This document shows, piece after piece, positions 1-64,000 of a DNA stretch of 64,000 nucleotides. The stretch is from Ehretia macrophylla (Eukaryota > Streptophyta > Magnoliopsida > Boraginales > Ehretiaceae). The notes below the pieces were generated by a model that saw nothing but the letters and a program-made list of their open reading frames with translations, did no database searches and was not told the origin of the DNA. Position numbers and translations under genes: made by a program. The stretch's first letter is position 1. The number at the start of each line of letters is the position of its first letter. The stretch is from positions 44,191,818-44,255,817 of the forward strand of contig CM075783.1 of the NCBI GenBank assembly GCA_037974665.1, in the 5' to 3' direction.

Positions 1-3000
1 ACGACGCACAATCCGGGATGAAAAAATAGCGCAAACGAAGAAAAGTGTCCCAAAACTGATGAAAACATTCGATTTTGGACTCCAAAATCTGGCGCAGTCA
101 AACAAGCTTGATGCCCCCGTCGTAGAGCTCTCAGAGGGCTTTCCAATAGTATGCTGTGCGCAGCGTAACTCCTTACTGATCAAAAGTTATAGGCACCGGA
201 GCGACAGAGTCCTGGCCCCATGCCCCACGCCCTCGACGTGCGGGCCCAACCTTTATATGAAGAAAAATTGTCTTGCCCAAGGTGTCGTGGGATTCGGTAA
301 TAGAAATGTGATGGATTAGGTTTTTGTTCTTTTTGCGGTGCACGACGTACAATCCTGGACGGAAAATCGGCACAAAAGTAGAAAAGTGTCCCTAAACTAA
401 TGAAAACATTCAATTTTGTGCTCCGAAAATAGGCGTAGCTGAACAAGCTTGCTGCCCCTGTCGTAGACCTCAGAGAGCTTTCCCACTGTATGCTGTGCGC
501 CACGTAAGCCCTTACGGATCAAAAGTTATGGGCAAAAGAGCGACGGAGACCTGGTCCCAAGCCCCATGCCCTCGGTTTGCGGGCCCAGCCTCTACGTGAA
601 GCGATGTTGTCTTGCCCAAGGTACCATTGGATTCAATAATAGAAATGTGATGGATTAGGTTGTCATCCTTTTCGTGACTCACGACGTACGATCCGGGACA
701 AAAAAATAGTGCAAAAGAAGAATAGTATCCCGAAACTAATGAAAACATTCAATTTTGGGCTCCAAAAATAGGCAAAGCCGAGCAAGCTTACTGCCCCATC
801 GTAGAACTCTCGAAAAGCTTTCTAATGGTATGCTGTGCGCTGCGTAACTCCTTACGGATGAAAAGTTATAGGCACCGGAGCGACAGAGACCTGGTCCCAA
901 GCCCCACGCCCTCAATTTGCAGGCCCAGCCTCTACGGGAAGCGAAGTTTTCTTGCCCTAGGTGCCATGGGATTCAATAATAGAAATGTGATGGATTAGGT
1001 TGTCGTCCTTTACTAGGCTCATGACGTACGATCCGGGAAGGAAAAATAACGCAAAAGAAGAAAAATATCCCAAAAATTGATGAAAACGTTCAATTTTGGG
1101 CTCCGAAAATAGGCACAGCCAATCAGGCTTGCTGCCCCCGTCGTAGACCTCTCAGAGAGCTTTCCAACGGTATGTTGTGTGCCACATAATGCCTTACTGA
1201 TCAAAAGTTATGGGCACCGGAGCGAGAGAGACTTGGTCCCAAGCCCCATGCCCTCGGTTTGCGGGCACAGCCTCTACTGAAGTGAAGTAGTCTTGCCCAA
1301 GGTGCCGTGGGATTCGGTAATAGAGATGTGATGGACTAGGTTGTCGTCCTTTTCCCGGCTCACGACATACGATCCGGGATAGAAAAATAGCACAAAAGAA
1401 GAAAAGTGTCCCTAAACCTATGAAAACATTCAATTTTGGGCTCCGAAAACAGGCGCAGCCAAACAGGCTTGCTGCTCCAGTCGTAGACCACTCGAAAAGT
1501 TTTCCAACGGTATGCTGTGCACTGCGTAACTCTTTACAGATCAAAAGTTATGGGTACCGGAGCGACAGAGATCTGGTCCCAAGCCCTACGCCCTCTGTTT
1601 GCGGGCCTAGTCTCTACTTGAAGTGAAGTTGTCTAGCTCAAGGTGCCGTGAGATTCGATAATAGAAATGTGATGGATTAGGTTGTCATCCTTTTTGCAGC
1701 TCACGACGTACGATCCGGGATAAAAATACAGCTCAAAAGAAGAAAAGTGTCCCGAAACTAATGAAAATATTTGATTTTGGGCTCCGAAAATAGGCGCAGC
1801 TGAGCAGGCTTCCTGCCTCCATCATAGAGCTCTCGCAGAGCTTTCCAACGGTATGCTGTACGCTGCGTAACTCCTTACGGAACAAAAGTTATGGGCACCG
1901 GAGCGACGGAGACCTGGTCCTAAGCTCTCGATTTACGGGCCCAGCTTCTACGCAAAACGAAGTTGCCTTGCTAAGGTGCCATGGGATTCGGTAATAGAAA
2001 TGTGATGGATTAGGTTGTCACCCTTTTCGCGGCTCACGACATACGATCTGGGATGGAAATAAAGCGCAAAAGAAGAAAAGTGTCCTAAAATTGATGAAAA
2101 CGTTCAATTTTGGACTTCGAAAATAGGCACAGCAAAGCATGCTTGGCTGCTCTCATCGTAGAGCTCTCGGAGAGCTTTCCAATGGTATGTTGTGCGCCGC
2201 GTAACAGCTTACGGATCAAAAGTTATGGGCTCCGAAGCGACGGAGACCTGGTCCCAAGCCCCACACCCTAGGTTTGCGGGTCCAGCCTCTATTTGAAACG
2301 AAGCTGTTTTGCCCATGGTGCCGTCGGATTCGGTAACAGAAATGTGATGGATTAGGTAGTCGTCCTTTTCGCGGCGAACAACGTACGATCCGGGATGGAA
2401 AAACAGCTCAAACTAAGAAAAGTATCTTGAAACTTGTGAAAACGTTCGATTTTGGGCTCCAAAAATAGGTGCAGCATAGCAGGCTAGATGCCCTCGTTGT
2501 AGAGCTCTCAGAGATCTTTCTAACGGTATGTTGTGCGTCGCGTAACTCCTTACGGATCAAAAGTTATGGGCGCCGGAGCGACCTAGACCAGGTTCCATGC
2601 CCCACGCCCTTGGTTAGCTAGCCCAGCCTTTACGTGAAGCGAAGTTGTCTTGCCCAAGGTGTCGGGGATTCGATAATAGAAATGTGATGGATTAGGTAAT
2701 CGTCCTTTTCGCGACTCACGACGTAAGATCCGGGACGAAAAAATAGCGCGAAAGAAGAAAAGTATCCTGAAATTGATGAAAACATTCAATTTTGGGCAGC
2801 GAAAATAGGTGTAGCCGAGCAGGCTTGCTACCCCCGTCGTAGACCTCTCGGAGAGATTTTCAACAGTATGTTGTGCGCCGCGTAACTCCTTACTGATCAA
2901 AAGTTTTCGGCACCAAAACGACGGATACCTGGTCACAAGCCCCACGCCATCGGTTTGCGGGCCCAGCCTCTACGTGAAGCGAAGTTGTCTTGTCCAAGGT

Positions 3001-5399
3001 GCTATGGGATTCAATAATAGAAATGTGATGGATTAGGTTGTCTTCCTTTTTGCGGCTCACGACGTACGATCTGGGATGGAAAAACAGCGCAGAAGAAGAA
3101 AAGTATGCCGAAATTGATGAAAACATTCGATTTAGGGCTTCGAAAATAGGCCCAGCCAAGTAGAATTTATGCCCCCGTCATAGAGCTCTTAGCGAGCTTT
3201 CCAACGGTATTCTGTGTGCCACGTAACTCCTTACGGATCAAAAGTTATGGGCACCGGAGCGACGGAGACCTGGTCCCAAGCCGCACGCCCTCAGTTTGCC
3301 AGCTTAGCCACTGCATGAAGTGAAGTTGTCTTGCACAAGGTGCCGTGGGATTCGATAATAGAAATGTGATCGATTGAGTTGTCTTTCTTTTTGCGGCTCA
3401 CGACGTACGATCCGGGACGAAAAAATAGCGCAAACGAAGAAAAGTGTCCCAAAATTGATGAAAACATTCAATTTTGGACTCCAAAAGTCGGCGCAATCGA
3501 GCAGGCTTGTTGCCCCAGTCGTAGAGCTCTCGAAGAGCCTTCCAATGGTATGTTGTGCGCCGCGTTACTCCTTACGGAACAAAAGTTATAGGCACCGGAG
3601 CGACGGAGTCCTGGTCCCAAGACCCTGCCCTTGGTTTGCGGGCCAAGCCTCTACATGAAGCGAAGTTGTCTTGCCCAAGGTGCCGAGGTATTCGATAATA
3701 GAAATGTGATGGATTAGGTTTTTGTTCTTTTCGCGGCTTACGACGTATAATCTGGGATGAAAAATCGGCGCAAAAGTAGAAAAGTGTCCCTAAACTAATG
3801 AAAACGTTCAATTTTGTTCTCCGAAACAGGCGCAGCTGAGCAAGCTTGCTACCCTTGTCGTATACCTCTCAGAGAGCTTTCCAACTATATGCTGTGCACT
3901 GCGTAACTCCTTACGGATCAAAAGTTATGGGCATCGGAGTGACAAAGACCTGGTCCTAAGCCCCACGCCCTCGGTTTGCGGGCCTAGCCTCTACGTGAAG
4001 CGAAGTTGTCTTGCCCATGGTGCCATGGGATTCAATAATAGAAATGTGATGGATTCGGTTTTCGTCCTTTTCGTTGCTCACGACGTACGATCCGGGATAA
4101 AAAATAGCGCAAAAGAAGAAAAGTATCTCAAAACTGATGAAAATGTTTAATTTTGGGCCCTGAAAATAGGCCCAGCCGAGCAGGCTTGCTACCCCCATCG
4201 TAGACCTCTCACAGAGCTTTCCAACGGTATGCTGTGCGTCGCGTAATTTCTTACGAATCAAAAGTTATGGGAACCGGAGCGATGGAGACCTGGTTCTAAG
4301 CCCCAAGCCCTCCGTTTGCGGGCCCAGCCTCTACGTGAAGTGAAGTTGTCTTGCCTAAGGTGCCGTGGGATTCGATAATAGAAATGTGTTGTATTAGGTT
4401 GTCGTCCTTTTCGCGGCTCCCGACGTACAATCCAGGAAGGAAAAACAGCGCAAAAGAAGAAAAGTATCCTTAAACTGATGAAAACATTTGATTTTTGGCT
4501 TCAAAAATAGGTGTAGCCAAGCAAGCTTGCTGCCCCCATCATAGAGCTCTCGGAGAGCTTTCCAACGTTATGCTGTGCGCCGCGTAACTTCTTACGGACC
4601 AAAAGTTATGGGCACCGGAGCGTCGGAGACCTGGTCCCAAGCCCCAACCCTTGGTGTGCGGGCCCAGCATCTACATGAAGTAAAGTTGTCTTTCCCAAGG
4701 TGCACTAAGATTCGATAATAGAAATGTGATGGATTAGGTCGTCGTCCTTTTCGTGGCTCACGACGTACGATCCAGAACGGAAAAACAGCACAAAAGAAGA
4801 AAAGTGCCCCGAAACTGATGAAAACGTTCGATTTTGGGCTTCGAAAATAGGAGTAGAAAAGTGGGCTAGCTGCCTCCGTGGTAGAGCTCTCGAAGAGCTT
4901 TCCAACGGTATGCTGTGCGCCGCGTAACTCCCTACATATAAAAAGTTATGGGCACCGGAGCGACGGAGACATGGTCCCAAGCCTGACGCCTTCAATTTGC
5001 GGGCCCAGCCTCTAAGTGAAGCGAAGTTGTCTTGCCCAAGGTGCTGTGGGATTCGGTACTAGAAACGTGATGGATTAGGTTGTCGTCCTTTTCGTGACTC
5101 ACGACGTACTATCCGGGATGAAAAAATAGCGCAAAAGAAGAAAAGTGTCCCTAAACTAATGAAAACGTTTAATTTTGTACTCCGAAAATAGGCGCAACCG
5201 AGCAGGCTTGCTACCCACGCCATAGACCTCTTAGAGAGCTTCCTAACGGTATGTTGTGCGCCGCGTAACTCCTTACAAATCAAATGTTATGGGCACCGGA
5301 GCGATGGAGACCTGGTCCCAAGCGCCACACCCTCATTTTGCGGGCCCAACCTCTACGTGATGCGAAGTTGTCTAGCCCATGGTGCCATGGGATTTGATA

Positions 5400-8300
5400 A
5401 TAGAAATGTGATGGATTAGGTTGTCGTCCTTTTCCCGGCTCACGACGCCCGATCCAAGATGGAAAAACAGCGCAAAAGAAGAAAAGTATCCCGAAATTGA
5501 TGAAAACGTTTGATTTTGGGCTTCGAAAATAGGCGCAGCCAAGCAGGCTTGCAACCCACATCGTAGAGCGCTCGGAGAGCTTTCCAATGTTATGCGGTGC
5601 ATTGTGTAACTCCTTACGGAGCAAAAGTTATGGGTATCAGAGCATCGGAGACCTGGTCCCAAGCCCTACGCCCTCGGTTTTCAGGCCCAGCCTCTACATG
5701 AAGCGAAGTTGTCTTTCCCAAGGTATTGTGAGGTTCGATAATAGAAATATGATGGATGAGGTTGTCGTCCTTTTCATGGCTCACAACGTACGATCCAGGA
5801 CGGAAAAATAGTACAAAAGAAGAAAAGTGTCCCAAAACTGATGAAAACGTTTGATTTTGAGCTTCGAAAACAGGCGCAACCGAGCAGGCTTGCTGCTCCC
5901 GTCGTAGTGATCTCAAAGAGCTTTCTAACGGTATGTTGTGCGCCGTGTAACTCCTTACGGATCAAAAGTTATGGGCACCGGAGCGACGAAGACATGGTCC
6001 TAAGCCCAACGCCCTCGGGTTGCGGGCCCAGCCTCTAAGTGAAGCGAAGTTGTCTTGCCTAAGGTGCCATGGGATTTGATAATAGAAATGTGATGGATTA
6101 GGTTATCTTCCTTTTCGTGGCTCACGACGTACGAACGGGGACGGAAAAATAGCGCAAAAGAAGAAAAGTATCCTAAAATTTATGAAAACGTTCAATTTCG
6201 GACTCCAAAAATAGGCGCTGCTGAGCAGAATTGCTACCCCATCGTAGAGCTCTCAGAGAGTTTTCCCAACGATATGCTTTGCGCCACGTAACTCCTTGCG
6301 GATCAAAAGTTATGGGCACTAGAGCAACGGAGACTTGGTCCCAAGCCCTACACCCTCGGTTTGCGGGCCCAGCCTCTACGTGAAGCGAATTTGTCTTCCG
6401 CATTGTGCCGTGGGATTCTATAATAGAAATATGATGGATGAGGTTGTCGTCCTTTTCGCGGCTCACGACATACGATTCGGGAAGAAAAACGGCACAAAAT
6501 ATGAAAAGTATTCTAAAACTGATGAAAACATTCGATTTTGGGCTCCGAAAATTGGCGCAGCCGAGCAGGCTTGCTGCTCCCATCGTAGAGCTCTCGGAGA
6601 GCTTTCCAACGGTATGTTATGTGCAGCGTAACTCCTTACGGATCAAAAGTTATAGGCACCAAAGCGAAAGGGATCTAGTCCCAAGGCCCACGCCCTCGGT
6701 TTGCTGGCCCAACCTCTACGTGAAGTGAAGTGGTCTTGCCTAAGGTGTCACGGGATTCGACTAATAGAAATGTGACGGATTAGGTTGTCGTCTTTTTCGC
6801 GGCTCACGACATACGATCCGGGACGGAAAAACAACGCAAAAGAAGAAAAGTATCCCGAAACTGATGAAAATCTCCCATTTTGGGCTCAGAAAAGAGGCGC
6901 AGCCGAGCAGGTTTGACCCCACGTCGTAGAGCTCTCGTAGAGCTTTCCAACGGAATGTTGTGCGCCGCGTAACTCCTTACGGATCAAAAGTTATGGGCAC
7001 CGGAGTGACGGATACTTGATCACAAGCCCCACGCCCTCGGTTTGCGCCCCCAACCTCTACATGAAGCAAAGTTGTCTTGCCCAAGGTGTCGTGGGATTCG
7101 ATAATAGAAATGTTATAGATTAGGTTGTCGTCCTTTTCGCGGCTCACGACGTACAATCCGGGACGAAAAAATAGCGTAAAGGAAGAAAAGTATCCCAAAA
7201 CTGATCAAAACATTCGATTTTGGGCTCCAAAAATATCGCTCGTCGTAGAACTTTCAGAGAGCTTTCCAAGGGTATGTTGTGCGCCACATAACTCCTTACG
7301 GATCAAAAGTTATGGGCACCGAAGCGATAGAGACCAGGTCACAGGCCTCACACCCTCGATTTGCGGGCCTAGCCTCTACGCAAAGTGAAGTTTTCTTGGC
7401 TAAGATGCCATGGGACTCGATAATAGAAATGTGACGGATTAGGTTGTCGTCCTTTTCGCGGCTCATGACGAAAGATCCGGGATGAAAAAACAGCGCAAAA
7501 GAAGAAAAGTGTCCTGAAACTGAAGAAAACATTCGATTTTGGGCAGCAAAAATAGGTGAAGCAGAGCAGGCTTGCAGCCCCCATCATACACCTCTCGGAG
7601 AGCTTTCCAACGGTTTTCTGTGCACCGCATAACTCCTTACAGATCAAAAGTTATGGACACCGGAGCGATAGAGACCTGGTCCCAAGCCCCACGCCCTCGG
7701 TTTGCCGGCCTAGCCACTTCTTGCCCAAGGTGTTGTGGGATTCGATAATAGAAATGTGATGGATTAGGTTGTCGTTCTTTTCGCGGCTCACGACGTACGA
7801 TCTGGGATGAAAAAACAGCCAAAAGAAGATAATTATCCTGAAACTGATGAAAACGTTCCATTTTAGGCTCCAAAATAGGCATAGCCGAGCAGGCTTTCTA
7901 CCCCGTCGTAGAGCTCTCGAAGAGCTTTCCAACGGTATGTTGTGCGCCGTGTAACTCCTTACAGATCAAAAGTTATGGGCACCGGAGCGACGGGGACATG
8001 GTCCCAAGCCCGATTCCCTCAGTTTGTGGGCCCAGCCTCTACGTGAAGCGAAGTTGTTTTGCCCAATGTGCCATGGGATTCAGTAATAGAAATGTGATGG
8101 ATTAGGTTGTCGTCCTTTATGCGACTCACGACGTACGATCCGGGATTAAAAAATAGCGCAAAAGAAGAAAAGTATCATAAAACTGATGAAAACGTTCGAT
8201 TTTGGACTTCGAAAACAGGAGCAGCCAAGCAGGCTTGCTACCCCCTTCGTAGAGCTCTTGGAGAGCCTTCCAACGTTATGCTGTTCGTTGTGTAACTCCT

Positions 8301-11300
8301 TACGGAGCAAAAGTTATAGGCACTCGAGCGTCGGAGACCTGGTCCCAGGCCCTACGCCCTCGGTTTGCGGGCCCAGCCTCTATGTGAAGCGAAGTTGTCT
8401 TTCCCAAGGTATTGTGAGATTCGATAATAGAAATATGATAGATTAGGTTGTCGTCCTTTTCATGGCTCACAACGTACGATTCGGGACGAAAAAACAGCAC
8501 AAAAGAAGAAAAGTGTCCCGAAATTGATGAAAACGTTCGATTTTGAGCTCCGAAAACAAGTGCAACCGAGCAGGCTTGCTGCTTCCGTCGTAGAGCTCTC
8601 AAAGAGCTTTCCAACAGTATGTTGTGCGCCGTGTAACTCCTTACGGATCAAAACTTATGGGCACCGGAGCGACGGAGACATAGTCCCAAGCCCGATGCCC
8701 TCGGGTTGCGGGCTTAGTCTCTAAGTGAAGCGAAGTTGTCTTGCCCAAGGTGCCATGGGATTCGATAATAGAAATGTGATGGATTAGGTTGTCGTCATTT
8801 TCGTGGCTCACAACGTATGATCCGGGGGGAAAAATAGCGCAAAAGACGAAAAGTATCCTGAAATTGATGAAAACGTTCGATTTTGGGCTCCAAAAATAGG
8901 CGCTGCAGAGCAGAATTGCTACCCCCGTCGTAGAGCTCTCAGAGAGTTTTCCAACGGTATGCTGTGCGCCGCGTAAGTCCTTACGGATCAAAAGTTATGG
9001 GCACCGGAGCGACGGAGACCTGGTCCCAAGCCCCACGCCCTCGGTTTGCAGGCCTAGCCTCTACGTGAAGAGAAGTTGTCTTTTGCAAGGTGCCGTGGGA
9101 TTCTATATTAGAAATGTGATGGATTAGGTTGTCGTCCTTTTCGCGGCTCACGACATACGATCCGGGAAGAAAAAACGGTGCAAAATATGAAAAGTATCTT
9201 GAAACTGATGAAAACGTTTGATTTTGGGCTCTGAAAACAGGCGCATCCGAGCAGGCTTGCTGCCCCCGTCGTATAGCTCTCGGAGAGCTTTCCAATGGTA
9301 TGTTGTGCGTCGTGTAACTCCTTACGGATCAATAATTATGGGCACTGAAGCGACGGAGACCTGGTCCCAAGCACCACGCCCTCGGTTTGCGGGCCCAACC
9401 TCTTTGTGAAGTGAAGTTGTCTTGCCCAAGGTGCCGTGGGATTCGATAATATAAATGGGATAGATTAGGTTGTCTCATTTTCACGGTTCCCGACGTACGA
9501 TCCGGGATGAAAAAACAGCGTAAAAGAAGAAAAGTATCCCGAAACTGATGAAAACGTTCGATTTTGGGCTCCGAAAATAGCCGCAGCTGAGCAGGCTTAA
9601 CCTCCCCGTCGTAGAGCTCTCGGAGAGCTTTTCAACGGTATGTTGTGCGCTGTGTAACTCCTTACGGATCAGAAGTTATGGGCACCGAAGCGAAGGAGAC
9701 CTGGTCACAAGCCCCACCTCCTCGATTTACGGGCTCAGCCTCTACGTGAAGCGAAGTTGTCTTGTCCAAGGTGTCGTGGGATTCGATAATAGAAATGTGA
9801 TGGATTAGGTTGTCGTTTTTTTCGCGGCTAACGACGTACGATCCGGGACAGAAAAACAGTTTAAAGGAAGAAAAGTATCCCAAAACTGATAAAAATATTC
9901 AATCTTGGTCTCCGAAAATAGGCGCAGCCTAGCAGGCGTGACACCCTCGTCATAGAGCTCTCGTAGAGCTTTCCAACGGTATGTTGTGCGGCACGTAACT
10001 TCTTACAGATCAAAAGTTATGGGCACCGGAGCGACGGATACCTGGTCACAAACCCCACACCCTCGGTTTGCCGTCCCAGCCTCTACGTGAAGCGAAATTG
10101 TCTTGCCTAAGGTGCCGTGGGATTTGATAATAGAAAGGTGATGGATTAGGTTGTCGTCCTTTTCGCAGCTCACAACATATGACCCGGGATGGAAAAATAG
10201 CGCAAAAGAAGAAAAGTGTCCCGAAACTGATGAAAACGTTCGATTTTGGGCAGCGAAAATAGGTGCAGCAAAGCAGGCTTAAAGCCCCCGTCGTAGACCT
10301 CTCGGAGAGCTTTCCAACGATTTGCTGTGTGCCGCGTAACTCCTTACGAATCAAAAGTTATGGGCACCAGAGCGATAGATACCTGGTCATATGCCCCTCG
10401 CCCTCGGTTTGTGGGCCTATCCTCTACGTGAATCGAAGTTGTCTTGCACTAGGTGCCATGGGATTCGAGAATAGAAATGTGATGGATTAGGTTGACGTAC
10501 TTTTCGCGGCTCACGACGTACGATCCGGGACGGAAAAACAGCGTAAAAGAAGAAAAGTGTCCAGAAACTGATGAAAGCGTTCAATTTTGTGCTCTGAAAA
10601 TAGGCGCAGCCATGCATGCTTGTTGCCCCTGTCGTAGAGATCTTAGAGAGCTTTCCAACGGTATGCTGTGCGCCGCGTAACTCTTTACGGATCAAAAGTT
10701 ATGGGCACCAGAGCGACGGAGACCTGGTCCTAAGCCCCACGTCCTCGGTTTGTGGGCCCAACCTCTATGTGAAGCGATATTGTCCTGCCTAAGGTGCCGT
10801 GGGATTCGATAATAGAAATGTGATGGATTAGGCTGTCATCCTTTTCGCGGCTCACGACGTACGATCTAGATAGAAAAACAGCGCAAAAGAAGAAAAGTTT
10901 CACAGACTTCGAAAACAGGCGCAACCAAGCATGCTGGCTGCCCCCGTCGTAGAGCTCTCGGAGTGCTTTCCAACGGTATGTTGTGCACTGCGTAACTCCT
11001 TACAGATCAAAAGTTATGGGCACCAGAGCGTCGGAGACCTGGTCCCAAGCCCCACGCCCTCGGTTTGTAGGCCCAGCCTCTACGTGAAGCGAAGTTGTCT
11101 TTCCCAAGGTATTGTGAGATTTGATAATAGAAATATGATGATTTAGGTTGTCATCCTTTTCGTGGCTCACAACGTACGATCCGGGACAGAAAATAGTGCA
11201 AAAGAAGAAAAGTGTCCCAAAACTGTTGACAACATTCGATTTTGAGCTCCGAAAATAGGTCCAACCGAGCAGGCTTCCTGCCCCCGTCATAGAGCTCTCA

Positions 11301-12121
11301 AAAAGCTTTCCAACGGTATGCTGTGTGCCGCGTAACACCTCACGGATCAAAAGTTATGGTCACTGGAGTGACGGAGACCTGGTCCCAAGCTCGATGCCCT
11401 CGGGTTGCGAGCCCCGCCTCTACGTGAAGCGAAGTTGTCTTGCCTAAGGTGCCGTGGGATTCGGTAATAGAAATGTGATGGATTAGGTTGTCATCCTTTT
11501 CGCGACTCACGACATACAATCTGGGATGAAAAAATAGCACAAAAAAAGAAAAGTATCCTGAAATTGATGAAAACGTTCATTTTTGGGCTCCAAAAATAGG
11601 CGCTGCTGTGCAGAATTGCTACCCCAGTCGTAAAGGTCTCAGAGAGATTTACAACGGTATGTTGTGTGGCGTGTAACTCCTTATAGATCAAAAGTTATGG
11701 GCACCGAAGCGACGGATACCTGGTCCCTAGCCCCACGCCCTCGGTTTGCGGGCCCGGCCTCTACGTGAAGCGAAGTTGTCTTGCCCAAGGTAATGTGGGA
11801 TTCTATAATAGAAATGTGATGGATTAGGTTGTCGTCCTTTTCGCGGCTTACGACATACGATCCAGGATGAAAAAACAGCACAAAAGAAGAAAAGTATCTT
11901 GAAACTAATGAAAACATTCAATTTTGGGCTTGGAAAATAGACGCAGCTGAGCAGGCTTGCTGCCCCTGTCGTAGGGCTCCCGGAGAGCTTTCCAACGGTA
12001 TGCTGTGTGCCGCTTAACTCCTTACGGATCAAAAGTTATAAGCACCGAAGCAAAGGAGACCTGGTCCCAAGCCCCACGCCCTCGGTTTGCGGGGTAGCCT
12101 CTACGTGAAGTGAAGTGGTCT
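5400..12121. repeat. Eight-monomer higher-order repeat inside S1 (~2.69 kb period)
   Basis: Rare monomer variants recur every eight monomers. TCTTTCCCAAGGTATTGTGA occurs at 5712, 8398 and 11098 (spacing 2686 and 2700). ATAGGCGCTG followed by an AGAATTGCTAC variant occurs at 6211, 8896 and 11596 (2685 and 2700). The odd CAAAATATGAAAAGTAT lies at 6495 and 9181 (2686). GGGCAGC with AAAATAGGTG lies near 7541 and 10248. About two and a half copies fit before element A cuts the array. The left limit is approximate; I did not find the same register below ~5.4 kb. Confidence 0.8.
7290..7440. repeat. S1 monomer carrying 5S-spacer diagnostic bases
   Basis: This stretch uses variants otherwise typical of the 5S array: CCAGGTCACAGGCC where most satellite monomers have CCTGGTCCCAAGCC, CTCTACGCAAAG instead of CTCTACGTGAAG, AAGATGCC instead of AAGGTGCC, GGGACTCGATAATAG instead of GGGATTCGATAATAG, and GTGACGGAT instead of GTGATGGAT. 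It carries no 5S gene and continues as an ordinary monomer with GGATTAGGTTGTCGTCC. It therefore looks like an intermediate between the two repeat forms, or a product of exchange between them. Confidence 0.65.
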
Positions 12122-15100
12122 TGTGAGGCCCGACCTCGATTTGTGTGTGATACCTCATTTTGTGTGCCCTAACCTAGATTTGCGTGCCTTGACCTAGGTT
12201 CAAGAATTGTATTTCGTTTTGTGTGCCTTGCATTGAATTACGTGCATTCATTAAGGTTGCGTGCATTTTTTGCATTCATCTCGTAGTTCGTGCCGTACCT
12301 CATAGTGTGTGCCTTAAACCTAAGAAAGCGTGCCCTCACGCTAATCAAGAAAGCATCTTACATGAAGCACTAGGTCATTAATTAATCCTACAAATTCCAC
12401 TAACTAATATTAAATTACTAATTCAACCACTAGAAGACAAAATCTCACAAAAAGCTAGACATTTCTTATTCTTTATTCTTTATTCTTTATTCTTTTGCAC
12501 TTTCAAACATACAATTAATTAATGCCCAAAAGATGACAAAAAAAATCAGATTTCTACATGCCTTGGCCAACCACTTGTTGGGCTTTGTGATTGCTTTGCT
12601 TAATTCAATTTAATTCCTAGACAATCTATGACAATTCTATGACACAAATGCATAAAAACTAGCTCAAAACCCTCCCCAAAGCTCCACCAATCTCGACATA
12701 AGCTCCTTGCTCATGCTAGGAATTTCAAATGCTTCTTGAAGATACAAAAATATGAATTGCAAAGCTCAAGGCCGACATATGCATCAATATTTGCAAAAGC
12801 TTTCATTTTTTTTCTTCATTTCTCTCATTTCCTCACATTTCTCTCTCTCCCTCTCATTCTTCTCTCTCTCTCTCTCTCTTGGCTTTGGCTGAGTTCATAC
12901 ACTCCATAGCTAATCTTCATCATTCCATGGTTCATCAAGGCAAGCTAGAAGCTAAGAAGCTCGACTAAGCAAGCTAAGTTGCAAGAAAGCTTACATGCAA
13001 GCTTATTGAACTTCCATTTCGGTTTAGGTGAGTTTGCTAGCTTCCATTTCTTTTCTTCTTGTTCTAACCACATGCACCTACTAAGAACTTGGTTACTAAG
13101 CTAGGAAACTAGAGAGAAATCGAGTGGTGTCTCGGCTAAGCAAGGAAAAGAGTCAACCTTGTGCTTCATAAAAGTCTTGTGCATCTTCTTGTTGTTTTGC
13201 TAAGGTGAGGGCTAAAACTTCTTGAAAATCTTTCAAAAAACCACATGCATGCTCTTAAAGGTTTAGCTTTGCTTCTGTACTTGAGATATATGTGTGTTCA
13301 TAAGCTTTCACAACCATGCATGGCAAGATTTTGGCCAGAAGGTGATGATAGATGAAATCGGGTTTGTGACAGCTATCTGTCTTGTTGGTGCGAGGTGATT
13401 TTGGCTAGGTAAATGATGTTTAAAATGCGTGAAAATTGGTAGGTGACTAGTTTTTCCAGTTCTGAACATTTTTCACAGAAATAGACCAAAGCTAATGTTG
13501 ACTCTAAGGTCCTCAAAATGGCAAATCATTAAAATGTATCCAAATCTAGAAAGTCTGGAAAAATGAAGCAGGTTTTGGAAAATTCACTGACCTTGTGGAA
13601 CAAACTAGTTTTGACTTAGTACATGACATCTAAAATGCATGAAAGTTTGTTTGCTGATAGATTTTTCAGTTCTGGACATTTTTGTCAGAAATGGACTAAG
13701 GCTAAATCTGACACTAAGGATCTCAAAAATGACAAGAAATGAAATGAGTGCAAATCTGAACAGGTTTGGGTAGTTTCACTGTTTTGGCTATAACTATTGA
13801 ACTCGAACTCCAAATGATGCGAGGTTTGTTTCTCAATGTAGTTCACTTCTTAAGATTTAATTTGACATCTTATTCAATGGATTTGGAGATTGTTTGCTTG
13901 TCTTAATGATTGTGAGAAACAACCCATTGCAGTGAGGGTTTCACTTAGTGATATGCTTAGAAAAATTGTTGTAACTCCTCTTGTTGAATTAAATGCTTGG
14001 GATTGTGGCATTAGGATGTTGTGTGGATTGTTTTGAATACTTGAGGATGTTTGAATTAATCGATGCATGGCTTGAGATTGATTTTGAGTTGACTTGGGGC
14101 TTAGTCGCACGGGTAAGCGCGAAATAGAAACCCTAGTGACTAGGTAAATTCACTAAGTGTTGATCCTATGAATATCGTGTTTAATTATATGTTTAGTAGG
14201 CTGCTTGTAGTTGCCATTGTAGCCCTAAATGCGATCTTGATGATTACAAATTGACATGTAGGTTTTTCTTGCACCCGTACCCACGTAGATGTTGTTGCAT
14301 GTTGAATAATCTTATTATTTGATTACGTGAACTTAGAAATAAGTTATATGGCTTGATTTACATACGTTACATGGCTGCCCGTTTAATGTACATATAACTC
14401 CATGTGCCTTTCAAGTGAAATTACTTGTCTTATCGTGCCTCGCTTGTTTAGTTGTCAATGTGCAATCTTATGACTACACGGAGGAAACCTACTTTGTTGT
14501 CCTCCTAATGTGATATATTAAATGTCATAAATGTGCATTGCATACAAGGTTGCAACCTTTCATTCTGGCGTGGTAGCGTTCACGCACATCGAATGGCATC
14601 GGGCTTGCCGGTGCAACCGTGACTACCATTGTCCAATTCCCTCTCTCGCTTGGGGGCTAGACTTCCTCGGAGAGTTGGGTCGTAGGATTTCGGGGTACAT
14701 CCGGAGTACACCCACTTGGCGAGATAAGGGGATGATTTGAAGTCGGCCGCAACAACTGATACTGGAAATGAACTGAGAGCAAAAGCTCACCGTATCCTTT
14801 TTACTATGTGTATAAGTACTCTCGCTTGGTTCCTAGAGGACCTTGGGGTGGAAAGATGGGTAATTGTGTTCCTTTACTTTTATATTATTGTTATGTACTT
14901 ATTTGTGATATATTCATGCTTGCAAAAAAGGGTTTTCATAAGTTGAACCGGAAAATGAGTTTCAAAACCTATTTCTCGTTTCCCCTCGCTGAGTTCATAA
15001 GGACTCACCCTCTTTTATTATCTCAGGTGAAGAAGATCAAGAACAGGTACCCGAGGACGACGTGCCTAATGATGATTCCTCGGAATGATTGCCTGTCCTA

Positions 15101-15703
15101 TGTGCTTTGCTTGATTATGGACATTTGTGAACACTATGCTACTTGAAGACTATTTCTTTTCATGTTGCTTAATGTTTGTAATGTAAAAGACCCCCGTTGT
15201 AATTTAGGGTCTAATTTTGGTTTGTAATAATAATAACTAGACAGACACTACTATGGTCGTTTTGCTATTGTCATTGGCTAGTATCTATCATAAGATTATG
15301 AAGTATCAGGTAAGGACTAAGTAAAATGAACCTATCCAATCTTAAGCAGGTATTCATTGTTAAGCCAAGATCAACAGGTACTTCTGTAACAAGAACAAAC
15401 AAACAAACGAGACATAGCATCATGCTAGGTTATTAATCAAACTAGACTTCGAGATAACTAGTAGGCGTTTCAATTGATGGTAAATAGTAATCTTAGTTGG
15501 AAATGAAATTTGAGGCGTTTAGAGAATTAGGTAAAACCAAATAGCCCAATTACAGCCGTTATGCTGCCGATTTTTCAAAAAAAATTGGAGTTTAGGCCAA
15601 AACGTTAAGTGTTAAATTTTCATGAACAGTTAAGTACGAGATAGACTTGAATGTTTAGATCACACCCTAGTCTAACCTTTATAGGCCGGGTTGGGGCGTG
15701 ACA
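12122..15703 (+). repeat. LTR of element A (~3.6 kb)
   Basis: It begins TGTGAGGCCCGACCTCG and ends GGTTGGGGCGTGACA, the TG...CA form of a gypsy LTR. Long LTRs of this size are typical of the Tekay/Del lineage. It contains a TC-rich microsatellite around 12840-12882. A block with TAGGATTTCGGGGTACATCC around 14690 and GAGTTCATAAGGACTCACCC around 14990 is shared with LTRs B and C. The last 250 bases carry a region, CCCTAGTCTAACC...GGGTTGGGGCGTGA, common to A, B and C. Short open frames within it are not conserved as proteins and are not annotated. Confidence 0.9.
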
Positions 15704-15717
15704 CCCTATAAAAGGAA

Positions 15718-15729
15718 TGGTATCAAAAC
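15718..15729 (+). other. Primer-binding site of element A (initiator Met-tRNA type)
   Basis: The sequence TGGTATCAAAAC lies 14 bases inside the LTR end. It is close to TGGTATCAGAGC, the complement of the 3' end of plant initiator methionine tRNA, which primes reverse transcription in most plant gypsy elements. Confidence 0.7.
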
Positions 15730-15964
15730 TTAGATTGCTTAAGCCGGGTTTAACTCTCGGACCTTGGGTAGAGCCCTAAGGTAATTAGGATGACTTGTCT
15801 ATATGTTATTGTGTGATAATGTTAAATGTGCCTTCTATGTTCTATGTGCTTAAGTGACTAACATGTCTTAATTGTTTCTAGAATTATGTATCTATATTAT
15901 CTTATGCATTAAATTCTTGTTTGTCGTATTTCAATAAATTGTGCATCGTAATCTGTGCCTATAG

Positions 15965-16790
15965 ATGGCTGGCCCTAGTACCCGCACTACTAATAGGAGC
16001 AATGGACCTCAAGAGACCGGTGATGCTTATCAAACTAATCCTGGCATAACTATGTTTAACATGATGGCAAATGCCATGGATCGCGTGTCACGTGTGATGG
16101 AACGTCAAGATGCACGTGAAGCTAACAACAATAACAACAGGAATGATGGTAACAATCGGAGACATAGCATAATGAGGGAGTTCCTTGATTTTCGCCCGTC
16201 CAAATTCCACGGGGAAGCTGATGATGAGAAAGCGGAGGCTTGGCTGTCCGAGATCGAGAGGATTTTCAGGCCACTTGATTATACTGATGAAGAAAAGGTG
16301 GAGTTTGCTGTGTTTCTGTTGCACGGGGATGCTGAGCATTGGTGGCACACTGTGGAAAACTGATCAGACACCTCGCTTGTGGGGTAATTTCTTTAAGGCA
16401 TTCAAGGAGAAATATGTACCTGAAGTTTCCAAGCAGAGGTAGATTGAGGAGTTCATGCACTTGAACCAGGGTAACATGATAGTGGCCCAGTACGAGGCTC
16501 GTTTTGACTGGCTGTCCCGCTATGCTCAATATATGGTTAGTACTCCGGAGGCAAAGATGCGGAAATTTACGACCGGATTGAGGCCAGAGATTTAGGACCA
16601 GTTGGCTTCGCATGACTTCGATACATATTCTGCTCTCTTGGCTGCTGCTTCCCGAGTTGAGAAGAGAAAACTTGATAGAGCCGGTTCGAGTCAGCCGAAC
16701 AAGAAACCATACCAGCCTTCAGGTCAACAGAGGAAATTCCAGGGACAGAGTCATAGCCAGGGCCAGAGCCAGAACAAACCAGTGAAAAAC
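15965..16790 (+). pseudogene. gag fragment of element A
   Basis: The start region encodes MAGPSTRTTNR, followed by an asparagine-rich stretch and a typical gypsy capsid segment with the motifs AWLSEIERIF and GDAEHWWHTVE. The matching region of element B starts at 37792 with nearly the same residues. Capsid would package the element RNA. This copy is a fossil, is broken in more than one place, and does not reach the zinc knuckle. Confidence 0.85.
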
Positions 16791-18521
16791 CGTGGGTTTT
16801 GATAATAGAAATGGGATGGATTAGGTTGTCGTCCTTTTCATGGCTCACGACGTACGATGCAGGACAAAAAAAAAGCACAAAAGAAGAAAAGTGTCCCAAA
16901 ACGGATGAAAACGTTCAATTTTGGGCTCTGAAAATAGACGCAGCCAAGCAGGATTGCTTCCCCTTTCGTAGAGCTGTCGAACAGCTTTCCAACTGTATGT
17001 TGTGCGCCGCGTAACTCCTTACGAATCAAAAGTTATGGGCACCAGAGTGACGGAGACCTGGTCTAAAGCCCCACGCCCTCGGTTTGCGAGCCCAGCCTTT
17101 ACGCGAAGTGAATTTGTCTTGCCCAAGGTACCGTGGGATTCGAAAATAGAAATGTGATGGATTAGGTTGTTGTCCTTTTCACAACTCACGATGTACGATA
17201 TGGAACAGAAAAACAGCATAAAAGAAGAAAAATGTCCCAAAACTGATGAAAACATTCGATTTTGGTCGTAGAAAATAGTTGCAGCCAAGCAGGCTTGCTA
17301 CCCCCGTCGTAGAGCTCCCGGAGAGCTTTCCAACGGTATGCTGTGCGCCGCGTAACTCCTTACGGATCAAAAGTTATGGGCACTAGAGCGATAGATACCT
17401 GGTCATAAGCCCTACGCCCTCAGTTTGCGGGCCCAGCCTCTACGTGAAGTGAATTTGTCTTGCCCAAGGTGCTGTGGGATTCAGTAACAGAATGTGATAG
17501 ATTATGTTGTTATCCTTTTTGCGACTCACGATGTACGATCTAGGATAAAAAACAGCGCAAAAATGAAAAAGTGTCTCGAATCTGATGAAAACGTTCAATT
17601 TTGGACTCTAAAAACAAGCGCATCTAAGCAGGCTTGATGCCTTTGTCGTAGAGCTCTCGGAGAGCTTTCCAACGGTATATTGTGCGCCGCGTAACTCCTT
17701 ACGGATCAAAAGTTATGGGCACCGGAGCGACAGATACCTAGTCACAAACCGCACGCACTCGGTTTGCGTGCCCAACCTCTACGTGAAACGAAGTTGTCTT
17801 GCCCGAGGTGTCATGGGATTTGGTAATAGAAATGTGATTGATTAGGTTATTGTCCTTTTCGCGGCTCACGACGTACGATCCGGGACTAAAAAATAGCGTA
17901 AAAGAACAAAAGTATCCTGAAACTAATAAAAACGTTCGATTTTGGGCTTCGAAAACAGGCGCAGCCGAGCAGGCTTGAATCTCCCGTTGTAGACCTCTCG
18001 GAGAGCTTTCCAACGGTATGCTATGCGCCGCTTAACTCCTTACGGATCAAAAGTTATGGGCAAATGAGTGACGGAGACCTAGTCCTAAGCCCCACGCCCT
18101 CGGTTTGCGGGCCCAGTCTCTACATGATGCAAAGTTGTCTTGCCCAAGGTACCGTGGGATACGATAATAAAAATGTGATGAATTAGGTTGTCGTCCTTTT
18201 CACGACTCACGACGTACGATCCGGTACCGAAAAATAGCGCAAAACAAGAAAAGTATCCCAAAATGGATGAAAATGTTCGATTTTGGGCTTCGAAAATAGG
18301 TACAACCGAGCAGAATTATTGCCCCCATCGTAGAGCTCTCAGAGAGCTTTCTAACGGTATTCTATGCGCCGTGTAACTCCTTACGGATCAAAACTTATGG
18401 GCACCGGAGCGACGAAGACATGGTCCCAAGCCGGACGCCCTCGGTTTGTGGGCCCAGCCTCTACATGAAGCGCAGTTGTCATGCCCAAGGTGCCATAGGA
18501 TTCGATAATAGAAATGTGAAG
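16791..18521. repeat. 340-bp satellite segment S2
   Basis: Five monomers of the same family as S1. The first begins inside a unit at CCGTGGG/GATAATAGAAATGG and the last stops at AATAGAAATGTGAAG, where solo LTR D starts. From about 17.7 kb the monomer variants match, in order, those from about 26.15 kb in S3. Examples are GTGATTGATTAGG, AAAAGAACAAAAGTAT, CTACATGATGC and GATCCGGTAC. Confidence 0.95.
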
Positions 18522-21157
18522 TGTGATACCCCGAACCTGGGATGTATTCAATAGCATTTAAAGTTCATTTAAATTGCATTTTATTGACCTTTCACCTTCT
18601 TTGACCAAACTAGTTGACTTTTCATCTACATTGACCAACTAGGACAAGGTGGGAATTTTTGAAATGTTTAATAAAAGGCAAACTTGGGATTAGAAATAAA
18701 AAAATGCAATGTTAAGTTAGTCAAATTTTGGGTCAACTTTGGAATTATATTTGAACCAATTGGGGAAGATTTAGGTAGAAAATTATATATGGTTGGAAAG
18801 CTCTATGTGTCTAGTTTCTGAGGCTTCAAACCGTTCGTGAATTGGAGTTTTCTAGAATAAGTTATGGCCATTTTTGTAAGGTCGCACATAGCTGTTTTGG
18901 TTTAGCGGGTTGACCGAATCTTTGACCTTTGACTTCTTGTCATTTTTTTTTTCCTAAATAAGCAGAATGCAAACGAAAAAATAGAGAAGAAAGGCTTGAA
19001 GCCATGAGGAAAAGAAAGAGAAAAAGAAAAAAAATTTCAAAACAAATCATCAAATCTTCGCGTGAGCTTGCACGAGGTGGTTTCCGAGGCATCCTACGAG
19101 GTTTCCGTAGCGTCTAGGAGCATCTAAGGTGAGGGTTTCATCGTTATTTGCGCATTTGAAAATGTTGAACATAAACTTTAATTTTTGTGATTTAACCGTA
19201 GGTTGTTATTTTGTCTGTTTCATTGCTTAAAGTATGTTCCCTAGCAATCATAGAACACGTATTTATAGCTTTTTAACATTTTCTGCGGTTGAATATTGAA
19301 ATTGAAATATAAATTGTTAGTTGAATAGTATTTTATGAATAGTAAACCCTTGAAACGATAAAGTTGCGTTGTTATGCTGTCTGTTGATGTGAAAAGGTGC
19401 TAGGTATGCTAGAATGCCTAAATGCATGATTTGTTTAGGTTGCGTAATGGAAAAAATGAGAAAAATGCCTTGGTGAAAGTCGGGGTCGTTTAGGTCAAGT
19501 TTAGCGTTTTCTCGTTTTGCGTGATGAAATTGTTTCGGGAGGCCATGGAAGCACTTTTGGTGCGATTATGGCATTGGTTGGGTGTTTCGTTAGTATAGTT
19601 GTAGTTCAAACGAGCAAAGGGGGAAATCGGGACTTTGCGTGAATTCCAAGGTTAAGTAGGGTTTCGGGGTCTTTAGACGTGCCTTATAGTGACCTAGGAG
19701 GATTGGTGAAGTCGGTTTCCAAAACTCGTGGCTCGTTTGAAAGTAGTAGAGTTTGGTAAGTTGGGGTCATTTTCATGATTTTGTGTGTTTTCATAGAATA
19801 TTGCTTATAGAATGCTTATATTGCTTATAGAATGCTTATGTTGCCTATAGAATGCTTATAATGCCTATAGAATACTTGTTATTGCTTGATAATGTTAGTT
19901 GGTGTTGTTCTTGTTACTTGTTTGATTGTAAATGCTTGTTAATGCTTATTACGCTTGTTAGAGTTGATTATTGATTGAAATGTTTAACAATTGTTGATAA
20001 TGCTTGATATCTCGTTTATCTCCTCTATTCTGTATTGTTGTGCTATCGCTTGTTTATCGCCTTGTATCGAGTCTTGCATTGCATAGTGTCAGCGCGTGAG
20101 TGATGGGCCTCTCTGCGTAGCCTCGGGTTGTTAGTGTTGGTTGCTCTAGCTCCGTAGCTATTCCCTCTTCTCGCTTGGGTTGCCTCCTAGGGAGACTTGG
20201 GTCGTAGATTGATGGATACTTCTGGGGTATTCCAAACTGGTGTTATAAGGTGGTTGCGCACTTATTGTCATCGTTGTCAACATCAAGCTCGAGATTGATG
20301 TATCGCTCGTGAAATGGTACACTGCTCGTATGAGTGAACCATAGCCTTCAGAGTGTGGTATAGCTTTGAATGGTTGTGTTAATGCTTTCAATAATTGCTT
20401 ATTGTATTGATTGTTTGTCTTGATTGCTTATTTATCAGTTATATTGCTTAACTGTCTTATTTGCATTGCACGACTTTCTTTCTCTCCAATTCGATATCTG
20501 TCTCGCCCTCACTGAGTATATGTGTTGTGTATACTCACTACTCACCACCACATTTCAGGAAATGTCATGTTAGTTGGAAAGTTCGTGATTTCGTGAAAGT
20601 TCGTTGCCTGAAGAGTTGTCTTGCGTGCCTATGTGGCTTGAGTGTCGAAGTTTGTAAAGATGTATGTTCATATGTTGTTTGTATTTATTGTCAAAAGAAA
20701 TGTAATTTAAATTTAGCTAAGTAGCTGAGGTGAATTGATAAGCTAGTTTATGTAATCAGTTAGCATAGCTTAACTTCAATGCATGTCTGTAATGTCCAAA
20801 GGAAAAGAGTTATAATGGCATGATAGTTTATTTTATGCAGTAGCTTAGTATGGTTTAACCGTCTAGTTCGAATGTACTTGTCAAAAATGAAAAGAGATAG
20901 GTTAGCTTTTAAATTGGAAATGTATGTATACTTGCTGAGTTTAATTTGTTGAGAACCGAGGCTCGGATGGCCTTGAGGTGGTTTTGAATGTTTGGACATG
21001 GTATTGGTCCACTTATATGCCATCGCAAGTTTTACATTTCGCCTAGAGCAGGGGAGACTCCGTCCGTTTTCCCTGAAAATTATGCCCGGGTTTAGTTTGG
21101 GTTGTGATTAGATCGATTGATAGAACTCCCGGTCTCGAGAGGGATCGAGGTGTTACA
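18522..21157 (+). mobile_element. Solo LTR D (2.6 kb, chromovirus-like)
   Basis: It begins TGTGATACCCCGAACC and ends GATCGAGGTGTTACA. The flanking 5-bp direct repeats TGAAG (18517-18521) and TGATG (21158-21162) match at four of five positions, so a complete LTR sits in a monomer with no internal region. It is a different family from LTRs A, B and C. It does share their layout, with CTTGGGTCGTAG near 20190 and an ACTGAGTATATGTG...ACTCACTACTC region near 20510 that parallels GAGTTCATAAGGACTCACCC in the others. From this I infer plus orientation and the same broad Tekay-like lineage. The paralogous unoccupied site is visible at about 26868. Confidence 0.85.
19801..19880. repeat. 20-bp tandem repeat within solo LTR D
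   Basis: Four tandem copies of a 20-bp unit, TTGCTTATAGAATGCTTATA with a few substitutions. Looser TTGCTTGTTAATGC-like sequence continues to about 20000. Such repeats are common in the variable part of plant LTRs. Confidence 0.85.
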
Positions 21158-23756
21158 TGATGGATTAGGTTGTTGTCCTTTTCGTCGCTCACGACGTACG
21201 ATTCGGGACGAAAAAACAGCGCAAAATCAGAAAAGTGTCCCGAAACTGATGAAAACGTTCAATTTTGGGCTCCGAAAATAGGCACAGCCAAGTAGGATTG
21301 CTTCCCCCTTCGTAGAGCTGTCGGAGAGCTTTCCAACTGTATGTTGTGCGCCATGTAACTCCTTATGGAACAAAAGTTATGGGCACCGGAGCGACGGAGA
21401 CCTGGTCCTAAGCCCCACGCCCTCTATTTGCGGGCCCAGCCTCTACATGAAGTGAATTTGTCTTGCCTAAGGTGCCGTGGGATTCGATAATAGAAATGTG
21501 ATGGATTAGGTTATTATCCTTTTCGCTGCTCACGAAGTACGATCTGGGACAGAAAAACAGCACAAAAGAAGAAAAGCATCCCGAAACTGATTAAAACCGT
21601 CGATTTTGGGCGTCGAAAATAGGCATAGCTGAGCAGGTTTGCTAGCACTGTCGTAGAGCTCTCGGAGAGCTTTCCAACAGTATGCCGTGCATCACGTAAC
21701 TCCTTACGGATCAAAAGTTATGGGCACCGAAACGACGGAGACCTAGTCCCAAGCCCCACACCCTCAGTTTGCTGGCCCAGCCTCTACGTGAAGTGAAGTT
21801 GTCTTACCCAAGGTACTGTGGGATTCAGAAATAGAAATGTGATGAATTAGGTTGTCGTCCTTTTCGTTGCTCACGATGTACGATCCGGGATGGAAAAGCA
21901 GCGCAATTGAAGAAAAATGTCCCGAAACTAATGACAACATTTGATTTTTGGGCTACGAAAACACGCGCAGCCTAGCAGGCTTGCTGTCAATGTCGTAGAG
22001 CTCTTGGAGAGCTTTCCAACGGTATGCTGTGCGCCACGTAATGCGTTACGGATAAAAAGTTTAAGGCACGCGAGCGACGGATACCTGGTCACAAGCCCTA
22101 CGCCCTCGCTTTACGGGCCCAGCCTCTATGTAAAGTGTAGTTGTCATGCCTAAGGTGTCGTGGGATTCGGTAATAGAAATTTGATACATTAGGTTAACGT
22201 CCTTTTCGTGGCTGACGAAGTACGATCCGGGATGGAAAAACAGCGCAAAAGAAGAAAAATATCCCGAAACTGATAAAAACATTCGATTTTGGCCTCCGAA
22301 AACAGGCGTAGCCGAGCAAGCTTGATGTCCTCGTCGTAGAGCTCTCGGAGAGCTTTCCAACGGTAAGTTGTGCGCTGCGTAACTCCTTACGGATCAAAAG
22401 TTATGGGCAAAGGAGCGTAGGAGACCTGGTCCCAAGCCCCATGCCCTCAGTTTGTGGGCCCAGCCTCTACGTGAAGCGAAGTTGTCTTGCCCAAGGTGCT
22501 GTGGGATTCGATAATAGAAACGTGATGGATTAGGTTGTCGTCTTTTCTAGGCTCACGACGTACGATCCGGGAAGAAAAAACAGCGCAAGAGGAGAAAAGT
22601 GTCCAGAAACTATTGAAAATGTTCAATTTTGGGTTTCAAAAACAGGTACAGCCGAGAAGGCTTACTGCCCCCCTCGTAGAGCTCTTAAAGAGCTTTCCAA
22701 CGGTATGCTGTGCGCCGCGTAACTCCTTACGGATCAAAAGTTATGGGCACCGGAGTGACGGAGACCTGGTCCTAAGCCCCACTCCCTCGGTTTGCGGGCC
22801 CAGCTTCTACATGAAACGTAGTTGTCTTGCCCAAGGTGTCGTGGGATTCGATAATATAAATATAATGGATTAGGTTGTTGTACTTTTCTAGGCTCACGAC
22901 GTACGATCCGGGAAAGATAAACAGCGCAAAAGAAGAAAAGTGTCCCAAAATTGATGAAAATGTTCAATTTTGGGCTCTGAAAATAGGCGGAGGTGAGCAG
23001 GCTGCCGACGGCCATCGTAGATCTCTCGGAGAGCTTTCTAACGGAATGCTGTGCGCCGCGTAACTCCTTGCAGATCTAAAGTTATGGGCACCGGAGCGAC
23101 GGAGACCTAGTCCCAAGCCCCACGCCTTCGGTTTGCCGGCCCAGCCTCTACGTGAAGCGAAGTTGTCTTAGCCAAGGTGCCGGGGGATTCGATAATAGAA
23201 ATGTGATGGATTAGGTTGCCATCCTTTTCGCGGCTCACGACGTGCGATCCGGGATCGTAAAACAGTACAAAAGTAGAAAAGTGTCCTAAAATTGATGAAA
23301 ACGTTCGATTTTGGGCTACAAAAATAGGCGCAGTCGGGCAGGCTTGCTACTCCCGTCGTAGAGCTCTCGGAGAGCTTTCCAACGGTATGCTGTGCGCCAC
23401 GTAACTCTTTACGGATCAAAAGTTATAGGCACCGGAGCGATAGATACTGGTCACAAGCCCCACGTCCTCGGTTTGCGGGCCCAGATTCTCCGTGAAGTGA
23501 AGTTGTCATGCCAAAGGTGTCGTAGGATTCGGTAATAGAAATTAGATTGATTAGGCTGTCGTTCTTTTCACGGCTGACGACGTACAATCGGGGACGAAAA
23601 AAAATGTAAAAGAAGAAAAGTGTCCTGAAACTGATGAAAACATTCGATTTTGGGCTATGAAAATAGGCGCAGCTAAGCGGGCTTGCTGCCCGGGTCGTAG
23701 AGCTCTCAGAGACCTTTCCAACGGTACGCTGTGCGCCGCGTAACCCCTTACGGATA

Positions 23757-25130
23757 AAAAATTATGTGCAAATGAGCGACGGAGACCTGGTCCTAAGCCC
23801 TAAGCCTTCAATTTGCGGGCCCAGCCTCTACGTGAAGTGAAGTTGTCTTGCCCTAGGTGCCGTGGGATTCGATAATAGATATGTGATGGATTAGGTTGTC
23901 GTCCTTTACTAGGCTCGCGACGTAATATTCGGGAAGGAAAAATAGCGCAAAAGAAGAAAAGTATTCTGAAACTTATGAAAATGTTCGATTTTGGGCTTAA
24001 AAAATAGGCACAACTGAGCAAGCTTGCTGAACTCGTCATAGAGCTCTCGGAGAGCTTTCCAACGGTATGTTGTGCACCGCGGAACTGCTTACGGATCAAA
24101 AGTTATGGGCACCGGAGCGACGGAGACCTGGTCCCAAGCCCCACGCCCATGGTTTGCAGGCCCAGCCTCTACGCGAAGCGATGTTGTCTTGCCCAAGGTG
24201 CCTTGGGATTCGATAATAGAAATGTGATGGATTGGGTTGTCGTCATTTTCGCGGCTCATGATGTACGATCTGAGACAGAAAAACAGCACAAAAGAAGAAA
24301 AGCATCCAAAAATTGATGAAAACCTTCGGCTTTGGGCTTCGAAAATAGGCACAGTCAAGCATGCTTTCTATCCCCGTCGTAGAGCTCTCGGAGAGCTTTC
24401 CAATGGTATGTTGTGCGCCATGTAACCCCTTACGGATCAAAAATTTTGTGCAAAGGAGCGACGGAGACCTGGTCCCAAGCCCTAAGCCCTCAATTTGGGG
24501 GCCCAGCCTCTACGTGAAGTGAAGTTGTCTTGCCTAAGGTGCCGTGGGATTTGTTAATAGAAATGTGATGGATTAGGTTGTCGTCCTTTACTAGGCTCAC
24601 GACGTACGATCCGGGAAGGAAAAATAACGCAAAAGAAGAAAAATATCCCAAAAACTGATGAAAATGTTCAATTTTGAGCTCCGAAAACAGGCGCAGCTGA
24701 GCAGGCTTGCTGCCCCTTTGTAGAGCTCTCGAAGAGCTTTCCAACGGTATCGTGTGCACTACGTAACTCCTTACAGATCAAAAGTTATGGGCACCGGAGC
24801 GACGGAGACCTTGTCCCAAGCCCCACCTCCTCGGTTTGCAGGCCCAGCCTTTACGCGAAGCGATGTTGTCTTGCCCAATGTGCCATGGGATTGGGTAATA
24901 GAAATGTGATGGATTGGGTTGTCGTCATTTTCACAGCTCACGATGTACGATCTAGGACAGAAAAACAACACGAAAGAAGAAAAACATCCCAAAACTAATG
25001 AAAACCTTCGATTTTGGGCATCGAAAATAGGCGCAACCGAGCAGGCTTGCTGACCCCGTCGTAGAGCTCTCAGAGAGCTTTCAACGGTATGCTGTGCCCA
25101 CGTAACTCCTTACGAATCAAAAGTTATGGG
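23757..25130. repeat. Two-monomer (682-bp) tandem repeat in S3
   Basis: Variants alternate every second monomer. GTCCTTTACTAGGCTC is at 23901 and 24583, and ATTGGGTTGTCGTCATTTTC is at 24231 and 24913; both pairs are 682 bp apart. The monomers with ATTGGG also share GATGTTGTCTTGCC and AAAACCTTCG. This is a local dimer superimposed on the 340-bp period. Confidence 0.8.
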
Positions 25131-26149
25131 CACCGGAGCGACGGAGACCTGGTCTCATGCCCCACGCTCTCAGTTTACAGGCCCAGCCTCTACGTGAAGT
25201 GAAGTTGACTTGACCAAGGTGCTGTGGGATTCGATAATAGAAATGTGATAGATTAGGTTGTCGTCCTTTTTGCGGCTCACGATGTATGATCCGGGACAAA
25301 AAAACAGCATAAAAGAAGAAAAGCATCCCAAAACTGATGAAAACCTTCGATTTTGGGCTTCGAAATTAGGCATAGCCGAGCAGATTGGCTATCCCCGTCG
25401 TAGAGCTCTCGGAGAGCTTTCCAATGGTATACTGTACACCTCGTAACTCCTTACCGATCAAAAGTTATGGGCACTAGAGCGACGAAGACCTGGTCACAAG
25501 CCCAATGCCCTCGATTTGCGGGCCCAGCCTTTATGTGAGGCTAAGTTGTCTTGCCCATAGTGCCATGGGATTCGAAAATAGAAATCTGATGGATTAGGTT
25601 GTTGTCTTTTTCGCGGCTCACGACGTACGATCCGGGACGAAAGAACAGCTTTAAAGAAGAAAAGTATCCCAAAACTGATGAAATCGTTCAATTTTGGGCT
25701 CCGAAAATAGGCGCAGCCTAGCAGGCTTGCTATCCCCATCGTAGAGCTCTCGGAGAGCTTTCCAACGGTATACTGTGCGCCACGTAACTCCTTACGGATC
25801 AAAAGTTATGGGCACTGGAGCGACAAAGACCTAGTCCTATTCCCCACGCCCTCGGTTTACGGGCCCAGCCTCTACGTGAAGTGAAGTTGTCTTGCCCAAG
25901 GAGCCATGGGATTCGATAATAGAAATGTGAAGGATTAGGTTGTGGACCTTTTCCCGGCTCACGACGTACAATCCGGGACGAAAAAACAGCGCAAAGGTAG
26001 ATAAATGTCCCGAAACTGATGAAAACGTTCAATTTTGGGCTCTGAAAATAGGCGCATCTGAGCAGGATTTCTGCCCCCGTCGTAGAGCTCTCAGAGAGCT
26101 TTCAAACGGTATTCTGTAGGTCGTGTAACTCCTTACAGATCAAAAGTTA

Positions 26150-28450
26150 TAGGCACTAGAGCGACAGATACCTGGTCACAAGCCCCACGCCCTAGGTTTG
26201 TAGGCCCAGCCTCTACGTGAAGTGAAGTTGTCTTGCCCAAGATGCCATGGGATTCAGTAATAGAAATGTGATTGATTAGATTGTCGTCCTTTTCGCAGTT
26301 GACGACGTACGATTCGGGACGAAAAAATAGCGTAAAAGAACAAAAGTATCCCGAAACTAATAAAAACGTTCGATTTTGGGCTCCAAAAATAGGCGCAGCC
26401 GAGCAGGCTTGCATCCCCCGTCGTAGAGCTCTCAGAGAGCTTTTCAACTGTATGCTATGCGCCGCGTAACTCCTTATGGATCAAAAGTTATGGGCAAATG
26501 AGGGACGGAGACCTGGTCCCAAGCCCCACGCCCTCGGTTTGCGGGCCCAGCCTCTACATGATGCGAAGTTGTCTTGCCCAAAGTACCGTGGGATACAATA
26601 ATAGAAATGTGATGGATTAGGTTGTCGTCGTTTTCGTGCCTCACGACGTACGATCCGGTACAGAAAAATAGCGCAAAAGTAGAAAAGTATCCCGAAATGG
26701 ATGAAAATGTTCGATTTTGGGCTTTGAAAATACGTACAGCCGAGCAGAATTACTGCCCCCATCGTAGAGCTCTCCCAAGCCCGACACCCTCGGTTTGTGG
26801 GCCCAGCCTCTACGTGAAGCGTAGTTGTCTTGCCCAAGGTGCCATGGGATTCGATAATAGAAATGTGATGGATTAGGTTGTTGTCCTTTTTGTGGCACAC
26901 GACGTACTATCTGGGACGAAAAAAAGCGCAAAAAAAGAAAAGTGTCCCAAAATAGATAAGAACGTTCAATTTTAGGCTCTGAAAATAGGCACAACCAAGT
27001 AGGATTGCTTCCCCCTTCGTAGAGCTCTCGGAGAGCTTTCCAACTATATGTTGTGCGCCGCGTAACTTCTTATGGATCAAAAGTTATGGGCACCAGAGCG
27101 ACGGAGACCTGGTCCCAAGCCCCACGCCCTCGATTTGCGGGCCCAGCCTCTATATGTAGCGAATTTGCCTTGCCTAAGGTGCCGTGGGATTCGATAATAG
27201 AAATGTGATGGATTAGGTTGTTGCCCTTTTCGTAGCCACGAAGTACGATCTGGGACAGAAAAACAGCACAAAAGATGAAAAGCATCGCGAAACTGATGAA
27301 AACTGTCGATTTTGGGCTTCGAAAATAGGCTTAGCTGAGCAGGCTTGATACCCCCGACGTAGAGCTCTCGGAGAGCTTTCAACGGTACGTTGTGCGCCGC
27401 AAAACTCCTTACGGATCAAAAGTTATGGGCAATTAAGCGACGGAGGCCTGGTCCCAAGCCCCACGCCCTCAGTTTGCGGGCCCAGCCTCTACATGCAGTG
27501 AAGTTTTCTTGCCCAAGGTACCATGGGATTCGATAATAGAAATGTGATGGATTAGGTTGTCGTCCTTTTCGCGGCTCACGATGTACGATCCGGGATGGAA
27601 AAGCAGCGCAAAATTAGAAAAGTGTCCCGAAACTGATGAAAACATTCGATTTTGGACTCCAAAAACTGGCTCAGCCGAGCATGCTTGCTGCCCACGTCAT
27701 AGAGCTCTCGGAGACCTTTTCAACGGTATGTTGTGCGCCGCGTACTGCTTGCGGATCAAAAGTTATTGGCATCAGACCGACGGATACCTGGTCACAAGCC
27801 CCACGCCCTCGCTTTGTGGGCCCAGCCTCTACGTGAAGTGAAGTTGTCATGCCCAATGTGTCATGGGATTCGGTAATAGAAATTTGATTGATTAGGTTAG
27901 CGTCCTTTTCGCGGCTAGCGAAGTACGATCCGGGATAGAAAAACAACGCAAAAGAAGAAAAGTGTCACGAAACTGTAAAAACGTTCGATTTTGTTCTACA
28001 AAAATAGGCGTAGCCGAGCAGGCTTGTAGCCCCTATCGTAGAGCTCTCGGAAAGCTTTCCAACGGTATGCTGTGCGCTGCGTAACTCCTTACGAATCAAA
28101 AGTTATGGGCAAAGGAGTGACGGAGACCTAGTCCCAAGCCCCACGCCCTCGATTTGCGGGTCCAGCCTCTACGTGAAGCGAAGTTGGTTTGCCCTAGGTA
28201 CTGTGGGATTCGATAATAGAAATGTGATGGATTATGTTGTCGTTCTTTTCTAGGCTCAAGACGTACGATCCGGGAAGGAAAAATAGCGCAAAAGAGGAAA
28301 AATGTCCCGAAACTAATGAAAACGTTCAATTTTGGGCTCCGAAAATAGGCGCACCCGAGCAGGCTTGCTGCCCTCATCGTAAATATCTCGAAGAGCTTTC
28401 CAATAGTATGCTGTGCGCCGCGTAACTCCTTACGGATCAAAATTATGGGC
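26150..28450. repeat. Segment of S3 duplicated from the S2/early S3 region (5.7-kb offset)
   Basis: Matching rare variants line up at a constant offset: GGATTGCTTCCCCCTTCGTAG (21295 and 27002, offset 5707), GATCTGGGACAGAAAAACAG (21541 and 27247, 5706), and CGAAGTACGATCCGGGAT (22216 and 27919, 5703). Upstream, GATCCGGTAC at 18218 and 26652 fits the same alignment once LTR D and one shortened monomer are allowed for. The block includes the empty counterpart of the LTR D insertion site. Confidence 0.75.
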
Positions 28451-29030
28451 ACCGGAGCGATGGAGACCTAGTCCCAAGCCACACGCCCTCGGTTTGCAGG
28501 CCCAGCCTCTGCGTGAAGCGAAGATGTCTTTCCCAAGGTGCTGTGAGCTTCGATAATAGAAATGTGATGGAGTAGGTTGTCGTCCTTTTCGTGGCTCACG
28601 ACGTACGATCCGGGACGGAAAAATAGCGTAAAAGAAGTAAAGTGTCTTGAAACTGATGAAAACGTTCGATTTTAGTCTCTGAAAATAGGTGCAGCTGAGA
28701 GGGCTTGCTTCCCCTATCGTAGAGCTCTCGAAGAGCTTTCCAACGGTATGTTGTGCGCTATATAAGTCCTTACGGATCAAAAGTTACAGGCACCGGAGAG
28801 ATAGAGACCTGGTCCCAAGCCCCACGCCCTCTGTTTGCGGGCCCAATCTCTACGTGAAGCGAAGTTGTCTGGCCCAAGGTGCCGTGGGATTCGTTAATAG
28901 AAATGTGATGGATTAGGTTGTCGTCCTTTTCGTGGCACATGACGTACGATCTGGGATGAAAAAATAGCGCAAAAGAAGGAAAGTGTCCCGAAATTGCGAA
29001 AAATAGTCAATTTTGGGTTTCGAAAATAGG

Positions 29031-29173
29031 CGCAACAGGGTAGGCTTGCTGCTCACATCGTAGAGCTCTCGAAGAGCTTTCTAACTGTATGTTGTGCGCT
29101 GTGTAACTCCTTACAAATCAAAAGTTATGGCACCGGAGTGACGGAAACCTTGTCCCAAGTGCCACGCCCTCGA
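29031..29173. repeat. 143-bp tract identical to 30266-30408
   Basis: The tract from CGCAACAGGGTAGGC to CACGCCCTCGA is repeated without a mismatch 1235 bp downstream, while other monomer pairs differ at roughly 10-20% of sites. Right after 29173 the first copy jumps to GTGACGGAAAAATAG, so that monomer is short. Recent gene conversion or unequal exchange is likely. Confidence 0.85.
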
Positions 29174-32100
29174 GTGACGGAAAAATAGTGCAAAAGTAGA
29201 AAAGTGTCCCGAAACTGATGAAAACGTTCGATTTTGGGCTCCAAGAGCAGGCGCAGCTGAGCAGGATTGCTGCCCGCGTCGTAGAGCTCTTGGAGAGCTT
29301 TCCAACTGTATGTTGTACGTCACGTAACGCCTTACGGATCAAAAGTTATGGGCACCGAAGCGACAGATACCTGGTCACAAGCCCCACGCCCTCGGTTTGT
29401 GGGCCCAGCCTCTACGTGAGATGAAGTTGTCATGCCCAAGGTGTCTTGCAATTTGGTAATAGGAATTAGATTTATTAGGTTGTCGTCCTTTTCGTGACTG
29501 ACGACGTACGATCCGAGATGGAAAAACAACGCAAAAGTAGAAAAGTGTTCTGAAACTGATGAAAATGTTCGATTTTGGTCTTCAAAAATGGGAGCAGCCG
29601 AGCAGGCTTTCTGTCTCTATCGTAGAGCTCTCGGAGAGCTTTTCAACGTTATGTTGTGCGCAGCGTAACTCCTTACGGATCAAAAGTTATGGGTACCGGA
29701 GCGACCCCATGTCCCACGCCCTCTGTTTGCGGGCCCAGCCTCTACGTGAAGCGAAGTTGTCTTACCCAAGGTACGGTGGGATTCGGTAATAGAAATGTGA
29801 TGGATTAGGTAGTCGTCCTTTTTTAGGCTCATGACGTATGATCCGGTAAGGAAAAACAACACAGAAGAAGAAAAGTGTACCAAAATTAATGAAAACGTTC
29901 AATTTTGGTCTCTGAAACCAGGCGCAGCCAAGCAGGCTTGGGGCCCCCGTTGTAGAGCTCTCGGAGAGCTTTCCAACGGTACGTTGTGCGCCGCGTAACT
30001 CCTTACGGATCAAAAGTTATGGGCACCGAAGCGACTGAGACCTGGTCCCAAGCCCTACGCCCTCGGTTTGCGGCCCCAGCCTCTACGTGAAGCAAAGTTG
30101 TCTTGCCCAAGGTACCGTGGGATTCGATAATAGAAATGTGATGGATTAGGTTGTCGTCCTTTTCGTGGCTCACGACGTACGATCCGGGATAAAAAAAAAC
30201 AGCGCAAAAGAATAAAATTATCCCGAAATTGCCAAAAATAGTCAATTTTGGGTTTCGAAACTATACGCAACAGGGTAGGCTTGCTGCTCACATCGTAGAG
30301 CTCTCGAAGAGCTTTCTAACTGTATGTTGTGCGCTGTGTAACTCCTTACAAATCAAAAGTTATGGCACCGGAGTGACGGAAACCTTGTCCCAAGTGCCAC
30401 GCCCTCGATTTGCGAGCCCAACCTCTACGTGAAGTGAAGTTGTCATGCCCAAGGTGTCATGGGATTTAGTAATAGAAATATGATGGATTAGGTTGTCGTC
30501 CTTTTCGCGGCTGACGACATACGATCCGGACGGAAAAACTGTGCAAAAGAAGAAAAGTATCCCAAAACTGAAGAAAACGTTCAATTTTGGGCTCCGAAAA
30601 TAGGCGTAGCCGAGCAGGCTTGCTGCCCCTGTCGTAGAGCTCTCGGAGAGCTTTCCAACGATTTGCTGTCCGCCGCGTAACTACTTATAGATCAAAAGTT
30701 CTGGGCACCGGAGCGTTGGATACCTGATCACAAGCCCCACGCCCTCGGTTTACGGGCCCAGCCTCTACTTGAAGTGAAGTTGTCTTGCCCAAGGTGCCAT
30801 GGGATTCGATAATAGAAATGTGATGGATTAGGTTGTTGTCCTTTTCGCGGCTCACGACGTACGATTCAGGACGAAAAAATAGCGGAAATGAAGAAAAGTG
30901 TCCCGTAACTGATAAAAATATTCAATTTTAGGCTCAAAAAATAGGCGCAGCAAAGCAGGCTTCCTGCCTCGGTCGTAGAGATGTCGGAGAGCTTTCCAAC
31001 GGTATGCTGCGCGCCGCGTAACTCTTTACGGATCAAAAGTTATGGGCGAAGGAACGATGGAGACCTGGTCCCAAGCCCCACGCCCTTAGTTTGCGGGCCC
31101 AGCCTCTACGTGAAACGAAGTTGTCTTGCCTAAGGTGCCGTGGTATTCGATAATAGAAATGTGATGGATTAGGTTGTCGTCCTTTTAGCGGCTCAAGACA
31201 TACGATCCGGGACGAAAAAACAACGCAAAAGATGAAAAGTGTCCCGAAACAGATGAATACGTTAGATTTTGGGCTACGAAAAAAGGCACAACCAGCAAGC
31301 TTGCTATGCTCATCATAGGGCTCTCGGAGAGCTTTCCAACGGTATACTATGTGCCGCGTTACTCCTCACGACGTACGATCCGGGAAGGAAAAACAGCACA
31401 AAAAAAGAAATGTGTCCCAAAACTGATGAAAACGTTCGATTTTGGGCTCCAAAAATAGGCGCAGCCGCACAAGCTTGCTCCCCCCGTGGTAGAGCTCTCG
31501 GAGAGCTTTCCAACAGTATGTTGTGTGCCGCGTAACTCTTTACGAAGCAAAAGTTATGGGCATTGGAGCGACGGAGACCTGGTCCCATGCCCTATGCCCT
31601 CGGTTTGCGGGCCCAGCCTCTACGTGAAGCGAAGTTGTCTTGCCCAAGGTGCCGTGGGATTTGATAATAGAAATGTGATCGATTAGGTTGTTGTCCTTTT
31701 CGTGGCTGACGACGTAAGATGCGGGATAGAAAAACTGCGAAAATGAAGAAAAGTGTCCCAAAAATGATGAAAATGTTCGATTTTGGGCTTCCAAAACAGG
31801 CGCAACAGAGCAGGCTTCCTCCCCCTGTCGTAGAGCTCGCGGGGAGCTTTACAACGGTATGCTGTGCACCGCGTAACTCTTCACAGATCAAAAGTTATGG
31901 GCAAAGGAACGACAGATACCTGGTCCCAAGCCCCACGCCCTCGGTTTGCGAGCCTAGCCTCTACGTGAAATGAAGTTGTCTTGCCTAAGGTGCCGTGGGA
32001 TTCTATAATAAACATGTGATGGATTAGGTTGTCATCATTTTCTAGCCTCACGACGTACGATCCGGGAAGGAAAAATTGCGCAAAAAAAGAAAAGTGTCCC

Positions 32101-33911
32101 AAAACTGATCAAAACATTCAATTTTCGACCTCAAAGACAGGTGCAGCCAAGCAGGCTTGCTACCCTCGTCGTAGAGCTCTCGAAGAGCTTTCCAACGGTA
32201 TGCTGTGCACCGCGTAACTCTTCACGGATCAAAAGTTATTGGCACCGGAGCGACAGATACCTGGTCACAAGGCCTACGCCCTCAGTTTGCGGGCCCAACC
32301 TCTACATGAAGTGAAATTGTCATGCCTAAGGTGCCATGGGATTCGATAATAGGAATGTGATGGATTAAGTTGTCGTCCTTTTCGCGGCTCACGACGTACG
32401 ATCTAGGATGGAAAAACAGCGCAAAAGAAGAAAAGTGTACCGAAACTAATGAAAATATTCGATTTAGGGCTCCGAAAATAGGCACAGCTGAGCAAGCTTG
32501 CTGCCTTGTCGTAGAACTCTCGGAGAGCTTTCCAACTGTAGGTTGTGCGCCGCATAACTCCTTACGAATCAAAAGTTATGGGCAAAAGAACGATAGAGAC
32601 CTGGTCCCAAGCCTCACGCCCTTGATTTGTGGGCCCAGCCTCTACGTGAAGCGAAGTTGTCTTTCCCAAGGTGCCTGGGGATTCGATAATAGAAATGTGA
32701 TGGATTAGGTTATCATCCTTTTCGCGGCTCATGACGTACGATCCGGGATAAAAAAACAGCACAAAAGTCACAAAACTGTTGAAAACATTCGATTTTGGGC
32801 TCTGAAAGTAGGCACAGGCAATAGGCATACTGCCCCCGTCGTAGAGCTCTCGGAGAGCTTTCCAACGGTATGTTGTTCGCCACGTAACTCTTTACGGATC
32901 AAAAGTTCTAGGCACCGGAGGGACGGAGGCTTGGGCCCAAGCCCTACGCCCTCGGCTTGCGGGGCCAGCCTTTACGTGAAATGAAGTTGTCTTGCCCAAG
33001 GTGTCGTAGGATTCGATAATAGAAATGTGATAGATTATGTTGTCATCCTTTTTGTGGCTCACGACGTACGATCCAAGACGAAAAAACAGCACAAAAGGAG
33101 AAAAGTGTCCCGAAACTGATGAAAACGTTTGATTTTGGGCTCCGAAAATAGGCGTAGCCGAGAAGGCTTGGTGCCCCCGTCGTAGAGCTCTCGAAGAACT
33201 TTCCAACGGTATGCTGTGTGCCGCGTAACTCCTTACGGATCAAAAGTTATGGGCACCGGTGCGATGGAGACCTTGTCCAAAGCCCCACGACCTCGGTGTG
33301 CGGGCCCAGCCTCTACGTGAAGCGAAGTTTTCTTGCCCAAGGTGTCGTGGGATTCGATAATAGAAATGTGATGGATTAGGTTGTCGTCCTTTTCACTACT
33401 GATGACGTACGATCCGGGACAGAAAAACAGAGCAAAAGAAAAAAGTGTCCTAAAACTAATAAAAATGTTCGATTTTGGGCTCCAAAAATAGGCGCAGCCA
33501 AGCAGGCTTGCTGCACTCATCGTAGAGCTCTCGGAGAGCTTTCCAACAGTATGATGTGCGCCGCGTAACTCTTTACGGATCGAAAGTTATGGGCATCAGA
33601 GCGACAGAGACCTGGTCCCAAGCCCCACGCCCTCGGTTTGCGGGTCCAACCTCTACGTGACGTGAAGTTGTCTTGCTCAAGGTGCCGTGGGATTTGGTAA
33701 TAAAAATGTGATGGATTAGGTTGTCGTCTTTTTCGCGGCTCACGACTTACTATCCGGGACAGAAAAATAGCGCAAAAGAAGAAAAGTATCCCAATACTGA
33801 TGAAAACATTCGATTTTGGGCTCCAAAAATAGGCGCAGCTGAGCAAGCTTGCTTCCCCAATCGTAGGGCTCTCGAAGAGTTTTCCAACGGTATGCTGTGC
33901 ACCGCGTAACT

Positions 33912-36900
33912 TGTTAGGTCCGACCTCAATTTGCGTGCGATACCCGTTTGTGTGCCCTAACCTTGAACTGCTGCCTTAACCTAGGTTTAAGAGTCGTGTC
34001 ATGATTTATATGCCTTGCATTGAATTATGTGCTTTCTTTTTGGGTTGTGTGCGTTTACTTGGAATACGTGCATTCGTTTCGTAGTTCGTACCTTACCTCA
34101 TAATGCGTGCCCTAGACCTAGGAAAACGTGCTTACACGCTAATCAAGAAAGCATCCTACACAAAGCACTAGGGTATAGAATAATCCTACAAGCTCCACTA
34201 ACCATTATTCTAATCCTATGTCAATGCACTGGAAGACAAAATTTCAATAAGCACTAAACATTCTTCATCCTTTATTCCTTATTCTTTTGCAAATTGCAAG
34301 TACCTAAAATACCACATCAACCTACAACAAAATAAAGCTTAAAACATGACAAAAATTCAGATTTGTGAACCATGATGGCCGGCCATACTATGTTCTTGAG
34401 CAAAAATTTGAACAAACAATTTTATCATGCATGCTTAGACAAGAATCTTACACAATGTCATACCTTTTGCATACACCAAAGCCACATTTTGCTAACTACT
34501 AAGCCACCATTCTCGGCCACATCAACATTGCACACCAAAAATTCAAATAATGTTCAAAAGGCAACACAAAATCAGATTTTTGCAATCCTATAGCCGACAC
34601 ACACATACAAACATTTCATTTCTCTCAAACTTTCTCTCAAGCTCTCATCTTCTCTCTCTCTCTCTCGGCCAAGGCTGCATCTTTAAGCTCCATAGCTCAA
34701 GCTCATCTTCGAAGGCTCTTCTAGGCGCTCAAGGACCTTAAGAAACTCGACCATAGCAGCCCAAGCAAGCAAGAAGCAAGAAAATCGCAAGCAAGCTCAT
34801 AAAGTTAATCATTTTCGGCCTTAGGTATGTTTTGCTAGTTTTCTTCCATTTCTTTTGGTTTCACCCACATGCACACCATCCTCACATGCTAAATCAGTTA
34901 GGAATTAAAGGAAAACAAGCTATCTCTCTCGGCCAAAGCAAGGAAGAAACCTTTGTGCATTTTGAAGAGCATTTGAGCATCATTAATCATCAATAGGCTA
35001 AGGTGAGGGTTAAACTCTTCTAAAAGCTTTCAAAATTCACATGCATGCCTTTATATGACTATATTTACCTCTGTAGTAGTTGTATATGTGTGTACTTGAG
35101 TTTATATGACCATGCATGGCAAGATTTTTGGCTAGAACTTGAAGATAGGTAAAAACGTGTTGTTGGCAGTTTTTTGATCTTGTAGTTCGAAGAGCATTTT
35201 GCTTAGTAAATGATGTTGAAAATGCGTGAAATTTGGTAGGTGACTAGTTTTGCCAGTTCTTAGCATTTTTCATACACGTAGGACAAGGCCAATTCTGACT
35301 CTAAGGCCTCCACAATGGTCAAACATCGTGGGGTGTCTAAATCTGGAAGAATTAGAAAAATGAAATAGGTTTCTGGCAGATCACTGACTCTGTAGAACGA
35401 AGAATTTTTGAACTAGTAAATGTTGATAAAAATGCATGAAAATTTGTAGGTTGCTATATTTTGCAGTTCTGGACATTTTTTTTTCAGAAATAGACCAAAG
35501 CCAATTATGACTCTAAGACCCTCAAAATTGGAAAAATTGTAATGTATATAAAACTGGACAGTTTTACGTAGTCTCACGGTTTTTACCATAACGCCTAAGT
35601 CTGAACTCCAAATGATGCGAGGTTTGTTCCTAGATTTAAATCCCTTACTAAGCTTTAATTTGAAATTCTTTTCACTGAAATTGGAAAATGTTTGCATGTC
35701 TAATCGAATGTGGGAAAATAGACCATTGCAGTGAGGTTTTGTTTAGTGATATGCTTTGAAACATGTTGTAACTTCTCTCGTTGTATTGAATGCCTAGAAT
35801 TGTGGCACTTAGATGTTGTATGGACTATTGTGGCTGTTTGAGGTTGCTAAATTTGATTGATGTATTACTTGGGATCACTAATTGATGAATGGTTTGCTTA
35901 ACCGCATGTTAAGCACGGAATCGAAGCCCTATTGCTTATGACTATTTGCTAAGAGATCATCTTATGGTTAAACGTGTCAAATCGTGTGGTTAATAGGCTG
36001 CCCGTAGTTGTCCTTATAGCTCTAAATGTGATTCCCGGTGATTACATGTTGATAAGCAGACTTTTCTTGCACCCGGTGTCTTGTAAACGTCGTTGCATGC
36101 TTGTATAATCTTATGACTCGATACGTGAACCCCGAAATGAGTTATATGACTTGATTTATATGTGTTACTCGGCTGCCCATTTAATGTTCATATGACTCTA
36201 CATGCTTTACAAAGTGAAAATTCATGTTAAGCATGCCTCATTCGTTTACTTGGCAATATGTGATCTTGAAATTGCTCGGAGGCAACCTACTTTGTTGTCC
36301 TCCTAATGTGAATTGTTAATGTATAAATGTGCATTGGATACAGGGTTGCAACCTTTTATTCGGGCATGGTAGCGTTTCACGCACGCTTGTTGGCATAGGG
36401 CTTACCGGTGCTCCCGTGACTACCATGGTCCAATTCCCTCTCTCACTTGGCATTCCACCTCGGAGAGTTGAGTCGTAGGATTTCGGGGTATATCCAGAGT
36501 ATACCCAATTGGGAGTGATAAGTGGATGATTGAAGTCGGCCGCAAAAATTGATATCGAAAAAGAATTGAGAGCAATAGCTCACCGTATCCTTTTCACTAT
36601 GCGTTTAAGTACTCTCGCTTGGTTTCTAGAGGACATCGGGGAGGAAAGACAGGTAAATATGTTCTTTACATTTATGTTATGCTATAAACTTGCTTGTGTT
36701 ATATGTCATGTTTTGAAAAAGGGTTTTCATAAGTTAACTGGAAAAGGGTTTCAAAACGTATTTCTCGTTCCCCCTCGCTGAGTTCATAAGGACTCACCCT
36801 TTTTTATCATCACAAGTGAAGAAGATTAGGAACAGGTACCCGAGGAGAACGTGCCTGTTTATGACTCTTTGGAGTGATTGCTTGTCTTACGTGCCTTGCT

Positions 36901-37512
36901 TGACTATGGCTATTTGTGAACGTTATGTTTATTTTGAAGACTATTTCTTATGTTGCTTGTTGTCGATTGTAATTGACCCCCGTTGTAATTTGGGGTCTAA
37001 TTTTGGCTTGTACTAACTATGACTAGACGACACGTTATCTTGTGGGTTGCTATTACTGTTTTGATTTAGTAACTGCCGTAGGAAACTCAATTACTAGATG
37101 AAGAGATCAAATGTTGTAACTCTATCTAATTTCACCTAGGTGCTTAATAGTATGCTAAAGATCAATAGGTACTTGTGTAATAGGAATTAACAAATAAACG
37201 GGATATGGTTATCATGCTAGGTTTGTTAATCCAACGAGACTTTCGAGATAACTAGTAGGCATATCGATTGGTGATATATAGTAATCTTAGTTGGAATTGA
37301 ATATGAGATTTAAAGTTTTGAGGCGTTTAGAAGATTAGGTCAAACTAAAGAGCCTAATTACAACCGTTATGCTGCCGGTTTTCCAGAAAATTTTGGAGTT
37401 ATAGTTTAACAGATAAGCTTAACCTTCGTCAATCGGTTACAGTCGTAAAAGAATGTGAACGATTAGATATCACCCTAGTCTAACCTCTATAGGTCGGGTT
37501 GGGGGCGTGATA
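33912..37512 (+). repeat. 5' LTR of element B
   Basis: It starts TGTTAGGTCCGACCTCAA and ends GGGGGCGTGATA. It aligns with the 3' LTR over its full length, with about 4% divergence in the stretch I compared (35881-36300 against 48041-48460). It contains a (TC)n tract near 34648-34665 and the shared block with GATTTCGGGGTATATCC near 36480. The open frames at 34372 and 36530 recur at 46588 and 48698 because the LTRs are copies of each other. They have no recognisable protein motif. Confidence 0.92.
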
Positions 37513-37523
37513 CCTTATATTAA

Positions 37524-37535
37524 TAGTATCAGAGC
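37524..37535 (+). other. Primer-binding site of element B
   Basis: TAGTATCAGAGC lies 11 bases inside the 5' LTR and matches TGGTATCAGAGC, the initiator-methionine tRNA type, at 11 of 12 positions. Confidence 0.75.
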
Positions 37536-37791
37536 TTAGATTGCTTAAGCTGGGTTTAACTCTCAAACCTTCGGTAGAAGCCCTAAGATAGTTATTATGA
37601 CTTGTTTATATGTGCTAATATATGGCAATGTTAAATGTGCCATCTTTGTTTCTACGTGCTTATGTGATTAACATGTCTTAACTGTCTTGAGAATTGTATG
37701 TCTATGTGGAATTGTATGTTGCGTACTCTATACATTAAATTCTTGTCTTGTCGTATTCCAATAAATTGTGCATCATAATCTGTGCCTATAG

Positions 37792-38870
37792 ATGGCTGGC
37801 CCTAGTACCCGCAATACCAATAGGGGTGATGTGCCTTAAGAAGCCGGAGATGCTCACTAAACTAATCCCGACATGGCTATGTTTAACATGATGGCGAGGG
37901 CTATGGATCGCGTGTCGCGAGTTATGGAACGTCAAGATGTACGTGAAACAACCTATAACAACAACAACAGGAATGGTAGTAACAATGGGAGGAATAGCAG
38001 AATGCGGGAGTTCCTTGATTTTCCCTCGTCCAAATTCTACGGGGAAGCTGATGATGAAAAGGCAGAGGCTTGGCTGTCTGAGATTGAAAGGATTTTCAGG
38101 CCACTTGACTATACTGATGAAGAAAATATCAAGTTTGCTGTGTTTCTTTTATACGGGGATGCTGAGCATTGGTGGCACACTGTGGAGGCACTTTGGGAAA
38201 CTGATCATACACCTCGCTTGTGGAGTAATTTCATTAAGGCATTCAAGGAGAAATACATACCTGCAGTTTCCAGGCAGAGGCGAATTGAAGAATTCATGCA
38301 CTTGAACCAGGGTAACATGACGGTGGCTCAGTATGAGGCTCGCTTCGACAGACTGTCCCGTTATGCACAACACATGGTCAGTACCCCTAAGGCGAAGATG
38401 GGGAAATTTATGAATAGATTGAGGCCATAAATTCAGGATCAGTTGGCTTCACATGACTTTACTACATATTCTGCTCTTCTTGCTGATGCTTCCTGAGTTG
38501 AGAAAAGAAAACTTGATAAAGCCGATTCAAGTCAACCGAACAAGAAACCTTACCAGCCTCAAGGGCAACATAGAAAATTCCAGACTTAGAGTAGCAGTCA
38601 GGGCCAGAGCCAGAACAGGCCAGTTAATAACCGTGGTCTATCTAAAGCACCATCAGCCTCTTCCACCTGTGGATCCACAGGTAGTTCACCTGCTACTCAG
38701 TCTATCAACTGTTCTTACTGTGACAAGAAGGGTCACACCGAGGCTCAGTGTTGGAGGAAATCAGGACGATGGATGGGGTGTGGCAGCGATCAACACCAGG
38801 TTAAAGACTGCCCTAAATGGCATGGAGGACAAAATCATAATAAACCAGCTAGTAGAGGCAAGACTCCAAT
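37792..38870 (+). pseudogene. gag region of element B with zinc knuckle
   Basis: The region begins at the ATG of MAGPSTRNTNR. It contains the capsid motifs AWLSEIERIF, GDAEHWWHTVE, NFIKAFKEKYIP and MTVAQYEARFDRLSRYA, typical of gypsy Gag. A CX2CX4HX4C zinc knuckle (C-SY-C-DKKG-H-TEAQ-C) lies at 38710-38751, followed by a second C/H-rich cluster (DQHQVKDCP). The capsid part would form the particle and the knuckle would bind element RNA. The copy is broken. Confidence 0.88.
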
Positions 38871-38899
38871 TCCTAGAGTTCAGGCCCGAGCTTATGCTA

Positions 38900-39300
38900 T
38901 TGAATGCGAGGAGCTTCCTGAGGAGACTACTGTTGTTGAAGGTACATTCTTGATACTAAATCAACCTGTTAAGGTGTTAATTGACCCATGTGCTACTTAT
39001 TCATTTATTACTCCCTTATGTGTGCAACGTGTGAAATTACGAGTTGAATGTTTGCCTTACGAAGTAGAAGTCGGTACTCCGATGGGTTCTAAACTCGTTA
39101 CTAGCTCAGCTTGTAAAACATGTAAAATCCAAATTAAGGATAGGGAATTCTTAGTCAATCTTAAAGTGTTAACCTTTCGAGACTACAAAGTCATCTTAGG
39201 GATGGACTGGTTGGCAAAGCATCATGCCCAACTAGATTACCGGACGAAGATTGTAACATTCCAGATACCTAGTCAACCAAAATTAGAGGTAATAGGTCGA
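38900..39300 (+). pseudogene. Retroviral-type aspartic protease region of element B
   Basis: It follows the zinc knuckle with about 20 residues of linker. It has the protease strand VKVLIDP...YSFITP, the conserved LKVLTFRDYKVILGMDWL and a trailing HHAQLDY typical of plant gypsy proteases. This enzyme would cleave the polyprotein. It is part of a fossil element. Confidence 0.8.
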
Positions 39301-39399
39301 AGAGACTTCACCGGGAGTTCCATCATTTCATCTACGAAAGCAGTGAAGTCCTTGAGAAAATGGTGTAGTGGATACTTAGCTTACCTCATCAACAAGCCA

Positions 39400-40320
39400 T
39401 CGGATAAAGCTAAGTTGGAGGAGATGCCAGTGATTAAAGATTATGCTGACGTGTTTCCAGAAGAATTGTCGGGTTTGCCTCCGGACCAGGAGATCGAGTT
39501 CGTAATAGAATTACAGCCTGGCATCTAGCCGATATCTAAAGCTCTCTATCGTATGACACCAGCCGAATTACAAGAATTGAAGGACCAGTTGCAAAGATTG
39601 TTGAAGAAAGGGTTTGTTCAGCCGAGCTCTTCTCCGTGGGGTACACCAGTCCTATTTGTAAAGAAGAAAGACGGAACGTTGAGGTTATGCATTGATTACC
39701 GAGGATTGAACCAAGTGACCGTCAAGAATAAATACCGACTTCCACTAATCGACGAGTTGTTTGATCAACTTCAAGGAGCTAAAGTGTATTCAAAACTCGG
39801 GTATTATCAGTTGCGGATCAAAAAGGAGGATGTACCTAAATCGGCTTTCAGGACGAGATATGGGCATTATGAATTTGTGGAGATGCAATTTGGGCTAACT
39901 AATGCCCCTGCAGCTTTTATGGACATGATGCACAGGGTGTTTCAACCCTACTTGGACCAATTTGTGGTGATCTTTATTGATGATATTTTTGCATACTCGA
40001 AGTCCGAGGCCGAGCATGAACAACATCTGTGATTGGTATTGCAGAAAATTCGGGAGCATCAATTGTATGCAAAGTTTAGCAAATGCGAATTTTAGTTGCG
40101 GAAGATTGCATTCTTGGGGCATATATCCCAAGAGGGAATAGTGGTGGACCCAGCAAAGATATAAGCGGTGATGTCTTAGAGGAAGCCGAAAAATGTCACA
40201 GAGGTTCGGAGTTTTCTTGGTTTAGCCAGCTATTATCGGAGGTTCGTGAAGGATTTCTCAAAGATTGCAAGACCGCTTACAAAGCTCACTCAGAAGAAAA
40301 CGAAGTTCGTGTGGGATGAC
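39400..40320 (+). pseudogene. Reverse transcriptase region of element B
   Basis: Recognisable gypsy RT blocks appear in order: DVFPEELSGLPP linker, [53 protein letters not shown]-like [35 protein letters not shown] and the catalytic-box region VIFIDDI at about 39970-39990. The downstream connection region lies to ~40320. This domain would copy the RNA into cDNA. It is a fossil with several breaks. Confidence 0.92.
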
Positions 40321-40389
40321 AAGTGTGAGAACAACTTTCAAGAATTGAAGAAAAGATTGACAACCGCACCTGTTCTTGCATTGCCTTAA

Positions 40390-40770
40390 GGGAGTCAGGG
40401 CTTTGTAATCTATAGCGATGCTTCTAAAGAAGGAGTGGGTTGTGTATTGATGCAGAATGGTCGAGTGATTGCGTATGCCTCTAGGAAGCCCAAGTCGTAT
40501 GAATTGAACTACTCGACGCATGATTTGGAGTTAGCGGCTATTGTGTTTGCACTCAAGAAATGGAGGCACCATCTATGGGGTAACAAGTTTGAGGTGTTTA
40601 CTGATCACAAGAGCTTGAAGTACTTGTTCTCACAAAAAGAGTTGAACATGAGGCAAAGACGGTGGATGGAGCTCTTGGATGATTATAACTGCACAATCAA
40701 TTATGTGCCCAATAAAGCGAATGTGGTAGCAGATGCCTTAAGTCGGAAGGCAAGCATGGAAAAATTGGAG
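40390..40770 (+). pseudogene. RNase H region of element B
   Basis: It contains YSDASKEGVGCVLMQ, VIAYASRK, NYSTHDLELAAIVFALKKWR, FTDHKSLKYLF and ADALSRK, the ordered motifs of gypsy RNase H, immediately after the RT region. This domain would degrade the RNA strand during reverse transcription. Confidence 0.9.
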
Positions 40771-41029
40771 GTTAAGATGTGGGAGATATTAGAGGAAGCA
40801 TTTTTGTGGAAGCTGCAATTGACTCAAAAGGGATTACTATTTGCCACTACACAAGTTCAATCGACCTTGTTGTCTGAATTACGAGAGGCTCAACAGAAGG
40901 ACCAACAGTTTCAGAAGATTAAGGAAAGCAACATAGATTTCGAGTTTCTTGATGATGGTATTAGGAAGTTCAGGAGTCGAATTTGTGTTCCTAATAACCC
41001 AGAGTTGAAAAATAAGATTCTTGAAGAAG

Positions 41030-41647
41030 CTCATAACTTGAGATACACCAGTCACCCCAGCGGAACGAAGATGTACCGGGATTTGAAGCAACACTATTGG
41101 TCGAATAACATGAAGAGAGAGATTGCCGAGTTTGTGGCACAGTGTTTAACTTGTTAGAGGGTCAAGGCAGAACATCAACGACCGGCAGGTTTACTACAAC
41201 TGTTGGAAATTCCCCGATGGAAATGGGAACATATAACTATGGACTTTGTCATGGACCTGCCCAGGTCACAAAAGGGTCATGACGCCGTTTGGGTCATAGT
41301 GGATAGATTGACTAAGTCAGCACACTTCTTACCGATGAACAATGAGGATAGTCCTGAGAAACTGGGAGATATGTATGTGGCAGATATTGTAAGGTTGCAT
41401 GGGATGCCTGTGAGTATTGTATCAGATAGGGATCCTTGTTTTACTTCTTGATTTTGGAAGAGATTACAAGAAGCTTTTGGGGACGAAGTTGAGTTTTAGT
41501 ACAGGTTATCACCCTCAGACTGATGGACAATCCGAGAGAACTATTCAAATCTTGGAGGATATGTTGAGGGCGTGTGTTCTAGACTTCGGAAAAGGTTGGG
41601 GGAAGTATCTGCCTCTAGCGGAGTTCACTTATAATAATAGCTATTAG
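41030..41647 (+). pseudogene. Integrase region of element B, part upstream of LTR C
   Basis: It has an HHCC zinc-binding module (H and H near HNLRYTSH, then CLTC at about 41146-41157). The catalytic core follows, with [33 protein letters not shown] and TGYHPQTDGQSERT. LTR C interrupts the core after the segment AEFTYNNSY. The integrase would insert cDNA into the host genome. Confidence 0.9.
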
Positions 41648-44600
41648 TGTCACGCCCCAACCCGACCTATAGAGGTTAGACTAGGGTGTGATCTAAATTT
41701 TCACGTTCTTTTATGACTACAACTGATTAATAAAGAATAAGCATATCCGTTAGACTAGAACTCCAACAATTCTTCAGAAAACTGGCAGCATAACGGCTAT
41801 AATTGGCTATTTAGTTTGACCTAATTTCCTAAACGCCACAAAACTTTCAATCTCAAATTCGATTCCAACTAAGATTACTATTTATCACCAATTGATATGT
41901 CCACTATTTATCTCAAGTCTCGTTTGATTAACACCTAGCATAGCAACTATGTCTCGTTTATGTGTCAATTCCTGTTACACAAGTACCTATTGGTCTTAGC
42001 TTATACATGAGTACCTGCTTAAGATTTGATAGATTCATTTTACTTAGCCCTTTGCCTAATACTTCATAAGCCTGTAGTAGTTACTAATCAAAGTAGCAAA
42101 ATGAGCAAATAGGGTGTCTGTCTAGTTAATATCGGTACAAATCGAAATTAGACCCCAAATTACAATGGGGGTCATTTACAATAGCAACGACAAACAACAT
42201 AAGAGATAATCTTCAAAACAACATGTCGTTCATAAAACAGCCACAATCACATAAGGCACGTAGGGCATGCAATCACTCCAAAGAGTCATCAATAGGCACG
42301 TTATGCACGGGTACCTGCTCTCGATCTTCTTCACCTGTGATGATAAAAGAGGGTGAGTCCTTATGAACTCAGCGAGGGAAAACGAGAAATACGTTTTGAA
42401 ACTCTTTTTCCGGTTCAACTTATGAAAACCCCTTTTTGAAAGCATGACATATAACACAAGTAAGTTTATAATGTAATATAAAAGTAGAAGAACACAATTA
42501 CCCGTCTTTCCTCCCCGAGGTCCTCTAGGAACCAAGCGAGAGTACTTAAACACATAGTGAAAAGGATACGGTGAGCTTTTGCTCTCAAGATCATTTCTGA
42601 TAACAGTTGTTGCGGCCGGCTTCAATCATCCACTTATCACGCCAAATGGGTGTACTCCGGATGTACCCCGAAATCCTACGACCCAACTCTCCGAGGAAGT
42701 CTAGCCCCCAAGCGAGAGAGGGAATTGGACAATGGTAGTCACGGTTGCACCGGCAAGCCCGATGCCGCCCGGTGTGCGTGAAACGCTACCACGCCAGAAT
42801 GAAAGGTTGCAACCTTGTATGCAATGCACATTTATAACATTTACATTTCACATTAGGAGGCCAACAAAGTAGGTTGCCTCCGAGTAAGTATAAGATCATA
42901 TATCGATAAGTAAACTTACAAGGCATGCATTGACATGTACATTCACTTTGTAAAACACTTAGGAGCATGTGAACATTTAACGGACAGCCAAGCATCACCA
43001 TATAAAACAAGTCATATTGCTCATTTTAGTTCACATATTAAGTGTTGAGATCATACGAGCATGCAATGACACTTGTACAAGACCGAGTGCAAGAATAGTT
43101 CACGTATCAATATGCAATATTCGGGAGTCATGTTTAGAGCTATATGGACAATTACGGGCAGCCTATTAATTTTCCTCAACCTCATTTATAATTCACAAAA
43201 GAATGGTTTATGACTCGGGAACCTACGGGCCATTCGGGTTTACTAGGCCGTGCTCGGGGTCGGTTCCATTTGCTAAGCACCACAAGCAACTATTAAACAA
43301 TTTCAAGCATACTTAACATTTATTAGGCAGCCCACGAATCACACAATTAAACACAATAACCATAGGATCAACACTTAGCGAGTTTTCATAGTCAATAGGG
43401 TTTCAATTCATGCTTACGCGTGCGATTTAAGCTACAAGTTGTCACGTAATTAAACCCAAGCCATGCATCGATTAATTAAAACATCCTCAATCATCCAAAA
43501 TAGTCCACAAAACATCCAAGTGCCACGATCCCAAATATTCAATACCACAAGAGAAGTTACAACATTTTTCAAAGCATATCACTAAATAAAAGCCTCACTG
43601 CAATGGTTTGTTTTCCCACAATCATTTAGATAAGCAAACAATCTCCAATTTCAGTAAAAAAAAATATCAAATTAAATCTTAATGAGTGATTTAAATCCTG
43701 AAACAAACCTCGCATCATTTGGAGTTCGGATTCAAGAGTTATAGCCAAAACCGTGAGACTACGCAAAACTGTCCAGATTTATACACATTTCAATACTTGT
43801 CATTTTGAGAGTCTTAGGGTCAGATTTAGCCTTAGTCTATTTCTGACAAAAATGCCCAGAACTAAAAATCTAGCAACTTACCAAATTTAATGCATTTTAG
43901 ATTTCATTTACTAAGTCAAAACTGTTTCATCCTACAAGGACAGTGAACTGCCAAAAACCTGCTCCATTTTCTCAGATTTTCCAGATTTAGACACCCTTCG
44001 ATGTTTTGCCATTTTGGAGACCTTAGAGTCAAAATTGGCCTTGGCCTATGTCGACAAAAAATGCTCAAAACTGGAAAAAATAGTAACCTACCAATTTTCA
44101 CGCATTTTCAACATCATTTACCAGGCCAAATATACTTCGTTCTAACAAGTCAGAAATCTGCCAACTACTCAATTTTTCCTATCTTCAAGTTCTAGCCGAA
44201 TATCTTACCATGCATGTTATATAAGCTCATGCACACACATAAACAACAAGTACAGAGGTAAATATAGACATATGAAGGCATGCATGTGATTTTTGAAAGC
44301 TTTTAAAAGAGTTTAACCCTCACCTTAGCCTATTGGTGGTTAAAGAAGCTCAAATGCTCTTCAAAATGCACAAAGGGCTTCTTCCTTGCTTCTTGCTTGC
44401 TTGGGCTGCTATGGCTGAGCTTGGGAGAGATCTTGAGAGCATGCTTGAGGTCTTGGAAGGTCAAGAGGCAGCCATGGTCAAAATGGAGAGAGAAGGAGAG
44501 AGAATGAGAGCTTGAGAGGGTTTTGAGAGGAAAATGAAATGTGATGAGTGGTGTGTGTGTGTGTGTCGGCCTTAGGGCCTTTCAAATCTGATTTTTCTTT

Positions 44601-45437
44601 GTCAATTGTGTAATTTGAATTGTGAGGAGCATGCTTGGTGATTTGGTCGAGAATGGGAAGGGTTTGGGTGAGGTTTTTATTATTATTATTATTTTTTTTT
44701 ATCATGCATTTGTCTATCCTAGGTTGCATTGTGTCTTGTACTTGTCATAGGAATGTTTAGATAATAGGAAAGTGCTTAGGGTTTAACATGTGTGTAAGAG
44801 AATGTTGGGTATTTAGGGATTTTAGGTAGAATAGAATATAGAATATGTTTAGAGGTTTGTGAGATTTTGTCTTGTAGTGAGTTTAAAATATAATATTTAG
44901 GTGTTAGTGGATTTTGTAGAGATTTAAATTAGGATTATAATAGTAGTTAGTGGTGTTTGTAGGATTATTTAATAATCTAGTGCTTGGTGTAGGAATCTTC
45001 CTAGATTAACGTGGTGGCACGAATTCCTAGGTTCTAGGGCACGAATTACAAGGTAAAACACGTACTTCAAGACTAAGGCACGTACTTCAAGACAAATGCA
45101 TGAATTCCAATGCTAACACACGCAACCCTAGGTGAATGCATGTAATTCAAGACATAACTCTTAAACCTAGGTTAAGGCACATAGTTCAAGGTTAATGCAC
45201 ACGAAACGAAGAGACACACGCAAATCGAGGTCTCGCACGTAAATCAAGGTCATGGCATATTTATCTAGGTATCACATGTATATCGAGGATTAGGGCACAT
45301 AATTCTAGGGCAAGGCACGTATGATGAGGCATGCACGAAAACCAAGACAGGGCACATAATCGAAGGTCAATCATATAATTATTGGTCTAAGGCACGCAAA
45401 TTGAGGTAAGACACGTTATTTGGGGTCGGGCCTCACA
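41648..45437 (-). mobile_element. Solo LTR C nested in element B (3.8 kb)
   Basis: Read on the minus strand it begins TGTGAGGCCCGACCCC at 45437 and ends GGGTTGGGGCGTGACA at 41648. It has no internal region. Flanking 5-bp repeats ATTAG (41643-41647) and ATCAG (45438-45442) match at four of five positions. It is very close to the LTR of element A; for example the region 42640-42830, reverse-complemented, matches 14540-14730 with few differences. C therefore comes from the A subfamily and inserted after B. It contains a (GT)n tract near 44552-44566 and an ATT/T-rich tract near 44680-44700. Confidence 0.92.
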
Positions 45438-46085
45438 ATCAGGCCACTATCAGAATGGCCCCATTTGAGGCATTGTATGGACGTAAGTGTCGATCCCCAA
45501 TTTACTGGGATGAAGTAGGTGAGACGAAGACTTTTGACCCGACCCTACTACCAGAACTTATGAAGACTGTTGATAATGTCCACCTCATCCGGAAACGGAT
45601 GCTTACCGCCCAAAGCAGGCAGAAAAGTTATGCAGACCGACAGAGATGGAATTTGGAGTTTGAGGTCAGCGACAAGGTGTTCTTGAAGTTATCACCTCGG
45701 AGGGGACTGATTAAACATGGCAAGGGTGGAAAGTTGAGCCCGAGGTTTGTAGGACCATTTGGGATAATTGAGAAGGTTGGCAAATTGGCGTATCGCCTGG
45801 AACTACCCCAAAACCTCTCCAATATTCATGACGTCTTCCATGTCTCAATGCTACGGAAGTATCACCCTGATCCATCACACATCTTGGAGCCAGAGCCGTT
45901 GCAGCTTCGGGAGAACTTGTCTTATGAAGAAAAGCCTATTCGAATTCTAGACGAACAAGATCGGGAATTGCGCAACAAGTCGATACCGATGGTGAAAGTG
46001 CTGTGGGATCACCATAGAATTGAAGAAGCAACGTGGGAAAGACGAGATCAGATAGAGCAACAGTATCCGGCATTATTTCAAAGGT
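45438..46085 (+). pseudogene. Integrase C-terminus and chromodomain region of element B
   Basis: It resumes the integrase with MAPFEALYGRKCRSPIYWDE. The GPF/GPY-type DNA-binding module follows (LSPRFVGPFGIIEKVG, LPQNLSNIHDVFHVSMLRKY). It ends with a chromodomain-like segment at about 45940-46080 (KVLWDHHRIEEATWERRDQI, then YPALF). The terminal chromodomain defines the chromovirus class and in relatives directs insertion to heterochromatin. That fits the location of all these elements inside satellite. Confidence 0.92.
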
Positions 46086-46114
46086 AATATTGAATTTAAG
46101 GACGAAATTCTTTT

Positions 46115-46127
46115 AAGGAGGGAAAGA
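46115..46127 (+). other. Polypurine tract of element B
   Basis: AAGGAGGGAAAGA directly precedes the TG of the 3' LTR. It follows GGACGAAATTC, a common sequence just before the polypurine tract of Tekay-type elements. It would prime plus-strand synthesis. Confidence 0.85.
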
Positions 46128-49100
46128 TGTAAGGCCTGACCTTGAATTGCGTGCGATACCCGTTCGTGTACCCTACCTTGAACTACGTGCCTTAACCTAG
46201 GTTTAAAATTCGTGTCTTGATTTACATGCCTTGCATTGAATTACGTGCATTCTTTTAGGGTTGCGTGGATTTACTTAGAATACGTGCATTAATCTCATAG
46301 TTTGTGTCTTACCTCGTAGTGCATGCCTTAGACCTAGGAAAGCATGCTTACACGCTAATCAAGAAAGCATCCTACACAAAGCACTAGGCTATAGAATAAT
46401 CCTACAAACTCTACTAACCATTATTCTAATCCAAAGTCAATGCACTAGAAGACAAAATTTCACTAAGCACTAAACATTCTTCATTCTTTATTCCTTATTC
46501 TTTTGCAAATTCCAAGCACCTAAAATACCACATCAACCTACAATAAAATAAAGCTTAAAACATGACAAAAATTCAGATTTGTGAGCCATGATGGCCGGCC
46601 ATACCATGTTCTTGAGCAAAAATTTGAACAAACAATTTTATCATGCATGCTTAGACAAGAATCTTACACAATGTCATACCTTTTGCATACACCAAAGCCA
46701 CATTTTGCTAACTACTAAGCCACCATTCTCGGCCACATCACCATTGCACACCAACAATTCAAATAATGTTCAAAAGACAACACAAAATCAGATTTTTGCA
46801 AGCCTATAGCCGACACACACACACAAACATTTCATTTCTCTCAAACTTTCTCTCAAGCTCTCATCTTCTCTCTCTCTCTCTCAGCCAAGGCTGCATCTTT
46901 ACACTCCATAGCTCAAGCTCGTCTTCTAAGGCTCTCCTAGGCACTCAAGGACCTTAAGAAACTCGACCATAGCAGCCCAAGCAAGCAAGAAAATCGCAAG
47001 CAAGCTCATAAAGTTCATCATTTTCGGCCTTAGGTATGTTTTGCTAGTTTTCTTCCATTTCTTTTGGTTTCACCCACATGCACACCATCCTCACATGCTA
47101 ACTCAGTTAGGAATTAAAGGAAAACAAGCTATCTCTCTCGGCCAAAGCAAGGAATAAGCCTTTGTGCATTTTGAAGAGCATTTGAGCATCATTAATCATC
47201 AATAGGCTAAGGTGAGGGTAAAACTCTTCTAAAAGCTTTCAAAATTCACATGCATGTCTTTATATGACTATATTTACCTCTGTAGTTGTTTATATGTGTG
47301 TACATGTGCTTATATGACCATGCCTGGCAAGATTTTTGGCTAGAACTTGAAGATAGGTAAAAACGTGTTGCTGGCAGTTTTTTGATCTTGTAGTTCGAAG
47401 AGCATTTTGCTTAGTAAATGATGTTGAAAATGCATGAAATTTGGTAGGTGACTAGTTTTGCCAGTTCTGAGCATTTTTCATACACATAGGACAAGGCCAA
47501 TTCTGACTCTAAGGCCTCCACAATGGTCAAACATCGTGGGGTGTCTAAATCTGGAAGAATTGGAAAAATGAAATAGGTTTCAGGAAGATCACTGACTCCA
47601 TAGACGAAGCTTTTTTGAACTAGATTTTGGAGTTCTTGACATTTTTGTCAGAAATAGACCAAAGCCAATTATGACTCTAAGACCCTCAAAATTGGTAAAA
47701 ATCGTAATGTGTATAAAACTGGACAATTGTGCGTAGTCTCACGGTTTTGGCCATAACTCCTAAGTCCGAACTCCAAATGACACGAGGTTTGTTCCCAGAT
47801 TTAAATCACTCACTAAGCTTTAATTTGACATTTTGTTCACTGAAATTGGATAATGTTTGCTTGTCTAATAAAATGTGGGAAAACAGACCATTGCAGTGAG
47901 ATTTTTGTTTAGTGATATGCTTTGAAACATGTTGTAACTTCTCTTGTGGTATTGAATGCTTGGAATTGTGGCACTTCGATGTCGTATGGACTGTTGTGGC
48001 TGGTTGAGGTTGCTAAATTTGATTGATGTATGACTTGGGATCACTAATTGATGAATGGTTTGCTTAACCGCATGTTAAGCACGGAATCGAGGCCCTATTG
48101 CTTATGACTATTTGCTAAGAGATGATCTTATGGTTAAACGTGTCAAATCGTGTGGTTAATAGGCTGCCCGTAGTTGTCCTTACAGCTCTAAATGTGATTC
48201 CTGGTGATTACATGTTGATAAGTAGACTTTTCTTGCACCCGATCTCTTGTAAACGTCGTTGCATGCTTGTATAATCTTATGACTTGATACGTAACCCCGA
48301 AATAAGTTATATGATTTGATTTATATGTGTTACTCGGCTGCCTGTTTAATGTTCATATGACTTTATATGTTTTACAAAGTGAAAATTCTTGTTAAGCATG
48401 CCTCATTCGTTTACTTGGCAATATGTGATCTTGAAATTGCTCGGAGGCAACCTACTTTGTTGTCCTCCTAATGTGAATTGTTAAATGGTATAAATGTTAA
48501 TTGTATACAAGGTTGCAACCTTTCATTGTGGCATGGTAGCGTTTCACGAACGCCGGGCGACATAGGGCTTGCCAGTGCTCCCGTGACTACCATGGTCCAC
48601 TTCTCTCTCTCGCTTGGCATTCCACCCTTGGAGAGTTAGGTCGTAGAATTTCGGGTTACATCTGGAGTACACCCAATTGGGAGTGATAAGTGGATGATTG
48701 AAGTCGGCCATAAAAATTGATATCGAAAAAGAATTGAGAGCAACAACTCATCGTATCCTTTTCACTATGTGTTTAAGTACTCTCGCTTGGTTCCTAGAGG
48801 ACCTCGGGGAGGAAAGATGGGTAAATGTGTTCTTTACATTTATGTTATGCTATAAACTTACTTGTGTTATATGTCATACTTTCAAAAAGGGTTTTCATAA
48901 GTTAACCGAAAAAGGGTGTCCAAACGTATTTCTCGTTTCCCCCCTCACTAAGTTCATAAGGACTCACCTTCTTTTATCATCACAAGTGAAGAAGATCAGG
49001 AATAGGTACCCGAGGAGAACGTGCCTGTTGATGACTCTTTGGAGTGATTGCTTGTCTTACGTGCCTTGCTTGACTATGGCTATTTTGCGAACGTTATGTT

Positions 49101-49682
49101 TATTTTGAAGACTATTTCTTATGTTGCTTGTTGTCGATTGTAAATGACCCCCGTTGTAATTTGGGGTCTAATTTTGGCTTGTACTAACTATGACTAGACG
49201 ACACGCTATCTTGTGGGTTGCTATTACTGTTTTGATTTAGTAACTGCCATAGGCAACTCAATTACTAGGTGAAGAAATCAAATGTTATAACTCTATCTAA
49301 TTTCACCTAGGTGCTTAATAGTATGCTAAAGATCAATAGGTACTTGTGCAACAGGAATTAACAAATAAACGGGACATGGTTATAATGCTAGGTTTATTAA
49401 TCAAACGAGACTTTCGAGATAACTAGTAGGCATATCGATTGGTGATAGATAGTAATCTTAGTTGGAATCGAATCTGAGATTGAAAGTTTTGAGGCGTTTG
49501 GCATATTAGGTCAAACTAAAAAGCCTAATTATAGTCGTTATGCTGCCGGTTTTTTGAAAAATTTTGGAGTTCTAGTTTAACAGATAAGCTTAACCTTTGT
49601 CAACCGGTTATAGTCGTAAAAGAACGTGAACGATTAGATTACACCATAATCTAACCACTATAGGTCGGGTTGGGGCGTGATA
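46128..49682 (+). repeat. 3' LTR of element B
   Basis: It starts TGTAAGGCCTGACCTTG and ends GGTTGGGGCGTGATA. It is collinear with 33912-37512. Past its end the satellite resumes at GCAGCCGAGC. That point is 77 bp earlier in the monomer than where the array was interrupted on the left, so the two flanks overlap instead of forming a 5-bp target repeat. Confidence 0.92.
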
Positions 49683-51275
49683 GCAGCCGAGCAGGCTTGC
49701 TACCCCCGTCGTAGATCTCTCATAGAGCTTTCTAACGGTATGCTGTGCGCCGCGTAACTCCTTACAGATCAAAAGTTATGGGTAAATGAGCGACGGAGAC
49801 TTGGTCCCAAGCCCCATACCCTCGGTTTGCGGGCCCAGCCTCTACGTGAAGCGAAGTTTTCTTTCCCAAGGTGCCATGGTATTCAATAATTGAAATATGA
49901 TGGATTAGGTTATCATCATTTTCTAGGCTCACGACATACGATCCGGAAAGGAAAAACAGCGCAAAATAAGAAAAATGTCACAAAACTGATGGAAACGTTC
50001 GATTTTGGGCTCTGAAAATAGGCGCAGCCTAGCAAGCTGGCTACCCCCATTGTAGGACTATCAGAGAGATTTCTAACGGTATGCTGTGCGCTGCATAACC
50101 CCTTACGGATCAAAAGTTATGGGCACCAGAGCGACGGAGACCTAGTCCCAAGCACCACACCCTCGGTTTGCGGGCCCAGCCTCTACGTGAAGCGAAGTTG
50201 TCTTGCCCAAGGTGTCGTGTGATTCGATAATAAAAATGTGATGTATTAGGTTTTTGTCATTTTCTAGGCTCACGACGTACGATCCGGGAAGAAAAAAGAG
50301 CGTAAAAGAAGAAAACTGTCCGAAAACTGATGAAATCGTTCGATTTTGGGCTCCAAAAATAGGCTCAGCCGAGCAGGTTTGCTACCTCCGTAGTAGAGCC
50401 CTTAGAGAGCTTTCCAACGGTATGCTGTGCGCCGCATAACTCCTTGCGGATCAAAAGTTATGGGCACCGGAACGACGGATACCTGGTCACAAGTCCCAGG
50501 CCCTCGGTTTGCAGGCCCAGCCTCTACGTGAAGTGAAGTTGTCTTGTCCAAGGTGTCGTGGGATTCGGTAATAAAAATGTGATGGATTAGGTTGTCGTCT
50601 TTTTTACGGCTCACGACGCACGATCTGGGACGGCAAAACAGCGCAAAAGAAGAAAAGCGTCCCGAAATTGATGAAAAAGTTCAATTTTGGGCTTTGAAAA
50701 CAGTCTCATCCGAGGAAGATTACTATCCCTGTCGTAGAGCTCTCAGAGAGCTTTCCAACGGTATGTTGTACGCCGCGTGACGACTTACGGATCAAAAGTT
50801 ATGGGCACCGGAGTGACAGAGACCTGGTCCCAAGCTCCACGCCCACGGTTTGCGGGCCCAGTCTCTACGTGAAGAGAAGTTGTCTTGCCCAAGATGCCAT
50901 GGGATTCAGTAATAGAAATGTGATGGATTAGGTTGTCAAACTTTTCACGGCACACGACGTACGATCCGGGATAAAAAAAACAGCGCAAAAAAAAGAAAAG
51001 TGTCCTAAAACTAATGAAAACGTTCGATTTTGGGCTCCAAAAATAGGCACTGCTAAGTAGATTGGTTGCCCCCGTCGTAGAGCTCTCGGAGAGCTTTCCA
51101 ACGGTATACTGTACGCTGCGTAATTTCTTACGGATCAAAAGTTATGGGCACTGGAGCGACGGAGACCTGGTCGCAGGTCCGACGCTCGCGGTTTGCAGGC
51201 CCAGCCTCTACGCTAAGTGAAGTTGTCTAGCCCAAGATGCCGTGGGACTCGATAATAGAAATGTGATGGATAAAG
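49683..51275. repeat. 340-bp satellite segment S4
   Basis: Nearly five monomers of the S1 family between element B and the 5S array. The last monomer (about 50935-51275) is hybrid. Its left part reads like satellite (GGATTAGGTTGTC near 50926). Its right part carries 5S-array variants (CTCTACGC, AAGATGCCGTGGGACTCGATAATAG, GGATAAAGCATC) and leads straight into the first 5S unit. Confidence 0.93.
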
Positions 51276-51318
51276 CATCTTGGGAAATCTGAACGGGGCA
51301 AAAAAACAAAACGAAAAG

Positions 51319-51437
51319 AGGATGCAACATGATGATTTCCCAAGGGGTTACCCATCCTAGTACTACTCTCGCCCAAGGACGCTTAACTTCGAAGTTATGA
51401 TGGGATCCGGTGCATTAGTGCTGGTATGATCACACCC
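51319..51437 (-). rRNA. 5S rRNA: 5S rRNA copy 1 (full length, degenerate)
   Basis: 119 nt beginning GGGTGTGATCATACCAGCAC on the minus strand. It has about eleven differences from the array consensus, including changes near the 3' end (GTTGCATCCT). First unit after the satellite; its upstream spacer is M-like. Probably a pseudogene. Confidence 0.88.
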
Positions 51438-51851
51438 GTCATGTTGAGGACGCAAAGCCTTTATTCGTCGTCCATTTCGTAGCTCCCGACCAACGATCTG
51501 GGTCGAAGAAACAACGCAAAAAGAAGAAAAGTGACCCAAAACTGATACAAACTTTTGATTTTGGGATCTGAAAAACAGCCGGCACTGAGCAAGCTTGCTA
51601 CTCCCGTCGTAGAGCTCTTGGAGAGGTTTCCAACGATATGCTGTTTGCCGCATAACTCGTTAAAGATCAAAAGTTATGGGCAACGAAGCGACGGAGACTA
51701 GGACACAGGCCACACACCTTCGGCTTACGGGCCCAGCCTCTACGAGAAGCGAAGTTGTCTTGCCCAAGATGCCGTGGGACTCGATAATAGAAATGTGACG
51801 GATAAAGCATCTTGGCAAGTCTGAACGGGGCAAAAAAACAAAACAAAAATG

Positions 51852-51969
51852 GGGGGGCAACACGAGGACTTCCCAAGGGGTCACCCATCCTAGTACTACT
51901 TCGCCAAAGCACGTTTAACTTTGGAGTTCTGATAGGATCCGGTGGATTACTGATGGTATTATCGAACAC
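51852..51969 (-). rRNA. 5S rRNA: 5S rRNA copy 2 (full length, degenerate)
   Basis: 118 nt. It differs from the array consensus at about a dozen sites, including the first bases (GTGTTCGATA instead of GGGTGCGATC), so it is probably inactive. Its upstream spacer is N-like. Confidence 0.85.
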
Positions 51970-52382
51970 GTCATATTGAGGGCGTAAAGCCCTTATTTGT
52001 TGTCCTTTTCGCGGCTCCAAACGAACGATCTGGGTTGAAAAAATAGCACAAAAAGAAGAAAAGTGGCCCGAAACTGATGAAAACGTTCAATTTTGGGCTT
52101 TGAAAATAGGCACAACTGAGTAGGCTTGCTACGCCCGTCATAGATCTCTCGGAGAGCTTTCCAACGGTATTTTATGCACCGCCTAACTCTTTACAGATCA
52201 AAAGTTATGGGCACCGGAGCGACGGAGATCTGGTCACAGGCCCGACACCGTTGGTTTGCGGGCCCAGCCTCTACGCGAAACGAAGTTGTCTTGCCCAAGA
52301 TGCCGTGGGACTCGATAATAGAAATATGACGGATAAATCATTTTGGCAAGCCTGAATGGGGCAAAAAAACAAAACGAAAAAG

Positions 52383-52501
52383 GGGGTGCAACACGAGGAC
52401 TTCCCAGGGAGTCACCCATCCTATTCCTACTCACACCCAAGGACGCTTAACTTTGGAGTTCTGATAGGATCCGGTGAAATACTGCTGGTATGATCGTACC
52501 C
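52383..52501 (-). rRNA. 5S rRNA: 5S rRNA copy 3 (full length, O-type spacer)
   Basis: 119 nt with about eleven substitutions, several clustered where box C and the intermediate element lie. It is the only copy with an O-type upstream spacer (TGATTTTGGGATTTGAAAAA) that lacks the 21-nt deletion. It may represent the state before that deletion. Confidence 0.87.
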
Positions 52502-52915
52502 GTCATATTGAGGGCGCAAAGACATTATTTGTCGTCCTTTTTGTTGTTCGCGATGAACGATAGGGGACGAAAAAATAGCGCAAAAAGAAGAAAAGTGGCC
52601 CAAAACTGATGCAAACGTTTGATTTTGGGATTTGAAAAATAGGCACGGCCTAGCAGGCTTTTTGCCCCCGTTGTAGAGCTCTCAAAAAGTTTTCCAACGG
52701 TATGTTGTGCGCCGTATAACTCTTTACAGATCAAAAGTTATGGGCACCGGAGCGACGGAGACCTGGTCACTGGCCCTATACCCTCTGATTGCTGGCCCAG
52801 CCTCTACGCAAAGTGAAGTTGTCTTGCCCAAGATGCCGTGGGACTCGGTAATAGAAATGTGATGGATAAATCATTTTGTCAAGCCTAAACGGGGCAAAAA
52901 AACAAAACGAAAAGA

Positions 52916-53034
52916 GGGGTGCAACACGAGGACTTCTCACGGGGTCACCCATCCTATTACTACTTTCGTCCAAGCACGCTTAAATTCGGAGTTATGATGG
53001 GATCCGGTGAATTACTGTAGGTATGATCGCACCC
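52916..53034 (-). rRNA. 5S rRNA: 5S rRNA copy 4 (full length, degenerate)
   Basis: 119 nt with about eleven substitutions. The gene and 3' flank (52832-53031) are identical over 200 bp to those of copy 13 at 57560-57759. The upstream spacer is L-type (TTTTGGTCTCTGAAAATTGG, then a GACGTAGAGC variant). Confidence 0.88.
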
Positions 53035-53446
53035 ATCAGGATGAAGGCGTAAATCCCTTATTTGTAGTCCTTTTCGCATCTCCTAACGAACGATCGGGGA
53101 TGAAGAAACAGTAAAAATGAAGAAAAGTGGCCCAAAACTGATGCAAACGTTCGATTTTGGTCTCTGAAAATTGGCACAGCCGAGTAGACATGTTGCCCTT
53201 GACGTAGAGCTCTCTGAGAGCTTTCCAACTGAATGATGTGCGCCGTATAACTCTCTACGGATCAAAAGTTATAGGCACCGGAGCGACGGAGACCTGGTCA
53301 CAGGCCCCACGCCTTTGGTCTGCGGGCCCATCCTCTACGTGAAGTGAAGTTGTCTTGCCCAAGATGCCGTGGGACTCAATAATAGAAATGTGACAGATAA
53401 AGCATCTTGGTAAGCCTGAACGGGGAAAAAAAACAAAATGAAAAGG

Positions 53447-53565
53447 GGGGTACAAGACGAGGACTTCCCAAGAGGTTACCTATCATAGTACTACTCTCGC
53501 CCAAGCACGCTTAACTTCAGAGTTCTGATGGAATGCGGTGCATTAGTGCTGGTATGATCGCACCT
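53447..53565 (-). rRNA. 5S rRNA: 5S rRNA copy 5 (full length, degenerate)
   Basis: 119 nt with about eleven differences from the array consensus, including the terminal GTCTTGTACCCC instead of GTGTTGCACCCC. The upstream spacer is M-type (AATGATCGAGGATGAAAAAT). Confidence 0.87.
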
Positions 53566-53977
53566 GTCATGTTGAGGGCGCAATGCCCTTATGTGTCGTC
53601 CTTTTCCCGGCTCACGACGAATGATCGAGGATGAAAAATAGCGCAAAAAGTAGAAAAGTGGCCTGAAACTGATACAAATGTTTGATTTTGGGATCTGAAA
53701 ACAGGCGCAGCCTAGTAGATTTGATGCCCCCGTCGTAGAGTTCTCGGAGAGCTTTCCAACCATATATTGTGCGCCGCATAACTCCTTACGAATCAAAAGT
53801 TATGGGCACTGGTGCGCTGGAGACCTGGTCACTGGCCCCACTTCCTTAGTTTGCGGGGCCAACCTCTACGCGAAGCGAAGTTGTTTTGCCCAAGATGTCG
53901 TGGGACTCGATAATAGAAATGTGATAGATAAAGCATATTGACAAGCCTAAACGTGGCAAAAATGCCAAACGAAAAAG

Positions 53978-54096
53978 GGGGTGCAACACGAGGACTTCCC
54001 AGGGGGTCACCCATCTTATTTCTATTCTCGCCCAAGCACGTTTAACTTCAGAGTTCTGATGGGATCCGGCATATTACTGCTGGTATGATCGTACCC
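53978..54096 (-). rRNA. 5S rRNA: 5S rRNA copy 6 (full length, degenerate)
   Basis: 119 nt with about ten substitutions, including GCAGTAATATGCCGGATCCC near the 5' part. The 5' part of the gene and upstream spacer (54051-54184) are identical over 134 bp to copy 21 (61882-62015). The spacer is N-type (TTTGTCGTAATTTTCGCAGC). Confidence 0.88.
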
Positions 54097-54510
54097 GTCA
54101 TGTTGAGGGTGCAAAACCCTTATTTGTCGTAATTTTCGCAGCTCCCAACAAACGATCAGGGACGAAGAAATAACCCAAAAAGAAGAAAAGTGGCCCGAAA
54201 CTGATGCAAACCTTCAATTTCGGGCTCTGAAAATAGGCGCAGCTAAGCTGGCTTGCTGACCCTGTCGTAGAGCTCTCGGAGAGCTTTCCAACGGTATGCT
54301 GTGTGCTGCATAACTCCTTACAGATCAAAAGTTATGGGCACCGGAGCGACGGAGACCAGGTCACAGGACCCACGCCCTTGATTTGCGGGCGCAGCCTCTA
54401 CGCGAAGTGAAGTTGTCTTGCCCAAGATGCCGTGGGACTTGATAATAGAAATGTGATGGATAAAGCATTTTGGGAAGCCTAAACGGGGCAAAAAAACAAA
54501 ATGAAAAGGG

Positions 54511-54608
54511 GTAGTGCAACACGAGGACTTCCCAGGGGGTCACTTATCCTAGTACTACTCTTGCTCAAGCACGCTTAACTTCAGAGTTCTGATGGTATGA
54601 TGGCACCC
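54511..54608 (-). pseudogene. 5S rRNA: 5S rRNA copy 7 with 21-nt deletion
   Basis: 98 nt. Bases 16-36 of the usual gene (AGCACTAATGCACCGGATCCC) are absent, joining ATCATACC to ATCAGAACTC. The box A, intermediate and box C regions remain. Its sequence is shared with copies 12 and 16, including a GCACTAC 3' end. The upstream spacer is O-type. Confidence 0.9.
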
Positions 54609-55022
54609 GTCATGTTGAGGGCGCGAAGCCCTTATGTGCCATCCTTTTTGCGGTTCCCGACGAACGATCCGGGAAGAAGAAACAATGCAAAAAGAAGAAA
54701 AATGGCCCAAAATTAATGCAAACATTTGATTTTTGGATCAAAAAAATATGCGCAGCCTAGCAGGCTTTCTGCCCCCATCATAGAGCTCTTCGAGAGCTTT
54801 TCAACGGTATGTTGTGCGCCGCATAACTCCTTGCGGATCAAAAGTTATGGGCACCAGAGCGATTTAGACCTGGTCACTGGCCCTATGCCCTTTGTTTGCG
54901 GGCCCAGCCTCTATGCGCAGCGAAGCTGTCTTGCCCAAGATGCCGTGGGACTCGGTAATAGAAATGTTATGGATAAAGCATTTTGGCAAGCCTAAACGGG
55001 GCAAAAAAACTAAACGAAAAGG

Positions 55023-55120
55023 GGGGTGGAACACGAGGACTTCCTAGGGGGTCTCCTATCCTATTACTACTCTCGCCCAAGCATGCTTAACTTCAGAGAT
55101 TTGATGGTATGATCGCACCA
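55023..55120 (-). pseudogene. 5S rRNA: 5S rRNA copy 8 with 21-nt deletion
   Basis: 98 nt with the same 16-36 deletion. It carries its own substitutions (TTCCACCCC 3' end, AAATCTCTGAAG). It is the extra O-type unit in the repeat order, directly after copy 7. Confidence 0.88.
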
Positions 55121-55505
55121 GTCATGTTGAGGGCGCAAAGCCCTTATGTTTCGTCCTTTTCGCGGCTCCCGACGAAAGATCCGGGACGAAGAAACAGTGC
55201 AAAAAGAAGAAAAATGGCACGAAACTAATGAAAACGTTTGATTTTTGGATCAGCAAAATATGTGCAGCCTAGCCGGCTTTCTACCCCCGTTGTAGAGCTC
55301 TCGGAGAGTTTTCCAACGGTATGTTGGGCGCCGTATAATTCCTTACGGATCAAAAGTTATGGGCACCGGAATGGCGGAGACCTGGTCATAGGCCCCACGC
55401 CCTCGGTTTACGGGCCCAGCCTCTACGCGAAGCGAAGTTGTCTTGCCCAAGATGCCGTGGGACTCGATAATAGAAATGTGATAGATAAAGCATTTTGACA
55501 AGCCA

Positions 55506-55534
55506 AAACGGTCCAAAAAAACAAAACAAAAAGA
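55506..55534 (-). terminator. Pol III terminator (example: copy 9)
   Basis: Immediately after the 5S 3' end the minus strand reads three T runs, CTTTTTGTTTTGTTTTTTTG, sufficient for Pol III termination. The motif recurs after nearly every copy, including those with the 21-nt deletion. Confidence 0.8.
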
Positions 55535-55653
55535 GGGGTGGAACATGAGGACTTCCGAGGGAGTCACCCGTCCTAGTACTACTCTCGCCAAAGTACAGTT
55601 AACTTCACAGTTCTGATGGGATCCGGTGCATTAGTGCTGGTATGATCGCACCC
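55535..55653 (-). rRNA. 5S rRNA: 5S rRNA copy 9 (full length, degenerate)
   Basis: 119 nt. The first 43 bases match the array consensus exactly, with about ten changes further on (for example AACTGTACTTTGGCG in the box A region). The upstream spacer is L-type with AAATAAGGG at about -29. Confidence 0.9.
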
Positions 55654-55682
55654 GTCATGTTGAGGGCGCAAAGCCCTTATTT
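55654..55682 (-). promoter_or_regulatory. 5S upstream promoter region (example: copy 9)
   Basis: On the minus strand CAAATAAGGG occupies about -30 to -21 and C is at -1. This fits the TATA-like element near -28 and the -1 C known for plant 5S genes. Between them GGGCTTTGCGCCC can fold into a short hairpin. Comparable sequence, often with ACATAAGGG, precedes nearly every copy in the array. Confidence 0.65.
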
Positions 55683-56065
55683 GTCGTCCATTTCGCAGCT
55701 CTAGACGAACGATCGGTGACGAAGAAAAAGCGAAAATGAAGAAAAGCGGCCCGAAACTAATGCAAACATTCGATTTTGGTCTCTGAAAATAGGCGCAGCA
55801 GAGCCAGCATGTTGCCCTCGACGTAGATCTCTCTGAGTGCTTTCTAACTGTCTAATGTGCGCCGCATAACTCTTTACAAATCAAAAGTTATAGGTACCGG
55901 AGCGACGGAGACCTGGTCACTGGCCCCACGCCTTCAGTCTGCGGGCCCAGCCTCTATGGGAAGCGAAGTTGTCTTGCCCAAGATGCCGTGGGACTCGATA
56001 GTAGAAATGTGATAGATAGAACACCTTTGCAAGTCTGAACGGGGCAAAAAAACAGAACGAAAAAG

Positions 56066-56184
56066 GGGGTGCAACACAAGGACTTCCTAGAGGGTCACCC
56101 ATCCTAATACTACTCTCGCCTAAGCACGCTTAACTTTGGAGTTCTGATGGGATCCGGTGCATTAGTGCTAGTATGATCGCACCA
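56066..56184 (-). rRNA. 5S rRNA: 5S rRNA copy 10 (full length, least altered)
   Basis: 119 nt with about eight differences from the array consensus, the fewest among full-length copies. One of them is the first base (TGGTGCGATC). The upstream spacer is M-type. If any full-length copy here were transcribed, this and copy 9 are the best candidates. Confidence 0.9.
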
Positions 56185-56595
56185 TTCATGTTGAGGACGC
56201 AAAGCCCTTATGTGTTGTCCTTTTCGCAGCTCCCGATGAATGATCGAGGATGAAAAATAGCGCAAAAAGTAGAAAAGTGGCCTGAAACTGATGCAAACGT
56301 TTGATTTTGGGATCTGAAAACAGGCGCAGCCTAGCAGATTTGCTGCCCCTGTCGTAGAGCTTCAGGAGAGCTCTCCAACGATATGCTGTGCGCCGCATAA
56401 CTCCTTACAAATCAAAAGTTATGGGCACCGGAGCGACAGAGACCTGGTCACCGGCCCCACTTCCTTAGTGTACAGGACCAGCCTCTACGCAAAGCGAAGT
56501 TGTTTTGCCCAAGATGCTGTGGAACTCGATAATAGAAATGTGATAGATAAAGCATCTTGGCAAGCCTAACGGGGCAAAAAAACAAAACGAAAAGG

Positions 56596-56714
56596 GGGGT
56601 GTAACACGATGACTTCCCAGGGGGTCACCAACCCTATTTCTATTCTCGCCCAAGCACACTTAACTTTGGAGTTCGGATGGGATCGGGTTCATTACTGCTG
56701 GAATGATCGCATCC
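56596..56714 (-). rRNA. 5S rRNA: 5S rRNA copy 11 (full length, degenerate)
   Basis: 119 nt with about fourteen substitutions spread along the gene (GGATGCGATCATTCCAGCAG start). The upstream spacer is N-type with an ACATGATGG variant just before the gene. Confidence 0.86.
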
Positions 56715-57131
56715 ATCATGTTGAGGGCGCAAAGCCCTTATTTGTCGTCATTTTCATGGCTTCCGACGAACGATCCGAGATGAAGAAACAACGCAAAAAG
56801 AAAAAGAAAAGCAGCCCGAAACTGATGCAAACCTTCAATTTTGGGCTCTAAAAACAGGCGCAGGCGAGCTGGCTTGCTAACCTCGTCGTAGAGCATTCGG
56901 AGAACTTTCTAACGGTATGTTGTGCGCCGCATAACTCCTTACAGATCAAAAGTTATAGGCACGGGAACAACGGAGAACTGGTCACAGGCCCCATGCCCTC
57001 AGTTTGCAGGCCCATCCTCTACGCGAGGCGAAGTTGTCTTGCCCAAGATCTCGTGGCACTCAATAATAGAAATGTGACGGATAAAGCATCTTGGCAAGCT
57101 TGAACGGGGCAGAAAAACAAAACGAAAAGGG

Positions 57132-57229
57132 GTAGTGCAACACGAGGACTTCCCAGGGGGTCACTTATCCTAGTACTACTCTTGCTCAAGCACGCTTAAC
57201 TTCAGAGTTCTGATGGTATGATCGCACCC
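57132..57229 (-). pseudogene. 5S rRNA: 5S rRNA copy 12 with 21-nt deletion
   Basis: 98 nt with the 16-36 deletion. It is identical to copy 16 along the gene and into the terminator flank. The upstream spacer is O-type. Confidence 0.9.
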
Positions 57230-57643
57230 GTCATTTTGAGGGCACAAAGCCCTTATGTATCGTCCTTTTCGCGGCTCCCAACGAACAATCTGGGACGAAG
57301 AAATAGCGCAAAAAGAAGAAAAATAGCCCAAAACTAATGCAAACGTTTGATTTTTGGATCAGTAAAATATGCGTAGCCTAGCAGGCTTTCTGCCCCCGTC
57401 GTAGAGCTCTCGGAGAGTTTTTCAACTGTATGTTGTGCGCCTTATAACTCCTTACAGATCAAAAGTTATGGGCACCGGAGTGACGAAGACCTGGTCACTG
57501 GCCCTACGCCCTCTGTTTGCGGGCCCAGCCTTTACGCAAAGCGAAGTTGTCTTGCCCACGATGCCGTGGGACTCGGTAATAGAAATGTGATGGATAAATC
57601 ATTTTGTCAAGCCTAAACGGGGCAAAAAAACAAAACGAAAAGA

Positions 57644-57762
57644 GGGGTGCAACACGAGGACTTCTCACGGGGTCACCCATCCTATTACTACTTTCGTCCA
57701 AGCACGCTTAAATTCGGAGTTATGATGGGATCCGGTGAATTACTGTAGGTATGATCGCAACT
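57644..57762 (-). rRNA. 5S rRNA: 5S rRNA copy 13 (full length, degenerate)
   Basis: 119 nt. Identical to copy 4 except the first bases (AGTTGCGATC). The L-type upstream spacers of the two copies differ more, so the identical tract ends abruptly at the 5' end of the gene. Confidence 0.88.
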
Positions 57763-58174
57763 GTTATGTTGAGGGCATAAATCCCTTATTTGTCGTCCTT
57801 TTCGCATCTCCTAACGAACGATTGGGGACAAAGAAAAAGCAAAAATGAAGAAAAGTCACCCAAAACTGATGCAAACGTTTGATTTTGGTCTCTGAAAATA
57901 GGCGCAGTAGAGCTGGCATATTTCCCTCGACGTAGAGCTCTCTGAGAGCTTTCCAACTGTCTGTTGTGCGCCACATAACTCTCTACAAATCAAAAGTTAT
58001 GGGCACCGGAGCGATGGAGACCTAGTCACAAGCCCCACGCCTTCGGTCTGTGGGCCCAGCCTCTACGCAAAGCGAAGTTGTTTTGCCCAAGATCCCGTGG
58101 GACTTGATAATAGAAATGTGACGGATAAAGCATCTTGACAAGTATGAACGGGGCAAAAAAACAAAACGAAAAGG

Positions 58175-58294
58175 GGGGTGTAACACGACGACTTCCTAGG
58201 GGGTCACCCATCCTAGTACTACTCTCGCCCAAGAACGCTTAACTTTTATAGGTTTGATGGGATCCGGTGCATTACTACTGGTATGATCGTACCC
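58175..58294 (-). rRNA. 5S rRNA: 5S rRNA copy 14 (full length, degenerate)
   Basis: 120 nt with an altered patch (AAACCTATAAAAGTTAAGCG) where others read AACTCCGAAGTTAAGCG, and a few other changes. The upstream spacer is M-type. Confidence 0.87.
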
Positions 58295-58706
58295 GTCATG
58301 TTGAGGGCGCAAAGCCCTTATTTGTCGCCCTTCTCGCGGCTCCTGACGAATGATCGAGGACGAAAAACAGCGTAAAAAGCAGAAAAGTAGCCCGAAACTG
58401 ATGCAAACGTTTGATTTTGGGATCTGAAAACAAGCGCAGCCTAGTAGATTTGCTGCCCCTGTCGTAGAGTTCTCGGAGAGTTTTCCAACCATATGCTTTG
58501 CGCCGTATAACTCCTTACGGATCAAAAGTTGTGGGCACCGAAGCGACGGAGACCTGGTCACTGGCCCCACTTCCTCAATTTGCGGAGCCAGCCTCTATGC
58601 GAAGCGAAGTTGTCTTGCCTAAGATGCCGTGGAACTCGATAATAGAAATGTGATAGATAAAGCATCTTGGCAAGCCTGAACGCGACAAAAATGCCAAACG
58701 AAAAAG

Positions 58707-58825
58707 GGGGTGCAACACGAGGACTTCCCAGGGGGTCACCCATCCTATTTCTACTCTCGCCCAAGCACATTTAACTTCGGAGTTCTGATGGGATCCGGCA
58801 TATTACTGCTACTATAATCGCACCC
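58707..58825 (-). rRNA. 5S rRNA: 5S rRNA copy 15 (full length, degenerate)
   Basis: 119 nt. The 3' 40 bases match the array consensus, while the 5' part has several changes (GATTATAGTAGCAGTAATAT). The N-type upstream spacer is about 46 bp shorter than normal, missing sequence near 58950. Confidence 0.87.
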
Positions 58826-59192
58826 GTCATGTTGAGGGCGCAAAACCCTTATTTGTCGTAATTTTCCCGGCTCCTGACGAACGATCGGGGATGAAGAAAC
58901 AGCCGAAAAAGAAGAAAAGTCGGCCGAAACTGATGCAAACGTTCAATTTGTAGAGCTCTCAGAGAGCTTTCCAACGGTACACTGTGTGCCGCATAACTCG
59001 TTACGGACAAAAAGTTATAGGCACCGGAGCGACGGAGACTTGGTCACAGGCTCCACGCCCTTGGTTTCAGGCCCATCCTCTACGCGAAGCGAAGTTGTCT
59101 TGCCCAAGATGCCGTGGGACTCGAAAATAAAAATAAGACGGATAAAGCATCTTGGCAAGCCTGAACGGGGCAGAAAAACAAAACGAAAAGGG

Positions 59193-59290
59193 GTAGTGCA
59201 ACACGAGGACTTCCCAGGGGGTCACTTATCCTAGTACTACTCTTGCTCAAGCACGCTTAACTTCAGAGTTCTGATGGTATGATCGCACCC
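59193..59290 (-). pseudogene. 5S rRNA: 5S rRNA copy 16 with 21-nt deletion
   Basis: 98 nt with the 16-36 deletion, identical to copy 12. The upstream spacer is O-type. Confidence 0.9.
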
Positions 59291-59703
59291 GTCTTGTTGA
59301 GGGCGCAAATCATTTATGTGTTGTCCTTTTCTCAGCTCTTGACGAACGATCCGAGATGAAGAAACAGCGCAAAAAGAAGAAAAATGGCCCAAAACTGATG
59401 CAAACGTTTGATTTTAGAATCATAAAAATATGCTCAGCCTAGCAGGCTTTCTACCCCCATCGTAGAGCTCTTGGAGAGCATTTCAACAGTATGCTGTGCG
59501 CCGCATAACTCCTTACAGATCAAAAGTTATGGGAATCGGAGCGACGGAGACCTGGTCACAGGCCTTACGCCCTCTATTTGCAGGCCCAGCCTCTACGCGA
59601 AGCGAAGTTGCTTGCCCAAGATACCGTGGGATTCGATAATATAAATGTGACGGATAAATCATTTTGTCAAGCCTAAACAGGGCAAAAAAACAAAATGAAA
59701 AGA

Positions 59704-59822
59704 GGGGTGCAATACGAGGACTTCCCTGGGGGTCACCCATCCTATTACTACTCTCGCCCAAGCACGCTTAACTTCATAGTTCTGATGGGATCTAGTGAAT
59801 TACTACTGGTATAATCACACCC
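59704..59822 (-). rRNA. 5S rRNA: 5S rRNA copy 17 (full length, degenerate)
   Basis: 119 nt with about twelve substitutions (GGGTGTGATTATACCAGTAG start). The upstream spacer is L-type. Confidence 0.87.
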
Positions 59823-60234
59823 GCCATGTTAAGGGCGCAAATCCCTTATTTGTTGTCCTTTTCGCAGCTCCGGACGAACGATCGGGGATGAAGAAAAAGC
59901 GAAATTGAAGAAAATGGGCCCAAAACTGATGCAAACATTCGATTTTGGTCTCTAAAAATAGGCGCAGTAGAGCCAGCATGTTGCCCTCGATGTAGAGCTC
60001 TCCGAGTGCTTTCCAACTGTCTGCTATGTGCCGCATAACTCTTTGCATATCAAAAGTTATGGGCACCGGAGCGATGGAGACCTGGTCACAGACCCCACGC
60101 CTTCGGTCTGCGGGCCGAGCCTCTACGCGAAGCGAAGTTATTTTGCCCTAGATGCCGTGGGACTCGATAATAGAAATGTGACGGATAAAGCATCTTGGCA
60201 AGTCTAAACGAGGCAAAAAAACAAAACGAAAAGG

Positions 60235-60353
60235 AGGGTGTAACACGAGGACTTCCTAGGGGGTTACCCATCCTAGTACTATTCTCGCCCAAGCATGCTT
60301 AACTTTGGAGTTCTGATGGGATCCTTTGCATTACTACTGGTATGATCGTACTT
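60235..60353 (-). rRNA. 5S rRNA: 5S rRNA copy 18 (full length, degenerate)
   Basis: 119 nt with about a dozen substitutions (AAGTACGATCATACCAGTAG start, AAAGGATCCC). The upstream spacer is M-type. Confidence 0.86.
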
Positions 60354-60764
60354 GTGATGTTGAGGGCGCAAAGCCCTTATTTGTCGTCCTTTTCGCGGCT
60401 CCCGATGAATGATCGAGGATGAAAAATAGCTCAAAAAGCAGAAAAGTGGCCCAAAACTGATGCAAATGTTTGATTTTGGGATCTAAAAATAGGCGCAGCC
60501 TAGTAGATTTGGTGCCCTTGTCGTAGAGCTCTCGGGGAGCTTTCCAATGTATGATGTGCACCGCATAAGTCCTTACAGATCAAAAGTTATGGGGACCGGA
60601 ATGACAGAGACCAGGTCACTGGCCCCACGTCCTCGGTTTGCGGGCCTAGCCTCTTCGCAAAGCGAAGTTGTCTTGCCCAAGATGCCGTGGAACTCAAGAA
60701 TAGAAATGTGATGGATAAAACATCTTGGCAAGGCTGAATATAGCAAAAATACAAAACGAAAAAA

Positions 60765-60883
60765 GGGGTGCAACACGAGGACTTCCCAGGGGGTCACCCA
60801 TCCTATTTGTACTCTTGTCCAAGCACGTTTAACTTCGGAGTTCTGATGGGATCCGGCACATTACTACTGGTATGATCGCACCC
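60765..60883 (-). rRNA. 5S rRNA: 5S rRNA copy 19 (full length, degenerate)
   Basis: 119 nt with about nine substitutions, including AGTACAAATAGG in the box C region. The upstream spacer is N-type. Confidence 0.88.
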
Positions 60884-61296
60884 ATCATGTTGAGGGCGCA
60901 AAACCCTTATTTGTCGTAATTTTCGTAGCTCCCGACGAACGATTGGGGACGAAGAAACAACCCAAAAAAAGGAAAAGCGACCCGAAACTGATGCAAACCT
61001 TCAATTTTGGGCTCTGAAAACAGGCATAGTCGAGCTGGCTTTCTAACCCCATCGTAGGGCTCTCGGAGAGATTTCTAACGGAATACTATGCGCTGCATAA
61101 CTCCTTATGGATCAAAAGTTATGGGCACCGGAGCAACGGAGACCAGGTCACAGGCCCCATGCCCTAGGTTTGTAGGTCCAACCTCTACTCAAAGCGAAGT
61201 TGTCTTGCCCAAGATGCCTTGGGACTCGAGAACAAAAATGTGATGGATAAAGAATCTTGGCAAGCCTGAACGGGGCAGAAAAACAAAACAAAAAGG

Positions 61297-61394
61297 GGGG
61301 TGCAACACGAGGACTTCCCAGGGGGTCACCCATCCTAGTACTACTCTCGCCCAAGCACGCTTAACTTCGGAGTTCTAATGGTATGATCGCACCT
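61297..61394 (-). pseudogene. 5S rRNA: 5S rRNA copy 20 with 21-nt deletion, otherwise near consensus
   Basis: 98 nt with the 16-36 deletion. Apart from the deletion it differs from the array consensus at only about two bases, which makes its box A to 3' end the best preserved of the array. The upstream spacer is O-type. Confidence 0.9.
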
Positions 61395-61808
61395 GTCTTG
61401 TGGAGGGTGCAAAGCCCTTATGTGTCGTCCTTTTCATGGCTCCCGACGAACGATCCGAGATGAAGAAACAGCGCAAAAAGAAGAAAAATGGCCCAAAACT
61501 GATGTAAACGTTTGATTTTCGGATCAAAAAAATATGCACCGCCTAGCACACTTTCTGCCCTCATCGTAGAGCTCTTCGAGAGCTTTCCAATGGTATGTTG
61601 TGCGCTGCATAACTCCTTACGGATCAAAAGTTATGGGCACCGGAGCGACGGAGACCTGGTCATAAGCCCCACGCCCTTAGTTTACGGGCCCAGCCTCTAC
61701 GCGAAGTGAAGTTGTCTTGCCCAAGATGCCGTGGGACTCGATAATAGAAATATGATAGATAAAGCATCTTGGTGAGCCTGAACGCGGTAAAAATACAAAA
61801 CGAAAAAG

Positions 61809-61927
61809 GGGGTGCAACACAAGGACTTCCGGGGGGGTTATCTATCCTATTTCTACTCTCGTCCAAGCACGTTTATTTTTGGAGTTCTGATGGGATCCGG
61901 CATATTACTGCTGGTATGATCGTACCC
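61809..61927 (-). rRNA. 5S rRNA: 5S rRNA copy 21 (full length, most altered)
   Basis: 119 nt with about sixteen substitutions. It shares an identical 134-bp tract with copy 6 over the 5' part and upstream spacer (N-type). It sits where an L-type unit would be expected if the four-unit order had continued. Confidence 0.85.
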
Positions 61928-62342
61928 GTCATGTTGAGGGTGCAAAACCCTTATTTGTCGTAATTTTCGCAGCTCCCAACAAACGATCAGGGACGAAGAA
62001 ATAACCCAAAAAGAATAAAAGCGGCCCAAAACTAATGCAAACCTTCAATTTTGGGCTCTGAAAATAGGCACAGCTAAGTTGGCTTGCTGACCCCATCGTA
62101 GAGTTCTCGAAGAACTTTCCAACGGTATGCTGTGCGCCGCATAACTCCTTACGGATCAAAAGTTATGGACATTGAAGCGACGGAGACCTAGTCACAGGCC
62201 CCACTTCCTCGGTTTGCGGGCCCAGCCTCTACGCGAAGCGAAGTTGTCTTGCCCAAGATGACGTGGGACTCAATAATAGAAATGTGATGGATAAAGTATC
62301 TTGGCAAGCCTGAACAGGGTAGAAAAACAAAACGAAAAGGGA

Positions 62343-62440
62343 GGGATACAACACGAGGACTTCCTAGGGGGTCACCCATCCTAGTACTACTCTCGCCCAA
62401 GCATGCTTAACTTCGTAGTTCTGATGGTATGATCGTACCC
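62343..62440 (-). pseudogene. 5S rRNA: 5S rRNA copy 22 with 21-nt deletion
   Basis: 98 nt with the 16-36 deletion and a few substitutions (GTTGTATCCC 3' end). The upstream spacer is O-type and lacks a short stretch near 62573. Confidence 0.88.
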
Positions 62441-62851
62441 ATCTTGTTGAGGGCGCAAAGCCCTTATGTGTCGTCCTTTTTGCAGCTCCCGACGAACGAT
62501 CCAGGACAAAGAAACAGCGCAAAAAGAAGAAAAATGGCCCAAAATTAATGCAAACATTTGATTTTTGGATCAGAAAGCCTAGCAAGCTTTTTGCCCCCAT
62601 CGTAGAGCTCTCGGAGAGTTTTCCAATAGTAAGCTGTGCGCCACATAACTCCTTACGTATCAAAAGTTATGGGCACCGGAGCGACGGAGACCTTGTCACA
62701 AGCCCTAAGCCCCATGCCCTCGGTTTGCGAGCCCAGCCTCTACACGAAGCGAAGTTGTTTTTCCCAAGATGATGTGGGACTCGATAATAGAAATGTGACA
62801 GATAAAGCATCTTGGCAAGCCTGAACGAGGCAGAAAAACAAAAAGAAAAGC

Positions 62852-62949
62852 GGGGTGCAACACGAGGACTTCTCAGGGGGTCACCCATCCTAGTACTACT
62901 CTCGCCCAAGCACGCTTAACTTTGGAGTTCTAATGGTATGATCGCACCC
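62852..62949 (-). pseudogene. 5S rRNA: 5S rRNA copy 23 with 21-nt deletion
   Basis: 98 nt with the 16-36 deletion and otherwise about three differences from the array consensus. The upstream spacer is O-type, the second O in a row. Confidence 0.9.
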
Positions 62950-63363
62950 ATCTTGTTGAGGGTGCAAAGCCCTTATGTGTCGTCCTTTTCGTGGCTCCCG
63001 ACGAACGATCTAGGACGAAGAAACAGCGCAAAAAGAAGAAAAGTGGCCCGAAACTGATGGAAACGTTTGATTTTAGGATCTGAAAAATATACGCAGCCTA
63101 GAAAGCTTTCTTCCCCCGTCGTAGAGCTCTCGGAGAGCTTTCGAACAGTATGCTGTGCGCCGCATAACACCATACGGATCAAAAGTTATGGGCACCAGAA
63201 TGATGGAGACCTGGTCACAGGCCCCACACCCTCGGTTTGCGGGACTAGCCTCTACGCGAAGTGTAGTTGTCTTGCCCAAAATGCCTTGGGACTCGATACT
63301 AGAAATGTGATGGATTAAGCATCTTGGCAAGCCTGAACGGGGCAAAAAAACAAAACAAAAAAG

Positions 63364-63482
63364 GGGGTGCAACATGAGGACTTCCTAGGGGGTTACCCAT
63401 CCTAGTACTACTCTCGCCCATGCACGCTAAACTTCGGAGTTCTAATGGGATCCGGTGAATTAATGCTAGTATGATCACACCC
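63364..63482 (-). rRNA. 5S rRNA: 5S rRNA copy 24 (full length, degenerate, last unit)
   Basis: 119 nt with about ten substitutions. Its upstream spacer is L-like in part (AAAATGAAGAAAAG, GCATGTTGCC). That spacer stops at GGACTCGATA (63830), where unrelated LTR sequence begins. Confidence 0.87.
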
Positions 63483-63830
63483 GTCATGTTGAGGGTGCAA
63501 AGCCTTTATGTGTCATCCTTTTCACGGCTCCCAACGAACGATCAGAGATGAAGAATCAGCCCAAAATGAAGAAAAGTAGCGTGAAACTGATGCAAACGTT
63601 CGATTTTGGGCTCTGAAAACAGGCACAGCCGAGCAAGCATGTTGCCTTCATCGTAGAGCTCTCGAAGAGCTTTCCAATGGTATGCTGTGCACCGTATAAT
63701 TCTTTACGGATAAAAAATTATGGGCACCAGAGCAACGGAGACCTGGTCACAAGCCCCACACCATAGGTTTGCAGGCCCAGCCTCTATGCGAAGTGAAGTT
63801 TTCTTGCCCAAGATGCCGTAGGACTCGATA

Positions 63831-64000
63831 CGAGGATCAAGTCCTCAAATAAAACCCGACTCCAACTCCATCAAAAATTGAGGGTTCCAGATAGCTCCCC
63901 TCAAAGATAAGAATAAGTCCTTGGTAGTTGTGGCTAAACCGATAAGCCCAATGCCACCCGGGGGGCATCGATCACACTTAGGCCTTTAAAAGGTTGCAAC
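63831..64000 (-). mobile_element. Fragment of a Tekay-like LTR (cut by window end)
   Basis: The 5S spacer stops at GACTCGATA. The sequence that follows aligns with the interior of LTR C on the same strand: TGGTAGTTGTGGCT...AAGCCCAATGCCACCCGG...AAAGGTTGCAAC against TGGTAGTCACGGTT...AAGCCCGATGCCGCCCGG...AAAGGTTGCAAC near 42733-42815. The left edge shows no LTR terminus, so it is a fragment or a diverged relative. Confidence 0.55.

Follow-up and report, generated by a model that had tools for sequence, protein, structure and literature searches.

A gene-less satellite that shares its monomer with the spacer of a neighbouring relic 5S rDNA array

How does a tandem satellite come to lie directly beside 5S rDNA units whose spacer it resembles: did a 5S unit lose its gene, or did a gene enter an older satellite? 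We addressed this in a single window of 64,000 nucleotides (the whole stretch of DNA analysed), using nhmmer with a satellite profile to find satellite-like stretches. The search returned 110 stretches, comprising 86 satellite stretches and 24 inside 5S units, in good agreement with the original prediction of ~84 monomers against 24 gene units.

Organisation of the two arrays and their shared block

The satellite monomer measures 341 bp and is near full length in 76 of the 86 stretches, which fall in four blocks, all on the plus strand. Block 1 (positions 1–12123) holds 36 stretches, block 2 (16790–18520) consists of a 32-bp monomer end and 5 stretches from position 16822 onwards, and in block 3 (21166–33916) some of the internal joins are out of register. 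Block 4 (49683–51271) abuts the 5S array (51272–63833; 24 units of ~532 bp each, with their genes on the minus strand) directly, and the transition from satellite to 5S unit at 51271/51272 is in register. Gene-less spacer repeats therefore adjoin gene-bearing units here, as in the spacer-only (NTS) arrays of 5S clusters. The arrays do not occupy the whole of positions 1–63830: other DNA interrupts them at about 12.1–16.8, 18.5–21.2 and 33.9–49.7 kb. Among the best 120 of 7996 matches in a search with a retroelement fragment, the named ones came from plants, none of them a close species.

The satellite shares extended similarity with the neighbouring 5S unit: 337 bp are common to both, collinear and on the same strand, and the two consensuses are identical at 322 of 341 aligned positions (about 95%), a figure that includes 4 forced linker positions. 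Chance is excluded as an explanation of this likeness. In an alignment of 100 units (76 satellite and 24 5S units, with 10 partial stretches excluded), the consensuses differ at 19 of the 337 shared columns, 12 of these differences being clear in both groups. What the 5S units have in addition is a segment of ~194 bp, made up of the terminator flank, the 119-nt gene and 27 bp upstream; its first copy, at 51272–51465 on the minus strand, runs from the 3′ terminator flank through the gene to the 5′ promoter flank. The 5S-only part of a 5S-unit profile matched none of the 86 satellite stretches, so that the satellite forms tandem arrays of its own without a working 5S gene. The proposal that the satellite is the 5S spacer without its gene, separated by a segment of ~190 bp confined to the 5S units, is thus borne out.

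A common breakpoint and the decay of both arrays

The segment is absent at one identical point in all 79 scored satellite junctions. A 4-base linker at these junctions reads TAGG in 68 of the 79 and is at most one base off in 78. In an unrooted tree of the 100 units, one branch (SH-aLRT 97) divides the 76 satellite monomers from the 24 5S units. The same breakpoint throughout, together with the single branch, supports one event separating the two types. Both had been put forward as checks on a single loss; a single origin stands, while loss itself is favoured rather than demonstrated, and insertion is weighed against it below.

The missing segment corresponds to the entire Pol III unit. One breakpoint falls inside a TATA-like stretch at around −28; the motif lying across the right breakpoint is the TATA-like AAATAA, and the upstream elements are spaced as in ordinary plant 5S genes (positions and spacing according to PMC9043955). 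The left breakpoint lies within an inverted repeat, CTTG-CCAAGATGC (uncorrected P = 0.024), although four comparisons of flanks were made and the signal would be lost on correction (P = 0.088 with the whole segment). Microhomology at the ends of the breakpoints was not clear past two bases, and neither flank accounts for the TAGG linker.

Of the 24 genes, 22 scored above the gathering threshold of Rfam 5S_rRNA, every one as a minus-strand match. The 5S genes are relics whose sequence varies to roughly the same extent as their flanks: divergence is 8.6% in the gene, against 9.0% and 7.6% in the flanks on either side and 11.0% for the spacer. None of the 24 copies is identical to the consensus, and the top-scoring one (56066–56184, minus strand; 97.5 bits) is not intact either. 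The array does not present the intact genes, more conserved than their spacer, that mark a functional plant 5S locus. A 21-bp deletion of gene positions 17–37 is common to 7 of the 24 units (for example, 61249–61760, minus strand), and these units are less diverged in the gene than the others (5.8% versus 9.2%, P = 0.0011).

Both arrays are old and carry plant-type CG/CHG decay. Transitions in the satellite reach 17% at CG, 15% at CHG and 6% at CHH sites, compared with 1.5% at A/T, and the 5S spacer shows a similar pattern. Recombination between 5S and satellite units is visible in two of the 76 satellite monomers, one within block 1 (7121–7439) and one at the array junction (50929–51271), each on the plus strand with a satellite-type left part and a 5S-spacer-type right part. 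Neither the pseudogene state of the 5S genes nor these recombinants figured in the original prediction.

Evidence for higher-order repeats is weak overall. Each array had been credited with its own; this holds for the satellite, where a weak 8-monomer periodicity is clear in block 1 (1–12 kb; P = 0.001) and a 16-monomer periodicity is marginal in block 3 (21–34 kb; P = 0.048), while a period of 4 in the 5S array is no more than suggestive (P = 0.08–0.10). The AGCTCTCGGAGAGCT palindrome showed no conservation beyond its base context (satellite, 0.091 observed and 0.098 expected; 5S, 0.111 and 0.108). In the satellite, a 15-bp stretch close to where the monomer begins exceeds its expected conservation (P = 0.003); in the 5S spacer it does not. 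Once base context is corrected for, the profiles of best-conserved sites show a weak correlation between the arrays (rho = 0.26), which may reflect a shared mutation bias.

Loss or gain of the gene segment

An unrooted tree in which each type forms its own exclusive group gives no polarity, and on our reading the 12 diagnostic sites do not polarise the change because methylation-type change has occurred in both lineages. No outgroup spacer was found, which is why loss is favoured and not demonstrated: a scan of viral and genome contigs with DNA patterns gave 0 matches, and six sequence strings sought in the full text of the literature gave none. A protein search with a reading frame of the satellite consensus yielded 8 candidates, none with an E value up to 10. 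With a reading frame crossing the 5S gene and spacer, 77 of 83 candidates had E values up to 1; the spacer half of this frame had no convincing match among the 77 proteins (best E value, 1.1), and we therefore regard all 77 as matches to the 5S gene.

Several features nevertheless hint weakly at loss over insertion, namely the inverted repeat, the TATA-like stretch straddling a breakpoint, the lack of an internal 170-bp dimer in the satellite that would have been a sign of an older satellite (P = 0.97), and the CpG content, which is not depleted in the two consensuses (observed/expected, 1.25 and 1.11) compared with 0.66 in the 33.9–49.7 kb element. The opposite history, unlikely but far from negligible, would begin with an older 341-bp satellite; one monomer would have acquired a 5S gene together with about 75 bp of flanking sequence, in place of TAGG, and the 532-bp composite would then have been amplified. 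Consistent with this, successive genes are separated by exactly one monomer, the satellite outnumbers the 5S units 3.6-fold here (86 versus 24), the tree has no root, and the 170-bp jumper satellite of Phaseolus apparently invaded 5S rDNA with one monomer per spacer (PMC8724763). However, had a gene been inserted, the positions of the inverted repeat and of the TATA-like box, each lying across a boundary, would be coincidental; a target-site duplication is not seen; and the inserted piece would have had to bring a complete promoter, gene and terminator. None of these points is decisive.

It is very improbable that, in place of one event, the gene was lost more than once independently or the arrays continually converted each other. 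The recombinant monomers show that 5S–satellite exchange does occur, and the 21-bp deletion that 5S units shed gene pieces unaided, but one breakpoint and one linker across 79 of 79 scored junctions, and a single tree branch, argue against either process. Equally improbable is a retroelement origin, in which the 5S units would be tandemly repeated Cassandra-type elements, with 5S sequence in their terminal repeats, and not a 5S rDNA locus. Using as query what we take to be the Cassandra primer-binding-site motif, we found 9 matches in the window with up to 2 mismatches; only 2 of the 9 fall within the 5S array, each on the minus strand and differing from the motif at 2 positions, so the motif does not recur in the 24 units. 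Such elements do carry 5S sequence (cited in PMC11202950), and tandem Cassandra arrays are named in the title of a cited paper, yet the upstream elements here are spaced like those of ordinary plant 5S genes. With no primer-binding site beside a terminal repeat in each unit, a Cassandra origin is unsupported.

Proposed history and comparison with known systems

We consider it probable that a relic plant 5S rDNA locus gave birth to a spacer-only satellite through a single loss of ~194 bp, followed by joint decay. One rearrangement in one 5S unit would have excised the Pol III transcription unit as a whole, starting within the TATA-like stretch (about −28) and continuing through the 119-nt gene to the terminator flank, with the 4-bp TAGG linker left behind. 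The resulting 341-bp unit, freed of selection on the gene, could then have been amplified in tandem, presumably through ordinary unequal exchange or a similar mechanism, staying near enough to the 5S units for occasional recombination. The remaining 5S units would have lost selection too, allowing the variant with the 21-bp deletion to spread among them. Homogenisation of both arrays would later have ceased, giving way to methylation-driven C-to-T decay and retroelement insertions. More speculatively, removal of the Pol III unit might itself have triggered the birth of the satellite, if the spacer, no longer transcribed and no longer selected for copy quality, amplified more than the gene-bearing units it came from. 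The units with the 21-bp deletion might then be a second, independent step on the same path, and the locus a set of successive stages from rRNA gene array to satellite.

Most likely, this locus records the conversion of a gene array into satellite DNA, for which a few other species already provide precedents. The birth of satellites is usually guessed from scattered similarities, whereas a single stretch here, with one clean breakpoint, contains parental units, their gene-less offspring, an intermediate class with part of the gene deleted, and recombinants side by side. Should the direction be borne out, this would be a plant case in which the full-length 5S spacer turned satellite through loss of exactly the Pol III unit, and the corresponding loci in related species could be used to date the order of steps. 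A practical caution is that 5S spacer probes may label gene-free satellite, and that 5S FISH signals may come from relic arrays.

In the passages covered, papers on Crepis and Donax had nothing bearing on spacer-only satellites. In Tribolium freemani, spacer-only tandem arrays lie within 5S gene clusters, alongside retrotransposons and 5S genes truncated by 30-bp deletions (PMC11202950), a precedent that the original prediction had not taken into account. The gene-less arrays beside 5S genes, the truncated genes and the retrotransposons resemble our locus, but T. freemani is an insect and has intact functional 5S genes among its copies; the clean loss of a whole Pol III unit and the recombinant boundary monomers seen here are not described in the available part of that report. 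In animals, 5S rDNA has also turned satellite in the centromeric repeat of Hoplias malabaricus and the frog PcP190 (cited in PMC5437419 and PMC12692304). PcP190 retains 120 bp that resemble the transcribed region of 5S rDNA (PMC11675491) and the Hoplias repeat was compared as degenerate 5S sequence (PMC5437419), whereas the gene is absent from our satellite. Among plants, PLsatB of the Plantago lagopus B chromosome is likewise 5S rDNA-derived and of similar length (325 bp according to PMC6410184; Kumke 2016, cited there and in PMC11202950), but it is specific to the B chromosome and contains portions of the 5S gene in addition to the spacer. The Phaseolus jumper also combines a satellite monomer forming part of the 5S spacer with gene-free arrays elsewhere; it is 170 bp long and has been read as an invader of 5S rDNA (Ribeiro 2017, cited in PMC8724763), the opposite of the direction favoured here. 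Finally, in Vigna, tomato and other plants, satellites have arisen from the 35S IGS (cited in PMC8724763), where an rDNA spacer likewise became an independent satellite, but from subrepeats of the 35S spacer and not from 5S.

Satellite monomers and 5S units differ by one segment

The window contains two tandem arrays, a 341-bp gene-less satellite and a 5S rDNA array. Using a profile search, we found 86 satellite-matching stretches outside the 5S array (1-12123, 16822-18520, 21166-33916 and 49683-51271; blocks 1-4) and 24 inside it, close to the originally predicted 84 or so monomers and 24 gene units. In total, 100 of the 110 stretches were near full length (76 satellite and 24 5S); the alignments and tree use these 100 and omit the 10 partial satellite stretches. 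The 24 units of the 5S array (51272-63833; genes on the minus strand) are mostly 530-534 or 511-513 bp long, and 22 of the 24 genes exceeded the Rfam gathering score (39 to 98 bits). Beyond this match, we take the consensus gene to resemble an ordinary plant 5S gene. The two arrays meet in register at 51271/51272. At the window end, the 5S array stops within a unit, with unrelated DNA beyond it (63834-64000).

The satellite and 5S consensuses agreed at 322 of 341 aligned positions and were separated by a single large gap, where the 5S unit has an extra segment of ~194 bp and the satellite has the linker TAGG. Satellite monomers share one breakpoint, the outcome that the original prediction named as support for a single loss event: the gap fell at the identical point in all 79 scored junctions, with TAGG exact in 68 and at most one base off in 78. 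In pairwise comparisons of the shared part, satellite monomers were on average 0.824 identical to each other and 5S spacers 0.821, against 0.787 for pairs of unlike type; 12 diagnostic sites distinguish the two types. In an unrooted maximum-likelihood tree of the 100 units, a single branch divides satellite from 5S units (SH-aLRT 97; quick method without bootstrap). The common junction point and single separating branch indicate that the second form arose by one event.

Two of the 76 satellite monomers, one deep in block 1 (7121-7439) and one at the array junction (50929-51271), are mosaics, satellite-type on the left and 5S-type on the right; their right ends are nearer to 5S spacers than to satellite, whereas the opposite holds for the other 74. 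The higher-order repeat predicted for each array was recovered in the satellite, where an 8-monomer period is clear in block 1 (p = 0.001) and a 16-monomer period is marginal in block 3 (p = 0.048), and was only suggestive in the 5S array (4 units; p = 0.08 when whole units are compared and 0.10 for spacers). Block 3 also contains three joins with monomers fused out of register, at 26774, 29173-29176 and 31365-31370 (profile jumps 157 to 241, 261 to 42 and 202 to 23), probably traces of unequal recombination.

Breakpoints and direction of the event

Oriented along the gene, the segment confined to 5S units begins at about -27, spans the gene and ends 48 nt downstream of it. Upstream of the gene, the 5S consensus has C at -1, GA at -3, two GC pairs (-14/-13 and -16/-15) and an AAATAA that occupies -29 to -24. 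For Arabidopsis, PMC9043955 places TATATA at -28, with a GC at -13 and a C at -1; in Solanum it describes the GA at -3 as conserved. On this comparison, the right breakpoint lies inside the TATA-like stretch, allowing for a one-base shift in the alignment, and what the satellite lacks is the complete Pol III unit.

We favour loss of this segment from a 5S unit on the basis of several hints: an inverted repeat spans the left boundary (one of four comparisons of flanks, with an uncorrected p of 0.024; p = 0.088 for the whole segment), the TATA-like stretch straddles the right boundary, a search for an internal dimer in the satellite found none, and neither consensus shows CpG depletion. Entry of a 5S gene into an existing satellite has a real parallel in the Phaseolus satellite jumper (PMC8724763) and would be compatible with the unrooted tree. 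Full-text string search, pattern scans of genome and viral contigs and reading-frame protein searches returned no outgroup for the shared block.

Decay and age of the arrays

The gene differed from the 5S array consensus by 8.6%, its two flanks by 9.0% and 7.6%, and the spacer by 11.0%. As the gene has diverged similarly to its flanks, selection on the 5S genes is not visible, and they are relics. A 21-bp deletion (gene positions 17-37) is common to 7 of the 24 units, which are more alike than the remaining units (0.877 versus 0.829) and less diverged in the gene (5.8% versus 9.2%, permutation p = 0.0011); thus, a variant with a damaged gene has multiplied within the array.

Satellite monomers and 5S spacers lie on average 10.5% and 11.1% from their own consensus, with transitions at 17% and 16% of CG, 15% and 15% of CHG, 6-7% of CHH and 1.5-2.4% of A/T positions, a CG/CHG weighting expected of plant DNA methylation. 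Together with the relatives of the retroelement and the 5S-type hits of the reading-frame search, this decay marks the DNA as that of a plant. The stretch ACGACGTACGATCCGG (profile columns 22-37; for example, about 337-355 in block 1, with counterparts in other monomers) is less variable than base context predicts in the satellite (p = 0.003) and not in the 5S spacer; it may be a site for protein binding that the repeat acquired on becoming a satellite, or may reflect chance.

Between blocks 3 and 4 lies a Ty3-type retroelement (33917-49682) with ~3.6-kb terminal repeats and broken reading frames (gag, protease, reverse transcriptase, RNase H, integrase and chromodomain-type matches). A partial terminal repeat is nested within it, inverted, at about 42.2-44.4 kb. 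The satellite monomers on either side differ in phase (profile position 200 against 119), which rules out a simple insertion. Its LTRs are 93.5% identical (K2P 0.069, ~0.034 per lineage). The satellite's per-lineage distance of 0.114 is ~3 times greater, so the array would be well older than the insertion if rates are comparable, a comparison that faster mutation of CG-rich satellite DNA may weaken. A truncated relative between blocks 1 and 2 (12124-16789) is about 77% identical to this element over 4 kb, and its gag-like frame had no Pfam match. The 2.6-kb non-satellite insert at 18521-21165 has no similarity to the other two.

5S-derived satellites in other species

Satellites derived from 5S rDNA are already on record, in the accounts cited, for fish and frogs (PMC5437419, PMC12692304) and Plantago (PMC6410184, PMC11202950). 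A full-text literature search, with most subscription papers outside its scope, found no report of a plant spacer-only form adjoining its gene-bearing parent. The closest case found is Tribolium freemani, whose 5S clusters contain spacer-only arrays and truncated 5S genes too (PMC11202950).
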